NCBI GenBank assembly: GCA_031213475.1 | Contig: JARUPZ010000020.1 | Location: forward strand, 6,957,630 to 7,021,629 | Direction: 5' to 3' | Length of the DNA: 64,000 bases | From: Nereocystis luetkeana | Taxonomy: Eukaryota > Sar > Phaeophyceae > Laminariales > Laminariaceae | Shown here: in pieces, positions 1 through 64,000 of the stretch | Position numbering within the stretch: position 1 is the stretch's first letter | How the letters are laid out: each line of letters opens with the position of its first letter | Made by a program: the position numbers and the translations under genes | Notes under the pieces: model-generated | Databases searched by the model: none | Told to the model about the DNA's origin: nothing | What the model saw: the letters and a program-made list of their open reading frames with translations, nothing else

Positions 1-232
1 GCCACGTAAATAATTTATGTAAAACCCCCCTGCTCTCAGAACTAACTCTCTGAGAACCAGGAAAGTGGGAATCATCAAGATATGACATCAATCTCTGTGA
101 GTGAGTACACACCTCTAGGTCGACCTGCATTACAGTAGTCGGGCCTGCCCCATACTGCCCCTTTTGTTATCCGATAGTCAGCTTATACCCCTATACTATC
201 AAACATGGCGTCGCCGGCAGGACACATAGGCC
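1..232 (+). repeat. Dispersed repeat R, copy 1 (cut by window edge)
   Basis: This stretch matches 1131-1344 and 16440-16670 almost base for base. Shared landmarks are CAAATAATTTATRTGAAACC, the run 'acatcaatctctgtgagtga', 'cgggcctgccccatactgcc' and 'gttatccgrtagtcagctta'. No protein is coded. It starts mid-element because the window begins there. It could be an LTR, a SINE body or the untranslated end of a larger retroelement. Confidence 0.7.
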
Positions 233-474
233 TAGATCGCGTGTGTCTGCTCTCTTTCACGAACCAAAGCTACAATAGCTTCGGCGAGTATCGTTGGTTG
301 CTCTCTCTTTTTCTTTTCTCTTTCCCTTTTTTTCCCTGATTTTTCTTTTTTGCACTCTGCTAGAATGATTCTTTTCGGAGAGTTCTCCACCGAAACAACA
401 AAAATGACTGGGATGCTCATTTTCCGCACGGGGAATTTGCTTACAACAATTCCGTCAGTGCCTCCACCGGGCCA

Positions 475-833
475 TGCCCCCCAACGAGGTGCACATGAAC
501 CGCCTCCCCCGCCTACCCCTCACTGTCTTCCAGCACCCATATCTATATTATGCTCGGGGACACCAAAGCCTCGCTCGGGACCAGCTCGAGTATGTCGACC
601 TTGGCCGCCGACCAACAGCGGCGCTCGTGACGTGCGTCCTCGTTCGCGAACAGCACGCCCTTAATACTGCCCGCGTTGCACGCCGCTATTCTGTGCTGCC
701 CGACGGGCTAAAACAACTCCCCACCTACTGCGCCGTCGGTGGTTGGGTATGGATTCACAACAACACCGCTTCTGCCATCCGACAGGGGGCCCAAGCCGGC
801 ACTGACTCGGGACAAACTTGCTTCCTACCGTAG
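475..833 (+). pseudogene. Ty3/gypsy integrase C-terminal fragment
   Basis: The frame reads like the end of an LTR-retrotransposon integrase. It has a TPNEVH-like run (here PPNEVH), then YYARGHQSLARDQLEY, VREQHAL and GGWVWIHNN, followed by AIRQGAQAGTD. The GPY/F module that normally follows is missing and the frame stops after CFLP. No LTR pair, protease or reverse transcriptase flanks it, so it is an isolated decayed scrap. The family call rests on residue pattern recognition, not on a search. A degraded unrelated ORF is the alternative. Confidence 0.45.
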
Positions 834-845
834 GATGCAGATTTT

Positions 846-938
846 AGTCCCTTTAGGGCTGCAGTCCCGTTTTGGGGACAAACTACTTAGAATTCGACTG
901 GCGTGTCCCCAAAACGGGACTACGGTTTTAAAAGGGTG
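846..938. mobile_element. MITE M2 copy
   Basis: This is a near-palindrome of about 93 bp. The left arm reads CCCTTTAGGGCTGCAGTCCC, and the right arm is its inverse, ending GGGACTACGGTTTTAAAAGG. The arms flank a short AT-richer centre. The same structure recurs at least a dozen times in the window. It has no coding capacity. Confidence 0.8.
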
Positions 939-949
939 AATCGGCTTCG

Positions 950-1344
950 CCTCGCAAGATACAGAGGTGTGGGAGTGGGTTGTGAAGCGCCATGTCTTTT
1001 CTCAGAATTTTCTGGATGGATTTTGTTCCCTCCTGATTTCTATGCATCTGCGTATACGACCCTTCTAGGTGGGCTTGTGTCATGGTATTCGTGATCCCGT
1101 TTCCCTCTATTGTCGAGAAGGCGTGTTTCTGATGAAACGTGCCACGCAAATAATTTATATGAAACCCCCCCTGCTCTCGGAACTCTCTAAGAGCCTGGAA
1201 AGTGGGAACCATCAAGATAAGACATCAATCTCTGTGAGTGAGTACACACCTCTAGGCCGACCCGCATTACAGCAGTAGTAGTAGCCGGGCCTGCCCCATA
1301 CTGCCCCTTTCGTTATCCGGTAGTCAGCTTATACCCCTATACTA
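950..1344 (+). repeat. Dispersed repeat R, copy 2
   Basis: The second copy of repeat R extends left to about 950 and ends where MITE M1 begins. It is the best match to the first 232 bases of the window (from 1131). Its left part ('cccgtttccctctattgt') matches 16400-16420. Confidence 0.7.
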
Positions 1345-1455
1345 TTACGGGGGATCATAGTTAAAAAGACCTATGGTATACATAAAAACCCATATATTTA
1401 ACCATTTTTACTATTAATAACAATATTTGGTCCTATCAACTATGGTCCCCCGTAA
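1345..1455. mobile_element. MITE M1 copy with internal TATTAATA
   Basis: The tips TTACGGGGG and CCCCCGTAA are flanked by TA on both sides (1343-1344 and 1456-1457), as expected of a Tc1/mariner-type MITE. Compared with other copies it carries an extra TTAATA at 1422-1429, which turns TA into TATTAATA. Confidence 0.85.
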
Positions 1456-1457
1456 TA

Positions 1458-2074
1458 TCAAATACACCCTTTCCCCGTACACACTATTATTATATTTCCA
1501 CTCTGCCCCTAAATCTAATGAACGCTGGTGTACTAAAAATTAATAAAAACGCTCCTTACACCCAGGGACAGAGTTGTCGTACGAAATGTTTCTCGAAAAA
1601 TCGGCGACGGCCAGTACAGCAGTGGTAATAGCTTGCTACATGCCGTCGTCGGCGTAGCTCTGGCCGCATGTTCTGTTGCTGTATGCTACCGGTATATGCT
1701 ACTAGGGGCGTACCGTGGACCCTCCAGTGCGATCACAATGTTGTTGTTACAGAATTTTTGACATTTTATTTTATTTCATTTGCTTTTTCCGACAACGTCA
1801 TTGATGTGCGCAGGCCCCGTTGTTTGTTCAGAATGAAAACGCTGACACAAATCGTCGAGTACCTACCACCGATCTCTATATATCCAGTCAATTAGCCTTC
1901 CCTGTGTACGAGTATACGCACTCAATTGTTACCACGAGTATGATTGTTATTTTCATAACATATGGTTGCTACTCGTACCGTACCTGGTATTAATTTTGTC
2001 CCCGAACGATGTATCGTACGTGTTCGAATCCAACTTGAATCGAATATCTTCCTACCTGGTGGTATACCGCAGTA
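1458..2074. other. No gene recognised
   Basis: I see no exon with coding character here. One TACCTGGTA word lies at 1981-1989. Confidence 0.5.
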
Positions 2075-2210
2075 GTACGGGGGACCGACCGTAGCAAATA
2101 TGACCAAATACTGGTAGTAAAAATGAACATAATATATACCAGTACCTGGTACCTGGTATACAGGTTTTTGTTTGTACCGTAGGTCCTATTTAATATGTCC
2201 CCCCGCAATA
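2075..2210. mobile_element. Degenerate MITE M1 with two TACCTGGTA inserts
   Basis: Both M1 ends are recognisable (TACGGGGGACC at the left, TCCCCCCGCAATA at the right). The interior is longer than in other copies because TACCTGGTA words sit at 2143-2151 and 2150-2158, within what should be a plain AATATATAGG stretch. Confidence 0.65.
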
Positions 2211-2829
2211 GTATAATGGTAGCAGTATGGTAACAGTAGTAATCCTTCTTCTATCACTCTGAAGCGACAGCTGTCCCGTTTTCCCTTCTCACGGGCTTAC
2301 ACTACATTCGGGATATACCCTATGATATATAGCACCCTATATACCCCATACAGGTCACAGGATTCTTCATCAGGATAAGTTATTTTCTTTTCGAACGTAT
2401 ATCGAAAAAAAAAAATGGCCGAAAAAAAAAGCCGAAAAAGTAAAAAGGCCCTCGAGTGAAATGAAAACTTGACCCGATGAGTAAGTACCACTCCGGGCGG
2501 AAATGTAAAGAGCGTTGGGGCATTAACATGAGGACCAAGTGTACCTTATTCTTCGGGCCAGAGGGGTAGGCCCAACCCTACCGTGCAGTGTCAAGATCAA
2601 GCACGCGGGACACTTTGTATCCCTGGACAGGTCTGCCTATTAAGTCGGTACCCGTTGGTACTCACGTGTGCTGTTTGCTTAGAGATGGAAGAAGAGCAGC
2701 TTTTATTCCTTTCGTGCGCGGGGGAGACTGGGACCAAGCTCGTGAGTCTCTGGAAAACCCCTGGTTTTTCCACCTAAGATACGCCTTCCAAGTACCTCAA
2801 ATATACGATCCCAGTGCCTGAACCCAGGT
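2211..2829. other. No gene recognised
   Basis: A 77-codon frame at 2588-2821 has no recognisable domain and no splice context. I regard it as chance. Confidence 0.4.
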
Positions 2830-3404
2830 AATCACCGGGCTTTCAAGCTCATTCAAGGCAGTATCACAACAGCAGTAGCCCACATCAGCCCGATAGGAAC
2901 GGGTCTCGACTCCGTCTATTCTTTTTTCCCTACCCTCAACTCCATCGACGCCGCGCGTGGTCTACAGCAGTAGCCCCCTATGTTGCAAGGGTCGCTCCTG
3001 TTGCTCAAGTACTAAGGATTACCCTGGGCTGGGCATAATCGTTCGAAGTTTTTACCCCCTATTATGGCTCGGTAGGCAGCACCTTCACACTTGACGTCGT
3101 TGGTAGGGCACGCGTGAGTTCGAATCTCACCTCGAACTTTATCTTTTATTGTAGAAATGCTTGCGCGTGTGCCCCTAACTTTTTTTTTAAATATCTCCCT
3201 GGTTCCCCAGGTAATGAACCGAGGCGGATAGGGCAGCAGCGACCGACCGTACACGGTACCGACGTCCCAAAGATCCCACCGTTCAGAGGGGAGAAGAGTG
3301 CCACAAGGATTGCCCAGGGCTGGGTATGAATCGATCGATATTTTACCCCTGTACTGTAGCTTAGTAGGTAACACCTTCATACCAACGACGTACGACACAT
3401 AAAC
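2830..3404 (+). repeat. Dispersed repeat R, right part, with tRNA-like boxes
   Basis: The segment aligns with 16655-16917 through landmarks such as 'tatctccctg(g)tttcccc', 'gttcaga', 'gccctgggctgggta' and 'taggtaacacctt'. At 3061-3138 it carries an A-box-like TGGCTCGGTAGG and a B-box-like GAGTTCGAATC at suitable spacing. This suggests a tRNA-derived internal pol III promoter. A second A-box-like word (AGCTTAGTAGG) lies near 3358. It is probably a SINE or SINE-like element. Confidence 0.55.
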
Positions 3405-3466
3405 CACTATCCACGCCTGGGCCGTACGACCACGGCCACGCATGAGTTCGAGTACCCTCCCCCTGT
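3405..3466 (-). repeat. Repeat P copy (C-tailed family), partial
   Basis: On the minus strand it reads G-rich start, ACTCATGCGTGGCCGTGGTC, matching the core of copies near 5370, 11465, 15175 and 36240. It abuts the LINE relic. Confidence 0.5.
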
Positions 3467-4964
3467 TTGCGAATGACTTCGTGGGGATATCAGAAACATT
3501 CGGAGGGTTGCAGAAACAAATAGAGGAGGCGCTAGAATACACTGGGAAAATGGAGGGTGACGGCGAACGTCAAGAAGTGCGCAGTAGTAGTAAGTAACGA
3601 AGATAAGGTGCATGGACCCGGTAAGCTTCAGTTGGAAGTGGGGAAAAGATGAATTGCCGATCGTAGACCAGAATACGCACCTTGCCGTATGATAGAGATA
3701 TCTAAAGACTGCTCTTGGGATGCGCACATAGCAAAAGTAATAGGAAAGGGTGAAACACACGTAGGCAAGATGGATGCGATCCTAACAGACTCGCATCTCG
3801 ACACTATTACGGGGGACTATTATAGTAAATAAGACCTATGGCACGCACAAAAACCTCTATATTTACTACCTATTTTTACTAACACTGTTTGGTCCTATTT
3901 ACTATGGTCCCCCGTAATAGGATCAAGAGATGTATCCCGTTAAGCGTGATCGTGCCAAAGCTAGAATATGCAGGATACTTCTGGGAAGGGAACGCGAAGT
4001 TCGTAAAACAGTTGGAAGCTGTACAGACGGCAGCAGCTAAAAAAACGCCAAGACGCTCAAGTAAGACTACAGAGTAGTATCAGAGTATTAAGAGCAGAAC
4101 TGGGGATGCGCCCACTCAACACAAATAGAGACAAGATAAAGTTGAAAGGGCAATATAAAGTAAATAACATGCCAAAGAAGAGGCTGCCATCCATAGTTGA
4201 TAGAGCTGTATGGGAGAAAATAACAGAGGGGCGAGCTAGAGTAAGTTGGGATAGCGTAGTCGAGAAAGTATGGAAGGTTATAGGAGGAAACCAAGAGGAG
4301 ATGATGTCCGCAGAGAAGTGTGGGAGGTAAAAGACAGAAGTAGAAGAAATGATAGAAAGAAGGGATACAGGCTAGCGCTTAGAACCAAGGTGAAATCGGA
4401 GGAACACTTAGAGATATACGGGGGATTACGCGAAGGGATAGGAATTAAGATGTATTTGCACGGCCCAGTGGACTTCGCGAAAACGCTGAAACTGCGATTT
4501 CGTGTAGGTGACCTGGACCTGCCCGAAAGAAGAAAGAGGTATACCATTAGCCGGGAGGAGGAAATAGATGAACAGATGTGCCCGTGTGGCAAAGCAACAG
4601 AGAGTAGAATTCACATAGTCTGTAGTAGGAGGATGTAAAAATTGTGCAAGGAGGAACGAGTTGTATCAGAAGAGTAGCTGAGAGAAATAGACGAATGTGA
4701 CATGGAGGAGGAGTTTGATACACTAAATAGCAGCGAGAAAACGGTCGCTATCCTAGGAGATAGATCGTGGCCACAGGCGGCGAAACAGGAAGGGGATAAG
4801 ATTAGCAAAACGTGTAATACATGGAAACAACGTAATGAGCGCCCAATTGTTGAAGGTGTCTCTATTAGGAGTAGGAACGGTGCTCCGTCTCGAACGGGAT
4901 GCTTGGTCAATGACCAAATGACTAACGCAAGCAACAAATGAGTACGCCCCCCCCCCCCCCCCCT
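3467..4964 (+). pseudogene. Non-LTR (LINE) retrotransposon, dead 3' part
   Basis: Frame fragments joined in order form the end of a LINE ORF2. They are an RT palm remnant LFANDF near 3467 (family motif [FY]xDD), then LEYAGYFWEGNAKFVKQLE near 3960, then VWEKITEGRARVSWDSVVEK (4200-4270). Next come YGGLREGIGIKMYLHGPVDF and LPERRKRYT, then a zinc-knuckle-like CPCGK...H...C near 4580-4620. The tail is the frame 4702-4941, ending MTNASNK. The first catalytic Asp is Asn, several frameshifts and stops interrupt it, and a MITE sits inside it, so it cannot be active. After its stop codon at 4939-4941 there are only five bases (GTACG) and then 18 C (4947-4964), apparently its own 3' tail. The 5' part is missing. 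Confidence 0.85.
3807..3917. mobile_element. MITE M1 inserted in the LINE
   Basis: A complete 111-bp M1 copy lies between TA dinucleotides 3805-3806 and 3918-3919. If the element and one TA are ignored, the flanking LINE frame reads straight through (Leu-Asp-Thr-Arg-Ile-Lys). This shows both the exact element ends and the 2-bp TA target duplication. Confidence 0.92.
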
Positions 4965-5237
4965 ACAATCTTCAAGCTTCCCAACAGCACTCGACTCGGC
5001 CTTTTTGTCTGCTCGTTCTCGAGCACAGGCTGCTCTCGCCACGTACACGACGCGATCGAACTGTCTTTGGGACTAGAGCGGCGTGCAGGCACAGCTTGTG
5101 GTGTGAAGCATCTCTTGAGTGAACGAAGGGGGCTGTGTCACCCCACACGTCCATTTTTAATTTTTATTTCCTCTATGGCGACGAAACTAGGATCCAGCGC
5201 TAACTCCCTTGTGCTTGGGTCTCTTCCGTTGGCCTCG
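4965..5237. other. No gene recognised
   Basis: I see nothing interpretable between the LINE poly(C) tail and the next repeat. Confidence 0.4.
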
Positions 5238-5400
5238 TTGACCCCTCCCCCCCCCCCCCTCCCTGGTGCAAGCAATGTCTGCCTGGTCGGCGGAAACCAG
5301 ACGTGTTCCGTCCCGGCATCGTAGGGAGGCGAGTGTCTGTGGTCGTAAGACTACGGGTATGCATGATAATGAGTGCACCCTACCCCCCTCCCCCTTTTAT
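5238..5400 (+). repeat. Repeat P copy
   Basis: The copy runs through GACGTGTTCCGTCCCGGCAT and GGTATGCATGATAATGAGTG to a C-rich end. The same body is found inverted at 15142-15285. The end AATGAGTGCACCC resembles the LINE end AATGAGTACGCCC. Confidence 0.6.
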
Positions 5401-5688
5401 ATGGGTATTGTGAGCTTGTCGTCGAAGTCCGCCGCGCCCATGATCTACCGCGTACACCAGGAGCAAATAGTCGACGGCGGTGAGGGGACGTGAAGTGGCA
5501 TCGATTTAATATCCGTGGTGCAACTGTTTCGGTGTTTGTTAGCCCTTGCGTGTGGACTACTTGTGCGTGGGTTTTTTTTCGCTTCGACTTTCATAGCACT
5601 TGAGTGCGTCGTTTTGACTACTTTTTTTGTTTGTGCTCTCCTGCGCGCCCCCCGTAAAACCTTTCGGACACCTCGGACAGATCATCGA

Positions 5689-5950
5689 CCGTATCACACC
5701 AGGGTGATAATATAACACACCCCCTCGGACGATTTTCAAAGCTGGGTTTCTCTCGGCGACGGGGAGGGCGTATCGAATACGACGAGCGATGCGTCTAGGC
5801 AACCTTCTCGACGATTTTGTTTTTCAACAAAGCCACAATTTTCGTTTGTGTGTGCCCCTCCCATGTTTTGGAGGAAACCGGGTCTGAAATTCATCCCCGA
5901 GGGGGGTCGGGGTGGGTGTGTTATCTTATCACCCAGTGTGATACGGTAGA
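5689..5950. mobile_element. MITE M3 copy
   Basis: A roughly 260-bp element has inverted ends: CCGTATCACACCAGGGTGAT at the left and the inverse ATCACCCAGTGTGATACGG at the right. Internal landmarks shared with other copies are CCCCCTCGGACGATTTT, GAGCGATGCGTCTA and TTTGGAGGAAACCGG. Confidence 0.8.
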
Positions 5951-6889
5951 CCTTTCAGGACAGACACAACTAGCTCATTTTGCCGAGTGAGAGCCGCAAA
6001 CAAGCTGCATTATCCAACTGTAGGAGAGGTTTCCTTCGCTGGATCTGGAAGCATACAGATATATCCTGCACAACAAGTCACAACGGCAGGCTAGCATCTA
6101 CAGTAGATGATCTAGATCGTGATCTATCTGTAGATCATCTATCTGTCCAACCTGTAAACCTTTCAGGCAAACCACCCAACACGCGTGCTACAATAGGGGG
6201 AGCACTTTTTTTTCTGACTGACGGGGGGCACCTGAACCCAAAATTGTCGGGATAATGCCATTCCTTTTTTTTGCGATGTTAGTATGTTTCGTATATTCAT
6301 TTTCCCTTGGGACACGGGTTTTTTCATCGGGGGTTGTACCTATCATGTTTTAAAAAAAAAGAAAAGTTTCTACTCACTATTAGTATAGAGCAAGAAGCCC
6401 AGAAAAAAATCGTGTGCACCTCGATCCTTAGCATGCGTCTACTTCGAATCAGATTGGGACACTATTTTTTGGGAAAGGGTCTACGTTTCCCGCACGCATC
6501 AACCTCAGTGCCGTACAGTATAATGCGCAAGATTAACATATCCCCACAGACGAATTTCGAGGACGAGTTTTATCCAAAACTTGAGGGGGGTCTTACTCGT
6601 GCACACAACGAAAAAACATGGTGGCTTTGGAATCTCTTGCTCAAATGCCCGGCGTCGTTCGTGGCACTTTTCCTCAAAATGTATATGTATTCGTCGAAAA
6701 ACTAAAAACATCTTCGAAATTCGCCCGAGAGGGTGTCTTTGTTGTCATCATGCTGACTATCAATTTTCCGTAGTAGACGCACCCCGAACGGCCGCCGGCG
6801 TTTGCACCTTCCGAATACTGCCGAGAGAAACAGCAGCTTCGATATTCGTTCGTGCCCGAGGGGGGGTGGTGCGTTCGTCATCACGCGTG
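5951..6889. other. No gene recognised
   Basis: There are several chance frames of 60-132 codons. None has a recognisable domain or splice context. Confidence 0.4.
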
Positions 6890-7185
6890 CTGCCGTATCA
6901 CACAGGGTGATAAAAGATAGAACACCCCCTCTCGGACGTTTTTTTCACGTTGATTTGCTTCTCAACAATGGGGAGCGCGCAAACAAAGAGAGGCCGAGCG
7001 ATGTTATTGTTGTCTATGGAAATTCAAATCTGGAGAGGAGATCTTTGCTTCTTCTTCTCAACGCCGACATTTTCGTTGTAGGTGTGTGCACCCTCTCCCC
7101 CCTAGTTTCGGAGGAAATCGTGCCGGAAAGATCATCCCAAGGGGGGGGGGTGTTATATTATCACCCTGTGTGTTCTGCGGTAACA
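6890..7185. mobile_element. MITE M3 copy
   Basis: The M3 ends (GCCGTATCACACAGGGTGAT; ATTATCACCCTGTGTGTTCT) and the internal GGAGGAAATCGTGCCGGAAA are present. It lies immediately downstream of the EF-hand gene. Confidence 0.75.
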
Positions 7186-7192
7186 TCGTCAT

Positions 7193-7294
7193 TCATTCAG
7201 ATGGACCCAAGCTTTGGAACAAAGCCTGCAACCACAGCTTTTTTATAGCGATGATTTCCAGGAAATAAACGCTGCCGCGCCGAGGGCGCCTCGG
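7193..7294 (-). CDS. Candidate terminal exon of the EF-hand gene
   Basis: The acceptor gctctcag|CCG opens a phase-0 frame of 33 codons (start PRRPRRGSVYFLEII, end LGPSE) followed by TGA. The phase fits the preceding exon, whose donor is a weak AAG|gttggt. The sequence does not resemble the usual calcineurin B or CHP C-terminus. The real last exon may lie elsewhere. Confidence 0.3.
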   Translation of the reverse strand, partial: PRRPRRGSVYFLEIIAIKKLWLQALFQSLGPSE

Positions 7295-10200
7295 CTGAGA
7301 GCACACTCGAGAGCGGGGTGGTGTGGATCAACAGGTTGGTGAGGGGCCTCTCTGCCGGAGCGGGAGGAGGCCTCGTCCAATCCAATACCCACACGAAATG
7401 ATCAGCGACAGAGGACGAAAAAGTGTGTGAAAAACAGCGCACGAATGCACCAGATGTATGCCTGATATCTGTGCGATTTTGGAGCCGAAACCCAGACGAA
7501 AACGAGACGCATCGATTCGAGTCAAGTCTATTCCAACGGAGAAACGAGAAATAATAAAAAAAAGAAGAGAAACCTATACCATAGTAATGTGACCACCAAC
7601 CACCGACCACCAACCTTGATGTAGTCCGCGAGGGAGAGCGACTTGCTCCCGGGCGTCGACACGCCTTCCTCGATCACCCGTGCAGCGACCGCATCCTGAG
7701 ATAAACGCGGCCGCCGAAACCAAGACGGCGGGGGAGGGGGGGGGGGGGGGGGGGGGGGGGGGCGTACTCATTGGTTGCTTGCCTTCGTCATTTGACCATT
7801 GACCACGTATCCCTTTCGAGACGGAGCACGGAGCGGGGGCGGGAGTGATAGGAAGTATAGGAGAGGGTGGTTAGCGTGTTATGTAGAACTACTATTGCAT
7901 CCAAACCCGACGGTTTTTATCGGGGGTATGTATCAGACACAGGTGCATGCTGCAATGGGGGATAGGGGATGCACGTACCGCACCGATACGTTCTGAGGTT
8001 GTGACACTCGCTTGAGGCGTTCTGTACATACCCCACTCTAAGTCCTGACCTCGAGAAAAAAAATGAATGAAAGTGCAGCCCGATCGACACAGGGGCTGCA
8101 CTTCTTGCCTTTTGAGACGATATTTTCTGACCGGTTGAGCTTCCTCTTAAGCGAGCAGCCACCGCCTAGTTTGACACTTTCACTACAGTGCTTCATTTCT
8201 CGTGAAGACTGCAGTTGCGCATAGAAATATCAACATTCGGTCGGGTCGCGCGAACACGCTATCTTCGGGGTCATGTTTCGGTGAGATATTGAGCTCTTCA
8301 TGCCAGGAGCTCAGAAAATACGGCACCCCCCCTATAAGGCACCACCCCTATAAGGCGCCACCCTTATAAGGCACCATCCGTATAAGGCACCACCCTTACA
8401 AGGCACCACCCCTACAAGGCACCATCCGTATAAGGCACCATCCGTATAAGGCACCACCCCTATAGGGCACCACCCCTATAAGGCACCACCCCTATGAGGC
8501 ACCATCCCTATAAGGCGCCACCCCTATAAGGTACAACCCCTATAAGGCCCTACCCCTACAAGGCACCACCCCTACCGTGGTGTTGCTCGACGAACAACGC
8601 CATGGCCTAGGTTATATACACATCGAACGAAAACAGGTGCCGGTGGAGATAACCAAGCGGGGAGGGGCTCGTGCACCACAAAACCACGAGCGTTTTGTGG
8701 GGATACGTAGCTTAGTAGCCGGAGGTAGCAGCATATGGTTGGGCAGTACCAGACAGGCCCGACTACTGCTGGGCAGGTTCACTGTCGTTACACTTCATCC
8801 CTCATGAGTGCTGGTATCAGAGTAGCGTTTTCTTGCCTCTCCAGATACTTCTGAGATAATAAATAATAACGCCTCCACAACAATGCAGGGGAGACAGGGA
8901 GACCATGGCGCGTTTCGCCGGAAGGAGAGTGCGTGTGTGAAACGGTTGCCGTGACCGCGACGGTTCTCACGGAATTCCCTCGAATATCTCTGCGCTGATT
9001 GAGGCTGTGAGCTGACGGGCTCTAAGGCTACATATTTCCTCAAAGTCGGTTTTGGTTGACGTGCTATGCCTCATAAAAATTAGGTGCTGCCCCTCTAAGG
9101 CAAGGACGCGTCTTACGAGTAGGGTCGTGGGTTGGTTGACTATAAGTCGCCGATGACGACGATGATGATAGTGATGACGATGATGAGGATGGTTATGAGG
9201 ACAATGATAAAAATGATGATGACGATGGCGACGATGATGATAGTGAAGATGATGATGATGATGAAGATGATGATGATGATGATGATAATGATGATGACGA
9301 TGATGATGACGACGTCCTCCACATTATGACCTCTTTTCCCTGAAATCTAGCCCCCGTGAGGCCCTAAACAGTCGGAACGAAAACACCTCGACGGAAGAAA
9401 ACAAAACAAGTACAAATTGTTGTGTGTACCGCTGTACCAGTACGCAAAGGAACGCGGTACTAACGAGCTGCATTATACCATCCCTTATCACTTGTAAACC
9501 AAATGATACCAGGAACATATCCACGGCAAAATACGTGCACCCGAAATATGTCACCGAGTACAGTCAGTTGCGTGCCCGGCAGTACGCGGAGCGCTGCGTT
9601 TTTTCCAGCGACTGGCGCGTTTTTGGCGAGAGTCATATGTGCTACCACTACGAGCGAACGTGGTGATCAGAACCAAGTATTGTATGGAAACATAAGGGGG
9701 ATGCCTGCTTTTTTTTTGTTCGTCCGCCGTGGGTTCTGATTGCTGTGCCCCCCCCCCCCGTGACAGCGAAGACTTGAGGTCAGTTAGTTGGCTTGATTAG
9801 CCACCCCACTACCTTGTACCGTATCATAAAACTTAAGATCACTCACTCCTCCCCGGACGAATTTCCAAGTTGTTTATCTCGGCAAGGGGGATAAGTCCAA
9901 ACGCCGAGAGCGATGCGTCTATGGCAGCATCTCAACAAGATATTTTCCATAAACAACTATTTTTTTTCGTGCGCACCCCCCCTCCCTCCCCCCTGGGTTG
10001 GGGAGACTCGTGTCTCTGAGATTCATCCCAGGGGGTTGTGATACCTTATCACTTGGTGTGATATACGGTAATAACTACCATCCTGACCGATACTATAACC
10101 TCCGTTTGATTTTCGCAATAGAGTCCAAGCGTGGGTTATATCCCGGGCCAGACCGGTACCCGTGAAATCCAGCCGAGGCGTGTCTTATTCACAGCCATAG

Positions 10201-13200
10201 TGTCGGAAGCCTTCCGGAACAACCTCCTGTGCAGCTCGTGGACACACAAACGCACACGAGCAGGCAAAAACCTGTGGCACTAGCTTGACCCGTGCGGGTA
10301 TACATTAAGCTCTGCGAAAGAAACCCTTGGAACTAAGTTTTCTCCATGCATGCTACCACAGGGGCCGCATCACATTTTTGCCTCATGAGGCAATAGTACT
10401 GACTGTTAATACACTCCTCAACTGAGGTTCTACCCGGTATATATACCATCTGTGTTGGCATAGTGCTTATCGCTAGCATCTACCAGGCCATGACATTTTT
10501 GTCAACGGGTCAAGACACACAATTTTTTATCAAGCGTCAGTCTTGGGTGAGGTATGGAGCCCTCCCCAAGTGAGGACACTCAGAAAATTTAGGTGCTGCC
10601 CCTACAAGGCAAGCACGTGTAGTTCGATGGCGAAAACGGCGCGCGTACACACACGCAGGTAGCAACCCCATCTCACCAAATCAAGCTTTACACCCTCCGG
10701 CGCGGCTGTGATGAGCTCGAGGTACCGTATCAGATCATTCTTGGATACCTGTCCGTCTCCGTCGATGTCAACAAGCGTGAACGCCACTGTGGAAGGGGGG
10801 GGGGGGGGGGAGCGACGAGGAGGCGGACACGGTGAAGATAAGGCCGGGTAGGCTTGAGGTGGCCACAAAGCTCGGCTGCAGCATTTGATGAGCGAATCAG
10901 TCGCGGTGTTGTCTACTGAGTTTCTGAGTGCTTCCATCAACTTCTAAGAAAGCAGTGGTCCGTCGATACCAACAAGCGTGAACGCCACTCTAGAAAACAG
11001 AACCGGGGAGGTGAAGAGGAAATTTGAGGCCGGGGGAGACTTGAGGTGGTCGCGAAGCTTGGCTACGGCTTAACCCTTTCAGAACTCCAGTCCCGTTTTG
11101 GGGACACACCAGTCAAATTCCAAGTAGTTTGTCCGAAATTGTCTCCAAAACGAGACTGCAGTCCTAAAAGGGTTAACCCCTGACCGTACGCATGAGCGTT
11201 GATTGATACCACCCACCCGAGTGTGACAGTAAACACACCCTTTCCCCGGCCACCCCCCGTACGCGCAAAACCAGACTTTCGACGCTCGACACTCACTTCG
11301 TAATTTCTGGTCCCTCTGAGCACCATGGTTGTTGAAGCTGTGGACGTGGAGAGGGGAGGAACGGACGCGCACGAGAATCCTTGGCGAATGCTAGACTTTT
11401 TTTAGAAACTAGTGGAGCGGTCGGGGGGGGGGCGGTGTACTCGATAGGAGAGATGCACTCGATCTCATGCGTGGCCGTTGCCGTATGGCCATATGGAGTG
11501 GGGGGGGGGGGGGGGGGGGAGAGGGACTTGGTATTCTTTGCGGGAGCGTCACAACTGGCGCGGGACGACAGACGCGTAGCGGACAGAGTAGAAGTGACGC
11601 TCCGCGCTTCCAAGTCAGGCAACAAGAGGTTGAGGGCTGATGTGATGAACTCTATTTGTCTCACGCACTAGTGAGGGGGGGAGACGGGGTGTAAAATATC
11701 ACGCGCGGAAGGACAAACGCCAGAGGTCGATCATATGCCGTGGTCATGATCAAAATTACGGGTAATTACGTCGCTGACATGCTGGCCGCGTGTTTTTCTC
11801 CACGGGGGGGGGTTGTTCTCTTGCGCTTCCCCACAGAGCAGTTTCCCAGTCGTTTCTTCTCTGCGGGCACGCAACGCAAACAAACAGCGTGTGATTAACC
11901 CTTCTTGATGGTCGCTCGTAAAGACGGCGGAGGCAAGCCACCAACAGCCATCAGGCCGGTAGGCTCCTGACCCGACAAGCACGAGCTACTGCCGTAGAAA
12001 CACAAAAAAAATATCAGGAAGATGTCTGCTCTGAGAGATCTATCTACGTAGATCATGGCATAGGAATCCATGATGACCCCCGTCCGAGAACAGAAGCGAC
12101 GAGCAACGCATCGACCTCGCTAAAAACGCTCGGGCTGATGGGACAGAGGCCACGGCATGTGTCCGAGCAGCGACAGAAAGAGATACACGTACGACACGCG
12201 CGCAACTTCAGAACGGGATACAGCAAAGAGAAGGTGCACCATATTTTTTTTGAGGCTCTTCGCTTTTGAGGAAGGAACTCTATGCCACCACTAAGTCACC
12301 CAAAAACCCTGATTTTTTTTCGATTGTTGAAAAAAGAAGAAGAAGAGGAGAGTGCAATGGTTGATGAACAATCCCATGGCCCACTGTGGGTTGAAAAAAA
12401 TACTAATAATATCGCAAAAAAAAAGGCCTTCGGACGATTTCGGGTCGAGGAACCCCCGTCATTTTCAGGAAATATTTTACAGCCAAAATGTTTATCCCCT
12501 GTCGCAGCACGCGTCAGGGGTGTACCCATTTTTAAGACCACTCGATCCAAGGCCCTGCCAGAGATAAGACCAGGGTATACCGGCTTGCCACGACATAATT
12601 TTGAAGAACCCCCCCCCCGTGGAATTTGGATGGGATACTTGTTTCTGTAGGAATAGATAAAATACCTTTCAGAAGTAAGGCCACGTTTTTTGGGCTCGTC
12701 ACGGGGTGGTCTTAACCCCTTTAGAACCGCAGTCCCGTTTTGGGGGACAAACTACTTGAAATTTGACTGGTTTGTCCCCAAAACGGGACTGCGGTTCTAA
12801 AAGGGGTTAACCTTTTCTGGTACTGCAGCCCCGTTTTGGGGGCAACGTGCGTAGAATTTGAGTGGGTTGTCCCCAAAACGGGACTGCACCGCCGCTTGTG
12901 CATGTGTTTTTGTACTTACGCCGTCCCTGTTGACCCGCTCTCAAGACTGCGCTCCCCTTCGTGGGGACACACTGCTTGGAATTAGAGTGAGATATGTGTT
13001 TGTGTACAGTGCGCTATATTGCTATAATACAACAGAGTGAAAGGGTTCACAGAGACGGGTGACAAAAGACCGCGAATGCCGATTGTGTAGGTCACACTAT
13101 ACCTCAACCAAATCTAAAGGAACGACGGGGTCGACCTTTTCGTGGGCGCGCCCCACTACGGCGAAGATGGCTCTGGCCAGCCCGCCAATCAGCGTCCGAC

Positions 13201-16200
13201 GCCGCAGCGGCCTATCTTGCCCCGCGGTATATATGCCTCAGACTATTCCCCGTCCAACTCACATGGACAGTATCTCCACGAACTCCTGCAGACGATTACG
13301 GAAGCGAGTTTGTATTTCAGCGAAAAAGGGCGAGACGGCAGGGGTTTGGACGTCCGAATCAGTGGGAAATGTCACATCGGCGACTAGAGGAATGGTGGGA
13401 GGTCGCACTTCCTGCTTGCCGTTGTTGTTGTGGTTGTTGTTTTTGTCGTTGCTGTTGTTGTTATTGTTTGTTGTTGTTATTGTTGTTGTTGATGCTGTGG
13501 CAACGCCATAGTTACTCGCCGAGACCTGGTGGGCTAGGTGGTGAGTAGGTTTGAAATCCCGACCCCGGATGGAGGTGACGCTCGTGTAATTTGAGCGCAA
13601 TACTGCTGTGTGATACCGTTGTCGTTGGCTATATACTGCTGTATATTACCGTTGTAACCATAATACCGTTACCATAGACTACTGCTGTGTGATACCGTAT
13701 GGAATCATTGCTACCAATATAATAGACTACTGCATGCTACCGTGAAGAGTCTTGTTACCGCTATCATAGATCATTGTATGTTCGCGTTGGAGTCATGTTA
13801 CCGTCGTCATAACTGTTTGCTACCGTTAGGGTCATGCTACCGTTAGAGTCTTGGTACCGTTGTCATATATGACAGTATGTTCCCGTTAGAGTCATGTTAC
13901 CACCGTCATAACTACTGTATGTTCCCGTTAGATTACCGTCAGGGTCATGTTACCGTCGTCATAAATACTGCATGTTACCGTTAGAAGGGGTGTCCACATT
14001 TATCTACGGTTCCAAACACGAAGACTCCGTCTTTTCGCAACCTTGAGTAGGCGTTTCGGTTGCGTAGAATAATCGCTCGTACAACAACCAACGAATGAAC
14101 CCGCTGTTGTGCCCCCCTTGAAACATGGGAGCCAAGCGGCCGTGCGCCACCCGCGTGCTTCGATCTTGTTAAACCGCCATGTAACGACGGAAACGCATGG
14201 CACACACAACAACAAACGAATCGAGCGCTTTGTAGAGTTTGTTCAGGCGACGGATACCCTACGACGAGGGTTGCAGTTACACAGCCATTTAGTGGGTAGG
14301 TGCAAGCGGCGGCACGTCCCCGTGAAAAATCGAATTGTTCCAATTGGCGTAAGGGTATCGCTATTCACGGTGCATGTTGATGCAACGCTACTCCGAGGGG
14401 TCTGGAGGAAGGTTTGTATCAACGAAGATCGAGGGATCAAGGCAGCACCATCCTCCTGCGCTCTACACGAGGGGGAAACACTCCTGGGTAACATTGGTGG
14501 GCTGCGTGAGGATGGCTTGGCATTAACCGGGAACAACACCGTGGTCCAGTGGCGTGCAACATGGTTGATCCGAGGTTAGCCCGCTTCTTTCGGGCGTGTG
14601 TATCATATGCCAAGTGGGTGTTGGCAACGGCCGGTGACGGTGCAACCACGGAATGTCTGGCAGGTAATCAAAGGGCCAGAGCTTGTCAATGAGGTTGCGC
14701 TGAGAGAACACTCAAAACATTTTGCCGCTCATCATGGTGGAGGGGGTTCTTTATTTTTATCAATGCTTGTCACCCTCTATGTATGCTTCCGGCGGCTGTA
14801 CGGGAGACAGCAAGATCTACACAAGAAGTCTGCTGAAGAGACTCCCTCGCACGCTAAGCTCCTCCCTCGTAGTTCACGTTTTTCACTCCATGAGGGGTTC
14901 TCACCCTCTGCATGCCGTATGCGCCTCTAATACCAGGATGGGAGACAGCAAGATTACCAAGAATGTTGTTTTATACTTTTCTGCGTCATAGTAAAAAAGC
15001 GCTTGCCTTGAACTCCAAGCTCTCCATTGAGTCGAATCCAAAGCACACCAGGAGGCGTTCCCTGAGAGGGTTATTGGCCACAGCTGCGACGGCGACGGGG
15101 GGACACGGAGAGAGTTTTAGTGGCGTGGGGAGGGGCACAATGGGGGCTGGGAGGGGGGGGGGGTACGCGATATCATGCATAGCCGTAGTCGTGTGACCAT
15201 AAGCCCCCGCATCCGTACAATGCCGAGGCGGAGCACGTCGGGTTTTCACCGACCAGAGGCAAGACACTGCCGGGGGGAATTTGGGGGCTTCAGGCGCTTT
15301 TCGTACAGCACCAGTTGTTTGCTCGCCAGTTCGTGACTGCCTCCTTGTCTAATAGGTGTGTGCCCTGGTCGATATAAAAAATCTCGAAACTCGACGTTTT
15401 CCGCACAGGGCGTGGGACTTTTCGCTTAATTATCGCGCGCGGCCGATACCGTGTGCTGTATTTGATAGCGTTTTCCCGGGAAAATGTGCGGAGGTTCATC
15501 CACTTTCTGTCTTTCGTGTACGACGGCTTACACTTTCAGACCAAAAAAATCGCGACACTTGCAGCATACGTTGGACCTGCAGGGCATTGCCGTAGATCTA
15601 TCTATTCGCGTTCTAGGACATTGTCGTGGGGAGCGGGGGGGGGGGGGCATGGTTGACGGCCTGCGCACTAGATCGAAAAACAGACTCGATGTTTTTTGCG
15701 CCGTTGCAAGACCAGAGCAGCAGGTAGCGCATCACAGTGTGCTGCCGTGCTATACCGTAAAGAAGAGCGTTGAGTTTGCACAGTGCGATCGTTTTTCAGC
15801 GGTCTTGATTGTTTTCTTCCTCGACGGTAAGGGTGCTAAGTTGGAAATCATACAGTATGTATTTTCGGAAGGCTCTCTCTAGCCTCATACAGTAGCATAT
15901 ATTTTCGGAAGTCTCTCTCCCGACGATGTAGTTCCAAAAACGCCTCCCTTGTTCGGTGTTGGAAACCTTCCCGCTCTGGTAAAATCGAGCGCTTAAGAAA
16001 CGATCGCACCCCTGCGCAAACTTAACCCCCCCCTCAGTGCAGTATATCAGGCCTAACCTTTTTGGGGGGCTTCCGAGGCAAGAAGTGACAACAAAAAATG
16101 ACGATACAGTAGACAACAGGGCTACCGTCTACATAGACAACAGGTCCTACTGCATAGTAGTAGGCCCCTATTGCGATGCGCAGTCTAGAGTGTCTATAGT

Positions 16201-19200
16201 GGCCTACCTGGTATCATTTTTTCCGTTCGACAGGCAAGCTCTGAACTCTCGCGTTCCGTGCAATTTTTTCGGGTGCCTGAGAGATTTCAGTGCTTTCTTA
16301 ACTTCTCTAGGGCCGTACTCCCGTTGTGGGGACAAGTTGCTTGGAATTAGAGTCGTCTTTGAGTACATGTGCAAGCCAGTTGTCGTGGTCACCATGGTGT
16401 CCCCGTTTCCCCTCTATTGTTGCGGTGGCGTGTTCCTCATGAAACACGCCGAGCAAATAATTTACATGACCACCCCTGCTCTCAGAGCTCTCTGGGAGTC
16501 AATAATGTGGAAATCATCAATATAAGACATCAACCTCTGTGAGTAACTGAACGCGCCTAACTCGACCTGCATCACAGTGGTCGCGGCGGCCCCATGCTGC
16601 CGCTTTGTTATCCGGTAACAAACCTATCGCTAGGCATGCTATCAAACACGGCATTGTCGGTAGGACACCGGTTCGAATCTCACTTCGACCGTTTATTTTA
16701 GAGAAGCGCTTGCGCGTGCTTCCGTAAAACATATCTCCCTGTTTCCCCAGGTATTGAGGCTAAAGCGGGTAGGCCAACGTACGGCCATACACGGCAACGG
16801 CGTCCCAAAAAATCTCGCCGTTCAGAGTCGGGGAGAGTGCCATAGGGATTACCCTGGGCTGGGTATAATCGATCGATCTTCAGCCCCTATACCTCAGTAG
16901 GTAACACCTTAACCCAGTACTAAACGGCTTTATTATTTCCCTTTTCGGAGTCCAAAAAGAGCCATACTATGAACATGACAACCACCAAACATGATGGACA
17001 GAACATCGGCGCCACTGCTTCGTTGGGGTGATGCCCGAAAACACATGGTGGTCCGAAGCAAAACGTAAGGAAGGAGTCGGCGTCTTCATGACACGGTGGG
17101 CGCAGCAGCATTGCCCTCTTCAAAAAACCGCTGCACGCTCACACTGCTCGTGGGCGGATGCTCTCATGGCTGACAACACGAAACACATCACTTTTATTTG
17201 GTCGCTGTCTCACGGTCCCAAATAAGGTCGGCAAATGGTACAAGCATTTTTCGATATACCGCACATATCGGATATGTTTTTCCCCCTCATCCCCTGGCGC
17301 CCCCCCCCTGCGTGTTTTTCATGCTGGCACTGAATGAAAGCTTCGATGCATCAAATATCGAAATCGCATTATCGCCTATTTTAAAATATATATATCGGTA
17401 TCGTAACGAAATCGATATTTGATACCTGATATCCGATATCCAACTCTATAGTAGTAGTCCCAAAACAAAGAGGGTTACACCGGTAACTCACATGGTATGG
17501 CCAGAAACTCCTCGCGGGTGATGCGGTTTGAGTCCCTTACTAGACCAAGGAAGTGTGACCGGGTGAGCCGTAGTTCCTTGGACGTGACTGCCGCGGGGCA
17601 TTGCAGGCGTTTGCGAAAGCACGGAAAGACGAGGCCTAGGGTCAAATTTCCAAAAACGAAAACAAAAATAATGCTCGCACAACCCCGAGGGAATGGTCGG
17701 GGGGGGGGCGCAGGTACTGAGCCGTCGTTCTGTAAGGTCACGGCCGTCCTCAACCGCCCAGCGGCAGTCGGGTTTACATTCCACTGGTTGTGAACTTTAG
17801 CTTTCCCGTCGGCGTGCTTCTGTGGGAGACCTCCGCCGCCCTGTTGCTTGTAAAATACTCCCGCTGGTGTTTTCCTCAAGGAAACCCCCGCTGGCGTACT
17901 TCTCCAGGAAACCCTTGTTGGTGTACTTCCCTGGGAGACCTTCGATGACCTACTTCTTGTACTCGTAAGACAACCCCGTTGGCGTTTTTCTCACGGGGAC
18001 CCTCGTTGGCGTACTTCTCCAGGAAACCCCGGTAGGCCGACTTATTCTAAGTGAACCCTTCCACCTTTCTGTGGGTATACCGTACAGAGGTAAAAAGCGT
18101 TGAGTCCGCGCAGGGTTAAGTGCGGTTGCTTTTCAGCGCTGGTTTTTTTCTCTTGACAACGGACTGTACAGGGTGCTAAAAAAGTCGAAGATAATATTTT
18201 CGGAAGGCTTTCTCTAGACCAGACCTTTCCGAAAACGCCTCACTTGGTCGGTGTAGGAAACCTTCCCCTTCTGGAAGAATCGATCGCTGAAAAACGATCG
18301 TAGCCAGCCCTGGGCGAACTCAATGGCCCTTTACGGCAGGTCAACAACCGTTCAATTGAGCAGCTTCCGATCAAAAACACCCCTAGCCCCAAACGAGGCA
18401 CTACCACAGAGCTTTGCGACATGAGTGTCATCACCATGATCGAAGGCAACAATAATTCCTGAGAGCACTGCAAGCGCCCGCGGAATTCTCCACTCAGCCG
18501 TAGCCACCAGCGGCCCATAGACACACAGATGACGCGGTGGCGGCTGGATATCTTTCTGTTCGTGGACGGTCGAGGGACACTGAGAATGGCCGAAGCAAAC
18601 GCGCTACGTTTCTAACTTTCAACCTGTTCCTTGGGCCGAGACAGGGGTGTCACGGCGTCGCGCACGGTAAATTTAGGCATGATGGGCGCAATTTTGTTGT
18701 AGTACCCGCACCCACCGTCAACAGACAAAACGTTTGTGGGATGTCTGCCTTCTCATTCGTTTGTCGGGTGGGAGGAGGATTCCCGACGTCTCGCTTTCCC
18801 AACAGAGACGAGCACACGCACGACAACTACGACCCCCACATAATACAGGTCGCGTAAAAACTTGGTTGCTTTTTATCGCGGACTAAAGCTTCAGCATAGA
18901 GCTTACCACATATTCGAGATTTGGTCTGATTGGCTCCGCGCCAGGGTTAGGGTTGCTCTGATTGGCTGAGGGTTGGAGTTAGTTTCGTTCGTCTGGCGCA
19001 CGGTGTGTGTCAGCCCTTCTCCCGAGTAAAGTGGTAAGCTCCCCTCTAAAGCTCCGCAGGCCGACACGAAATGCGGCAACCCGAGACGTTCTAAAAAGCT
19101 GGTGGTGCTATATACAACGGGAGCTCCAAAACTCACAGCCAGTGATCATGTGCAGCTCCTCGAGCATCTCAACGTTGAGGTCGGACTCCGGATCGCGCGA

Positions 19201-19359
19201 CCCGAAGATCATCGTCCTCAGCGTGCCGAGGAAGCCGCCTGCATCGCCACTCTTGCGGCGGCCTTTGGCTCCGCCCTCGGTGTCCGATTCTTTGCCGTCT
19301 GACACCTCCGTGCCCCATTTCGTCGTCGATTTCCTGCGGCCGCCGTCCGCACTGCACAT
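7193..19359 (-). CDS. Calcineurin B / CHP-like EF-hand protein, multi-exon
   Basis: I assembled this gene from minus-strand exons at 19359-19137, 17587-17492, 15083-15007, 13285-13263, 11337-11297, 10786-10677 and 7695-7615, plus a weak last exon at 7294-7193. Every junction keeps phase, and the first seven total 651 bp (217 codons). Introns are GT-AG except the third, which has a GC donor (AAG|gcaagc). The protein starts MCSADGG, directly after an in-frame TGA. It then has a Ser/Lys-rich N-terminus and EMLEELHMITGF (the EELEEI..ETGF pre-EF helix of CHP/calcineurin B). EF1 ends ITREEFLAIP, EF2 is VANNPLRERLLVCFGFDSM followed by LEFKEFVEILS, EF3 is AFTLVDIDGDGQVSKNDLIR, and EF4 is degenerate (VIEEGVSTPGSKSLSLADY). 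Only EF3 has a canonical Ca-binding loop (D-D-D spacing, Asp at position 12), which is closer to CHP/CIB proteins than to calcineurin B. There is no N-terminal Gly for myristoylation. The family normally acts as a Ca-responsive subunit or adaptor. The C-terminus is uncertain. Confidence 0.85.
7736..7830 (-). mobile_element. Second LINE 3' end with poly(C) tail, 5'-truncated
   Basis: On the minus strand it reads GTGCTCCGTCTCGAAAGGGA, then GGTCAATGGTCAAATGAC, then CAATGAGTACG, then 27 C (plus-strand G at 7736-7762). This matches the last 70 bases of the LINE at 4870-4964, including the stop and the GTACG-Cn end. It lies in an intron of the EF-hand gene. Confidence 0.8.
8320..8576 (+). repeat. 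Minisatellite, 16-bp unit
   Basis: About 16 tandem copies of a 16-bp unit (ACCACCCCTATAAGGC with point variants) lie in an intron of the EF-hand gene. Single units also occur near 9080 and 10590, in the form GGTGCTGCCCCTACAAGGC. Confidence 0.9.
9149..9318 (+). repeat. GAT/GAC-type microsatellite
   Basis: This is an imperfect trinucleotide run (GAT with GAC, GAA and GAG variants). It creates spurious Met/Asp or Ile/Val-rich frames on both strands. Confidence 0.9.
9818..10073. mobile_element. MITE M3 copy, diverged
   Basis: The tips TACCGTATCA and TGATATACGGTA enclose the conserved GAGAGCGATGCGTCTATGGC and GGGTTGGGGAGACTCGTGTC blocks. Confidence 0.65.
10957..11070 (-). pseudogene. Partial duplicate of the EF3 exon start
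   Basis: This stretch repeats 10757-10880 with divergence. On the minus strand it reads TGGCGTTCACGCTTGTTGG, matching the first bases of the EF3 exon. The acceptor has changed (tctagag instead of ccacag) and the donor half is missing. It is a dead exon copy inside the intron just upstream of the real exon. Confidence 0.65.
11071..11176. mobile_element. MITE M2 copy
   Basis: Inverted arms TTAACCCTTTCAGAACTCCA and GTCCTAAAAGGGTTAA, each continuing into CGTTTTGGGGACA, flank a short centre. Confidence 0.8.
11397..11520 (+). repeat. Repeat P copy with G tracts
   Basis: GATCTCATGCGTGGCCGTTG matches the P core. It is bordered by G runs, including about 20 G at 11500-11519. Confidence 0.5.
12350..12495 (+). 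repeat. Repeat D copy
   Basis: The blocks TTGATGAACAATCCCATG and CCCCGTCATTTTCAGGAAAT match 23719-24240 and, inverted, 35690-35835. Confidence 0.55.
12713..13050. mobile_element. MITE M2, two or three copies in tandem
   Basis: One complete M2 occupies 12713-12810. A second (CCCCGTTTTGGGGGCAACGT ... CCCCAAAACGGGACTGCA) follows at 12808-12890. A worn third (CTCAAGACTGCGCTCC ... AACAGAGTGAAAGGGTT) runs to about 13050. Confidence 0.7.
13425..13500 (+). repeat. TTG/TTA microsatellite
   Basis: This is a run of TTG triplets with variants. It codes a spurious Asn-rich stretch on the minus strand next to the EF-hand microexon. Confidence 0.85.
13606..13990 (+). repeat. Degenerate minisatellite, about 40-bp unit
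   Basis: The words GTTACCGTCGTCATA, ACTACTGTATGTTCCCGTTAG and GAGTCATG recur about nine times in order. It is intronic. Confidence 0.75.
14109..14579 (+). other. Unrecognised 156-codon open frame
   Basis: The frame lies antisense inside the third intron of the EF-hand gene. I recognise no domain. It has no low-complexity bias, so a retroelement scrap is possible, but chance is also possible. Confidence 0.15.
15142..15285 (-). repeat. Repeat P copy
   Basis: The plus strand starts with G11 and then TACGCGATATCATGCATAGC, ACCATAAGCCCCCGCATCCG and GCGGAGCACGTCGGGTTTTC. It is the inverse of the copy at 5238-5400, so on the minus strand it ends in a C tail. Confidence 0.6.
15770..16025. mobile_element. 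MITE M4 copy
   Basis: The left arm GAGTTTGCACAGTGCGATCG is inverted at the right end as CGATCGCACCCCTGCGCAAA. The interior has two ATTTTCGGAAG blocks. The same element recurs at 18090-18330. Confidence 0.7.
16305..16348. mobile_element. MITE M2 fragment
   Basis: Only one arm is visible (CTAGGGCCGTACTCCCGTTG, GGGACAAGTTGCTTGGAATT). Confidence 0.5.
16365..16917 (+). repeat. Dispersed repeat R, longest copy
   Basis: This copy joins the left part (seen at 950-1344 and 1-232) to the right part (seen at 2830-3404), showing they belong to one element of about 550 bp. A B-box-like GGTTCGAATCTC lies at 16671. No protein is coded. Confidence 0.65.
17805..18050 (+). repeat. Minisatellite, about 30-36-bp unit
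   Basis: Repeated blocks GCTGGCGTACTTCTCCAGG and GGAAACCC (with variants) occur six to seven times. The array lies just upstream of the second EF-hand exon. Confidence 0.7.
18090..18330. mobile_element. MITE M4 copy
   Basis: The left arm (GTTGAGTCCGCGCAGGG, GCGGTTGCTTTTCAGCG) is mirrored at the right (CGCTGAAAAACGATCG, CCCTGGGCGAACTCAA). Confidence 0.7.
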
Positions 19360-19390
19360 TCAATGCCATCGGAGGAGCCCTCATGCATAT

Positions 19391-19421
<31 letters not shown>
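19391..19421 (+). repeat. TAG microsatellite
   Basis: About ten AGT/TAG triplets lie just upstream of the EF-hand start codon (minus strand). Confidence 0.9.
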
Positions 19422-19422
<1 letters not shown>

Positions 19423-19564
19423 TTCTGACTCACATACTCTTCGGTGGGAGCTAGTAATCGTTTCGGCGTTGTATTACACCCCTGTTAGCCCTCTCGTGGC
19501 CTCTGGAGGTGGGGAAATTGACGGTGAAAAAAGACGATCACAGCTAGCTGCGATCACTGCTTGA

Positions 19565-19915
19565 TTGGGGGATGATATTCTACGACATGGTGTCCGAGTT
19601 ACAATGGTCGATGCAAGGAGTCGTACGGCACGGGCGCGGATTGATCTTACCAGTGGCGCTGACGCTGCTCGTAGGTTGTTGACAACACGTGGTCGCTGTA
19701 TATCTCGCAGTCCCGGAGGGGTTGATGAGTACCTGGTATCTGGTAGCTTTTCTGAAATGTGTCAAACAGGGAGCCGGGTTGTTTGCAGGCATGTGTGTCA
19801 TCTGCCACTACGTATACAGATTATAGGCCCACAAACACGAACTAGCTTGAAACGTGAGGACGTAAGGCTCACCGTTTGGGGGATGCTAAGTACAACCGTA
19901 AGAAAATTGGATTAA
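19565..19915 (+). other. Unrecognised 116-codon open frame, divergent to the EF-hand gene
   Basis: The composition is not low-complexity, but I see no domain. The first ATG is at 19604. The frame contains a TACCTGGTA word (19730-19738), which argues against conserved coding. Confidence 0.15.
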
Positions 19916-20392
19916 GAAATCATCATGCATGCTCAGAGGCGAGCGCTGCACTAATTCCTTTACAAACGCTCATATGCCCAGCGTTGTCGAAGAATTGGAT
20001 GGTGTCACGATAAGGTTTTAAATCTACTTGCCTCAGGTTAGCAGGCGTTTCTGGTTGGCACCCATACTGTATACAGGTGTATTGGGTGATTCTATCCCAT
20101 AATAGCTCCTATCGGGGAAACGATCGCCGATAAGATAGGAGTTAAGGAGAGGAGAATACCGTACGTAGGAGCATACCAGGTACTACCAGGTAGGCATTGG
20201 GTACGAGCGGATGCAAGTCTCTAGCTTCCACGGCCCCATAAAACAAAAGCAAAACCCCTTCTTTGGCTGACCGATTCGACCGACCGAGGTCGGCCAATCG
20301 GGATGATCCGCCGCCACACACGTTGACCGTAAACATTGTTGACACAAGAAATCTGCTGCCGGAATTCCTACTATAGCGGCAGCCGCCACCGT
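19916..20392. other. No gene recognised
   Basis: Intergenic sequence with two TACCAGGTA words (20174 and 20184). Confidence 0.4.
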
Positions 20393-20645
20393 ATAGTACC
20401 ATCACACAGGTGACAAGATAGCACCCCCCCTCGAATGAGTTTCGAACCTGGTTTTCTCGACAACGGGCAGAGTGTAAGCTTAATGCCGAGCGATGCGTCT
20501 ATGAAAATATCTCGACGAGATCTTTTCACGGCCGTCATTTCCGTTGTGTGTACCACCCTTAAGGCATGTTTCGGAGGAAATCGGTTCCGAAATTCTCCTC
20601 CGGGGTGTGTGTTATGTTAGTTATCTCGCGCGTTTCTACGGTACG
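20393..20645. mobile_element. MITE M3 copy
   Basis: The internal blocks CCGAGCGATGCGTCTATGAA and TTTCGGAGGAAATCGGTTCC are conserved. The ends are worn (TACCATCACACAGGTGAC and GCGTTTCTACGGTA). Confidence 0.65.
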
Positions 20646-20954
20646 CTGTGTATGCTACCTGGTATGATATTATATAGTTGGGGTGGGGGAAGCGCCAAGG
20701 GGTACGAGTAAGTAAGGACGCATCTTTTTTGCGTTGTGGACGTTGCAGGAAAACGCGAACGGCAAGGTGTTACCGCAGTATTAATAGTAGATAGTGTCGA
20801 ACCCTTTTTAACGCTGCAAACATCATTCCACACTATTTCCAAGTAGTTTTCCCCCCCCAAATAACGTGGGCGCTGTTCCAATGGGGATCCTATATCGTAC
20901 GTAACCTTAAATGGTACACAAAACTCGGAATTATATTGTCGTCGCTCTTTCTGA

Positions 20955-20985
20955 TAATAATAATAATAATAATAACAATAATAAA
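20955..20985 (+). repeat. TAA microsatellite
   Basis: A run of AAT/TAA triplets. Confidence 0.85.
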
Positions 20986-21509
20986 TTTAAAAACAGGTGG
21001 ATCGGTTCCAAGAATCCACGATTGCATCTGCTACAAATTTCAACCGTGCAGCCTGTCATCGCGTAGAACCAGTTTTCGATTCTCAGAAAGACCACAACTA
21101 ATATATCAATACCCTGGTATCACTTTTCTCTCTATTGGTAATCATGTACTGTACCTGTTATACCGGAGTAAATACCTGATACCTTGCACTTGGCACAACC
21201 AGCAAATACCAGTGTCCCAAAATGTAAGCACCTCTTTCATTTCGAAACAAAATGTAAAAGGTCTTTACATTTCGGTACATAGTGGTACCTGGTACCGGGT
21301 ACCTGTGGGGGTACAACATATTCCTGGTATTCGTAGAATATACTTGCACCTCTCGTACGGCACAAGACAAGACAACCCTTGGGACGATTTTCCACGAACA
21401 GCTATTAATAGCTGATTGTTTTTCTCGACATCAAGGAAGGGGAGAGTGCAAACGCCGAGCGACGCGTCCACGGGAATCTCTCGGCTCAAGGAGAGTGTCT
21501 CGACGATTA

Positions 21510-21614
21510 TTACGGGGGACCATAGTTAATAGGACCTATGGTATACATAAATACCTATATATTTCACCATTTTTACTAACAATATTTGGTCCTATTAACT
21601 ATGTTCCCCCGTAA
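21510..21614. mobile_element. MITE M1 inserted in M3
   Basis: It has complete tips TTACGGGGG and CCCCCGTAA with TA at 21508-21509 and 21615-21616. It is therefore younger than the M3 copy that holds it. Confidence 0.88.
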
Positions 21615-21654
21615 TAGTTTTTTTCTCTCCAAAAACCACCATTTTCGCTCTCTG

Positions 21655-21683
21655 TATGTATGTATGTATGTATGTATGTATGT
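21655..21683 (+). repeat. TGTA microsatellite
   Basis: About seven TATG units expand within the right part of the split M3 copy. Confidence 0.85.
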
Positions 21684-22539
21684 GTTGCCCCCCGCTGTGT
21701 TGGAGAAGGGCGGCTATTTATACGAAGCTCACCGCCGGAGGTATGTTATCTTGCGTGTAATACTGCTGTTTGTTGTAGCAGTAGCTGTGCGACCGAGGGT
21801 AAGACATGTTGAATGTTGGACCCAATTTTTCACACATACATACATACGTGGGACATGGATGGGACAGATCAGAACACTATTTTCAGTACGAACGAGTGTG
21901 ACGGCGGTTACAAATACCTGGCAGCGCGATTTCGTGACGACAGCTATACACCATCTTCGTAGGAACACGGTTCGTTTCTCTCGCTCGCATGGACTTCCAT
22001 TCGTCGAGAATCGATCGCCGTGGGCGAGCAAATCGCGTCTCCATGTTTTACCAAAATATGCTTCAACAGCGTGGATGCATGATATCACGATATCACGTAC
22101 CGGTACCAGGTACCTGGCGGCAAGTAAGCGGATGTATATTCATACTAATAAAATTAAAAAGAACAGCTAGCTGTGAGATCGAGGATTTCGTCGAAATTCA
22201 TCTTTGCACAAACAAGCTGCGTGCGCCGTGTGGTACTGCGATTGCGCGTAGTACGGGTTTGAAATGGCCTCATTCATGCAGGAAACACAGTCCGTATACA
22301 GTAGTACCAGGTATGTATGAGGAAATCGGAAGCTTAGCTGCAGAATTCAAGGAGTGGGTGTATATATATATGTGCCTTGAATAACGTTGCCCCTGCTCCC
22401 CATGTTGGCAGGTGCACACAACGGCAATGAATGGAAGATTAACGTCGGCATACGACCTCGCGCCCACACAACAAAATAAATGCCCGGGGGGTTACTACGC
22501 TATAAGTAATGCTGCAGTAGTACGGCTTTATAACAGGGT

Positions 22540-22765
22540 TGATCAGGTAACTCTCCCCCCTCGGACGACTTTCGAAGCTGTTTTTCTCGAAAAAAAGGGG
22601 GAAGGTGCAAACGCCGAGCGATGCGTCTATGGTCTATTATCATCATGGAAAGATCTCGTCTTTCCGGCTATTTTCGTTGTGTGTGTCCAGTTGAGTTTGG
22701 AGGGAAACTCAGCTCGGAAATTCGTCCCCGGGGTTGGTTGTTATCTTGGTTGGGGTGTTTTATAT
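22540..22765. mobile_element. MITE M3 copy
   Basis: Conserved blocks are CCCCCCTCGGACGACTTTCG, CGCCGAGCGATGCGTCTATG and GGAGGGAAACTCAGCTCGG. The outer tips are not clear. Confidence 0.65.
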
Positions 22766-23540
22766 CAAGGCGCGCGAGCGCGAAGTTCTTCCTGGTTTAG
22801 TTTAGGGGCTGGTTCCTGCGTGCGTCGGAGTGGCCGGATCCTTTTCGCGGATCGGCGATTGCCATTATTGATGGGGGGGCATACTGATGACTACCAGATA
22901 CAATAATAGTATTACTACAACAGTACTACTGCACAGAGTAACAGCCGGGCCTGCAAAGCTAAACTACATGAAGCAACCGCCCGTGATGCTATATTATTCC
23001 TGGAACGGCCCGCAAGACAATACATACAGCACGCCTATACCACACAGCGACAGGTACGTAACTACAAGTCGGGGGTGCTGTTCAAATAGCTCTGAGCTTT
23101 GAGCGTGGAATTCTACAGTATACCTGGTATACTGTTACAGTAGTAGTATTAATAGTAGACGTAGGTTTCCCTTGATCTCCGGTTGTTTTCCAGATAATCG
23201 CAGACAATTTAGCCCCCGCACCCACCTTCCGGGGACAATAAGCTACTTGAAATTAGAACATACTACTCGATACTTTGAGACGGGTTAGAACCTACCTGGT
23301 AGTGAGCGGTTTTGACGCACTGGCTACTCGAGCGCCTACGAGTTTATGTGATACAAGCTCTCTCTCTCCTCCCTCTCTGCCTTTCGTTACCCTGCTGCCA
23401 GGAGACAGCACTTACTTTCACCCCTTGACAGACAGCAACTTTGCCTTGACATATGAATGCTGACTGTACATGCCTTGATTGACACTAAACTACTACGAGT
23501 ATTAATATCAAAACACTCGGCCATACCCTGGTACACCCTA
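22766..23540. other. No gene recognised
   Basis: Contains TACCTGGTA at 23121 and 23293 and TATTAATA at 23147 and 23500. There is no convincing exon. Confidence 0.4.
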
Positions 23541-23615
23541 TTACGGGGGACCATAGTAAACAGGACCAACTACCAGGTATTGTTATTACGGGGGACCATA
23601 GTTAATAGGACCATA
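23541..23615. mobile_element. Two MITE M1 left ends in tandem
   Basis: TTACGGGGGACCATAGT occurs at 23541 and again at 23584. The first is interrupted by TACCAGGTA at 23571-23579, where other copies read AATATTGTTA. Confidence 0.65.
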
Positions 23616-23718
23616 TATTGAGGCGTTCTACGATAGAGATTATAGCCCTGAATTTTCTGAGGCTCCTCACTTAAGGAGCTCCACACCTCACCCGAAAACT
23701 GACTTGAGCGAAAATCAA

Positions 23719-24240
23719 AATGCATCTAGACGAACAATCTCATGTCCCAGTTTTTTTTTTTTTTGCTCATCCCATATTATCTTCGCACATCTTCTTCTCT
23801 CTCTCCTTCCAACTCGTGACTCAGATCCGGGGTCACATAGCAGGCTCTTCCCGCTCCCCCTTCCCGCTACGGTATACGTGCCTTCATTTTTATCGCGAGA
23901 AGATTTCAGCCTTTTCTTCCATCGTCGACTCGCATCGAATTGTGTCTACCCACGCTGCAAGGCGCTCTCAACAATTAATTGAATCCTTTTTATTTTTTAT
24001 TTTTGCAAATAAAGCCAAAGGTCCGACCCACCTGGGGCTCGAACCCAGGACTCAAACAAGTAGAATTCGAGGTTGACCACTTGAACCACCGGGGCGACCG
24101 ATAGGATTACAAACACGCCATTTATTTGTCGAAACAGGATGATTGTGATTCCGACGATTATATTGCCCCTGTCATCCAGAAAACATTTTGGCGGAAAAGT
24201 GCTGACGTCTATCGTAGAACGCGTCTTTTGTTAGTAAAAA
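23719..24240 (+). repeat. Repeat D copy interrupted by SINE A
   Basis: The left part (TGCATCTAGACGAACAATCT, CATGTCCCAG) ends at 23750. The right part resumes at 24101 (GGATTACAAACACGCC, then GATTGTGATTCCGACGATTA). The uninterrupted sequence occurs on the minus strand at 35690-35835. Confidence 0.7.
23751..24100 (-). mobile_element. SINE A, full-length copy 1
   Basis: Read on the minus strand, the element starts with a tRNA-like head (24100-24023). It holds A box TGGTTCAAGTGG, B box GGTTCGAGCCC and a T-arm CTGGGTTCGAGCCCCAG. A body of about 250 bp follows and it ends in a poly(A) tail (plus-strand T at 23751-23764). It depends on LINE machinery and codes nothing. The frames it opens are artefacts. 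Confidence 0.9.
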
Positions 24241-24392
24241 TGGTTAAATATATACCCCTGGTAGGTTTTTATGTACACCAGGTCCTATTAACTACGGTCC
24301 CCCGTAATAGTGAAAATAGGGATATATATATACCTGATGAGTTTTTGTGTGTATACCGTAGGTCCTTTTTACTATAGGGTCCCCCGTAATAG
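24225..24392. mobile_element. Two MITE M1 right halves
   Basis: Each half ends in TCCCCCGTAATAG (24309 and 24392). Both interiors are altered where the normal copy reads ATATATAGG (ATATATACCCCTGGTAGG in the first). Confidence 0.65.
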
Positions 24393-24774
24393 GCGGCGCA
24401 CATTTTGCGTGGCTTGACATGTCGCCTGACATCTTTGCTGTAAGGTGGTGGTATCGGACGGTATCGGACGGTGCCGTATACCTGGTATACCGCATGTACT
24501 GCCTGTCGCATGCGGTTTAATTCGACGTGTTTGTAACGTACGTAGAGCAGTAGTAGTACCTTGCACGAGGATATTTACCGCTTGCTGTATGATACGATAC
24601 GCACGAAAGGATACTAACGGAGTCCCATGAGGTACATGATTCATACGTACGTACCTGCTGGGCGTCCTCGTCGTGCCTTCTTCAAGGCGTGCTGCTTCGC
24701 CTACACGGTATTCGTGCCCGCGGCTATCAGTAGACGTGCTGGAGGACTGTCCGGGTTTGTTCGTACGTAGTAGT

Positions 24775-25008
24775 AAAAAAAAAATAAAAAGGATTCAATT
24801 GTTGAGAGCGCCTTGCAGCGTGGGTAGGCACAATTCGATGCGAGTCGACGAGGGAAGAAAAGGCTGAAATCTTCTCGCGATAAAAAAAAATGAAGGCACG
24901 TACCGTAGCGGGAAGGGGGGAGAAGAGCCTGCTATGTGACCCCGGATCTGAGTTACGAGTTGGAAGGAGAGAGAGAAGAAGATGTGCGAAGATAATAAAT
25001 GTGATGAG

Positions 25009-25048
<40 letters not shown>
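24775..25048 (+). mobile_element. SINE A, 5'-truncated, long poly(A)
   Basis: The copy starts at AAAATAAAAAGGATTCAA, lacks the tRNA head, and runs through GTTGAGAGCGCCTTGCAGCG to a 38-bp A tract (25011-25048). The long, nearly uninterrupted tail suggests a young insertion. Confidence 0.88.
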
Positions 25049-25051
<3 letters not shown>

Positions 25052-25580
25052 GTCGATCTCGATCGCGTGATTCATCTGTAGTATTAATAGTACGAGTGGC
25101 AACAACAATACTCGATCCACCAGGACGTTCGTTGCTTGCAATAACTCGCCCATCACCGGCCGCATCTTGTGCACGGTGGCGGTGGTGGTTGTTGCCTTGG
25201 CCCGCCGACTTCTCGCTGAGATGGTTGCGGCCGTGGCGTTCTAAATCCTCACCCTCAAATGCAACACCATCATGCCCGACGCCGTCCGACAATGACAGAG
25301 TGGACACTGAAGAGCTTCCCTTACCATCAATACCACCGCTGTTGCTGCAGGTGTCGTCGTCATTAATAAGAGTATTATTATTATTGATGGCATCGCGACT
25401 GCTGCCCGTGCCCTTTGGGGCATTTTTTTTCGAAGCCATCTGATTTTTGTTTGTAGAGAGCAGCTTCAACGCAATTATACTCGCACTGTTTTTGGCTCCG
25501 AGTGCAGCGGGGTCAGTGCAGGGAGCATCGCCCGTTGCGCCAGACTGCTGTTGCTGCTGTTCAGACTGTGTTGTTTCCAA
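25049..25580 (-). CDS. Unrecognised low-complexity exon, possibly a protein N-terminus
   Basis: A minus-strand frame has coding-like composition rich in Ser, Asn, Gly, Gln and Asp. It contains QSEQQQQQSGATGD, MASKKNAPKGTGSSRD (ATG at 25439-25437), INNNNTLINDDDTCSNSGG and DESRDRDR. The frame then runs into the SINE A tail at 25048, so any true end must be a splice donor before that. An in-frame stop lies just upstream of 25580, and acceptor-like CAG words occur at its start. I recognise no domain. Disordered regulatory proteins look like this, but triplet expansion (GTT/ATT) could also produce it. Confidence 0.35.
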
Positions 25581-25765
25581 GCGTCAACAAAAAATTGACT
25601 CGCCTCTTGCGGCGGTTCGGTTATTTTGTGATCTTGTGATCTTGTTATCTCTGATGCATGGTGGTTGTTGTGATCTTGTTGTATTTTAAATAAATACCTG
25701 GTAGTGTTCGTTTCGTTTGCGGCAGCGGCCCCATGGGCCATGTGCCACACACCTGCGTCACCGCA

Positions 25766-25855
25766 CTAACTGTAACCGCAGTCCCGTTGTGGGTACAAAC
25801 CAGTCAATTTTCAAGTACTTTGTCCCCAAAACGGGACTGCGGTTCTAAAGGGGTT
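25766..25855. mobile_element. MITE M2 copy
   Basis: The arms CTGTAACCGCAGTCCCGTTG and AACGGGACTGCGGTTCTAAA are inverted around GTACAAACC...ACTTTGTCC. Confidence 0.75.
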
Positions 25856-27800
25856 GTCGGCACAGCTCAGCAGTACGTACATAGTAGTAGTACACACAGC
25901 AGACTGCCGGCGCGGAGATGTAATCGGATATAGTTCGCAGCAGAGGTTATGGTTGGCATTGCGGTCGACCCCCCATCCCCCAACTACTACTTTACTTGTA
26001 CATCAACACCTCACCGGTCATCTCTCATCGCACTACAGCAGTTCCTACGCGTATACGCACCCTATATAGAGAGCGTGCTTTTTAAAAAAACGAAATCATC
26101 CTCGATAATGAAAAGCGCCACGATTTTTTACGACGTATGTATCTCGGCTAGTTGTCTGTCTCCATTACAATAATTGTACCTCCTGGATGATGCGAGTCCT
26201 TGCGCCAGTGTGTACGCCAGTACGTTAGGCAGATCGGACGTACGTAGACGCGGAAATTTATTTTCCATAGTATTTGCAGGTTTAGGTTTTTTCTCGTATG
26301 GGACACACGACTGATAAATATCAAATATCGAAAATTTCAAAGATCCGGTCAATTTGCAAATTCCTGTTGATTTTTCGGCGGCAAAACAAATCTTCTTGTA
26401 TCCACGTCGAACGGTGTACCTACACTATTCGACCTGGTATACGATTGGGTTCGTCATCGCGGCCTCTATCCTTACCCCCTGAGACCCCCGGAGAGCCAAG
26501 CACGAGATCACGAGTACGTAGCAGCGCAGTACTTGGAGTGCCATTGTTCGCGTGGCTCTTCTGGCCAGAGCTCGGTCCGCATTCCCGCGAGCACTCCGAC
26601 AATTTTTCTGTGCTCTGCTTTGCTTCGAAAATGCTGAGCACAAGACAGACGGGTTGATTACGGTGTGGTTCCAGGAATTTGTAATATTTGCTTCGAATGG
26701 CTCCATCGATTTGATTTTTTTCCAGAGAGGGGTGGTCTCTCAAGCACTTGAGACGAACCCCGTTCCGCGAGCGCCGTCATTCGGGGGTGCCATTGGCGGG
26801 TGGGGACGTCGCCCGGAGCAGCGCTTCTGTTGGCTGTATAAGGAGCGCAGGGCTAGAGGAGTGGGGCCCGGCCTCATTGCGCAGGAGGCCAAGAATTCTG
26901 TTTTTTTTTTTCACGGATTGGAAGCTGCTGCCCTCGGCTCACTGGTGTATTTAGGCCTCTCGGCCTCGAGGCTAACTTCGCCTGCCGGAGGCAAACAGGA
27001 ACCCTAAAAGGGGCTTAGGGGGCGCGCCGAAAGACCGCAGGTGAGGAGAAAAGCAGTTTGCGCAGAGGGGTCCACCTGCGGTGCTGCTCACGCAAACCGG
27101 ATTTCGGGCGCTCTGTCGTCAAGTCAGATCGCGGCGCTTTGAATTACACCGTGTACACTGTAGCTCAGCTGTGGGTGCCGGCTGTGTCACGTGTAGTTGT
27201 GGGTAGTGCATACAGACGCCCGAGCTACGGTTCGCAATCCAAATCAGCGCAGAACCATTGCAACGGCGATAGGAGGGCTGCGACCTAGGTGCGCTTGCCT
27301 CGTGGCGCTCCACGCCGTAGTGCGATTGCGCCCCCAAATGTCATCTTCGTTGTCTTGCTCGGTGTATATACGTGTTTCTACGACGAGGTGTCCTGCCCGT
27401 AGCTCGATAGTGCCATACCGTTCCTGTCACAGATTGGTTTGTCAAGAAATTTAGAAAATGTGGCTCATTTATTTACATCGAGTAGCGTAATTCACCCGAT
27501 TTTTCCGAACTCTCATCTTCTGTTGAGACAAGCAAATTCCGCGCACGCCCGGATATATGGACGCTGCCGCTGCCCGCCGTGAGCTCGCGAGGCACCGCTG
27601 GCCTCCACGCGCGTTCACCTTCCCCTGCCTCGTTGCTGTGCTCGTAGAGGGGTACGCTGGTGCGGTAAGGTAAGGGGGGGTTCAAAGACCAAAGACCAAA
27701 GACCTCATCACAAAGAATAACTTGGCGATGTAAAGTGTCAACGAAAAACGAAAAAAATCAGAATACTGCTCCAAATAGCCAAGTCTAAAAAAACCACGCT
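25856..27800. other. No gene recognised
   Basis: Frames at 26298-26657, 26420-26743 and 26552-27007 are long for chance (107-151 codons), but I recognise no domain. Near 27165-27240 there is an A-box-like TGTAGCTCAGCTG and a B-box-like GGTTCGCAATCC, a possible decayed tRNA-derived element. Confidence 0.35.
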
Positions 27801-28235
27801 TCTCATGTCATCACTCATCAACTGTCAATCCATAAATCACACGGACAACACCACAGCAGCACAGCAGCAGCAGCAGCAGCAGCAGCTGAGAGAGGCGTGC
27901 CGAACTACTGTATATGGAAATGTGACATGTTTTTGCTGCTCTCCTCCACATCCACCCCCTCTTTCTTTGTCGAAGAAGCCAACCACCACATGCATGCTCC
28001 GAATACACCCGTAACACACTCCCCTCGCGCTGGCCCGTACGTATGCCGATCCTGGCGCCGACAAAACTACCCAGGCGGCGCTCTGTTTTTTGCTAATCGG
28101 CGACGCTATAGCGGTGGCTCTTGGGCCGAGCGGTGGTGTGGCACAGTAAAGCAGCCTCGCAGGAGCTGACAAACCAAAAATATGGCGACGCCACCACCAA
28201 CGGTAAGCAATGGAGACCAAAGATCAGAGTGCCGT
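27801..28235. other. Unrecognised open frame region with CAG run
   Basis: A CAG microsatellite (about 27856-27885) lies in a 127-codon minus-strand frame with no recognised domain. Confidence 0.25.
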
Positions 28236-29996
28236 CTAGTTTTTTTTTCTGCGAGACATAACTACAAGCGTGGCCGGTGAGAGTGGACGAGATGGGGGTG
28301 ACTGCTGCTGCTGCCGCTGTGCACGTATTATTTGAATTCGCTTCATATTAAATGCACTCGTGGTGTACGTACCTTTATTACGTACGTATCTCGGGCAACG
28401 GAATCTGATACTGGGATGTACTATAAATACGAGTGTCAAATATGTGACCAACGAGCACTTTTTTTTTATGTCGAGAGCTGTGTTTTATGGTTTGACAATT
28501 TGTACCCGCACCATCTTTTAGATTTTGGGAGGTATGACGCGTTTTGCTCATAAAAATTCATGCCTATATAGTGCAATATCATACGTTGTTCAACACGGCT
28601 GTGCTCATGTCTTCGTGATATGTATCGTACCAGGTACTGGTACTCTCTAACAAGAGTAGAGTTCGACTCCACTCCACCGTTGGTATTATATGTCCCTCGT
28701 ATATTTTACTCGCTACAGTCTGTTGCGATTATCAGGCACACCTGTTACCTTGTAACTTTTTTTTCACGTCCTTGGCTTATTTGAAGCTTTCTTGCGTTAA
28801 ATGCTCCGATACCCGGGAATGCGCTGGTCAGATTCCTGCGACTTGACCCGCCCCAGCTGTACTCGCTTCGCAACCGATCTGTAAAAAAGCAGGAGGAGAA
28901 AGCCTTATTGGAAGCGTAGCGCGTGCCTATGCCTCCCTGGAATTTGTAGTCCTTGCTGTTGTGTTGATAGCTACGACAGGTATATAACCCCCCCCCTGTA
29001 TTCTTCTCTCTACGGTGTTGTACGTCTTCCTCGTCCAGAAAAAGTGTTCGCGTCCTCTCGCCGCTCGCCGCAGGTTCAATAATTCTGTTTTGTTATCTGG
29101 TATATGTACCAGGTATTAATGATGAATTTTGAACGACGAGAACTACTATTAATATTAACACTACTGTCTGCTGTATGTATGAACGAGTATCTGTACTATT
29201 TAATAGAACTGGAGGCTGGGTACGGGATGGGGGAATCCTTTTTTGTGACCCCTGGTTGTTTGTGCACTTCCTCCCCATTCGTAGTCTTCCTCCTCCCTGG
29301 ATTTTTTTACACGTCACAACAAGCCGTAGCGTCCTTGTTGACTTGTTTGTCGCAATGGGAATGAGTCAAGCTCAATGCGTGGGACGTCGCGTCCTCTTCT
29401 ATTGACATTTGGAGACCTTCAGTTTATCAGCAGCAATATATGGATACGCACTGGATAATACGTGAACAGAAACGATGTTCAGAAGGCTTTGCTTGTTCGC
29501 TGACTCTGGTAAGGGTTAGGGCGCTCCTTTACGACGTCAACACGGCGTTCGCTCAGAATTATAATACACACTCGTACCAGGAAATTCATTCACTCCCAGA
29601 CGCCATCCCTGATTCATTCATTATTATCATTCATTGTTGATTCTTCGATTCTTCACAATGGTCGCCCATAACCATTACCTCACCCTATTGTCTTCACTCG
29701 TAGTGCATGTATTATATGGTATCGACACAGCAGCAACATCACGTCCCGTACGTTCTCAGAGGCTGACTCCCCAAGTACCCTAGAGATGGGCATATATAGC
29801 AGTTCCAGGGCTACGTACGACACACCGATATCATGTACCTATGCACTGCTGTACTAGGTATTAAATAGTACCAGTACTGGATACCAGGTACAGCGGCAAT
29901 CAGCAATACCATACAGCAGCAGCCCAAACAGGCAGGAACACGGCGGTACTCGTTATGCCTGGTACGTAGTACAAGCAGTACATTCGTGTTTCGTTA
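28236..29996. other. No gene recognised
   Basis: Contains TACCAGGTA at 28628, 29107 and 29882. There is no supported exon. Confidence 0.4.
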
Positions 29997-30070
29997 CTAT
30001 TGTTGTTCTTATTAATATCATATTATTATTACCATTATTATTTCTAGTATTATTATTATTATTATTATTA

Positions 30071-30157
<87 letters not shown>

Positions 30158-30230
30158 CATCGTCATCATCATCATCATCATCATCATCATCAGCATCATC
30201 ATCATTATTATTTCCATCCCTTCAATAGAT
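29997..30230 (+). repeat. ATT then ATC microsatellite
   Basis: About 110 bp of nearly pure ATT triplets is followed by an ATC run. It lies directly beside the poly(T) of a SINE A copy. Confidence 0.95.
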
Positions 30231-30249
30231 GCGCCCTCCATTTTCTCTC

Positions 30250-30600
30250 TTTTTTTTTTTTTTTTTTTTTCTCATCCCCTTTATTTTCTTCGCACATCTT
30301 ATTCTCCCTCTCCTTCCAACTCGTAACTCAGATCCGGGGTCACAAAGCAGGCTCTCCTACCCCCTTCCCGCTACGGTACGTGCCTTCATTTTTATCGCGA
30401 GAAGATTTCAGCCTTTTCTTCCCTCGTCGACTCGCATCGAATTGTGCCTACCCATGCTGCAAGGCGCTCTCAACAATTGAATCCTTTTTATTTTTTATTT
30501 TTGCAAATAAAGTCAAATGTCCGACCCACCTGGGGCTCGAACCCAGGACTCAAACACAAGTAGAATTCGAGGTTAACCACTTGAACCACCGGGGCGACCG
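30250..30600 (-). mobile_element. SINE A, full-length copy 2
   Basis: Same organisation as copy 1. The tRNA-like head is at the right end (30600-30522) and the poly(A) tail appears as plus-strand T from 30250. Confidence 0.9.
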
Positions 30601-30602
30601 GC

Positions 30603-30775
30603 ATGCTCCTCTCTCCTCCCCATTGTCGTCGAAAATCAGATCCGGGGTCACAAACTAGGCTCGTCTCTCGTCTCCCTCCTCCTCCCCACTACGTACGATT
30701 CGTCCCTTGCATTTTTATCGCGAGAAGACTTCGGCCCTTTCTTTTCGTCGTCGACTTGCATCGTAGCAACAGGAA
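30603..30775 (-). mobile_element. Diverged SINE A fragment
   Basis: AGATCCGGGGTCACAAACTA and TTTTTATCGCGAGAAGACTT match the SINE A body in the same order. The head is missing. Confidence 0.7.
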
Positions 30776-31062
30776 TATTAATGTAGGCGGAATAATCGTG
30801 GTATATTTACATATTTTCCAGAAATGACCGGGGAGAAAGGACCCCCCCCGACGGTTCGAACAACAATTTGTCTTTTTCAAGTTACGCGTATCTACTTCCC
30901 TACTGCTGCAACTTCTATGTGACCTCTCGGTCAGATGCCGTTGCGCAACACTTGATTACGTGACACTGGTAACGTACCTGGTACATGTTAGAGCAGAGGA
31001 CTATTAATAGCACCGCAAATGCGTTTCACTATCGTATATCAAGCGTGTGATTATTATGGTAC

Positions 31063-31105
31063 TAACCCTTTTAGGACTGAACTCCCGTTGTGTGCGTTCT
31101 TCGCA
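31063..31105. mobile_element. MITE M2 left arm
   Basis: TAACCCTTTTAGGACTGAAC followed by TCCCGTTGTG. The right arm is absent and repeat E follows. Confidence 0.55.
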
Positions 31106-31340
31106 TTATACCGTTCTTTCTACCCGTCGACATCCAGCACAACCAGTGTCCGTGCCGATTCTCAAATCCTAATACGGGGGACCATAGTAAATAGGACCTA
31201 CGGTCACACAAAAACCTACCTGGTACGTATATATTTACCTTTTTTTACTCACAATATTTGGTCCTATTCACTGTGGGCTCCCGTAATTGAGAGTTACAAG
31301 TTATGTGGTCACAAAACTACGCCACAGAGATCCTACATTG
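31095..31340 (+). repeat. Repeat E copy split by M1
   Basis: It matches 39112-39255 through CCGTTCTTTCTACCCGTCGA, AACCAGTGTCCGTGCCGATT and TACGCCACAGAGAT. It is interrupted by M1 at 31172-31287. The other copy is uninterrupted. Confidence 0.75.
31172..31287. mobile_element. MITE M1 in repeat E
   Basis: The left tip has mutated to ATACGGGGG. The right tip is GGGCTCCCGTAAT. TACCTGGTA plus CGTA has been added at 31217-31229, where the normal copy reads CCTATATATTT. Confidence 0.8.
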
Positions 31341-31916
31341 TTGTTATAGGAACCAGAGTGGACAACGCGATGCCTTCTCACCATACTGGATATGAGAGGC
31401 ACGACATACTGGTACAAATTTTATAACTTACCTGGTAGATAACAAAAAGAAACGAACTAAACAACAAACAACAAACAAACAAAAAGCAAAGAAACAAATC
31501 AAAGAGAAAAAGGAAAAGGAAACATAAAATAAAATCTGTCGTGCCTCCCCTCAGGAGATGTGGCAGAGACGTGAAAAGAACGAGCTAAAGAAACAGCACC
31601 ACTACATACTACCAGTACACGTAAGTGATAGAGTACCTGGTACATAGTACCAGGTAAGCACCAAGGGAAATAACAGGCAAGCCGAAGAACAAAGCACCCT
31701 CCAGGTAGCCGCAACAGTTGGTGGTACGAGTAGCATAGGCAGGTTTCCTTTCTATTAATTGGCGAACTGGTACCTTGCTACCCTGTCTACCGTCTCCGTC
31801 CTGCGTTCGTCAACTATGTGGGACGAAACACTTGGAATTACTACTGTAGACAGAACTATTCGTTTCTGTACAGCAGCAGTGCGGTACTAAAAGGGTTATT
31901 AGGGTACATGTATTCC

Positions 31917-31990
31917 CCGTATCACACGGGTGGTATTACAACACACCCCCTGGGACCAATTTCGGAGCAGATTTTTCTCCAAAACACGGT
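31917..31990. mobile_element. MITE M3 left end
   Basis: GTATCACACGGGTGGTATTA and ACACACCCCCTGGGACCA match the M3 start. The rest is missing. Confidence 0.6.
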
Positions 31991-32876
31991 CATCGCGGTA
32001 GTCCAGTGGTTGTAGGTTCAAATGCTACTATTTCACGGTGGCCCCTAACCCGCAAAAGGGACTTTGTTTGCATCGATTTTTTTTGTGGTTTTTGTTTAGT
32101 CCTTTTTATGCTGGAAGTAACTTTCATTCTGAAGAATTAGCACCTACACAGACACACAGGAGCGCTTCTTGAGCCGCGGCCAGACATCTGCTGAACGCCA
32201 GGGACTTCAGCTTTCTAACGATACTACATATGGTACAAATTATAGGCTTCTCGATGAGGCAGGGGTGGATTAAAATGAGTACTTCAATATGCCTTTTTGA
32301 CGGGAGTGTTTTTCCAACCCCAATTCTCTTCGGAATGATATATATTTATTAATAGTATCATACGAAACCCTAGAATATTCTACGCAATGCTCCCTTGTCG
32401 TTTTTGAGAGAATCACAGTCACTACTACATACCAGTCTCTGTCCATATTTGTTTGCCAAAGCTATGTCTAGTTTTTTTTTTTGTAAAAAAATGGAAATTA
32501 TTGAATTTTGGTGAGAAAGGGCCTGTTATTAATTATGCAATAACTCTGGAACCATATATCCGATTGCCATATCGATCCTTTCTACGTGCTCACCAGGTTG
32601 GTGTGGTAATTTGAAGCAGTTGCACGTCGATTTTGGAAACAAATTGGCCAACGTTGGCTGACACCGAGTACGATAATAATAACATACTCGTTGAAATTGT
32701 ACTAAAAACGGTACATAATCACAACGCCACATCGGATTTTCATTTTGATTTTTTCTACATACTCGCCTGGCCGATGCGGTCAGTTGAAGCTATCGTACGC
32801 TGATTTCCGACATGATTTCATTTTTTTTTGCGATTTGGGGTTATTTATTGGTGAAATAGGAGCCACCTTAATATTG
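31991..32876. other. No gene recognised
   Basis: AT-rich sequence. A B-box-like AGGTTCAAATGC at about 32020 has no convincing partner. Confidence 0.4.
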
Positions 32877-32971
32877 TTATCCCTTTTAGGATAGCAGTCC
32901 CGGTTTGGGGACAAGCTACTTGAAGTTTGAGTGCTTTGCCCCCGAAACGGGACTGCGGTCCCAAAAGGGTT
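32877..32971. mobile_element. MITE M2 copy
   Basis: The arms CCCTTTTAGGATAGCAGTCC and GGACTGCGGTCCCAAAAGGG are inverted, flanked by GTTAT and TTGATAAC. Confidence 0.8.
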
Positions 32972-32974
32972 GAT

Positions 32975-33255
32975 AACATTGGCACACCCGAGTTCAAACC
33001 CCATCGTGGCGAGATTTAGACTCTATTTGCCAAAATTGAAGGAAACCAACTGCTGATAGCGCCTTCGTATGTGGGTAGGTACAGTTAGACACGATCGACG
33101 AGGGAAGAAAGGGCTGCAGTCTTTACGCGCGAAAAAAATGCAAGGGAAAAACCGCTGTGGGGAGGGGGGATGAGAACCTACGATGCGTGAACCCGGATCT
33201 GAGCTACGACCCATCAATAAGATGGAGAAAGAAAGAGAGGGCGAAAATGATACCT
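32975..33255 (+). mobile_element. SINE A, old diverged copy
   Basis: A B box (GAGTTCAAACCCC) at about 32990 is followed by GATAGCGCCTTCGTATGTGG, GATCGACGAGGGAAGAAAGG and CCCGGATCTGAGCTACGA in SINE A order. It has no poly(A), and TACCTGGTA at 33251 marks its end. Confidence 0.7.
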
Positions 33256-33575
33256 GGTAGGTGGGATGGAAAAACCGAAAAAAAATCATATTACAAAGAA
33301 ATGGGGGGCACGTGTCACAACGAAAATTGTGGCCAGGGGGACGGGTATATTCCCGGATATACCCTAGGTACCCGGGTATACCCCGGGTATCCCGGATACC
33401 CGGGTGCCCAGGTACATACCCACCAAAATATTTACACTTTTGGACGCCCGTTTACCCCAGGGTTGTACCCTACTGAACACACCCTTACTTCCGTCCTGTT
33501 TGTGTCGAAGGCCAGCAACGTGCGTAGTCCTGTTTTTTTCGTTCAAAGCAGCGGAACCAAGCCGACTCGGGTTGT

Positions 33576-33671
33576 TAACCCTTTTAGAACCGCACTCCCA
33601 CATGTGGGAACAATTCACTCTAAATCTAAGTAGTTTGTCCCCAAAACGGGACTAGGGTCCTAAAAGGGTTA
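33576..33671. mobile_element. MITE M2 copy
   Basis: The arms TTAACCCTTTTAGAACCGCA and GGGTCCTAAAAGGGTTAA are inverted. Confidence 0.8.
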
Positions 33672-34528
33672 AATTTAGTTTCTTTTCCTAGGACGTGTCA
33701 GCTGTGGCCGTTTTTTCTCGAACTCATCCGCTTGCCAACTGGGTATCATGCTTTTGCTTTGATCTACTCGTGCACTAAGTACTGTTATTAATACCAGGGT
33801 ATTATATTGCTAGTGGTTCCTCTCATAGTGCCGGTTGAGTTGTGCCTACCCCGCTTCACGGGTAGTGCCTGTCAAATCGCTTGGCGCAGATGGTTAACCA
33901 GTGTGGCAGGTGTGCGGAGTAGCTATTAGTCGGGGTATTATTATTAATAGTAGTAGCTACGGTAGTTGTTTCCTGGAGCTGCCGCTGCTCCAACCATCCG
34001 ACTCCTTGGCTTTCCATGATTATTAGAAGGATTTTGGATGCGGGATATATTTTCCTTGTGTCCGCGGCGCCCTTAACTGGGCAATAAATCGGCTGGTCAG
34101 TGAGTCAGTTAGTTGGTTAACGGCATCTACCGGTTAGATACTAGTCTCCAAGTCCTGCCGACTTGCTGTAGCCACTCTGTACCTGGTATATATCCTGATT
34201 CCAAACCCGAGTAGCTCAATTACCACCCCTATGATACGTATCATCCTACGAGTAATCGTACGTGTTGAAATTTTTCTCAATTTCGTTCATGATTGGAGAT
34301 TGTTCCTTCTGTCATATATCTGGTACGAGTACGGTAGGAGCGGCCGTGCCATAAGAAACCGAGATTGTGGCCCGATTTCTCATTCTGGACGGGGTGTGTT
34401 CTATACGTTGGGTATACAGTATAGCCGCTCCGGAATTTCTTGCTTGTCCGGAAAGTTCAGGCTGATTTCTATCTTCCTATCTGTGGCCCTTTGTCATGAC
34501 ACAGCCTTATTGTTGTAGTCTTCTCACG
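33672..34528. other. No gene recognised
   Basis: Intergenic sequence with TACCTGGTA at 34180 and TATTAATA at 33786 and 33942. Confidence 0.4.
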
Positions 34529-34621
34529 TTAACCTTTTAGGACTGCAGTCCCGTTTTGGGGACAAACTACCTAAATTTGCGTATTTTTCCCCAAGACGGG
34601 ACTGCAGTTCTAAAAGGGTTA
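34529..34621. mobile_element. MITE M2 copy, well conserved
   Basis: The arms TTAACCTTTTAGGACTGCAG and CTGCAGTTCTAAAAGGGTTA are inverted around ACTACCTAAATTTGCGTA. Confidence 0.85.
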
Positions 34622-34924
34622 CCTCATGTCCATAATATTGAACCAGTGGTCACAGGACAGGCTCCAAAAACTGTAGCGGAAAAATACCTCAGGGTCATGA
34701 AAAAAAGATGAAGTAAAGAGAGTAAAAAATCAAGTAATACCTAAAAGCGATTTATTACAGCAAAAGTACACTGGCGCATATTTTTGAAATCACGTAAGCT
34801 GTGAGTTCGAGGATCTCGTCGAAACCCATCGTTACAAGCTCTGTCAAAACAGTTCGTCGATCGCGCGTACTATCGTATACCAGGGTATGACGTAAGATAA
34901 AGATACGACCCTCCTCTAATGAAC

Positions 34925-35425
34925 CAACCCACCACTGAAAACCACCCCCGGTGAGTAAAAACACAAAACATGAAGTAAGAGGGCATGTTTATCACCGGGG
35001 TACTTTAGATACCACCCCCTGGGCCGAGACGCCTTCCAAGCAACAAAAATAACGCCATCCTCGGAGGCCCTGCACACGTGGGTGCAGAGCCCTTCCGCAC
35101 GGGCGGTCCATCACCGTGGGCAGAAAAAAACCGGCGGTGGCCCCAAAACGCCAGCCGCTTTGACACGGTCTGCTGGCGCGTCTCTAGCTGCCTGAAAGCA
35201 TCAAAATGTGCCAGTTGCCGTGGGGTCGCGGTATCACCCCCCTGCAGCCGGAGTGGGTGTGCCACGTGTGCCAAATAATATCGATTGTACTCCTATCATC
35301 CCCCGCCGTTATCACCCGCCACTGCCGTAAACCACCCCCCGGTGGTAAATATCGCAAAACTCGAAGAAAACATACCTGGTATCCATTATCACCGGGATAC
35401 GTTAGATACCACCCCACCACAAGGA
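34925..35425. repeat. Direct repeats of about 110 bp flanking 270 bp
   Basis: 34925-35030 and 35305-35425 share ACCACCCCCCGGTG-like, TTATCACCGGGGTACTTTAG and AGATACCACCCC blocks in order. The right copy has TACCTGGTA (35373-35381) inserted. The arrangement could be a small LTR-like unit or a local duplication. Confidence 0.5.
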
Positions 35426-35689
35426 TCGACCCTGGGTGATGGAAAAAAAACATAGTGCGATTTGGCTGTCACCCTGGGTTGTTTCTCACGTCATTTTCGG
35501 TACGGGTTTTATGTTCCCGCTGCTTGTATTTTATCATGAGTAGATGATGGGTACGGCAAGAAATGCCCTCTTTATCGTACTCGTACCTTCTCACAGTAGT
35601 ATGCACGTATGTTTTACCACTCATGACGTGATTGTAAGGACCGTGCGGGTATACATACGAAGACATATTAATAGTGATGACGCGTTCTA

Positions 35690-35835
35690 CGATAGACGTA
35701 CGAGTAGCACATTTCCGCCAAAATATTTTCTGAATGACGGGGTTCCTTAACCCAAAATCGTCGGAATCACAATCTTGCTTCGACAAATGACGTGTTTGTA
35801 TACCTGGGACATGGGATTGTTCATCTAGATGCAAT
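35690..35835 (-). repeat. Repeat D, uninterrupted copy
   Basis: On the minus strand it reads TGCATCTAGATGAACAATCC, CATGTCCCAGGTATACAAAC, then GATTGTGATTCCGACGATTT. It is the empty-site counterpart of 23719-24240. Confidence 0.75.
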
Positions 35836-35974
35836 TTGATTTTCGCATCCTTTGCATTTCGGTCCTAAGCGGTACGCGCACATGCAGCAAAGACTACTGA
35901 CGTTCTTACGGCACTACGGTACCGTATGGTACCTGGTGTATGTAATTGATCGACGCACCATCATACACACGTAG

Positions 35975-36142
35975 CAGAATGATGATTTGGTGCCTCTTGC
36001 TTTTGTTGTCGAGGACTTGATCCAACGTCTGCTGTTGGGCCCGCCTTTACGCACGTACCAGGCGGATGCCATTCTTTTAGAAGGAGCTGCCGATAACCGC
36101 GATACATTTATTGAAGTGTTGTTGACATTTGGTACCACACGG
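35975..36142 (+). CDS. Annexin-repeat-like exon
   Basis: The acceptor cacgtag (or the following cag) opens a 56-codon phase-0 exon ending ACACGG|gtaggg. It starts QNDDLVPLAFVVEDLIQRLL, continues LGPPLRTYQADAILLEGAAD and ends NRDTFIEVLLTFGTTR. The pattern fits the annexin core: a helix ending before PPL..Y, an A..L..A helix, a short loop with acidic residues, then the ..LIEIL..R helix. The usual GxGTDE loop is replaced by GAADNRD, so Ca binding is doubtful. The call is by eye. Neighbouring exons are mostly missing, except for the candidate at 41743. Confidence 0.5.
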
Positions 36143-36204
36143 GTAGGGGGGGAGGGTCGCAGCCCCCGGGGTAGGGGCGGCGGCGCGAGGAAGGGCGGAG
36201 GCGG

Positions 36205-36280
36205 GGGAAGGGGGGGGGGGGGTGCTCTCGATATCAGGCATAGCCGTAGAGGTATGACGGGGGAGGGCTTGTGGTACCGT
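36205..36280 (-). repeat. Repeat P copy
   Basis: G12 followed by TGCTCTCGATATCAGGCATA and GCCGTAGAGGTATGACGG matches the P core. On the minus strand it ends in a C tail. Confidence 0.55.
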
Positions 36281-36521
36281 TACCATGCACCTACTTGAGC
36301 GTCACCTGGCATCTGAGTGGCACCTTGAAGGCGGCTGCGTTCGGCACTCACCTACTACGCTTTTACCTAGCACCTCGGTGGCCCCTCTGAGGGGTAGCTG
36401 CGTTCGGCACTCCGACAGCGAAATAAACCGCTCGCGAAAGATGAGACTGCGTCGTTTGTTGGTGCGGTTGCTCCCATGTTCCACTGGTATTGGTGTTCCA
36501 GGCGAAGGCTGAAGAGACCTA

Positions 36522-36626
36522 TTACGGGGGATCATAGTTGATAGGACCAAGTATTGTTAGTAGGAAGGGCTAAATATATAGGTTTTTATGTATACCACAG
36601 GTCCTATTAACTATGGCCCCCCGTAA
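36522..36626. mobile_element. MITE M1 copy
   Basis: The tips TTACGGGGG and CCCCCGTAA are complete, with TA duplicated on both sides. Confidence 0.88.
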
Positions 36627-37007
36627 TAGATACCCTGGTATTATATTACGGTGTGCAACCAGCATGTAGCGTCTCGGTCGCTCAGAAGTACCAGACCTGG
36701 GGTAGTGCGTTGGGCTTTAGGTACTGGTCTCACGTACAACCATCAACTTTCAACATTGATTTCCTCGCTGTGACGCGGCCGCGGGTATCGTTTCCCACCG
36801 TTGGATTTGCCTACGTGCATGAAACAGGCGTACGTCTATATATGTATACGCGTATCGTATAATATCTGTGCTGGTGCTGCGCGCGCACTCTGATTGATGG
36901 GCGTTTGGCGTCGACTTCGCTCTCATTCAAGATATGTCTATTAATAATGAATGGCTTGGCGAGGGCATGCCGACAGCCTATTATGGGCAATGACTCTCAT
37001 TCCGGTT

Positions 37008-37100
37008 CACTCTTTTAGAACTGCAGTCCCGTTTTGGGGACGAACCACTTGGAATCTGGCTGGTTTATCCCCAAACGAGACTGCAGCCCCAAAAGGGTTA
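37008..37100. mobile_element. MITE M2 copy
   Basis: The arms ACTCTTTTAGAACTGCAGTC and GACTGCAGCCCCAAAAGGG are inverted. Confidence 0.8.
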
Positions 37101-37326
37101 CGGGAAAATACCGTTCTATTAATAGGAGAGAGGAATACTATCAATATCAATGTGAGTAGTTGCGTGTGGCGGGCCCCTCTCTCAAATCGTGCCCTGCGCT
37201 GTGCTTGCTTGTTTCGGTTTCCTTTGGTTGAATATGGTGTACTCGGAGCACCACTTTATTTACTGACGTATTGCTACGTTTGACACGAGTTGTGCAAGTG
37301 CGTGTCATCGTAGCGAAAAAGCACTA
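37101..37326. other. No gene recognised
   Basis: A short spacer with TATTAATA at 37117. Confidence 0.4.
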
Positions 37327-37438
37327 TTACGGGGGACCATAGTTAACAGGACCTGTGGTATACCTGGTACATGAAAACCTATATATTTATCCATTTCTAC
37401 CAACAATATTTAGTCCTATTAACTATGGTCCCCGGTAA
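37327..37438. mobile_element. MITE M1 copy with TACCTGGTA insert
   Basis: Complete tips and a TA duplication. Where other copies read GGTATACAT, this one reads GGTATACCTGGTACAT, a 7-bp addition at a TA (37361-37369). Confidence 0.9.
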
Positions 37439-37954
37439 TAGAAGGTGTATTTTGAATCTTAGGGGGATTTTTTTCTACACTCCCTGGTCTTTTACAAACT
37501 CTACCAATATGACCGTCCATATATCTTACGTCCCTAAGGGCATCTACTCTTTTTTTTTTCTAATTAAAAAAAAAAAACTTGCGCAATTTTCGAATCCTCC
37601 ACATTTCCCTGGTTTTTCCCCCAAGTATGTACCGGTAAAAGTTAAAAAATATATATATATTTCGCCCCCTTTTGAATTCCACAAATTGTGACAGAACGCC
37701 TCCGTAGTATGTTGATACACATCTCCAAATTCTCCTAAAATAGGAGGTTCTGGAAAAAAACACTCCGATAAATACGGCTCTAGACACCGAACACGAGTGT
37801 GTTTTATTTTTCGATCGAAGGTCTGACTGACTGATGCCTTGGACTTCAGGGTACCGGTACACCAGTTGGTAATTGGAGATAGGCGGCATGCCCGTTATTA
37901 CTAGTGGCCTGGGCTACTTCCTACTGTAGACTACAGCAGTCGTGACTACCCTGT

Positions 37955-38185
37955 TGCAGGAATGACCAGACAACACACCCCCTCTAACGCTTTTTTCATC
38001 GTGATTTCCTCGATAAATGGAGAGAGCGAAACCGCCGAGAGATGCGTCTGCCGTGGAAAGATCTCTCGACGACATCCTTCAAAATCGACCGTTTTTCGTT
38101 GTGTGACACCCCCCCCCGCCTTGTTTTAAGGAAAAACAAGACTCCGAAAGTCACCCCTGGAGGTTTTCTGTTTTTCGCGTGATCT
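37955..38185. mobile_element. MITE M3 copy, ends worn
   Basis: Conserved blocks are CAACACACCCCCTCTAACG, CGCCGAGAGATGCGTCTGC and TTTTAAGGAAAAACAAGACT. Confidence 0.6.
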
Positions 38186-38189
38186 TGTA

Positions 38190-38260
38190 GGTAACATGTA
38201 CGGCTTTTGATGGTACAGCAATATACCTGCACGTAAGTTACGGGTTCGAATCGCATCTGC
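38190..38260 (+). other. tRNA-like B-box sequence
   Basis: ACGGGTTCGAATCGCATC is a good T-arm/B-box, preceded by GCTTTTGATGGTACAGCA. No complete cloverleaf can be drawn with confidence. Confidence 0.25.
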
Positions 38261-38729
38261 CCATCAAGACTCACGTTCGACCCTGCAATCATGTACGTAC
38301 CTTCTGATCTACCTGGTATCTATATAGCTATATATGCGGTCTGATGAGTCGGAGTTGCCACGTGCCACGACGCCGGAGTTTATCAATCATCAGGTACTTA
38401 TTTTTACAATCATATATGCGTGTGAATATGAGTACCAAAGCTACCGGTAGTTTTATGCCCGTACATATATGACCAGTACTTGCATAAATACTGGAATCAC
38501 ATGATGACAGGATACGAAATTTGCGGCAGTCAGTAGGTAGCCCTTGTTCAGGCACCTTGCGATAAGGGCAAACGTTATATAAGGGGCCTCATTTTTCTGT
38601 CGACCATGTTTGCCCACTAACACTGACTGCAAGAGGCCGGTACCAACTCTGATATTGGACGTTTGGATGTATGATAGCGGACTTCCAATCTCGGAACACA
38701 CTACGTATTAATATTAATATTAAACATTA

Positions 38730-38960
38730 TTACGGGGGGCATATTAAATACCCTGGTATGATACCAGGTAGCACCTACGGTACCCACAAAAACCTACCAG
38801 GTATCCTATACCTGGTATTTATCTTTTTTCACCAACTGTATTTTGTCCTATTAACCCTTTTAGGACTGCAGTCTCGTTTTGGGGACAATTGGAGACAAAA
38901 TACTTGGAATTTGACTGCCTTGTCCCCAAAACGGGACTGGAGTTCTAAGGGGGTTAAATA
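38730..38960. mobile_element. MITE M1 with M2 inserted at its right end
   Basis: M1 starts TTACGGGGG at 38730 and carries four added words (TACCCTGGTA at 38749; TACCAGGTA at 38762 and 38795; TACCTGGTA at 38809). At GGTCCTATTA it gives way to a complete M2 (38853-38957), whose left and right ends are both TTAA-like. The right end of M1 is not recovered. Confidence 0.75.
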
Positions 38961-39007
38961 GCAGCTGGGTAAATATATACCTTGTAGGTTTTTAGAGTGT
39001 CCCAGAA

Positions 39008-39103
39008 CTATTTTTAAACTGAGGTCCCGTATTGGAGACAAATTACTTCGAATTTCAGGTGGTTTGGCCAACAAGCGGGACTGGGTACCTCGTAGTTCTG
39101 AAG
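39008..39103. mobile_element. MITE M2, strongly diverged
   Basis: ACTGAGGTCCCGTATTGG ... AACAAGCGGGACTGGGTA retains the palindromic plan only weakly. Confidence 0.45.
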
Positions 39104-39107
39104 GATT

Positions 39108-39260
39108 GTGTGTGTGTTCTTCACATTAAACCGTTCTTTCTACCCGTCGACATCCCGCACAACCAGTGTCCGTGCCGATTCTTCGATCCTAGAAGAGATA
39201 CCAGGTACAAGTTCTGTTGTAACAAAGCTATACGCCACAGAGATACTACCTACCATTGAT
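39108..39260 (+). repeat. Repeat E, copy without M1
   Basis: This is the uninterrupted counterpart of 31095-31340. It has gained TACCAGGTA at 39199-39207, where the other copy reads GAGTTACAAGTT. Confidence 0.75.
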
Positions 39261-39429
39261 ATTAGCACTGCTCCTTCTCTGTACCAGGTTATACCTGTTT
39301 TTATAGTTTGATGGATGGTATGGATACATAAATAGCACGCAGGCTGAAAAGGCGCACCAACAGACCAATAAGTTATTTGTGATTTCGCGTTTCGCGGGGT
39401 GCTTTGTATGATGTACGTTACGATGAAGA

Positions 39430-39770
39430 TTTTTTTTTTTTTTTTTTTCTCATCCCATTCATTATCTTCGCACAACTTCTTCTCTCTCTCCTTCCAACTC
39501 GTAACTCAGATCCGGGGTCACATAGCAGGCTCTTCTCCCCCCTTCCCGCTACGGTACCTGCCTTCATTTTTATCGCGAGAAGATTTCAGCCTTTTCTTCC
39601 CTCGTCGACTCGCATAGAATTGTGCCTACCCACGTTGCAAGGCGCTCTCAACAATTGAATCCTTTTTTATTTTTGCAAATATAGTTCAAAGTCCGACCCA
39701 CCTGGGGCTCGAACCCAGGACTCAAACAAGTAGAATTCGAGGTTAACCACTTGAACCACCGGGGCGACCG
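39430..39770 (-). mobile_element. SINE A, full-length copy 3
   Basis: The tRNA-like head with perfect A and B boxes is at 39770-39692. The poly(A) tail is plus-strand T at 39430-39448. Confidence 0.9.
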
Positions 39771-39942
39771 GGTTACGTATGTGTACAGCAGCGGTGAGCG
39801 GTGGGTACCTCAACCAAGAGAGGGCAGGCACCCCTTGTACTCGTATGATACCAAGTACGGTGATTCGTAGACAGCAGTGGGTACCCCTGCTTGCGGGAGG
39901 GCGAGCTCCAGAGAATAGTATACCAGGTATAGAACAACTGCA

Positions 39943-40262
39943 GTGAGCGCTTTTTGGACTGCGGTCCCGGTTTGTTTGGGGAAAAACTAATCATAATACG
40001 AACTTGGAATCTGAGTGGTTTGTCGCCGAAAGGTCAAAAGGGCAACTATTACGGGGGACCATATTAAACAGGACCTACGGTACACACAAAAACCCAGATG
40101 TTTGGCTATTTTTACTAACAGTATTCGGTCCTATTTACTATTGTCCCCCGTAATACTGCAGCCCTACAATTTTTAAGAAACGCTGTCCCGTTCTGGGGAC
40201 AAACCAGTCATTTTTTCAGTAGTTTGTCTCCCAAAACGGGACTTCGGTTCTAAAGAGCTTAC
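39943..40262. mobile_element. M2 - M1 - M2 cluster
   Basis: A worn M2 (39943-40047), a complete M1 (40049-40153, tips TTACGGGGG and CCCCCGTAA) and another M2 (about 40155-40262) lie end to end. A direct repeat CTTACGCTAAATCGGCTGGA follows at 40258. Confidence 0.7.
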
Positions 40263-40353
40263 GCTAAATCGGCTGGAGCTTACGCTAAATCGGCTGGACC
40301 GACGGCTACACGAAAGCTGTGTGGTGTTTTTTTCGCTGCCGGTCTGGAGGCTA

Positions 40354-40460
40354 TTATAACGGGACCATAGTTAATAGGACCAAATATTGTTAGTAAAAAT
40401 TGGTGAATATATAGGTTTTCGTGTGTACCATGGGTCCTATTTACTCTGGTCCCCCGTAAA
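40354..40460. mobile_element. MITE M1 copy
   Basis: The right tip GGTCCCCCGTAA is intact and the left tip is reduced (TTATAACGGGACC). Confidence 0.75.
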
Positions 40461-41742
40461 TAATATCTGGTACGTATTATTAGATCTTCTCGGCCTATAC
40501 CACAACGGGGTACCCACTTCTGCAGTTCACATTCTACCAACATTTTACCCGTTGTTTTTGTTGAGACTCTTTTTCGTTTTTCGTTATTATCTCGTATCAC
40601 TCAGGGACGTACCTGGTACCCTGGTATGTACCTTTGGTCCTTGGTTACGACGTAGAAACTTTTTTTTTTTTTTTTTTTCGCACCGACAGCAGTAAGACTC
40701 TGCATATATCATACATGAGCTAAACGCTTGTTTGGAAAAAAACAAACAAAAAAAACTTGAGGCAGTACGTACAGCAGTTCAGCACCTCGGGTAAGTATCA
40801 CGAGCAGCTTGCGGAAATGGGTTTCGACGAAACCTTCGATTTATTGAGTTTCGACGAAATTTCGATTTCACAGCTGTCTTTTTATGTGTACGAGTAGGCA
40901 GGGCGCAAATCCGCAGCTCCTGTTCTGTTCATGGTCGGACGCTCCGAGCGATGTTGCTCTTGATTCGTACCGCGTTACGGGTGTCCTTACCTGGCTTTTG
41001 GTATGCACGAAACTTTTGTACTCGTTATGGTCGCGCAATTGCCGTTCTGTTTCTGGGATTGAGGTTCGCCACCGTCATCAGTACATACTATTCACAACAG
41101 TACCCTTGAGGTACCTGGTATGTTCCAAATCTACTTCAAAATGTCGTAGACTCTGAGGTATGTGTTTCCACAAAGTGGGCTGCGCTCTTTCTCTTCCCCC
41201 CCCCCCCCCCCCCGGCAGTTTGGTCGAAATCCTCGATCTCACGGCTGAAACATATTTTTTTAAGGGATTCAACCGCAGCCGAAGATGTCAGGAGACATGT
41301 CAAGCAAGGCAAAATATGCGCTGTCAAGGGTGTAGGGCTGAGTAATCCACACTAAAACCTAGTGGTTTGGTGTCAGTCAAGGCATGTCAAGGCAAAGTTG
41401 CTGTCTGTCTGTCAAGGGGTGAAAGTGCTGTCTCCTGGCATCTTCGACCACGGCAGTGGGCAGCAGTAGGGTTTGATATCGAACGAGAATCGATTTGGAT
41501 GTATCACTTTCATCATCACTTCCACTTTCCAGCCTAACTCGTAGGAGGTTTTACCCTCGACGACCTTTTGGACAAGCCGTGGTCACAGGTGTCCACCCTT
41601 CTCCCCCCCGGTATATACGATATACTGATCATCATGAAAGAAAATACCCAGTATGTATGTTTGAATGCATGTATGTATGAATGTATGTACTGTATGTGTA
41701 GATGGACTTCGCATGTATGTCTCGACATTGTCCATACATCAG
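40461..41742. other. No gene recognised; short TTTCGACGA repeat
   Basis: ATGGGTTTCGACGAAACC (40817) and GTTTCGACGAAATTTCGATT (40849), together with GTCGAAATCCTCGATCTCAC (41223), belong to a small motif family also seen inverted near 22180 and 34800-34840. TACCTGGTA lies at 40610 and 41112. Confidence 0.4.
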
Positions 41743-41842
41743 AAGCTTCGGTTGAATACTTTGCATGAAAAATACGGGCGTGAATGGAGGGCAAAACACG
41801 CTCGATACGATCTATCGACACTCGCGGGAAAACTGCGACCAC
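41743..41842 (+). CDS. Possible second annexin exon
   Basis: After acceptor ccatacatcag, a phase-0 frame reads KLRLNTLHEKYGREWRAKHA then RYDLSTLAGKLRP before a weak donor C|gtgttt. Joined to the exon at 35975-36142 it would continue an annexin repeat (helix with ..Y..KYG, then D.S). The intron would be 5.6 kb. Chance similarity is a real alternative. Confidence 0.28.
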
Positions 41843-41933
41843 GTGTTTTTTTTTTTTTTCAGGCAAATTGCTTGTTTTTTTTCGTGATGGGCCTCGGGTC
41901 ATTTTTGCGGAAGGGGCGAATTTTTCGGGGATG

Positions 41934-42012
41934 CATCGTAAATAGGACCTACGGCACACACACAAGAACCCACATATTTCCCTATTTTTACCAACAATGT
42001 TTGGTCCTAAAC
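41934..42012. mobile_element. MITE M1, both tips lost
   Basis: TAAATAGGACCTACGGCACA ... CCAACAATGTTTGGTCCTA is M1 interior. The tips are missing. Confidence 0.65.
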
Positions 42013-42405
42013 ATTAATAGTAATAGCACAAGGGTCAACCAACGGCGTTTTACATGCAATTTGCTACGATTTTTATTGCTGTAGTCTTTCATGCTGATTG
42101 TTGTGTCCCATATAACAGCTTTTTAGTTGCGTCAGTTTAGTCGCCCTCTTACGGAGGCTAATATAAGTAAAGGTACTTTTTTTAGGCGGAGGTCGGATAC
42201 ATCCTTTTTTGTCGCCTACACTCTGCGGCAAGGTTGTTTGCACTACAAGGTTAGCACGCCAGATATAAATGTATGCCAACAATCTCAACATTACTGGCTC
42301 AATATAAACCCTCCTCCTCTCCCCTCCCCTCCCCTCCCCTCTCCCGCCTCCTTACATTCTGGTGCACACACAGCAGCAATGCGTACGAATTGTGTCGTAC
42401 TTAAC

Positions 42406-42503
42406 TCAACCCTTTTAGGGCTGCAGTGTACCGTTTTGGGGACAAAACACTCGAATGCTAAGTAATTTGTCCCCAAAACGGGACTGCAGTCCTAAAAGGA
42501 TTA
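42406..42503. mobile_element. MITE M2 copy
   Basis: The arms CAACCCTTTTAGGGCTGCAG and CTGCAGTCCTAAAAGGATT are inverted. Confidence 0.8.
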
Positions 42504-42719
42504 TAGTCGCACCGGTATATTGCACTTGAAAGATTTCACAGTTTGACCTACTGTAGCGGCACCCGTACGAACCGTCAGTCACGCTGAAACACCTTGCTAC
42601 TGATTGTACCCCTGCTTGTACCCTTGCTATGTAATACCACCTCTCGATCGCCCCAGTGCCTGCGCCCCCACCCCCACGCTCCACGTGCCCCTCCTCTGTA
42701 CCCCCCTTCCATCATCACC

Positions 42720-42965
42720 TGGATCTCCTTGGCGTGAAAACTGCAGGATTTTTCAACTGACTCCCCCCCCCCCCCCCTCCTTCCCCCGGGCGCCTCGCCC
42801 CCCCGCTCCCGTTTATCACTTAGCTGGCCTCCTCCGAATGAAAACCGCAGGTTTTCCGAACTAACTGTGCGCCCCTCGCCCCCCCCCCCCCCCACCCACT
42901 CGCGCGATCGCTTTTGGTCAACCTCGTTCGTGTGAAAACTTGAAACCACAGGATGTGCCAACTAT
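42720..42965 (+). repeat. Three imperfect repeats ending in an exon acceptor
   Basis: GTGAAAACTGCAGGATTTTT (42734), ATGAAAACCGCAGGTTTTCC (42839) and GTGAAAACTTGAAACCACAG (42932) are spaced about 100 bp apart, each with a long C tract nearby. The third one provides the splice acceptor of the first P/T exon. Confidence 0.55.
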
Positions 42966-43080
42966 CTCGCCAACGGACCTGCCGGAGACAGAAGCGCCTA
43001 CCACAGAGCCTCCGGTGTTGGAAACGTCTGCGCCGACGACGGAGACCCCGGTTGACGTTCCGACACCCGCACCCGTGTTG
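42952..43080 (+). CDS. Pro/Thr-rich exon (43 codons)
   Basis: The acceptor gaaaccacag and donor TTG|gtgagc enclose exactly 43 codons in phase 0. The exon starts DVPTISPTDLPETEAPTTEP and ends VDVPTPAPVL. It is the first recognisable exon of a plus-strand series of P/T-rich exons. I find no start codon or signal peptide, so the gene begins further left or in an unrecognised exon. Composition suggests an extended, probably O-glycosylated extracellular linker, which is an inference. Confidence 0.65.
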
Positions 43081-46000
43081 GTGAGCTTTCGCGGTTTTGA
43101 AGGAGAATTAGAAGGCTTCGTGTACTGTGTGCCTCGAAGGTAGAAACTTTGTTGTGGGCCACACTACGTATAGACCTACGAATAGAGGCCTTAATTTTGT
43201 TATTTTCGCCGGCCTCTACTGGACAGAGGAACTACTTACCTCGATACCTGGGGTTATATGTTTGTTTACCTCGCTTGTGTTCGTCAGTCACCACGCACTG
43301 CTGCTGTGCATGGATATTTGGCTTTACAATCTGTCCTGCTTGTTTCCCCCCATAAAACGTGTTGTTTGCTTTTGCTGTCGATTTTTGCGACAAGTTACAA
43401 GAGTATGCTGTCATCCCTAGAAAACCCAATTATGCTGTAGTTTATGCCATTGAAAATAAAGCCTTATTGTCCTGACTGCTGTGCCAGAATGGTGGATATG
43501 GGCCTACATTATGTGGAATGCACTCAGTTGACGAGCTCGCGGCTTTGCAGGAGATATTGACCGCTTTGTTTGTGTCCCCCACGAGCAGACTGTGAATGTT
43601 GCGTGCAGCAGTAGATGAACTCGCGGTTTGCAGAAGGGAGAGGCTTTGTGTTTCTCCGGGATATAGACCATCCACGCAGCGGTCAGCCAGCTAGTGAGCG
43701 TGCGGTTTTCGTTCAAAAATGGAAGGCTTTACATGTGTTTCACGAGAGTGTGTGCATGCGGTACGTCGGGCGCGTGTGCAACAAAGCAGAATCTATCTCC
43801 AAAAGACAGCGTGGGCTGCCTTCCGACGCTGGTGTTTTCTATCGGAATACATCTTGGAACCAGCCAGTATTGTACATACATCCTGAATGTGTAAGTAACC
43901 GTATCAGGATTGGTTTTAGTACATCATAGCGATCGAATGAGTATCATTCGCGTTTTTTTGTCTCCAGGCCCCCCAGATTTTTTTTGCGGGAAAGAGGTGC
44001 TGCTGTATGTAGCAGTGGAGTACTTACGCACTTTTTTGACCTCCCGATTTAAGATGTTGCGAAAGATGATGACAAGGTGAATTGGCTTGTCACGGGCAAA
44101 CAAATGCATACCAGGTATATTTAGGGCCAGTTTACCTTCGCTGCCGCCGTATCGAAGGTGTCATATCGGGATGGGTTGCCCTTACCATGCGAATGTGGGG
44201 TGATATGTGTGTGAAACTTTCGTACTTTTTCGAGCGTATGTCTCAAACGAGCACTTTTGCGCAAAACGCTATGATAAGCAGTCGACACGGGAAGCCCGTC
44301 CGGACACAGCAGTGATCGAGGTCCGGGCGCGGTCCGTGCCCTCTGGAGCGTTTGGCGGGCGCTCAAAGTATTTTTTCGGTGGGAGAGGACAAGATGATTT
44401 CCCTCGTTTCATTCAGTACGAGAGCCTTATTTTGTACCATGGTACGTACGTACTGGTAGAATTGTCTGTTTCTTCCCCTGGGCCCTCATGAGCACACAGC
44501 CCAGACATGTACCAGGTAGAGAACAGACCGCATCACAACTTTTCAACGCTGACGCCCATATGCCGTGCGTGTGCGACACACCCTTATGCGCTAGCTACTG
44601 CTGTGGCTGGTTTTGTATATCGGAGCCTGCGGTCCGTAATCCACCATCTACCTCTCTTTGCTGCTGCTCCATGTGAGACAGATCCACGTACACTTTGGAT
44701 GGAAATGTAAGGACGGTTTGGATTGAATATGAGCACCTCAATTGTGCTTATATTTTCGATTTTTTTGTGTTTTTGCCCGAGGCACACCCAAGAAATCTAA
44801 ACGTTAAACAGCACGCAAATAATACAAACAACGTTACAACCCCATCTAGCAGCGGGCTGTACTGCTTAAATGGCTTGTTGCCTCATCGGAGGCTGCGTTT
44901 CGCCATCTGTCATCACCACCTCTCTCTTCTGCTGCGCTGAGTTGCATGTGTGCGCTGTGTCGTGCGCGATTTGAAAGATGGGACCAGGTAACCCGCATCT
45001 TTGTTATTATAGTAAAATAGTCACGATGCCCGATTTTGGACTTGGGAGACGCGATTCTCGCAGACATCATGTGTTTTTTCGTTTTCCCCTTCCCCGCCCC
45101 CCTCTTTTTTTTTGTATCACGTAAGTAACCCAGACACCAGAGACAACAAACAACACATGAGAGGTGCTGGGCGCGTGCTGCAACCAGCTAGATGCCTATA
45201 ACCCTATACACGCCTGCCGCCCGCCAGCAGAGCAGGAAGCAACATGCACGCGTGTGCGGTAATTTGTCCGAGCTGTATTGCTGTGGCTTCCTGTTGTTTT
45301 TTCCGGACCGTGCGATCTGTATAATTGGAGGTCTCCGCTGTTGCGTGATACATGCATGTTGCCACAGGTATAACACTGCTGCTGCTGCAGTGCGACTTTC
45401 GTGGGCAGCCGAGTGTAGTCGAGAGTCCCAGTCCTTTCTTCGGAGCATCATTGTTAATTTCTGTAAATATTCTCCAACTACTGTCCTGGAGCAATGCCGT
45501 GTTCCGTGTGTCACACGCGCGTGCGGTTTGTGCGGTGTGTCTCGCGTGGATAGCTTTCAAACTTTTTTTTTCACGGCAGTCCTCGTTTTATTCGCGGGAG
45601 AGGCGTTTTTCGCCGCGAGGGGCACGACAAAGATACCTGGTATGCATTAACATACCGACAAGTATGATTACGTGTTTGGCGGGGTCAAGAAACCTACGTC
45701 TATAGTAACACTCCCACAATATTTCGATGTATGTGTTGGTCCCCAAAGAAGCAGGTGCAGTTCTAAAAGGGTCTCTTAATTGTGTGCATGTCTCTGAGTA
45801 CAACAGTAATACGCAGATATGTCGAAACGTCGTGACGTTACCATCATGTGGGTATGATACAAGATCGCATGCTGTATCGTTTTCAGTTCGTCCTTGCTTC
45901 ACTCCCCTAGGCACGTCCCGGAGGGGAACATTGCAGTGTATATGTTTATAATATTATAACCCGATCATGAACAAATATGCTACCAGGGTTGTAGGAGACG

Positions 46001-46630
46001 GGTCTTTTTTTGCGCATCAAACCTTTTTTTGGCCTTAACATACTAAGTTTCAGTGTACAGAGGCAGTCCTTTACGGGAATCAAACCCACGGCCTCCTATG
46101 ATACGTATCAGTACGGCCGGGCCTTCTAGCGTGCGTCCTATAACAGACTATCATATTACACGTATGCATATACTTGTTAGCAGTATCTTCCTGTGACCAT
46201 GGTGGTATAAATATGTGATTATACACCCCGAGATCATGCGGCGCGGTCGCCGCGCGTGCTCTCCCTCACGGTGTCGGTTAGGAGAGAAGGCAAACAACCC
46301 GTTTCATCGTCCGAACGGCGCAGTCAATGGCTTTGCTTGTGCATGTTTTGTTTTTCTGTTTTGGCATGTATTGCGCGCCTCTCTGCCCATAAACACTGAC
46401 TGCGTTCGGCGTTTGACCTCGAGGGCGAATCTCCAAGTGCACTCTCTATTTCCTTGCTGATCTTTTTGCGAACGGAGTGGTAGTTCGTAGCCGTTGCCGC
46501 CGAAGCACCTGCACCTCATACAGTCCGCACGGGTGTTTCCCATGTAGAGTTGGTTGCGATTTAACGTTCTTCTCCTTGGCCGGACACCCCCACTCCCTTG
46601 CCACGACCTTGCTTTCGTGTATTGTTACAG
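43081..46630. other. Probable intron of the P/T gene
   Basis: No exon is supported. TACCAGGTA/TACCTGGTA occurs at 44109, 44510 and 45634. An M2 fragment (GTTCTAAAAGGGT) lies near 45735-45772. The minus strand at 46075-46135 has a T-arm-like GTGGGTTTGATTCCCG. Confidence 0.45.
46075..46135 (-). other. Decayed tRNA-like sequence
   Basis: On the minus strand, GGGTTTGATTCCCGTAAAGG resembles the T-arm and 3' acceptor of a tRNA. The 5' acceptor strand does not pair, so it is not a functional tRNA. Confidence 0.25.
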
Positions 46631-46681
46631 GAACCAACGGTTGCGCCAGTGGCGCCAACGGTTGCCCCAGTGGAACCAACG
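46631..46681 (+). CDS. Pro/Thr-rich exon (17 codons)
   Basis: The acceptor tgttacag and donor ACG|gtgaga enclose 51 bp, phase 0, coding EPTVAPVAPTVAPVEPT. A pyrimidine-rich tract precedes it. Confidence 0.65.
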
Positions 46682-47444
46682 GTGAGACGTTCTTCCCAAA
46701 TCTTGCGGTGGCGTTTTTTTCCCGAGTTTGTTTTGCTTGCTGGAGTTTTCTTTTTCTTGTAGGTTTGTTGCTGACGTGGCGGGACGGTGCAGATCATAAG
46801 GGTTTACGTCTTGGCCTCGTTCCGCTCGTGAACGTTTTTTTCTAATATATATTTTTTTGCTGATCGTTTTTCTTCGCGAGTGTAGTCGTGGGGGTGGGTT
46901 AGGTGTGCCCATGGGAGATTTTGCTTTTTGCTCTGAATACTCCGTTGCACTCACAGTAATGTACCAGGTATCTGCTCTCTCTGGATGTCATTTTTCGACG
47001 AGAATTCACCGTGGAGGGAGAGCTGTAGGGATCCGATTTTTTTCGCGCCTGTCGGGGAACATCGATGGAAAAGTCGCGACTGCGGGGTTATTTAAAAGCC
47101 ATCGCTGGGTTTCTCACTGCAAGCCTTGCTTCTCGGTTTTAGGGTTTGCGTTTGTAGGGCGGGATGTTTTATTTTCGCTTGCGCAATTTTTTCCGTCACG
47201 TGATGTGCCGATGGTGTGTGTCGACATCATTGCCTAAACCTTCCATGCCGCATGCCGCATGCCGCGTTTCTATTCGATCGCGTTGTTTTGTTTTCCGTTG
47301 TCGTGCTTGACTTTTCTTGCCCCCTCTTGCCCCCCGTCCTTTTCCCCCCTACATCCCGCGTTGCTCACGCCGTTTTTTGCTGCTTGGCTTTACGTTCCGA
47401 CGCGACCTGTGCCTGGCTTGTCGCTGGTGTCGTCGCTGAAACAG

Positions 47445-47474
47445 CCACCGCCGGTTCCGTCACCACCACCAGTG
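47445..47474 (+). CDS. Pro-rich microexon (10 codons)
   Basis: The acceptor gaaacag and donor GTG|gtgagt enclose 30 bp, phase 0, coding PPPVPSPPPV. Its small size makes it less certain than its neighbours. Confidence 0.5.
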
Positions 47475-49100
47475 GTGAGTGGTCGTGGGAGGATTTATCT
47501 TGACGAAATAAGAACATTGCCACTTGCTTTGAACCTACTACCTATAATATTCAGTATACGTTTCAACCCGTCTCGAAATCTGCGCACCTACATGGTATTT
47601 CGCTATCCTCGCAGCAAGAAGAACCGCTAGAAATGTGAAGCTTGAGAGTCTTAGACAGAAAGCATGGAAAGTGTAACCCTATAGCCCGATCGATCCACGC
47701 AACCTCGAGATCACTCTTTTCATTTTTGAAGTATGAATAGCTCGGCACCAAAAGCGCACTTCTCTTGCCTTCAAGTATAGCGATAGCTGAATCACATTTT
47801 TTTTTTTACCCTCGGCGGCAAACCGGTGGAGGGGATTTTCAGGTTGTGGAAAGAAATGGTCGCTCCGCCTCTTCAATTGCCGCCACCCCCCGTAGATTTG
47901 TCCAAGAACTCTCGTGCCAACCATAGAACAATTGGATGCAGATACTCTTAAGGGTTGTACTGCCCAGTTATCTGGTGGCGTTACAACCCGCGAAGGGAAG
48001 GGCTGTGTAGATGTGGGAGACACATTTCATGGGTGTGTGACCCACTATAGGTCCCCCGGTTGCGCACCTTTTTATTGCGGCCGTACTAGGGCTGATACAC
48101 GGGTACATGCAGAGAATATATACGGTACTGTACGTCTCCTTGTACTGTAGCATGCTTAAAAAAAATAAATTACAGCCCTCGGAACATTTCCACGGTGCGG
48201 CAACACCCTCATCTATCGACGCATGGATCAAGAGTATTAACCTACCTTAACCTACGGACATGTGTCGGTGTTTTTTTTTTCGGCATACATCTGCTGTGAT
48301 GATGTAGTGTCTGCGCCTCTGCGGTGTTCGTACGCGGGTACGTGCGCATCCGTTCTTGCCTGCCTCCTAAGGCTGCCTCGAATCACCTACCAGGTACCTG
48401 TTTAATTTTACGGGTCGTTTTATTTTTGAATGGATTTCCCCGGTGTAGAAACCTCGACGCTTGTACCTGCTGCGCCCTTACAGCCGAGGCTTCCGAAAAC
48501 GATAGAGTAGTAGTATTAATTGTGTAATTTTTGTAGCTTGCCTCTACGACATCTGGCCACACCAATTTGCCAGGGTCCCACTTCGCCAGGTCGGACCACT
48601 GCTGTAGTCTTTTTTATTTGTTATTTATTTATTTTTTTTATCCTCCGGCGGATTGGTAAAAATAAGGCTGGAGTCAACTCAGAGAGTCAACTCTATAATC
48701 TGCAGCGGTCTGCCCCTTTTTTGCGCGATGACCTGTTGTTATCGGAGCTTCACACCTAGCTTTATCAACATGTACTGAAGTATCCGTCGCAAACATTCTG
48801 CAAATACTCGTATTAACAGTACATCTGCACACACTCGTAGTACCTTGTGGTATGTGTGTTTCTGCCTTCAATTGCAGTGCACCCTGGGTTTTGCGCCAGC
48901 GCTAGTCAAGGTGTTTAACACGTGTACATTCCTCGGTTGGGGACATCAAATGCTCTGGTCGCAACAAACTTTAAACAATTTAGGCGCCCAACGCGGGTCC
49001 TGATTACACCACATTTGCTGCTGACAAAACAACCGATTTGAGCAGGATCGAACCTCTGTACTTTCAGTATGACCCGACGTCTAATACAACTACTGTAGTG
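47475..49100. other. Probable intron; no exon recognised
   Basis: TACCAGGTA lies at 48388. At 49020-49090 the minus strand has AGGTTCGATCCTGCTC, a B-box/T-arm-like sequence without a full cloverleaf. Confidence 0.4.
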
Positions 49101-50972
49101 CACAATTGCGTGACCCTACTGTAGTATCAACCGCTGTTAGCGCGGGACCATCAGTAGCTCCGATATCTCTTAGCACGCCCACTCTCGCACTTACATGTAG
49201 TACGTTCGCACTCCCCCCCGAATTGAACACCAATGACCATTTCAACAATTGCGCCCGAAACGCCAGCAGCCATATCGACCGCGCCTGTGACTCTGGCTCC
49301 TTGTCTCCCATCCAGTACTAACCGATCTCTGAAACCCACAACAGAACTAATGCCTGAGCCTACAGCAAATCCACAACTGGAGCCTATTTTATTTGCTCCC
49401 GTACTGGGAGCTACTGTATACGACAACGCCAGCGCCAGTGTCCGCTGTAGAATCAACGTCTGACCCCCCTCTGAGTCACCGGTTGCTTCGCCTGGGGCAG
49501 CTACCCGAGTTGCGATGCTGTCCGGTGAACCCACGCTAGCGAAAAGCGATTCCTGTGCCCTCAGCCGAGGCCACCGCTGAAACTCCGCCGGACTTGACTG
49601 CGGCTGCACCTACGGCAGATGCAACTACCCGTGCCATTCTGTCGAGCCTTCAGAACACTTGTCTGCGCCTTTTTCACAGGAGACTCCAGCTCTTCCAGAT
49701 GAGCGAGGTGATGAACCCACACCAGCCCCGTCTGCAGAGCCTAGTCCAAACAACACACAAGAGCCCACCCTGGAGCCGGCTCCAACTCCAACTCTGCAGC
49801 CTAGAGCGAAGCCTTCTTTTGCAAGCAATTCCAACCGTTCCTCCTACGCCATGCAGGAGAACCCGTTTTCTTGCCTGCACTCCAATTGCTGGGCCAGTAG
49901 ATCCTCCCACGGTAACCCCGGCCTTTGATTCTTCTATTTTGGTCAACGTCGCCCTTTTTGTGAGGGTTTTAGCTGCACCCGCATCCGAACCTACGCCTAC
50001 AGTAGACCTACGTACGGCAGAGAATTCCCCCAGCACAGAGCCTCCCGCTACTCGTTTGCCAGACCCAACCTCTGCACCTGTTTTAAGTCTACGTTTGCCC
50101 CCTCCCGAAACGGCAGCAAGTGCAACCCGACCCAACGCTTGATCGTACAGCGTTTCTCAGCCCCGCGAACCTCTTGTCTGGATTTAAATGTTGCAGATGT
50201 ACCTTCGCCAGAGTCATAGGTGCGCCTGCTCCAAGCCCAACAACCAATCATTAAGCAGAACGTACTACTGCGCTCAGACCGGACGTTCTATGACGGGAAA
50301 GAACGGCTGAACTTGCGTCTGGGTGTACCCCAAAATCCGTTCCTGGGCCTACAGGTGTCCGTCCCCACCTCTTCGTTCACCCTAACCTCATGTTCCGAAT
50401 AGACACCAGGCCCTACGCGCTAACCGACCGCAGAGCCAAGAGTTGAATCCACGCCCGACTCAACTCCCGAACGCACGGATAAGCACGCACGCTTGACCCG
50501 ACACCTCAACCGACCGCCGAACTTCCTGCGGAGCCTATTCGACGGCTGATCTTACGATAGAAACCACGGGTGCATTTGAACCAGACCCCTGTCACCTGGA
50601 CCCACCACGCCGACGAGAACAGAGTCAGGCGATGGACCTGTAGCCGAGAGAACTTCGGAAACTGTAGTCGGGCGCTCTCCTGTGCCTCTACCCCGGACTC
50701 GACATCTAGGCCCGCCGCAGGAGTCACTACCCAGTCTGTCGTAGAACCTACCCCTGATCCGACATCACAAGCCACTGCTGAAGCTACCGCAGGGCGAGCT
50801 CCAGAATCCACGGCTAGAGCTACTTCTGCACCTACGCCAGACCCAAAACCTGAATCTAGGTCTCCGCCTGAACGCCCGCCTTTTTAGCTACTCGCCAATT
50901 GTCACTGAAGCTGCACCTTCTCCCGCACCTTCGCCTATCCCTACCGTCGACCCACCACCTCAATCGTCGCAG
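49101..50972 (+). pseudogene. Frame-broken Pro/Thr-rich coding tract
   Basis: P/T/A/E-rich peptide runs appear in sequence but hop between all three frames. They include VSAGPSVAPISLSTP (49130), TISTIAPETPAAISTAPVT (49236), AETPPDLTAAAPTADATT (49580), ETPALPDERGDEPTPAPSA (49680), PTVTPAFDSS (49910) and TQSVVEPTPDPTSQATAEA (50730). Stops and frameshifts separate them. One good acceptor (tttttcacag|GAG) lies at about 49680. The tract is either decayed repeat coding sequence or a set of exons I cannot delimit. Assembly indels are a third option. Confidence 0.5.
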
Positions 50973-53900
50973 GATCCAACGGATGTGCCCTTACCTACAG
51001 CAGAGCCAACATCTGTCTCTACCCAACCCCCGAGTCCTGAACCCACAGTAGAAGCGACACGGGCACCTTTAGTCGAAACTGCCCAACCCTCCGTAGAACC
51101 CACAGCGGAGCCAACTCCTGAGCCGACGACAGGCCTTACGCCTCAGCCCTCATCAGCGCTAACTCCCGAGCCTTCAGTAGAGCCTACTGCTGAGCCAACA
51201 GCAGAGCCCACCGCGGACCCAATAGTAGAGCCCACTGCGGGGCCCATTACGAGGCTGACTTTCGCGCCGGAGAACCCAACACCTCAACCTACTTCAGAGG
51301 TCACTGTCGAACCGACTGCAGAGTCTACAGTAGAACCCACCTCCGAACCCACGGTAGAGCCCTCTGCCCCTCCTACGCCAGAGCCAACCGCTGAGACAAC
51401 GTTAGCACCGACGCCTGACTCCACGGTAGTACTTACGCCCGAGCCCACAGCAGAGTCCACCGTTGAACCCACGTTAGAACCCACGTCCGAAACTACGCCT
51501 GCGCCGTTAGCAGGACCTACGCCCGCACCCAGTGTAGAACCTAGTGTCGAACCTTCATCTGAGCCGACCGTTGAGCCCACCTCAGAACCGACGCCCGATG
51601 GGACCGTAGCTCCCACGCCAGAGCCAACATCCGAGCCTACCGCTGAGCCCTCGGCGGGGCCTTCACTTGAACCCACGGTAGAACCTACGCTTGAACCCAC
51701 CGTAGAACCGACTGCCGAACCCTCAGTGGAGCCGACCGTTGAGCCCACCACCGTGTCGACGCCCGAGCCTTCGGGGACAACCACACCAGAGCCTACAGTG
51801 GAGCCATCTGCTGAACCCACAGCAGACCCCACTTCGGAAACCACGGCGCAGCCAGCTGTTGAACCGACGATGACGCCCACGGTAGAACCCTTAGAGGAGC
51901 GAACACCTGGACCGATTTCGATCCTCACGACAGAGCCTTCGCCTGGATCTACGGTAGGACCATCGGCTGAGCCCACTCCGGAGCCCACCCTTGGCCCCAC
52001 GACAGAGCCCACGCCCGAGCCTTCCGTAGAACCGAGCGCTGAACCTACGGTGGAACCTTCTGCTGAGCCCACAGTAGCGCCCACAGCTGAGCAAACGGTA
52101 GAACCGTCTGTTGAGCCCACAGAGCAACCGACGCCTGGACCCACGGTAGAACCTAGCAGCGAACCAACAGTAGAGCCCACCGATGAACCTACTGCGGAAC
52201 CTTCCGCAGTTCCCACAGCAGAGCCGACACCTGAAGTCACAGCAGCGCCTGCAGCAGAACCCACGTCAGAGCCGACGGTTGTACCAACGGTAGAGCCAAC
52301 TCCTGACTCTACGTCACCTCCTACGGCCGAACCCACACCTGAGCCTACCGTTGAACCCACGGCAGAGCCGACGGTTGAACCCACCGCCGACCCTACTGCG
52401 GAGCCTTCTGCTGAACCCACGATCGGACCAACAGCAGAGCCGACGGTTGAACCAACGGCAGATTCAACACCGGGGCCTACGATACCTCCTATGGCCGAGC
52501 CTACACCTGAGCCTACCGTTGAACCCACGGCAGAGCCCACGCCTGAGCCGACGGTTGAACCCACCGCCGATTCAACGCCGGGGCCTACGGTAGCGCCTGC
52601 GGCCGAGCCCACACCTGAGCCTACCGTTGAACCCACAGCAGAGCCGACGCCTGGGCCAACGGTTGAACCCACCGCCGACCCTACTGCGGAGCCCTCTGCT
52701 GAACCCACGGCCGAACCAACAGCAGAGCCGACGGTTGAACCAACGGCAGATTCAACGCCGGGGCCTACGGTACCACCTACGGCCGAACCAACACCTGAGC
52801 CTACCGTCGAACCCACGGCAGAGCTGACCCCTGCACCTGCGGTGCAGCCTTCTGTGGAACCCACGGTGCAGCCTACTGCCGAACCCACACCTGAGCCTAC
52901 CGTTGAACCCACGGCAGAGCCGACGTCTGAGCCGACGGTAGAACCTACCGCCGACCCTACTGCGGAGCCTTCTGTTGAACCTACCGAACCAACGGCGGAG
53001 CCAACACCGGAGCCTACGGTACAACCTACTGCCGAACCCACGGTAGAGCCAACGCCCGAGCAACCTACCACCGGCCCTACTGTGGAACCTTCTGCTGAAC
53101 CCACCGCCGAAGTAACGGCAGAGCCGACGGTTGGACCAACGGCAGAGCCAACGCTGGAGCCTACGGTACCACCTACTGCCGAACCCACACCTGAGCCTAC
53201 CGTTGAACCCACGGCTGGGCTTACGCCCGAGCCGACCCTAGAACCTACCGCGGACCCTACAGCGGAGCCTGAACCAACGGCAGAGCCAACGCCCGAGCGT
53301 ACGGTACCCCCTACTGCCGAGCCCACCCCTGAGCCTACTGTTGATCCCACGGCAGAGCCAACGCCTGGGCTGACGGTAGAACCCACCGCCAACCCTACTG
53401 TAGAGCCCTCTGCTGAACCCACTGTCGAACCAACGACGGAGCCCACGGTACCACCTACTCTCGAACCCACATCTGATCCTACCGTTGAACCCACAGCAGA
53501 GCCCACGCCTGAGCCGACGCTAGAACCTACCGCCGAGCCTACTATGGAGCCTTCTACTGAACCCACCGTCGAACCAATGGCAGAGCCGACTGTTGAACCA
53601 ACGGCAGAGCCAACGCCCGAGCCTACGATACTCCCTACTGCCGAGCCCACCACTGAGCCTACCATTGAACCCACGACAGAGCCGACGGTTGAACCAACGG
53701 CAGAGTCAACGGTTGAACCATCGGTAGCACCTACCGTCGAGCCCACACCTGAACCTACCGTTGAACCCACGGTAGAGGCAACGCCTGAGCCGACGGTAGA
53801 ACCCACCGCCGACCCCACGGCGGAGCCTTCTGCTGAACCCACGGCAGAACCGACGGTTGAACCAACGGTTGAACCAACGGCAGAGCCAACGCCCGAGCCT

Positions 53901-56900
53901 ACGGTACCACCTACTGCCGAGCCCACCCCTGAGCCTACTGTTGATCCCACGGCAGAGCCAACGCCTGAGCCGACGGTTGAACCCACCGCCGACCCTACTG
54001 TTGAGCCCTCTGCTGAACCTACCGCGGAACCAACGGTAGAGCCAACGTCCGAGCCTACGGCACTACCTACTGTCGAACCCACTACCGCCGATCCTACTGC
54101 GGAGCCTTCTGCTATACCCAGCGTCGAACCAACGGCAGAGCCGACTGTTGAACCAACGGCAGAGCCAACGTCCGAGCCTACGGTACCACCTACTGCCGAG
54201 CCCACAACTGAGCCTACCATTGAACCCACAACAGAGCCGACGGTCGAACCTACGGCAGAGCCAACGGGTGAACCAACGGTAGCACCTACCGCCGAGCCCA
54301 CACCTGAGCCTACCGTTGAACCCACCGCAGAGCCAACGCCTGAGCCGACGGTAGAACCCACCGCCGACCCCACGGCGGAGCCTTCTGCTGAACCCACCGT
54401 CGAACCAACCGCAGAGCCAACGCCGGAGCCCACGGTGCCACCTACTGCCGAGCCCACACCTGAGCCTACCGTTGAACCCACGGCCGAACCAACGGCAGAG
54501 TCGACTGTTGAACCAACGGCAGAGCCAACGGTTGAACCAACAGCAGAGCTAACGGTTGAACCAACAGCAGAGCTAACGGTTGAACCAACGACAGAGCCAA
54601 CGCTCGAGCCTACGGTACCACCTATTCCAGAGCCTACCGTTAATCCCACAACAGAACCGACGCCCGAACCTACGGGAGAGCTAACCCCTGCGCCTGCGGT
54701 GCAGCCTTCGGTTGAACCAACGGTGCAGCCTACTGCCGAACCCACACCTGAGCCTACCATTGAACCCACGGCAGAGCCGACGCCCGAGCCGACGGTGGAA
54801 CCCACCGCCGACCCTACTGCTGAGCCTTCTGCTGAACCTACCGCCGAACCAACGGCAGAGCCGACGGTTGAACCAACGCTTGAACTAACGACAGAGCCAA
54901 CGCTCGAGCCTACGGTACCGCCTACTCCAGATCCCACCGTTGAAGCCACGGCAGAGCCGACGTCCGAGCCAACGGTAGAACCTACCGCTGATCCTACTGC
55001 GGAGCCGTCTGCTGAACCCACCGCCGAACCAACGGTAGAGCCGACGGTTGAATCAACGACAGAACCAACGCCCGAGCCTACGGTACCACCTACTCCAGAT
55101 TCCACCGTTGATCCCACGGCAGAGCCGACGCCCGAACCGACGGGACAGCTGACCCCTGCGCCTGCGGTGCAGCCTTCTGTTGAACCTACGGGGCAGCCTG
55201 CTGACGAGCCCACACCTGAGCCTACCGTTGAACCCACGACGGAGCCGACGCCCGAACCAACTGTAGAACCCACCGCCAACCCTCCCGCGGAGCCTTCTCC
55301 TGAGCCCAGCGCCGATCAAACGGCAGAGCCGACGGTTGAACCAACTGCAGAGCCAACACCCGAGCCGACGGTACCACCTACTCCCGAGCCTCCTGTTGAT
55401 CCGACGGCAGAACCGACGCCCGAACCCACAGAAGAACCCACGCCTGCGCCTACTTTGGAACCTTCTCCTGAACCTACGGTAGAACCCACTGGAGAGCCGA
55501 CAGTTGCAGCCACGGCAGCGCCTGCGGCCGTACCCACAGCTGAGCCCACTGTCGATTCCACTACAGAGCCCACTCCTGAGTTTATATCCGAGGCACCTGT
55601 TACTCCCACGGCAGCACCTGCAGATGAACCGACAGCAGGGCCTACCGTCGAACCCACTGCCGAGCCGACAGTCGAACCCACCGCCGAACCCACTCCAGAG
55701 TCCACCGTTGAACGCACTTCAGAGCCGACACCAGAGCCTACGGCAGAACCTATCGCCCCACCTACCGCGAATCCTTCTGCTGAACCCACGGCAAACCCCA
55801 CTGCCGAGCCAACTCCAGAGCCAACCGTTGTGTCCACATTAGAACCGACTTCTGAACCCACTACCGCGTCGACAACAGGGCCCGACGTTGAACCCACGGC
55901 TGAACCTACGCTCGAAGCTACCGCCGAACCCACACCAGAGCCGACACTTGCAGCCACGGCCGCACCCGCACCCACGGCAACGCCTGCAACTGCACCCACA
56001 GCAGAGCCCACGGTTGAACCCACGGCAGAGCCCACGGTTGAACCCACGGCAGAGCTCACTGCCGAGCCAACATCCGAGGAACCTGTTGCATCCACGGCAG
56101 AGCCTAGTGCCGAGCTATCATCCGAGGAACCTGTTGCTCCCACGGCAGAGCCGACACCTGCAGCCACGGCGGCACCTGCACTCGAACCCTCGGCAGAGCC
56201 TGCTCTTGACCCCACATCAGAGCCATCTCCTGAACCCACGGTGAGACTTACTGACAAACCAACAGCACAGCCCCCGATTGAACCCACGACAGAACCCACG
56301 ATCGAGCCTGCTGTCGAAACCACAGCTGAGCCTACTGCCGAGCCCTTAGTTGAACCCACGGCAGAGCCCACATTCGTGTCAGCATCGGAGCCACCTGTAT
56401 CGGAGCCACCTGTTGTACCCACAGCAGAGCCAACATTTGTATCCACAGCAGCACCTGCAGGCGCACCCATACCAGGCCCTACCGTTTTAGTCACGGCGGA
56501 GCCGACTCCTCTTACCAATTTAGAACCGCCCACCGCCGACCCTACCGTTGAGGCTACTGCTACTCCTGCACTAGACCGGAACCTCGAACCGACTGCTGAA
56601 GCGACAGTAGAACCCAGCTCTAAACCTCCAGCGGAGCCATCTTTCGAGCCGACGGCTGAGCCAACACCAGAGCCGTCCGTTGAGCCCATATTGGCAGCGA
56701 CGCCGTCCCCCACGGTGGAAGCCACTGCCGAGTCCACACGTGCGCCAATTCTCGAACCCGCGTCTGAGCAAACCCCCGAGCCCACACAAGGGCGGACGAT
56801 CGAGCCTACCGCCGAACCAGCTGCTGATCTCACGGCAGAGCCGACGCTTGAGCTCATATCCAAACCTAGCGCTGAACCCTCGACAGAGCCTACAGTTAAC

Positions 56901-57839
56901 CCTGTGCCGAAGCAGACCCTCCAACCTGTCACTGAACCGACACTCGCGCCTGCGATAGGGCCTGCAGACTCTACCACATCACCTACGCCAGATGCAACAC
57001 CTGAAGCCACCTCGCTAACTGTAGCGCCCGTCACTTCTTCGACACTTGACATGACCCCTATCCCTTCGCCTCTTCCTACTTCTGACGTATCACCTGCACC
57101 TTCGCAGGAACCAACCGCTCCGCCTACCCCAGACCCAACTGCTGAACCTACCGTGGAGCCTACGGCAGAACCAACCGCTGAACCCACTGCAGAGCCAACT
57201 CCTGAACCCACTGCAGAGCCAACTCCCGAACCCACTGCAGAGCCAACCCCCGAACCCACTGCAGAGCCAACCCCCGAACCCACTGCAGAGCCAACCCCCG
57301 AACCCACTGCAGAGCCAACCCCGGAACCCACTGCAGAGCCAACCCCCGATCCCTCTGCAGAGCCAACCCCGGAACCCACTGCAGAGCCAACCCCCGAACC
57401 CACTGCAGAGCCAACGCCCGAACCCTCTGCAGAACCAACCCCCGAACCCACCGCAGAGGCAACCCTCGAACCTTCTGCAGAACCGAGCGCCGAACCAACT
57501 GCAGAGCCAACCCTCGAACCCTCTGCAGAGCCGAGCGCCGAACCAACTACAGAGCCGAGCCCCGAACCAACTGCAGAGCCGAGCGCTGAAGCCACTGCAG
57601 AGCCGAGTGCTGAACCAACTGCCGAGCCGACTGCTGAACCAATCGCGGAGCCGACTGCCGAACCCACTGCAGAGCCCTCTGCCGTTCCCACCCCAGAACC
57701 GACCCCTGAGCCGACGGAAGTCTCGACCCCTACCCCTGAACCCACAGCAGACCCCACACTCCAACCTACAACAGAGCCCCCAGTTGCCCTCCCGACCCCT
57801 GAACCTGTGGTGGAGTCCACCTCTTCCCCGTTGACGGAG
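50973..57839 (+). CDS. Giant Pro/Thr/Glu-repeat exon (2289 codons)
   Basis: The acceptor caatcgtcgcag and donor ACGGAG|gtgtgt enclose 6867 bp in phase 0. The exon starts DPTDVPLPTAEPTSVST and ends SPLTE. Almost all of it is EPT-type repeats (EPTVEPT, AEPTPEPT, with DPT, PPT and SPT variants). At 57186-57430 the units are nearly identical 24-mers, each with CTGCAG. Residues are mainly Pro, Thr, Glu, Ala and Val, without Cys or membrane segments. This fits a rigid, mucin-like linker in a wall or surface protein, but no functional domain is visible. The opposite strand is also open for long stretches, but only the plus strand has matching splice sites and sister exons of equal phase. Confidence 0.8.
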
Positions 57840-58690
57840 GTGTGTACGTACGATCGTGGTGGCGTATTTTAATTTGCTTCGGGAATTAAGGTGTTGCATA
57901 TCGTGAAGGCTTTGTAGGATGAGATCTTGTCTCGACCTGGTTGGGCGAGATTAATGCCTGGCATGCAGGTGCTAATAGCAATATGAGGTCGCGCTCCTCT
58001 GTCCGTGTCAGTGACGAGGATTCCCAGAAGACCACGTGCCTTTTGTACACCAGGCGTTGTTCACAGAAGCTGATGCCATGTTTTGTTTTTATTTTCCCCA
58101 TTTTTTCCTCGGCTTCGTGTTGTCTCTCGCGCGGCGCAAGAAGTGTGCGAAAACCACGCTTCACATGCCATTTCGAGCACCACACGCGACGCAACATACC
58201 CAACACGTTTGCCATGCGGAACCTTGAATCTCATCTAACGGACCGTGCGGCATATATGGTCCCCTACCCTCTACAAATACGCCCTTGTCGTGCTTCCGAC
58301 ACGCTTGCTTGTATAGCAAATTACAAGGTGTGTTGAGGTCTAATTCCAATCCCAAGTATTTCGTGCCGCAACCTGCTGGTGCAGCTTCATTTTTGAAGGG
58401 GTTAATATTTTTGCATTCGACCATCGCCTTTCACGCTTGTACCTTTCACACTTGTACCCTCAAGGCGTCGACCAAAGTCACGAGACCCAAGCTGACAATA
58501 TCTGGAGATGTAAGGACCTTTTTGGGTTGTCATATTTCCCCCCAAACGGTCCTTACTTACACTGACAGTGGTTATATACCAGGTATTGAACACGAGCAGT
58601 CCTTTCTCTCTTGCAGCTGTTCGGCTCTTGCCTTCTCGCGTGCTGATGTATTCCCTTTTTTTTTTGTTCCCCATCCCTTGCGTCTGACAG
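57840..58690. other. Intron of the P/T gene
   Basis: Bounded by gtgtgt and a pyrimidine-rich acceptor (gcgtctgacag). TACCAGGTA lies at 58577. Confidence 0.6.
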
Positions 58691-59119
58691 GCGACGGATC
58701 CGCCTGCGCCGACACCGGCACCCATGGAGGCACCGACGAACCAGCCTGTGCTGGAAACAACTCCGGCACCGGTAGACCTACCGACGGACCCGCCGCCAGT
58801 ACCAAGTGCTCCACCGGTGCCATCGCCGACGGAAGCGCCTGACGTACCGACCGACCCGCCGACTGCGGAACCGACGGATCAGCCTGTGGTGGACCCAACT
58901 CCGGCACCGATGGACGAACCGACGGACCCGCCGGTACCGACAGACCCACCGTCGAGCCAGCCTGTGGTGGAACCAACTCCGGCACCGGTGGAGCAATCGA
59001 CGGACCCGCCGGAGGCACCAAGTGGGCCACCAGTGGAAGCACCGACGATCCCGCCGGCAGCACCAAGTGAGCCACCAGTGGAAGCACCGACGACACCACC
59101 TGCGGCACCTACAGCGGAG
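58691..59119 (+). CDS. Pro/Thr-rich exon (143 codons)
   Basis: A strong acceptor (T-rich tract, then gcgtctgacag) and donor GCGGAG|gtacgt enclose 429 bp, phase 0. The exon starts ATDPPAPTPAPMEAPTNQPV. Repeats of the type DQPVVDPTPAPMDEPTDPP differ from those of the giant exon, so the gene has several repeat styles. Confidence 0.78.
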
Positions 59120-61000
59120 GTACGTGCGCGAAGCGACAAGTTTGATAAGTGTAACTGCTGTAACCACCGTATCGGGGTTGGTGTGGTGACAATATGGTTG
59201 ACAGATTTCGGGGCTTTTTCTGTGATTGTCAGGCGACACCTTTTACTGTGTATCAAGTATTTCGTCCAACCTCGTCTTTGCATGCTGCCTACGAGAGGCA
59301 GGTGGATCGTAAATACTGTAGATTGATCACCGGATTTTTCTTGACCGCCTTTGACCATGGTTCTCTCTGAATCGCAGTCGTGATGTTCGTGTTTTTGTTT
59401 CAATCGGAATGTCCCAGTCGCTTTTGGATGCTTGGAACTTTTTATGTACCAGGAACTATTGCTTTGTACCAGGTACCACTTCTTTTTGTCAATTGTGTTG
59501 TGTTGGCGTGTTGTATTCTCTGAACTGTGAAAACTTGCGAGTCGGTGTTAAGTGTAGATAAAAATAACCGTTCTGGAATACATATACCAGGCACAATGTT
59601 GTATTTTGACGTTTCGACGGTCAACAAGAACGTCAACCGCAAAAATTGTCATATATACTCGTTTGATCTTGTTTCATAATTTAGTTGTTTTATCGTACCA
59701 TCTTAGTATGCTTTTCATGTACCAGGGTATGTAAATAATTAACGACCACGTCTGGTTTTAGAAGGCCTGCGAAGGTATTTTGAAATCCGTATCATGCATA
59801 TACGTATAGCAGCATACAAAAATAAATCGACGAATTAGTGTTCCGACTAGTTTTTTCACCTGCACAGCAGTGTTGCTGTAGTAGTCGCAGTAACTTCTGA
59901 AATTAGCAGATATACAGGCGTACCTGATATTTTTAGATTTTATACATCCTTGGTACTACGTACCTGGTATTAAACAATAGGTCCCCCTTCGGGGTGTGGT
60001 TGATGTGAAATGCTGGGGGTGTCGCAAGCTGAATACCGGGAACAGCATCGCGAGGCGTTCCTCGTACCTACCTGGTACTACTGTATGTCATGACGGGACG
60101 AGATTCGACAGTGTGTACGTATTAATACAGTATTACGGGGGACGATAGTTAACAGGACCTATGGTACACGTAAAAACCTATATGTTTAACCATTTTTACT
60201 AACAATATTTGGTCCTGTTAACTATGGCCCCCCGTAATAGTAGCTTTTTAGATAATGACATGAGAATGAGGTCACGATTGCATCTTCTAGTGATCATTGC
60301 ACACACAAAAGAGCGCCGTGGCTGCCATTAAGGGCAGAGCTTCAAGCACGGGTGCTGTTGTCCGTACTGCTGTTGTATCGCTGCCGTTATCTACTGCTGT
60401 AGTTTATAACGTGGCTGTGCGGTTGCTTTCGAGGTTCCGAACAAGTGTGAGTGCATGTCGTCCTGTCCCCCCTCTTCGTAGCGTCCAAAAAATTAGCCCG
60501 CTCTTGAGATTGTGTTGTGGTTCGTATTTCGTGACCGGAAGAGTAAAAGCAATATCGACATGCTCCGATTTACTGTACGTACCTCGTACGAGTGTGGTAC
60601 GAATGTGGTGACACGAGGAGAAATGACTGAAAAGATTGGAGGCCTATCAGCAGAGAGCAGTGAATTGAAGCTGTCAAGGTATATCTGTCCCAGATAAAAT
60701 ATGCGGGTGCTCGCACCAGGCATACGTTTACTTGTTGTGGCAATTGCTGTAAATACAAAAATCAAAGTTGTCGAGCACGTACGTTTTTTTCTTCATACCA
60801 GCGTATTGAGCTTGTATGATGAGGGCCGAGCAAGGAGTGGTGATAGGTTCAAATTGCAACGTCAGTACGCATGATACGTTCAGGTTTTATGTTTTCCGAC
60901 TCATTCTCTTTCCTGGGAATGTTCGATACGTTCTGTTTTATAGTTTTCTAATCGTTCCTATAATTTCCTTGCTTCGCAATCTCATCCACACCGCATCCAG
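59120..61000. other. Intron of the P/T gene
   Basis: Contains TACCAGGTA/TACCTGGTA at 59467, 59961 and 60069, TATTAATA at 60120, and a complete M1 at 60133-60237. Confidence 0.6.
60133..60237. mobile_element. MITE M1 copy, intronic
   Basis: The tips TTACGGGGG and CCCCCGTAA are complete, with TA at 60131-60132 and 60238-60239. Confidence 0.9.
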
Positions 61001-61039
61001 CCTGCGACGGATCCTCCTTCGCCTACACCGACAACGGAG
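61001..61039 (+). CDS. Pro/Thr-rich exon (13 codons)
   Basis: The acceptor cgcatccag and donor ACGGAG|gtatgt enclose 39 bp, phase 0, coding PATDPPSPTPTTE. The ending TTE|gt matches the two larger exons before it. Confidence 0.68.
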
Positions 61040-61918
61040 GTATGTGTGTGTTGTTTTTTGTGGCTGTCTTCGTTCATGCCGTTTTGCCTGACCTCAGTGG
61101 GTTTCCTTTGTTCTTTCGCTGTCTTGTGTTTCGCGATACCAACCTTGCTGTACCAAGCGCCGGTACCGAAGGCAGAGCCGCTGGTCTGGAGGCGGTGTCG
61201 TCGGTCTTTCGGCGGTGCACGCGGCAACGTACTGTAGCGTTGTGAGCGTTTACGGCCGTGCTCTTTAGCTGCGGCGACTTTTTCGCGGGTTTTGACAAAT
61301 GAGCTTCCTTCTGTATTTTATCATAGCACGCTCACGCCTCTCGCTCCGTCGAGCCTCTGTGTTGGTGTGGCAGCCCCATGGTTTCGGCGGTGTGGTCTGA
61401 AAGGTGTTTTTGAAATGAAGTTTGTTTCACTACAACGGACGAATTTGTAAAGGCGGTAGTTCCACTTGCCTCTAATATTTCTGGAGTTGCGATACGGTCC
61501 GCTCCGGAGCGACATAAATAATCGACCCAAACAATCCACTGCCACGTTACTACTACTGTAGTCACCCCGCACCCCATTCAAGCCCTTGTCTTGCTACGGC
61601 CCGTTTCCCTCTACTTTCGCTTTGACACTAAAACGTGTTGACTTAGCGGCCTGTAAGGTTGACCTTTCTCGGCGACGGTGATATTTCAATTTACTGTGCA
61701 CTCCACACCTACCACGATTGCTCTATCCGCGGTAGCGCCAATTGCTGGTATTTCTAACGCTGACAGTAAACGGTGACTATAGTGTATAAGAAGGAATGCG
61801 TTTGCACTTTCTGAGTACGCCCCTCCTTCACTTTCCCATCTCACTTCTTCTCACGTATATATTTTGACCCTCTTGTGCTTTTGGCGTACGTCACGTGCTC
61901 GCTTACCTGTACCGACAG
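61040..61918. other. Intron of the P/T gene
   Basis: The word APVPKAEPLV is coded at about 61160 without a clear acceptor and may be a lost exon. Nothing else is recognised. Confidence 0.5.
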
Positions 61919-64000
61919 CCACCCGCGCCGACATCGCCTCCGGTAACTCCCACCGCACCTAGTGCCCCCCCGTTACCCCCGTCTGCGCCACCTGTGGCAC
62001 CGACTGTGCCACCTCTAGCTCCGACCGTGCCACCTGATCCGCCCGTAGTGACTGATTCGCCTGTAGCCCCTACAGCACCAACGTCGGCTCCTTTGACGGA
62101 GCCGCCGACCAGCCCTAGCGCCCCCCCTGCAGCCCCGTCGCAATCTCCTGTCGCGATACCGACGGCACCCCCTGTAGCACCGACAGCACCCCCTGTAGCA
62201 CCAACAGCACCCCCTGTAGCACCGACGGCGCCGACCACCCCCCCGGTTTCGCCTACGGCACCCATAAGCCCCCCTGCAGCGCCGACGCCACCCACCACCC
62301 CCCCTGTAGCGCCCACGGCACCCACCACTACTCCGGTGGCGCCTATAGCACCAACCAGCCCCCCTGTAACGCCAACGGCACCTACCACTCCTCCCGTGGC
62401 GCCTACAGCACCAACGAGACCCCCTGTAGCGCCAACGGCACCCACGGGCGCCCCGGTGGCGCCTACAGCCCCAACGAGCCCCCCTGAAGCGCCCACGGCA
62501 CCCACCACCACGCCGGTGGCGCCTATAGCACCAACCAGCCCCCCTGTAGCGCCAACGGCACCCACCACTCCTCCGGTGGCGCCTACAGCACCAACGGTCC
62601 CCCCTGTAGCGCCAACGGCACCCACCGGCGCCCCGGCGGCGCCTACAGCCCAAACGAACCCCCCAGTAACGCCAACGGCACCCACCACTCCTCCGGTGGC
62701 GCCTACAGCACCAACGATCCCCCCTGTAGCGCCAACGGCGCCCACCGGCTCCCCGGCGGCGCCTACAAGCCCCCCAGTAACGCCAACGGCGCCCACCACC
62801 CCCCCGGTGGCGCCTACAGCACCAACGAGCACCCCTGTAGCGCCGACGGCACCAACGAGCCCCCCAGTGGCACCGGCAGCACCGACTCCCCCCCCGGTTG
62901 CGCCTACGGCACCAACGAGCACCCCAGTGGCGCCCACGGCCCCGACCTCTCCGCCTGTAACGCCTACGGCACCATTCAGCCCCCCGGTGGCGCCGACGGC
63001 ACCGACCACTCCACCGGTCACGCCTACAGCGCCGACGAGCTCCCCTGTAGCTCCAACAGCACCCACCTCCTCCCCGGGAGCATTTGCACCGACCACTCCC
63101 CCGGTAACGCCTACAGCACCAACGAACCCCCCTGTAGCGCCGACGGCACCATCGAACCCTCCGGTGGCACCAACGGCACCAACCATTCCTCCGGTCTCGC
63201 CTACAGCGCCGATGAGCCCTCCTGTAGCTCCGACACCAACCTCCCCCCCTGTACCGCCTACGGCACCACCCAGTCCCCCGGTGGCGCCGACGGCAACGAC
63301 CACCCCACCGGTGACGCCCACCGCACCAACAAGCCCCCCAGTAGCGCCGACGGCACCATCGAGCCCTCCGGTGGCGCCAACGGCACCAACAACCCCCCCG
63401 GTCACGCCTACAGCACCATCGAGCCCCCCGATGGCGCCGACGGCACCGACCACCGCACCGGTCACGCCTACAGCACCATCGAGCTCCCCTGTGGCGCCGA
63501 CGGCACCGACCACTCCACCGGTTACGCCTACAGCACCATCGAGCCCCCCGGTGACACCAATAGCGCCGACTACCCCACCGGTCTCGCCTACCGCACCGTC
63601 GAGCCCCCCGTTGGCGCCGGCAGCACCGACCGACCCCCCGGTGGCGCCGACGGCACCGACCGACCCCCCGGTGGCGCCGGCAGCACCGACCGACCCCCCG
63701 GTGGCGCCGACAGCACCGACCGACCCCCCGGTGGCGCCGACAGCACCGACCGACCCCCCGGTGGCGCCGACAGCACCGACCGACCCCCCGGTGGCACCTA
63801 CGGCACCGACCACACCATCAGTCACGCCTACAGCACCATCGAGCTCCCCTGTGGCGCCGACGGCACCGACCACTCCACCGGTTACGCCTACAGCACCATC
63901 GAGCCCCCCGGTGACACCAATAGCGCCGACTACCCCACCGGTCTCGCCTACCGCACCGTCGAGCCCCCCGTTGGCGCCGGCAGCACCGACCGACCCCCCG
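61919..64000 (+). CDS. Pro/Ala/Thr-repeat exon, open to window end (at least 694 codons)
   Basis: After the acceptor gtaccgacag a phase-0 frame runs without a stop to base 64000. It starts [18 protein letters not shown] and settles into a 10-residue unit of the type [10 protein letters not shown]. The segment 63461-63640 recurs unchanged at 63821-64000. The minus strand is also open (Gly/Ala/Val-rich), but the splice site, phase and sister exons support the plus strand. It is partial at the window edge. Confidence 0.78.
63461..64000 (+). repeat. 360-bp tandem duplication and 30-bp units
   Basis: 63461-63640 and 63821-64000 are identical, 360 bp apart. Between them, from about 63631 to 63810, there are six 30-bp units of the type GACCCCCCGGTGGCGCCGAC. 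Confidence 0.9.

Follow-up and report, generated by a model that had tools for sequence, protein, structure and literature searches.

The 9-bp word TACCWGGTA, which is found throughout the genome of the kelp Nereocystis luetkeana, is very probably to be read as TA-CCWGG-TA, a footprint left behind when a cut-and-paste transposon that targets TA (Tc1/mariner/pogo type) and has ends starting 5'-CCAGG was excised. The word enters repeat copies as a 7-bp insertion at TA, is accompanied by a spectrum of length variants, has a target preference and is present in very large numbers genome-wide. Scars of this general kind have been described before; the unusual features are how many there are and that their source was not found.

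The window, a stretch of 64,000 nucleotides from one contig, holds 45 exact copies of TACCWGGTA, and exact matching placed each of them where the preliminary description had put it, with none overlooked. The chance expectation given there was about 0.5; first-, second- and third-order Markov models yield 0.53, 0.94 and 0.76 for the window. Among all 9-mers of the window, only poly-A and poly-C are commoner. Single scars identified by exact match lie at 1981..1989, 16205..16213, 19730..19738, 20656..20664, 21286..21294, 22305..22313, 23121..23129, 23293..23301, 24479..24487, 25695..25703, 29107..29115, 29882..29890, 30975..30983, 31429..31437, 31634..31642, 31648..31656, 34180..34188, 35373..35381, 38310..38318, 39921..39929, 41112..41120, 44109..44117, 44510..44518, 45634..45642, 46962..46970, 48388..48396, 58577..58585, 59467..59475, 59961..59969 and 60069..60077. 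The 200 kb surrounding the window contain 91 copies, and therefore the excess is not local; stretches from five other contigs (50 kb in total) contain 17, with every stretch positive. Genome-wide, the word occurs 182,395 times in 465 Mb versus 1,744 times for the reversed word, demonstrating that its frequency is abnormal. Two kelp-contaminated MAGs, taken whole, showed little or no excess (60 versus 34 and 5 versus 8 in the control) because they are mainly bacterial. Rfam and ARAGORN gave no matches over the window. Literature searches returned no paper with TACCWGGTA and, among the matches listed, none describing scars of this kind from brown algae; the titles and abstract openings of the matches listed for TACCAGGTA held nothing relevant to scars, no paper pairing 'transposon footprints' with Ectocarpus was found, and the term 'footprint' is absent from the text of PMC3271037.

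An exact palindrome with a central W, hugely over-represented and with symmetric flank preferences, could be a site bound by a protein, or a highly iterated palindrome, that selection has maintained or multiplied. HIP1, the highly iterated palindrome of cyanobacteria, is likewise a short palindrome at extreme frequency across a genome, but the kelp word comes in as an insertion with target duplication. Within the repeat family MITE-A, TACCWGGTA corresponds to 7 added bases (CCWGGTA) at a TA which stands empty in other copies. In 71 MITE-A copies from about 330 kb there were 18 insertions of 7 bp, 14 of which were exact TACCWGG at a consensus TA, distributed over seven different places, and 3 further ones resemble scars that have decayed or are variants. 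The alignment control, 76 copies of MITE-B, had three 7-bp insertions, none of them a scar. In a smaller set of 62 MITE-A copies in 264 kb, 11 of the 15 seven-base insertions were the scar. By the evidence of these MITE-A insertions, the word goes in at a TA dinucleotide and duplicates it.

The scar at 37361..37369 interrupts a MITE-A copy as a clean insertion of 7 bp, with empty counterparts at 21508, 36491-36630 and 60124; its joined flanks match empty copies gap-free at about 90% over 96-97 bp. The scar at 23571..23579 is also a 7-bp insertion in a MITE-A copy, whose empty counterpart at 1340-1457 matches the joined flanks gap-free. At 31217..31225 the scar lies in a MITE-A copy as part of an 11-bp insertion (scar plus 4), and at 39199..39207 it lies in a repeat with gap-free empty copies, the best at 96% over 67 bp. 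One decayed MITE-A copy holds four scars: a variant and three exact words, at 38762..38770, 38795..38803 and 38809..38817; such a copy speaks against a binding site or HIP1-like palindrome. A gap-free empty counterpart was found for 26 of 159 scars versus 53 of 1,000 control TA-N5-TA sites (Fisher p 4.6e-6), some of the 26 matches being weak, to simple repeats or to another scar. Comparison of two kelp sequences gave three comparable scars, all of them shared, and no canonical scar was seen to be polymorphic, which counts against the excision reading. MITE-A was absent from viral contigs and had no match in phage records, and a search of the viral contigs for a LINE-like ORF found nothing.

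It is hardly credible that the word is simply part of a dispersed repeat and spread along with it. MITE-A contains or adjoins eight of the 45 window copies, and of its 14 exact insertions 5 are at one place, which could be partly due to inheritance within a MITE subfamily; against this, the majority of copies are elsewhere, and within MITE-A the place of the word changes from copy to copy. A longer common repeat is ruled out because the flanks of the 45 window copies differ, with weak base preferences that extend to about 8 bp. The earlier statement that the copies share nothing beyond the word thus stands for extended homology and a conventional repeat, but it overlooks the weak symmetric preference of the flanks, the copies in MITE-A and one more, at 33251..33259, within a copy of a SINE-like repeat. 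Neither a normal genome-wide frequency nor extended homology, the two outcomes named there as refuting the observation, was seen.

We infer from these observations that the scar was made by a transposon, and likewise the overhang length and the transposase class. The transposon would enter at a TA, which is thereby duplicated, and on its exit the cut would fall a few bases inside the transposon ends. The overhangs CCAGG and CCTGG would then pair except for a central A:A, and repair of this mismatch to A or T, leaving TA-CCWGG-TA, would account for the W in the word. Trimmed joins would give CCAG/CTGG, CCGG, CCAGGG/CCCTGG and CCATGG, and a new insertion at the TA of an old scar would produce chains such as TACCTGGTACCTGGTA. 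CCAGG ends would also predict that, genome-wide, TACCATGGTA is enriched and TACCTGGGTA is near background.

Length variants were counted in 314 kb. The joins predicted by CCAGG ends were enriched: CCAG/CTGG 32 versus 9.9 expected, CCGG 21 versus 5.6, CCAGGG/CCCTGG 15 versus 1.0 and CCATGG 4 versus 0.31. Joins predicted only by CCTGG ends were about at chance (CAGG 16 versus 13.3, CCCAGG 3 versus 1.0, CCTAGG 0 versus 0.23). The leftover bases of the 4- and 6-base variants therefore behave as joined, variably trimmed inverted ends of the CCAGG type and not of the CCTGG type. Among joins of 2, 3, 7 and 8 bases, those that CCAGG ends alone would give were weak or absent, a point against the model (CCA 56 versus 41.4, CC 98 versus 126.6, CCAGGGG 1 versus 0.34, CCACTGG 0), and words outside the model were also enriched, some from repeats and some unexplained, for example TA-CAG-TA (104 versus 43.6). 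In the window, the eight or so near variants reported in the preliminary description are present as five TACCCTGGTA and three TACCAGGGTA, the remaining single-base variants of TACCWGGTA occurring 0-5 times each; genome-wide, TACCAGGGTA occurs 11,422 times versus 409 for the control. These 6-nt variant scars lie at 21110..21119 (TACCCTGGTA), 23524..23533, 33792..33801 (TACCAGGGTA), 34878..34887, 36631..36640 (adjoining a MITE-A end), 38749..38758 (in a MITE-A copy), 40617..40626 and 59720..59729. At 24253..24263, a MITE-A copy has a 7-nt variant (CCAGGGG, minus strand) as an insertion at one of its TAs.

The target sites of the scars have a symmetric AT-rich preference (on either side -7 T, -6 A, -3 A and -1 not T, with chi-square values of 63-130), a pattern unlike ATATATAT. 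One-mismatch copies of TACCWGGTA are rich in transitions (79 versus 23.8 expected, compared with transversions at 62 versus 41.5), like sequence under unconstrained, neutral decay. The arrival of the word in 7-bp steps and this transition-rich decay are not what mutation and selection would produce in a word kept as such. We therefore regard the binding-site and HIP1-like readings as very improbable and reject them because of the 7-bp insertions and the variant spectrum, in which the lengths predicted from joined ends are enriched. Methylation of CCWGG was also discarded, as the flanking TA is needed: of the 213 ACCWGGT in 314 kb, 155 have the full TACCWGGTA, and among the remaining 58 there are 42 with a single outer base changed. 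The word had been proposed as a previously unnamed signal; the evidence does not support a functional signal and favours an inserted scar, consisting of the TA target duplication plus 5 bp, over a motif maintained by selection.

Ten scar chains with a shared TA were found in 264 kb. In the window, two scars in a MITE-A copy share one TA at 2143..2158 (2143 and 2150), the scar at 22104..22112 shares its TA with TACCGGTA at 22098, and the scar at 40610..40618 is chained through its TA to the variant TACCCTGGTA at 40617. Two scars at 20174..20192 (20174 and 20184) are separated by one base, and the scar at 28628..28636 is followed by CTGGTA. In viral contigs, nine stretches carry 2-3 chain copies each, which were taken as chance. 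It is possible, if somewhat unlikely, that the chains, as distinct from single scars, are slippage duplications of existing scars and not repeated insertions: the sole scar-adjoining indel that differs between the two kelp sequences, an extra CTGGTA in the genome of the window, is a perfect tandem duplication. Plain duplication, however, does not give chains mixing A and T forms, and such chains exist among the first 50 places listed in the genome-wide search for closely spaced ends described below.

Against the excision reading, searches for paired ends in 264, 330 and about 350 kb found no element with TA-CCWGG ends; the latter two sets take in two records that are partly bacterial, amounting to 16 kb. 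Genome-wide, TACCAGG and CCTGGTA are spaced 4-34 bases apart at 5,159 places; the first 50 of these, from one contig, comprised 41 canonical scar pairs and 9 others with no common longer end. A parent of the form TA-CCAGG ... CCTGG-TA was thus absent from about 350 kb and from the first 50 short-range places. MITE-A and MITE-B were rejected as the parent because their ends, TTACGGGGGACC and TTAACCCTTTTAG, cannot leave CCWGG. The end of the mariner element Mos1 begins CCAGG and would give CCA/TGG ends; unlike in Mos1, no mariner transposase match (Pfam PF01359) was obtained in the kelp genome, in a search in which the control queries were silent as well. The Tc1-type domain DDE_3 (PF13358) also had no match in the genome, with positive controls. 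The pogo-type domain DDE_1 (PF03184) had 28 matches, and at the five of these loci that were read (4.1 kb each) CCAGG inverted ends were absent, giving no link to the scars.

The contrast between 182,395 scars and no parent in the DNA sampled would also fit a process in which the 7 bp were put in directly, by abortive transposition or by a nuclease and polymerase opening TA and adding CCWGG, so that there never was a long element. We consider this quite improbable, since no process of this sort is known to us, and the variant spectrum tracks two trimmed inverted ends.

The excision-footprint reading has close parallels. The excision footprint of Sleeping Beauty is TA-CWG-TA, in which the central mismatch is resolved to W, as would be the case in the kelp scar. 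Sleeping Beauty and other Tc1/mariner elements also share with it the TA on both sides, the terminal transposon bases in between and a TA target with symmetric preference. In PMC7913693, Tc1/mariner footprints are given as 2-4 bp and those of ZB as 0-3 bp, and therefore the five bases kept in the kelp scar are long; the kelp scar differs further in its roughly 182,000 copies in one genome, in a parent that was not found and in a target preference other than the plain ATATATAT reported there. PMC1925063 describes empty sites of a Stowaway MITE of grasses, with 2-4 bp by one TA and 1-2 bp by the other; the TA target, the leftover base pairs and re-insertion beside an old footprint resemble the kelp case, whereas that account covers one intron and the kelp has one dominant footprint genome-wide.

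That the scars far outnumber any visible parent raises the question of how a cut-and-paste element could make so many moves and yet leave the genome unfilled. One answer, which we regard as unlikely, is that a hyper-mobile or developmentally excised kelp element, now very low-copy or vanished, left a uniform scar about every 2.5 kb, so that excision scars, more than resident elements, shaped the genome; the most far-reaching version, if true, would have excisions by the tens of thousands under a developmental programme, now or in the past. Excision footprints are usually studied by a single locus or a single assay. With about 182,000 identical scars, the record of one element's excisions could be read across a whole genome, including its target choice, its repair outcomes and its re-insertion beside old scars. 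For motif finders they are a caution that even a palindromic 'motif' of great strength may turn out to be a scar. The canonical scar adds 7 bp; within a coding sequence it would cause a frameshift, and it may be used as a presence/absence marker.

A recount of the window recovered the 45 exact copies of TACCWGGTA claimed in the preliminary description, all at their correct coordinates and with none missed, as well as the eight near variants claimed there. Markov models of order 1 to 3 gave 0.53-0.94 expected copies for the window; the earlier estimate was about 0.5. The assembly as a whole (1,987 contigs, 465,085,209 bp, the window being C20:6957630-7021629) contains 182,395 copies, far from a normal frequency, and the same pattern read backwards, used as the control, occurs 1,744 times. 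There were 91 copies in the 200 kb surrounding the window; a further 50 kb, drawn from five other contigs, yielded 17, with at least one in each of the five stretches. These results demonstrate that the excess is real and genome-wide. We read the word as TA-CCWGG-TA and refer to each copy as a scar, the proposed excision footprint of a TA-targeting cut-and-paste transposon.

Filled and empty forms of scar sites were seen in MITE-A. This repeat is short and palindromic, its ends are TTACGGGGGACC, and TA stands on either side; the window contains 14 copies, one at 21508-21625 and 13 elsewhere. When 15 stretches were aligned, it emerged that the copy at 37327 reads GTGGTATA, CCTGGTA and CATGAAAACC in succession, and the copy at 36626 has GTGGTATACATAAAAACC at the same place. 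Among 62 MITE-A copies in 264 kb, 15 insertions were exactly 7 bp long, 11 of them TACCWGG at a consensus TA; when other fetched kelp stretches were added (71 copies), 14 of 18 were exact TACCWGG. The 14 were spread over seven consensus places, five sharing one place, and three further 7-bp insertions resembled decayed or variant scars. Four scars, including one variant, lay in a single copy (about 38730-38855), and the copy at 2069-2213 held scars linked in a chain. MITE-B, a second short repeat (ends TTAACCCTTTTAG, inner sequence CAGTCCCGTTTTGGGGACA) found at 12706-12888 and at 15 further sites of the window, 16 in all, served as a control; its 76 copies in about 330 kb had three 7-bp insertions and no scar among them, and the peak in MITE-A is therefore not an alignment artefact.

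We also joined the flanks of each scar and matched them gap-free, with 1,000 sites drawn from 1,290 as controls. An empty counterpart was found for 26 of 159 scars, some of these matches being weak ones that involve simple repeats or pair one scar with another, against 53 of 1,000 control sites (Fisher p 4.6e-6). Several matches lay outside MITE-A by sequence: 39199, position 3173 of the further stretch L040, and neighbourhood positions -26110 and 121872.

If the transposon ends were CCAGG...CCTGG and their remnants were joined after variable trimming, every five-base join would be CCWGG, four-base joins would be CCAG, CTGG or CCGG, and six-base joins would be CCAGGG, CCCTGG or CCATGG. The opposite ends, CCTGG...CCAGG, would yield CAGG/CCTG, CCCAGG/CCTGGG and CCTAGG, and CCGG as well. 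In 314 kb, observed against expected counts for the first set were 32 and 9.9 (CCAG/CTGG), 21 and 5.6 (CCGG), 15 and 1.0 (CCAGGG/CCCTGG), and 4 and 0.31 (CCATGG); for the opposite ends they were 16 and 13.3 (CAGG/CCTG), 3 and 1.0 (CCCAGG/CCTGGG), and 0 and 0.23 (CCTAGG). The CCAGG-end set is enriched whereas the CCTGG-end set is not, and the variants point to CCAGG...CCTGG as the ends. Counted genome-wide on both strands, TACCAGGGTA occurred 11,422 times; the control, the reverse of this word, occurred 409 times. Some joins in the same 314 kb fitted poorly: CCA (56 against 41.4 expected), CC (98 against 126.6), CCAGGGG (1 against 0.34) and CCACTGG, which was absent. Many other TA-x-TA words were also enriched there, some plainly belonging to MITE-A (GTTAA, GGACC) or to simple repeats. 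TA-CAG-TA (104 against 43.6 expected) has no explanation, and no insertion of its type appeared in the 62- and 71-copy MITE-A sets; TA-CGTACG-TA (19 against 0.38) is likewise unexplained.

Across 155 scars, the empty site showed a preference symmetric on both sides, favouring T at position -7 and A at positions -6 and -3, with T nearly absent at -1 (chi-square 89, 130, 63 and 64 for -7, -6, -3 and -1; 3 df each). According to PMC7913693, the Tc1/mariner transposon ZB prefers a palindromic AT repeat as its target. One-mismatch forms of the scar exceeded expectation chiefly by transitions (79 against 23.8; transversions 62 against 41.5), as expected of old scars decaying without constraint. Two stretches of the window, 2159-16204 and 48397-58576, are free of scars; at the genome-wide scar density the chance of such gaps is about 0.004 and 0.018. 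The two gaps were chosen after the fact and at most hint at avoidance of genes. The second contains a 2,375-codon open frame (50745-57872, plus strand) of degenerate 12/24/36-bp repeats, which appear to encode Pro-Thr-x-Glu-like units. Another long repeat frame, of 656 codons (61903-63873, minus strand; 30/60-bp units), would be Pro/Thr-rich by our reading, and an open frame at 10605-10943 (minus strand), whose EF-hand match stays below the threshold (E 0.0003), is perhaps an exon. A SINE-like repeat with a poly-T start (23751-24100, 30251-30763 and 39430-39770) seems to contain a tRNA-like stretch; ARAGORN reported no tRNA in the window, this repeat included.

Searches of 264 kb, 330 kb and about 350 kb found no element with TA-CCWGG at one end and CCWGG-TA at the other. 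Genome-wide, TACCAGG and CCTGGTA stood 4-34 bases apart at 5,159 places, against 315 for the control; 41 of the first 50 were pairs of canonical scars, and the remaining nine had no longer end in common. Scars one base apart (TACCAGGTAGTACCTGGTA) made up five of these 50, above our expectation; examples of such pairs are window 20174-20192 and C1:2753190-2753208. The PF01359 profile had no match in the genome, the control genomes being silent too, and PF13358 had none, with three control genomes positive. PF03184 (pogo-type DDE_1) matched at 28 places, for example C35:5112140-5112694, and several of these proteins have open frames of 300-425 codons. CCAGG inverted ends were absent from five of these 28 loci, at each of which 4.1 kb was read; at the PF03184 locus L044, TACCAGG and CCTGGTA lie 23 bases apart, distant from the gene. 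At least two PF03184 loci (L041 and L042) look to us like intron-bearing genes. Five DDE_1 matches of equal score, on contigs C2, C809, C872, C1099 and C1378, lie outside the five loci read. It follows that the source of the scars is either rare or extinct, or has yet to be recognised.

A search of bacterial genome contigs found MITE-A in g3_MAG_00014 and g3_MAG_00016 (L010, JALZWC010000131.1, and L011, JALZWD010000061.1), both contigs of bacterial metagenome-assembled genomes that serve as species representatives. A paper on the bull kelp (Nereocystis luetkeana) microbiome uses g3_MAG names and gives 39.0-49.8% kelp DNA in whole-tissue assemblies (PMC9238374); from the names, we infer that both genomes belong to that study. 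The first 3.7 kb of L011 aligned to C4:10947985-10951679 of the kelp genome, with 3,649 of 3,680 aligned bases identical. These findings point to bull kelp, or a species very near it, as the source of the window. Both contigs read like chimeric or contaminated ones, with a kelp-like start (shown for L011) followed by apparently bacterial sequence. No canonical scar differed between L011 and the kelp genome, all three being common to both. One of six indels adds CTGGTA next to a scar (TACCTGGTA versus TACCTGGTACTGGTA), which may represent either a tandem duplication or a fresh four-base scar at the adjacent TA.

Taken together, an excision footprint TA-CCWGG-TA fits most features, with misfits remaining. 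The phenomenon is known in kind: Tc1/mariner footprints are described as 2-4 bp (PMC7913693) and Stowaway footprints had already been described (PMC1925063). Our literature searches found no paper on this scar population, and what seems new is its size, together with a source that is out of sight. Many scars may come from few copies of a cut-and-paste element, because each move leaves one scar.
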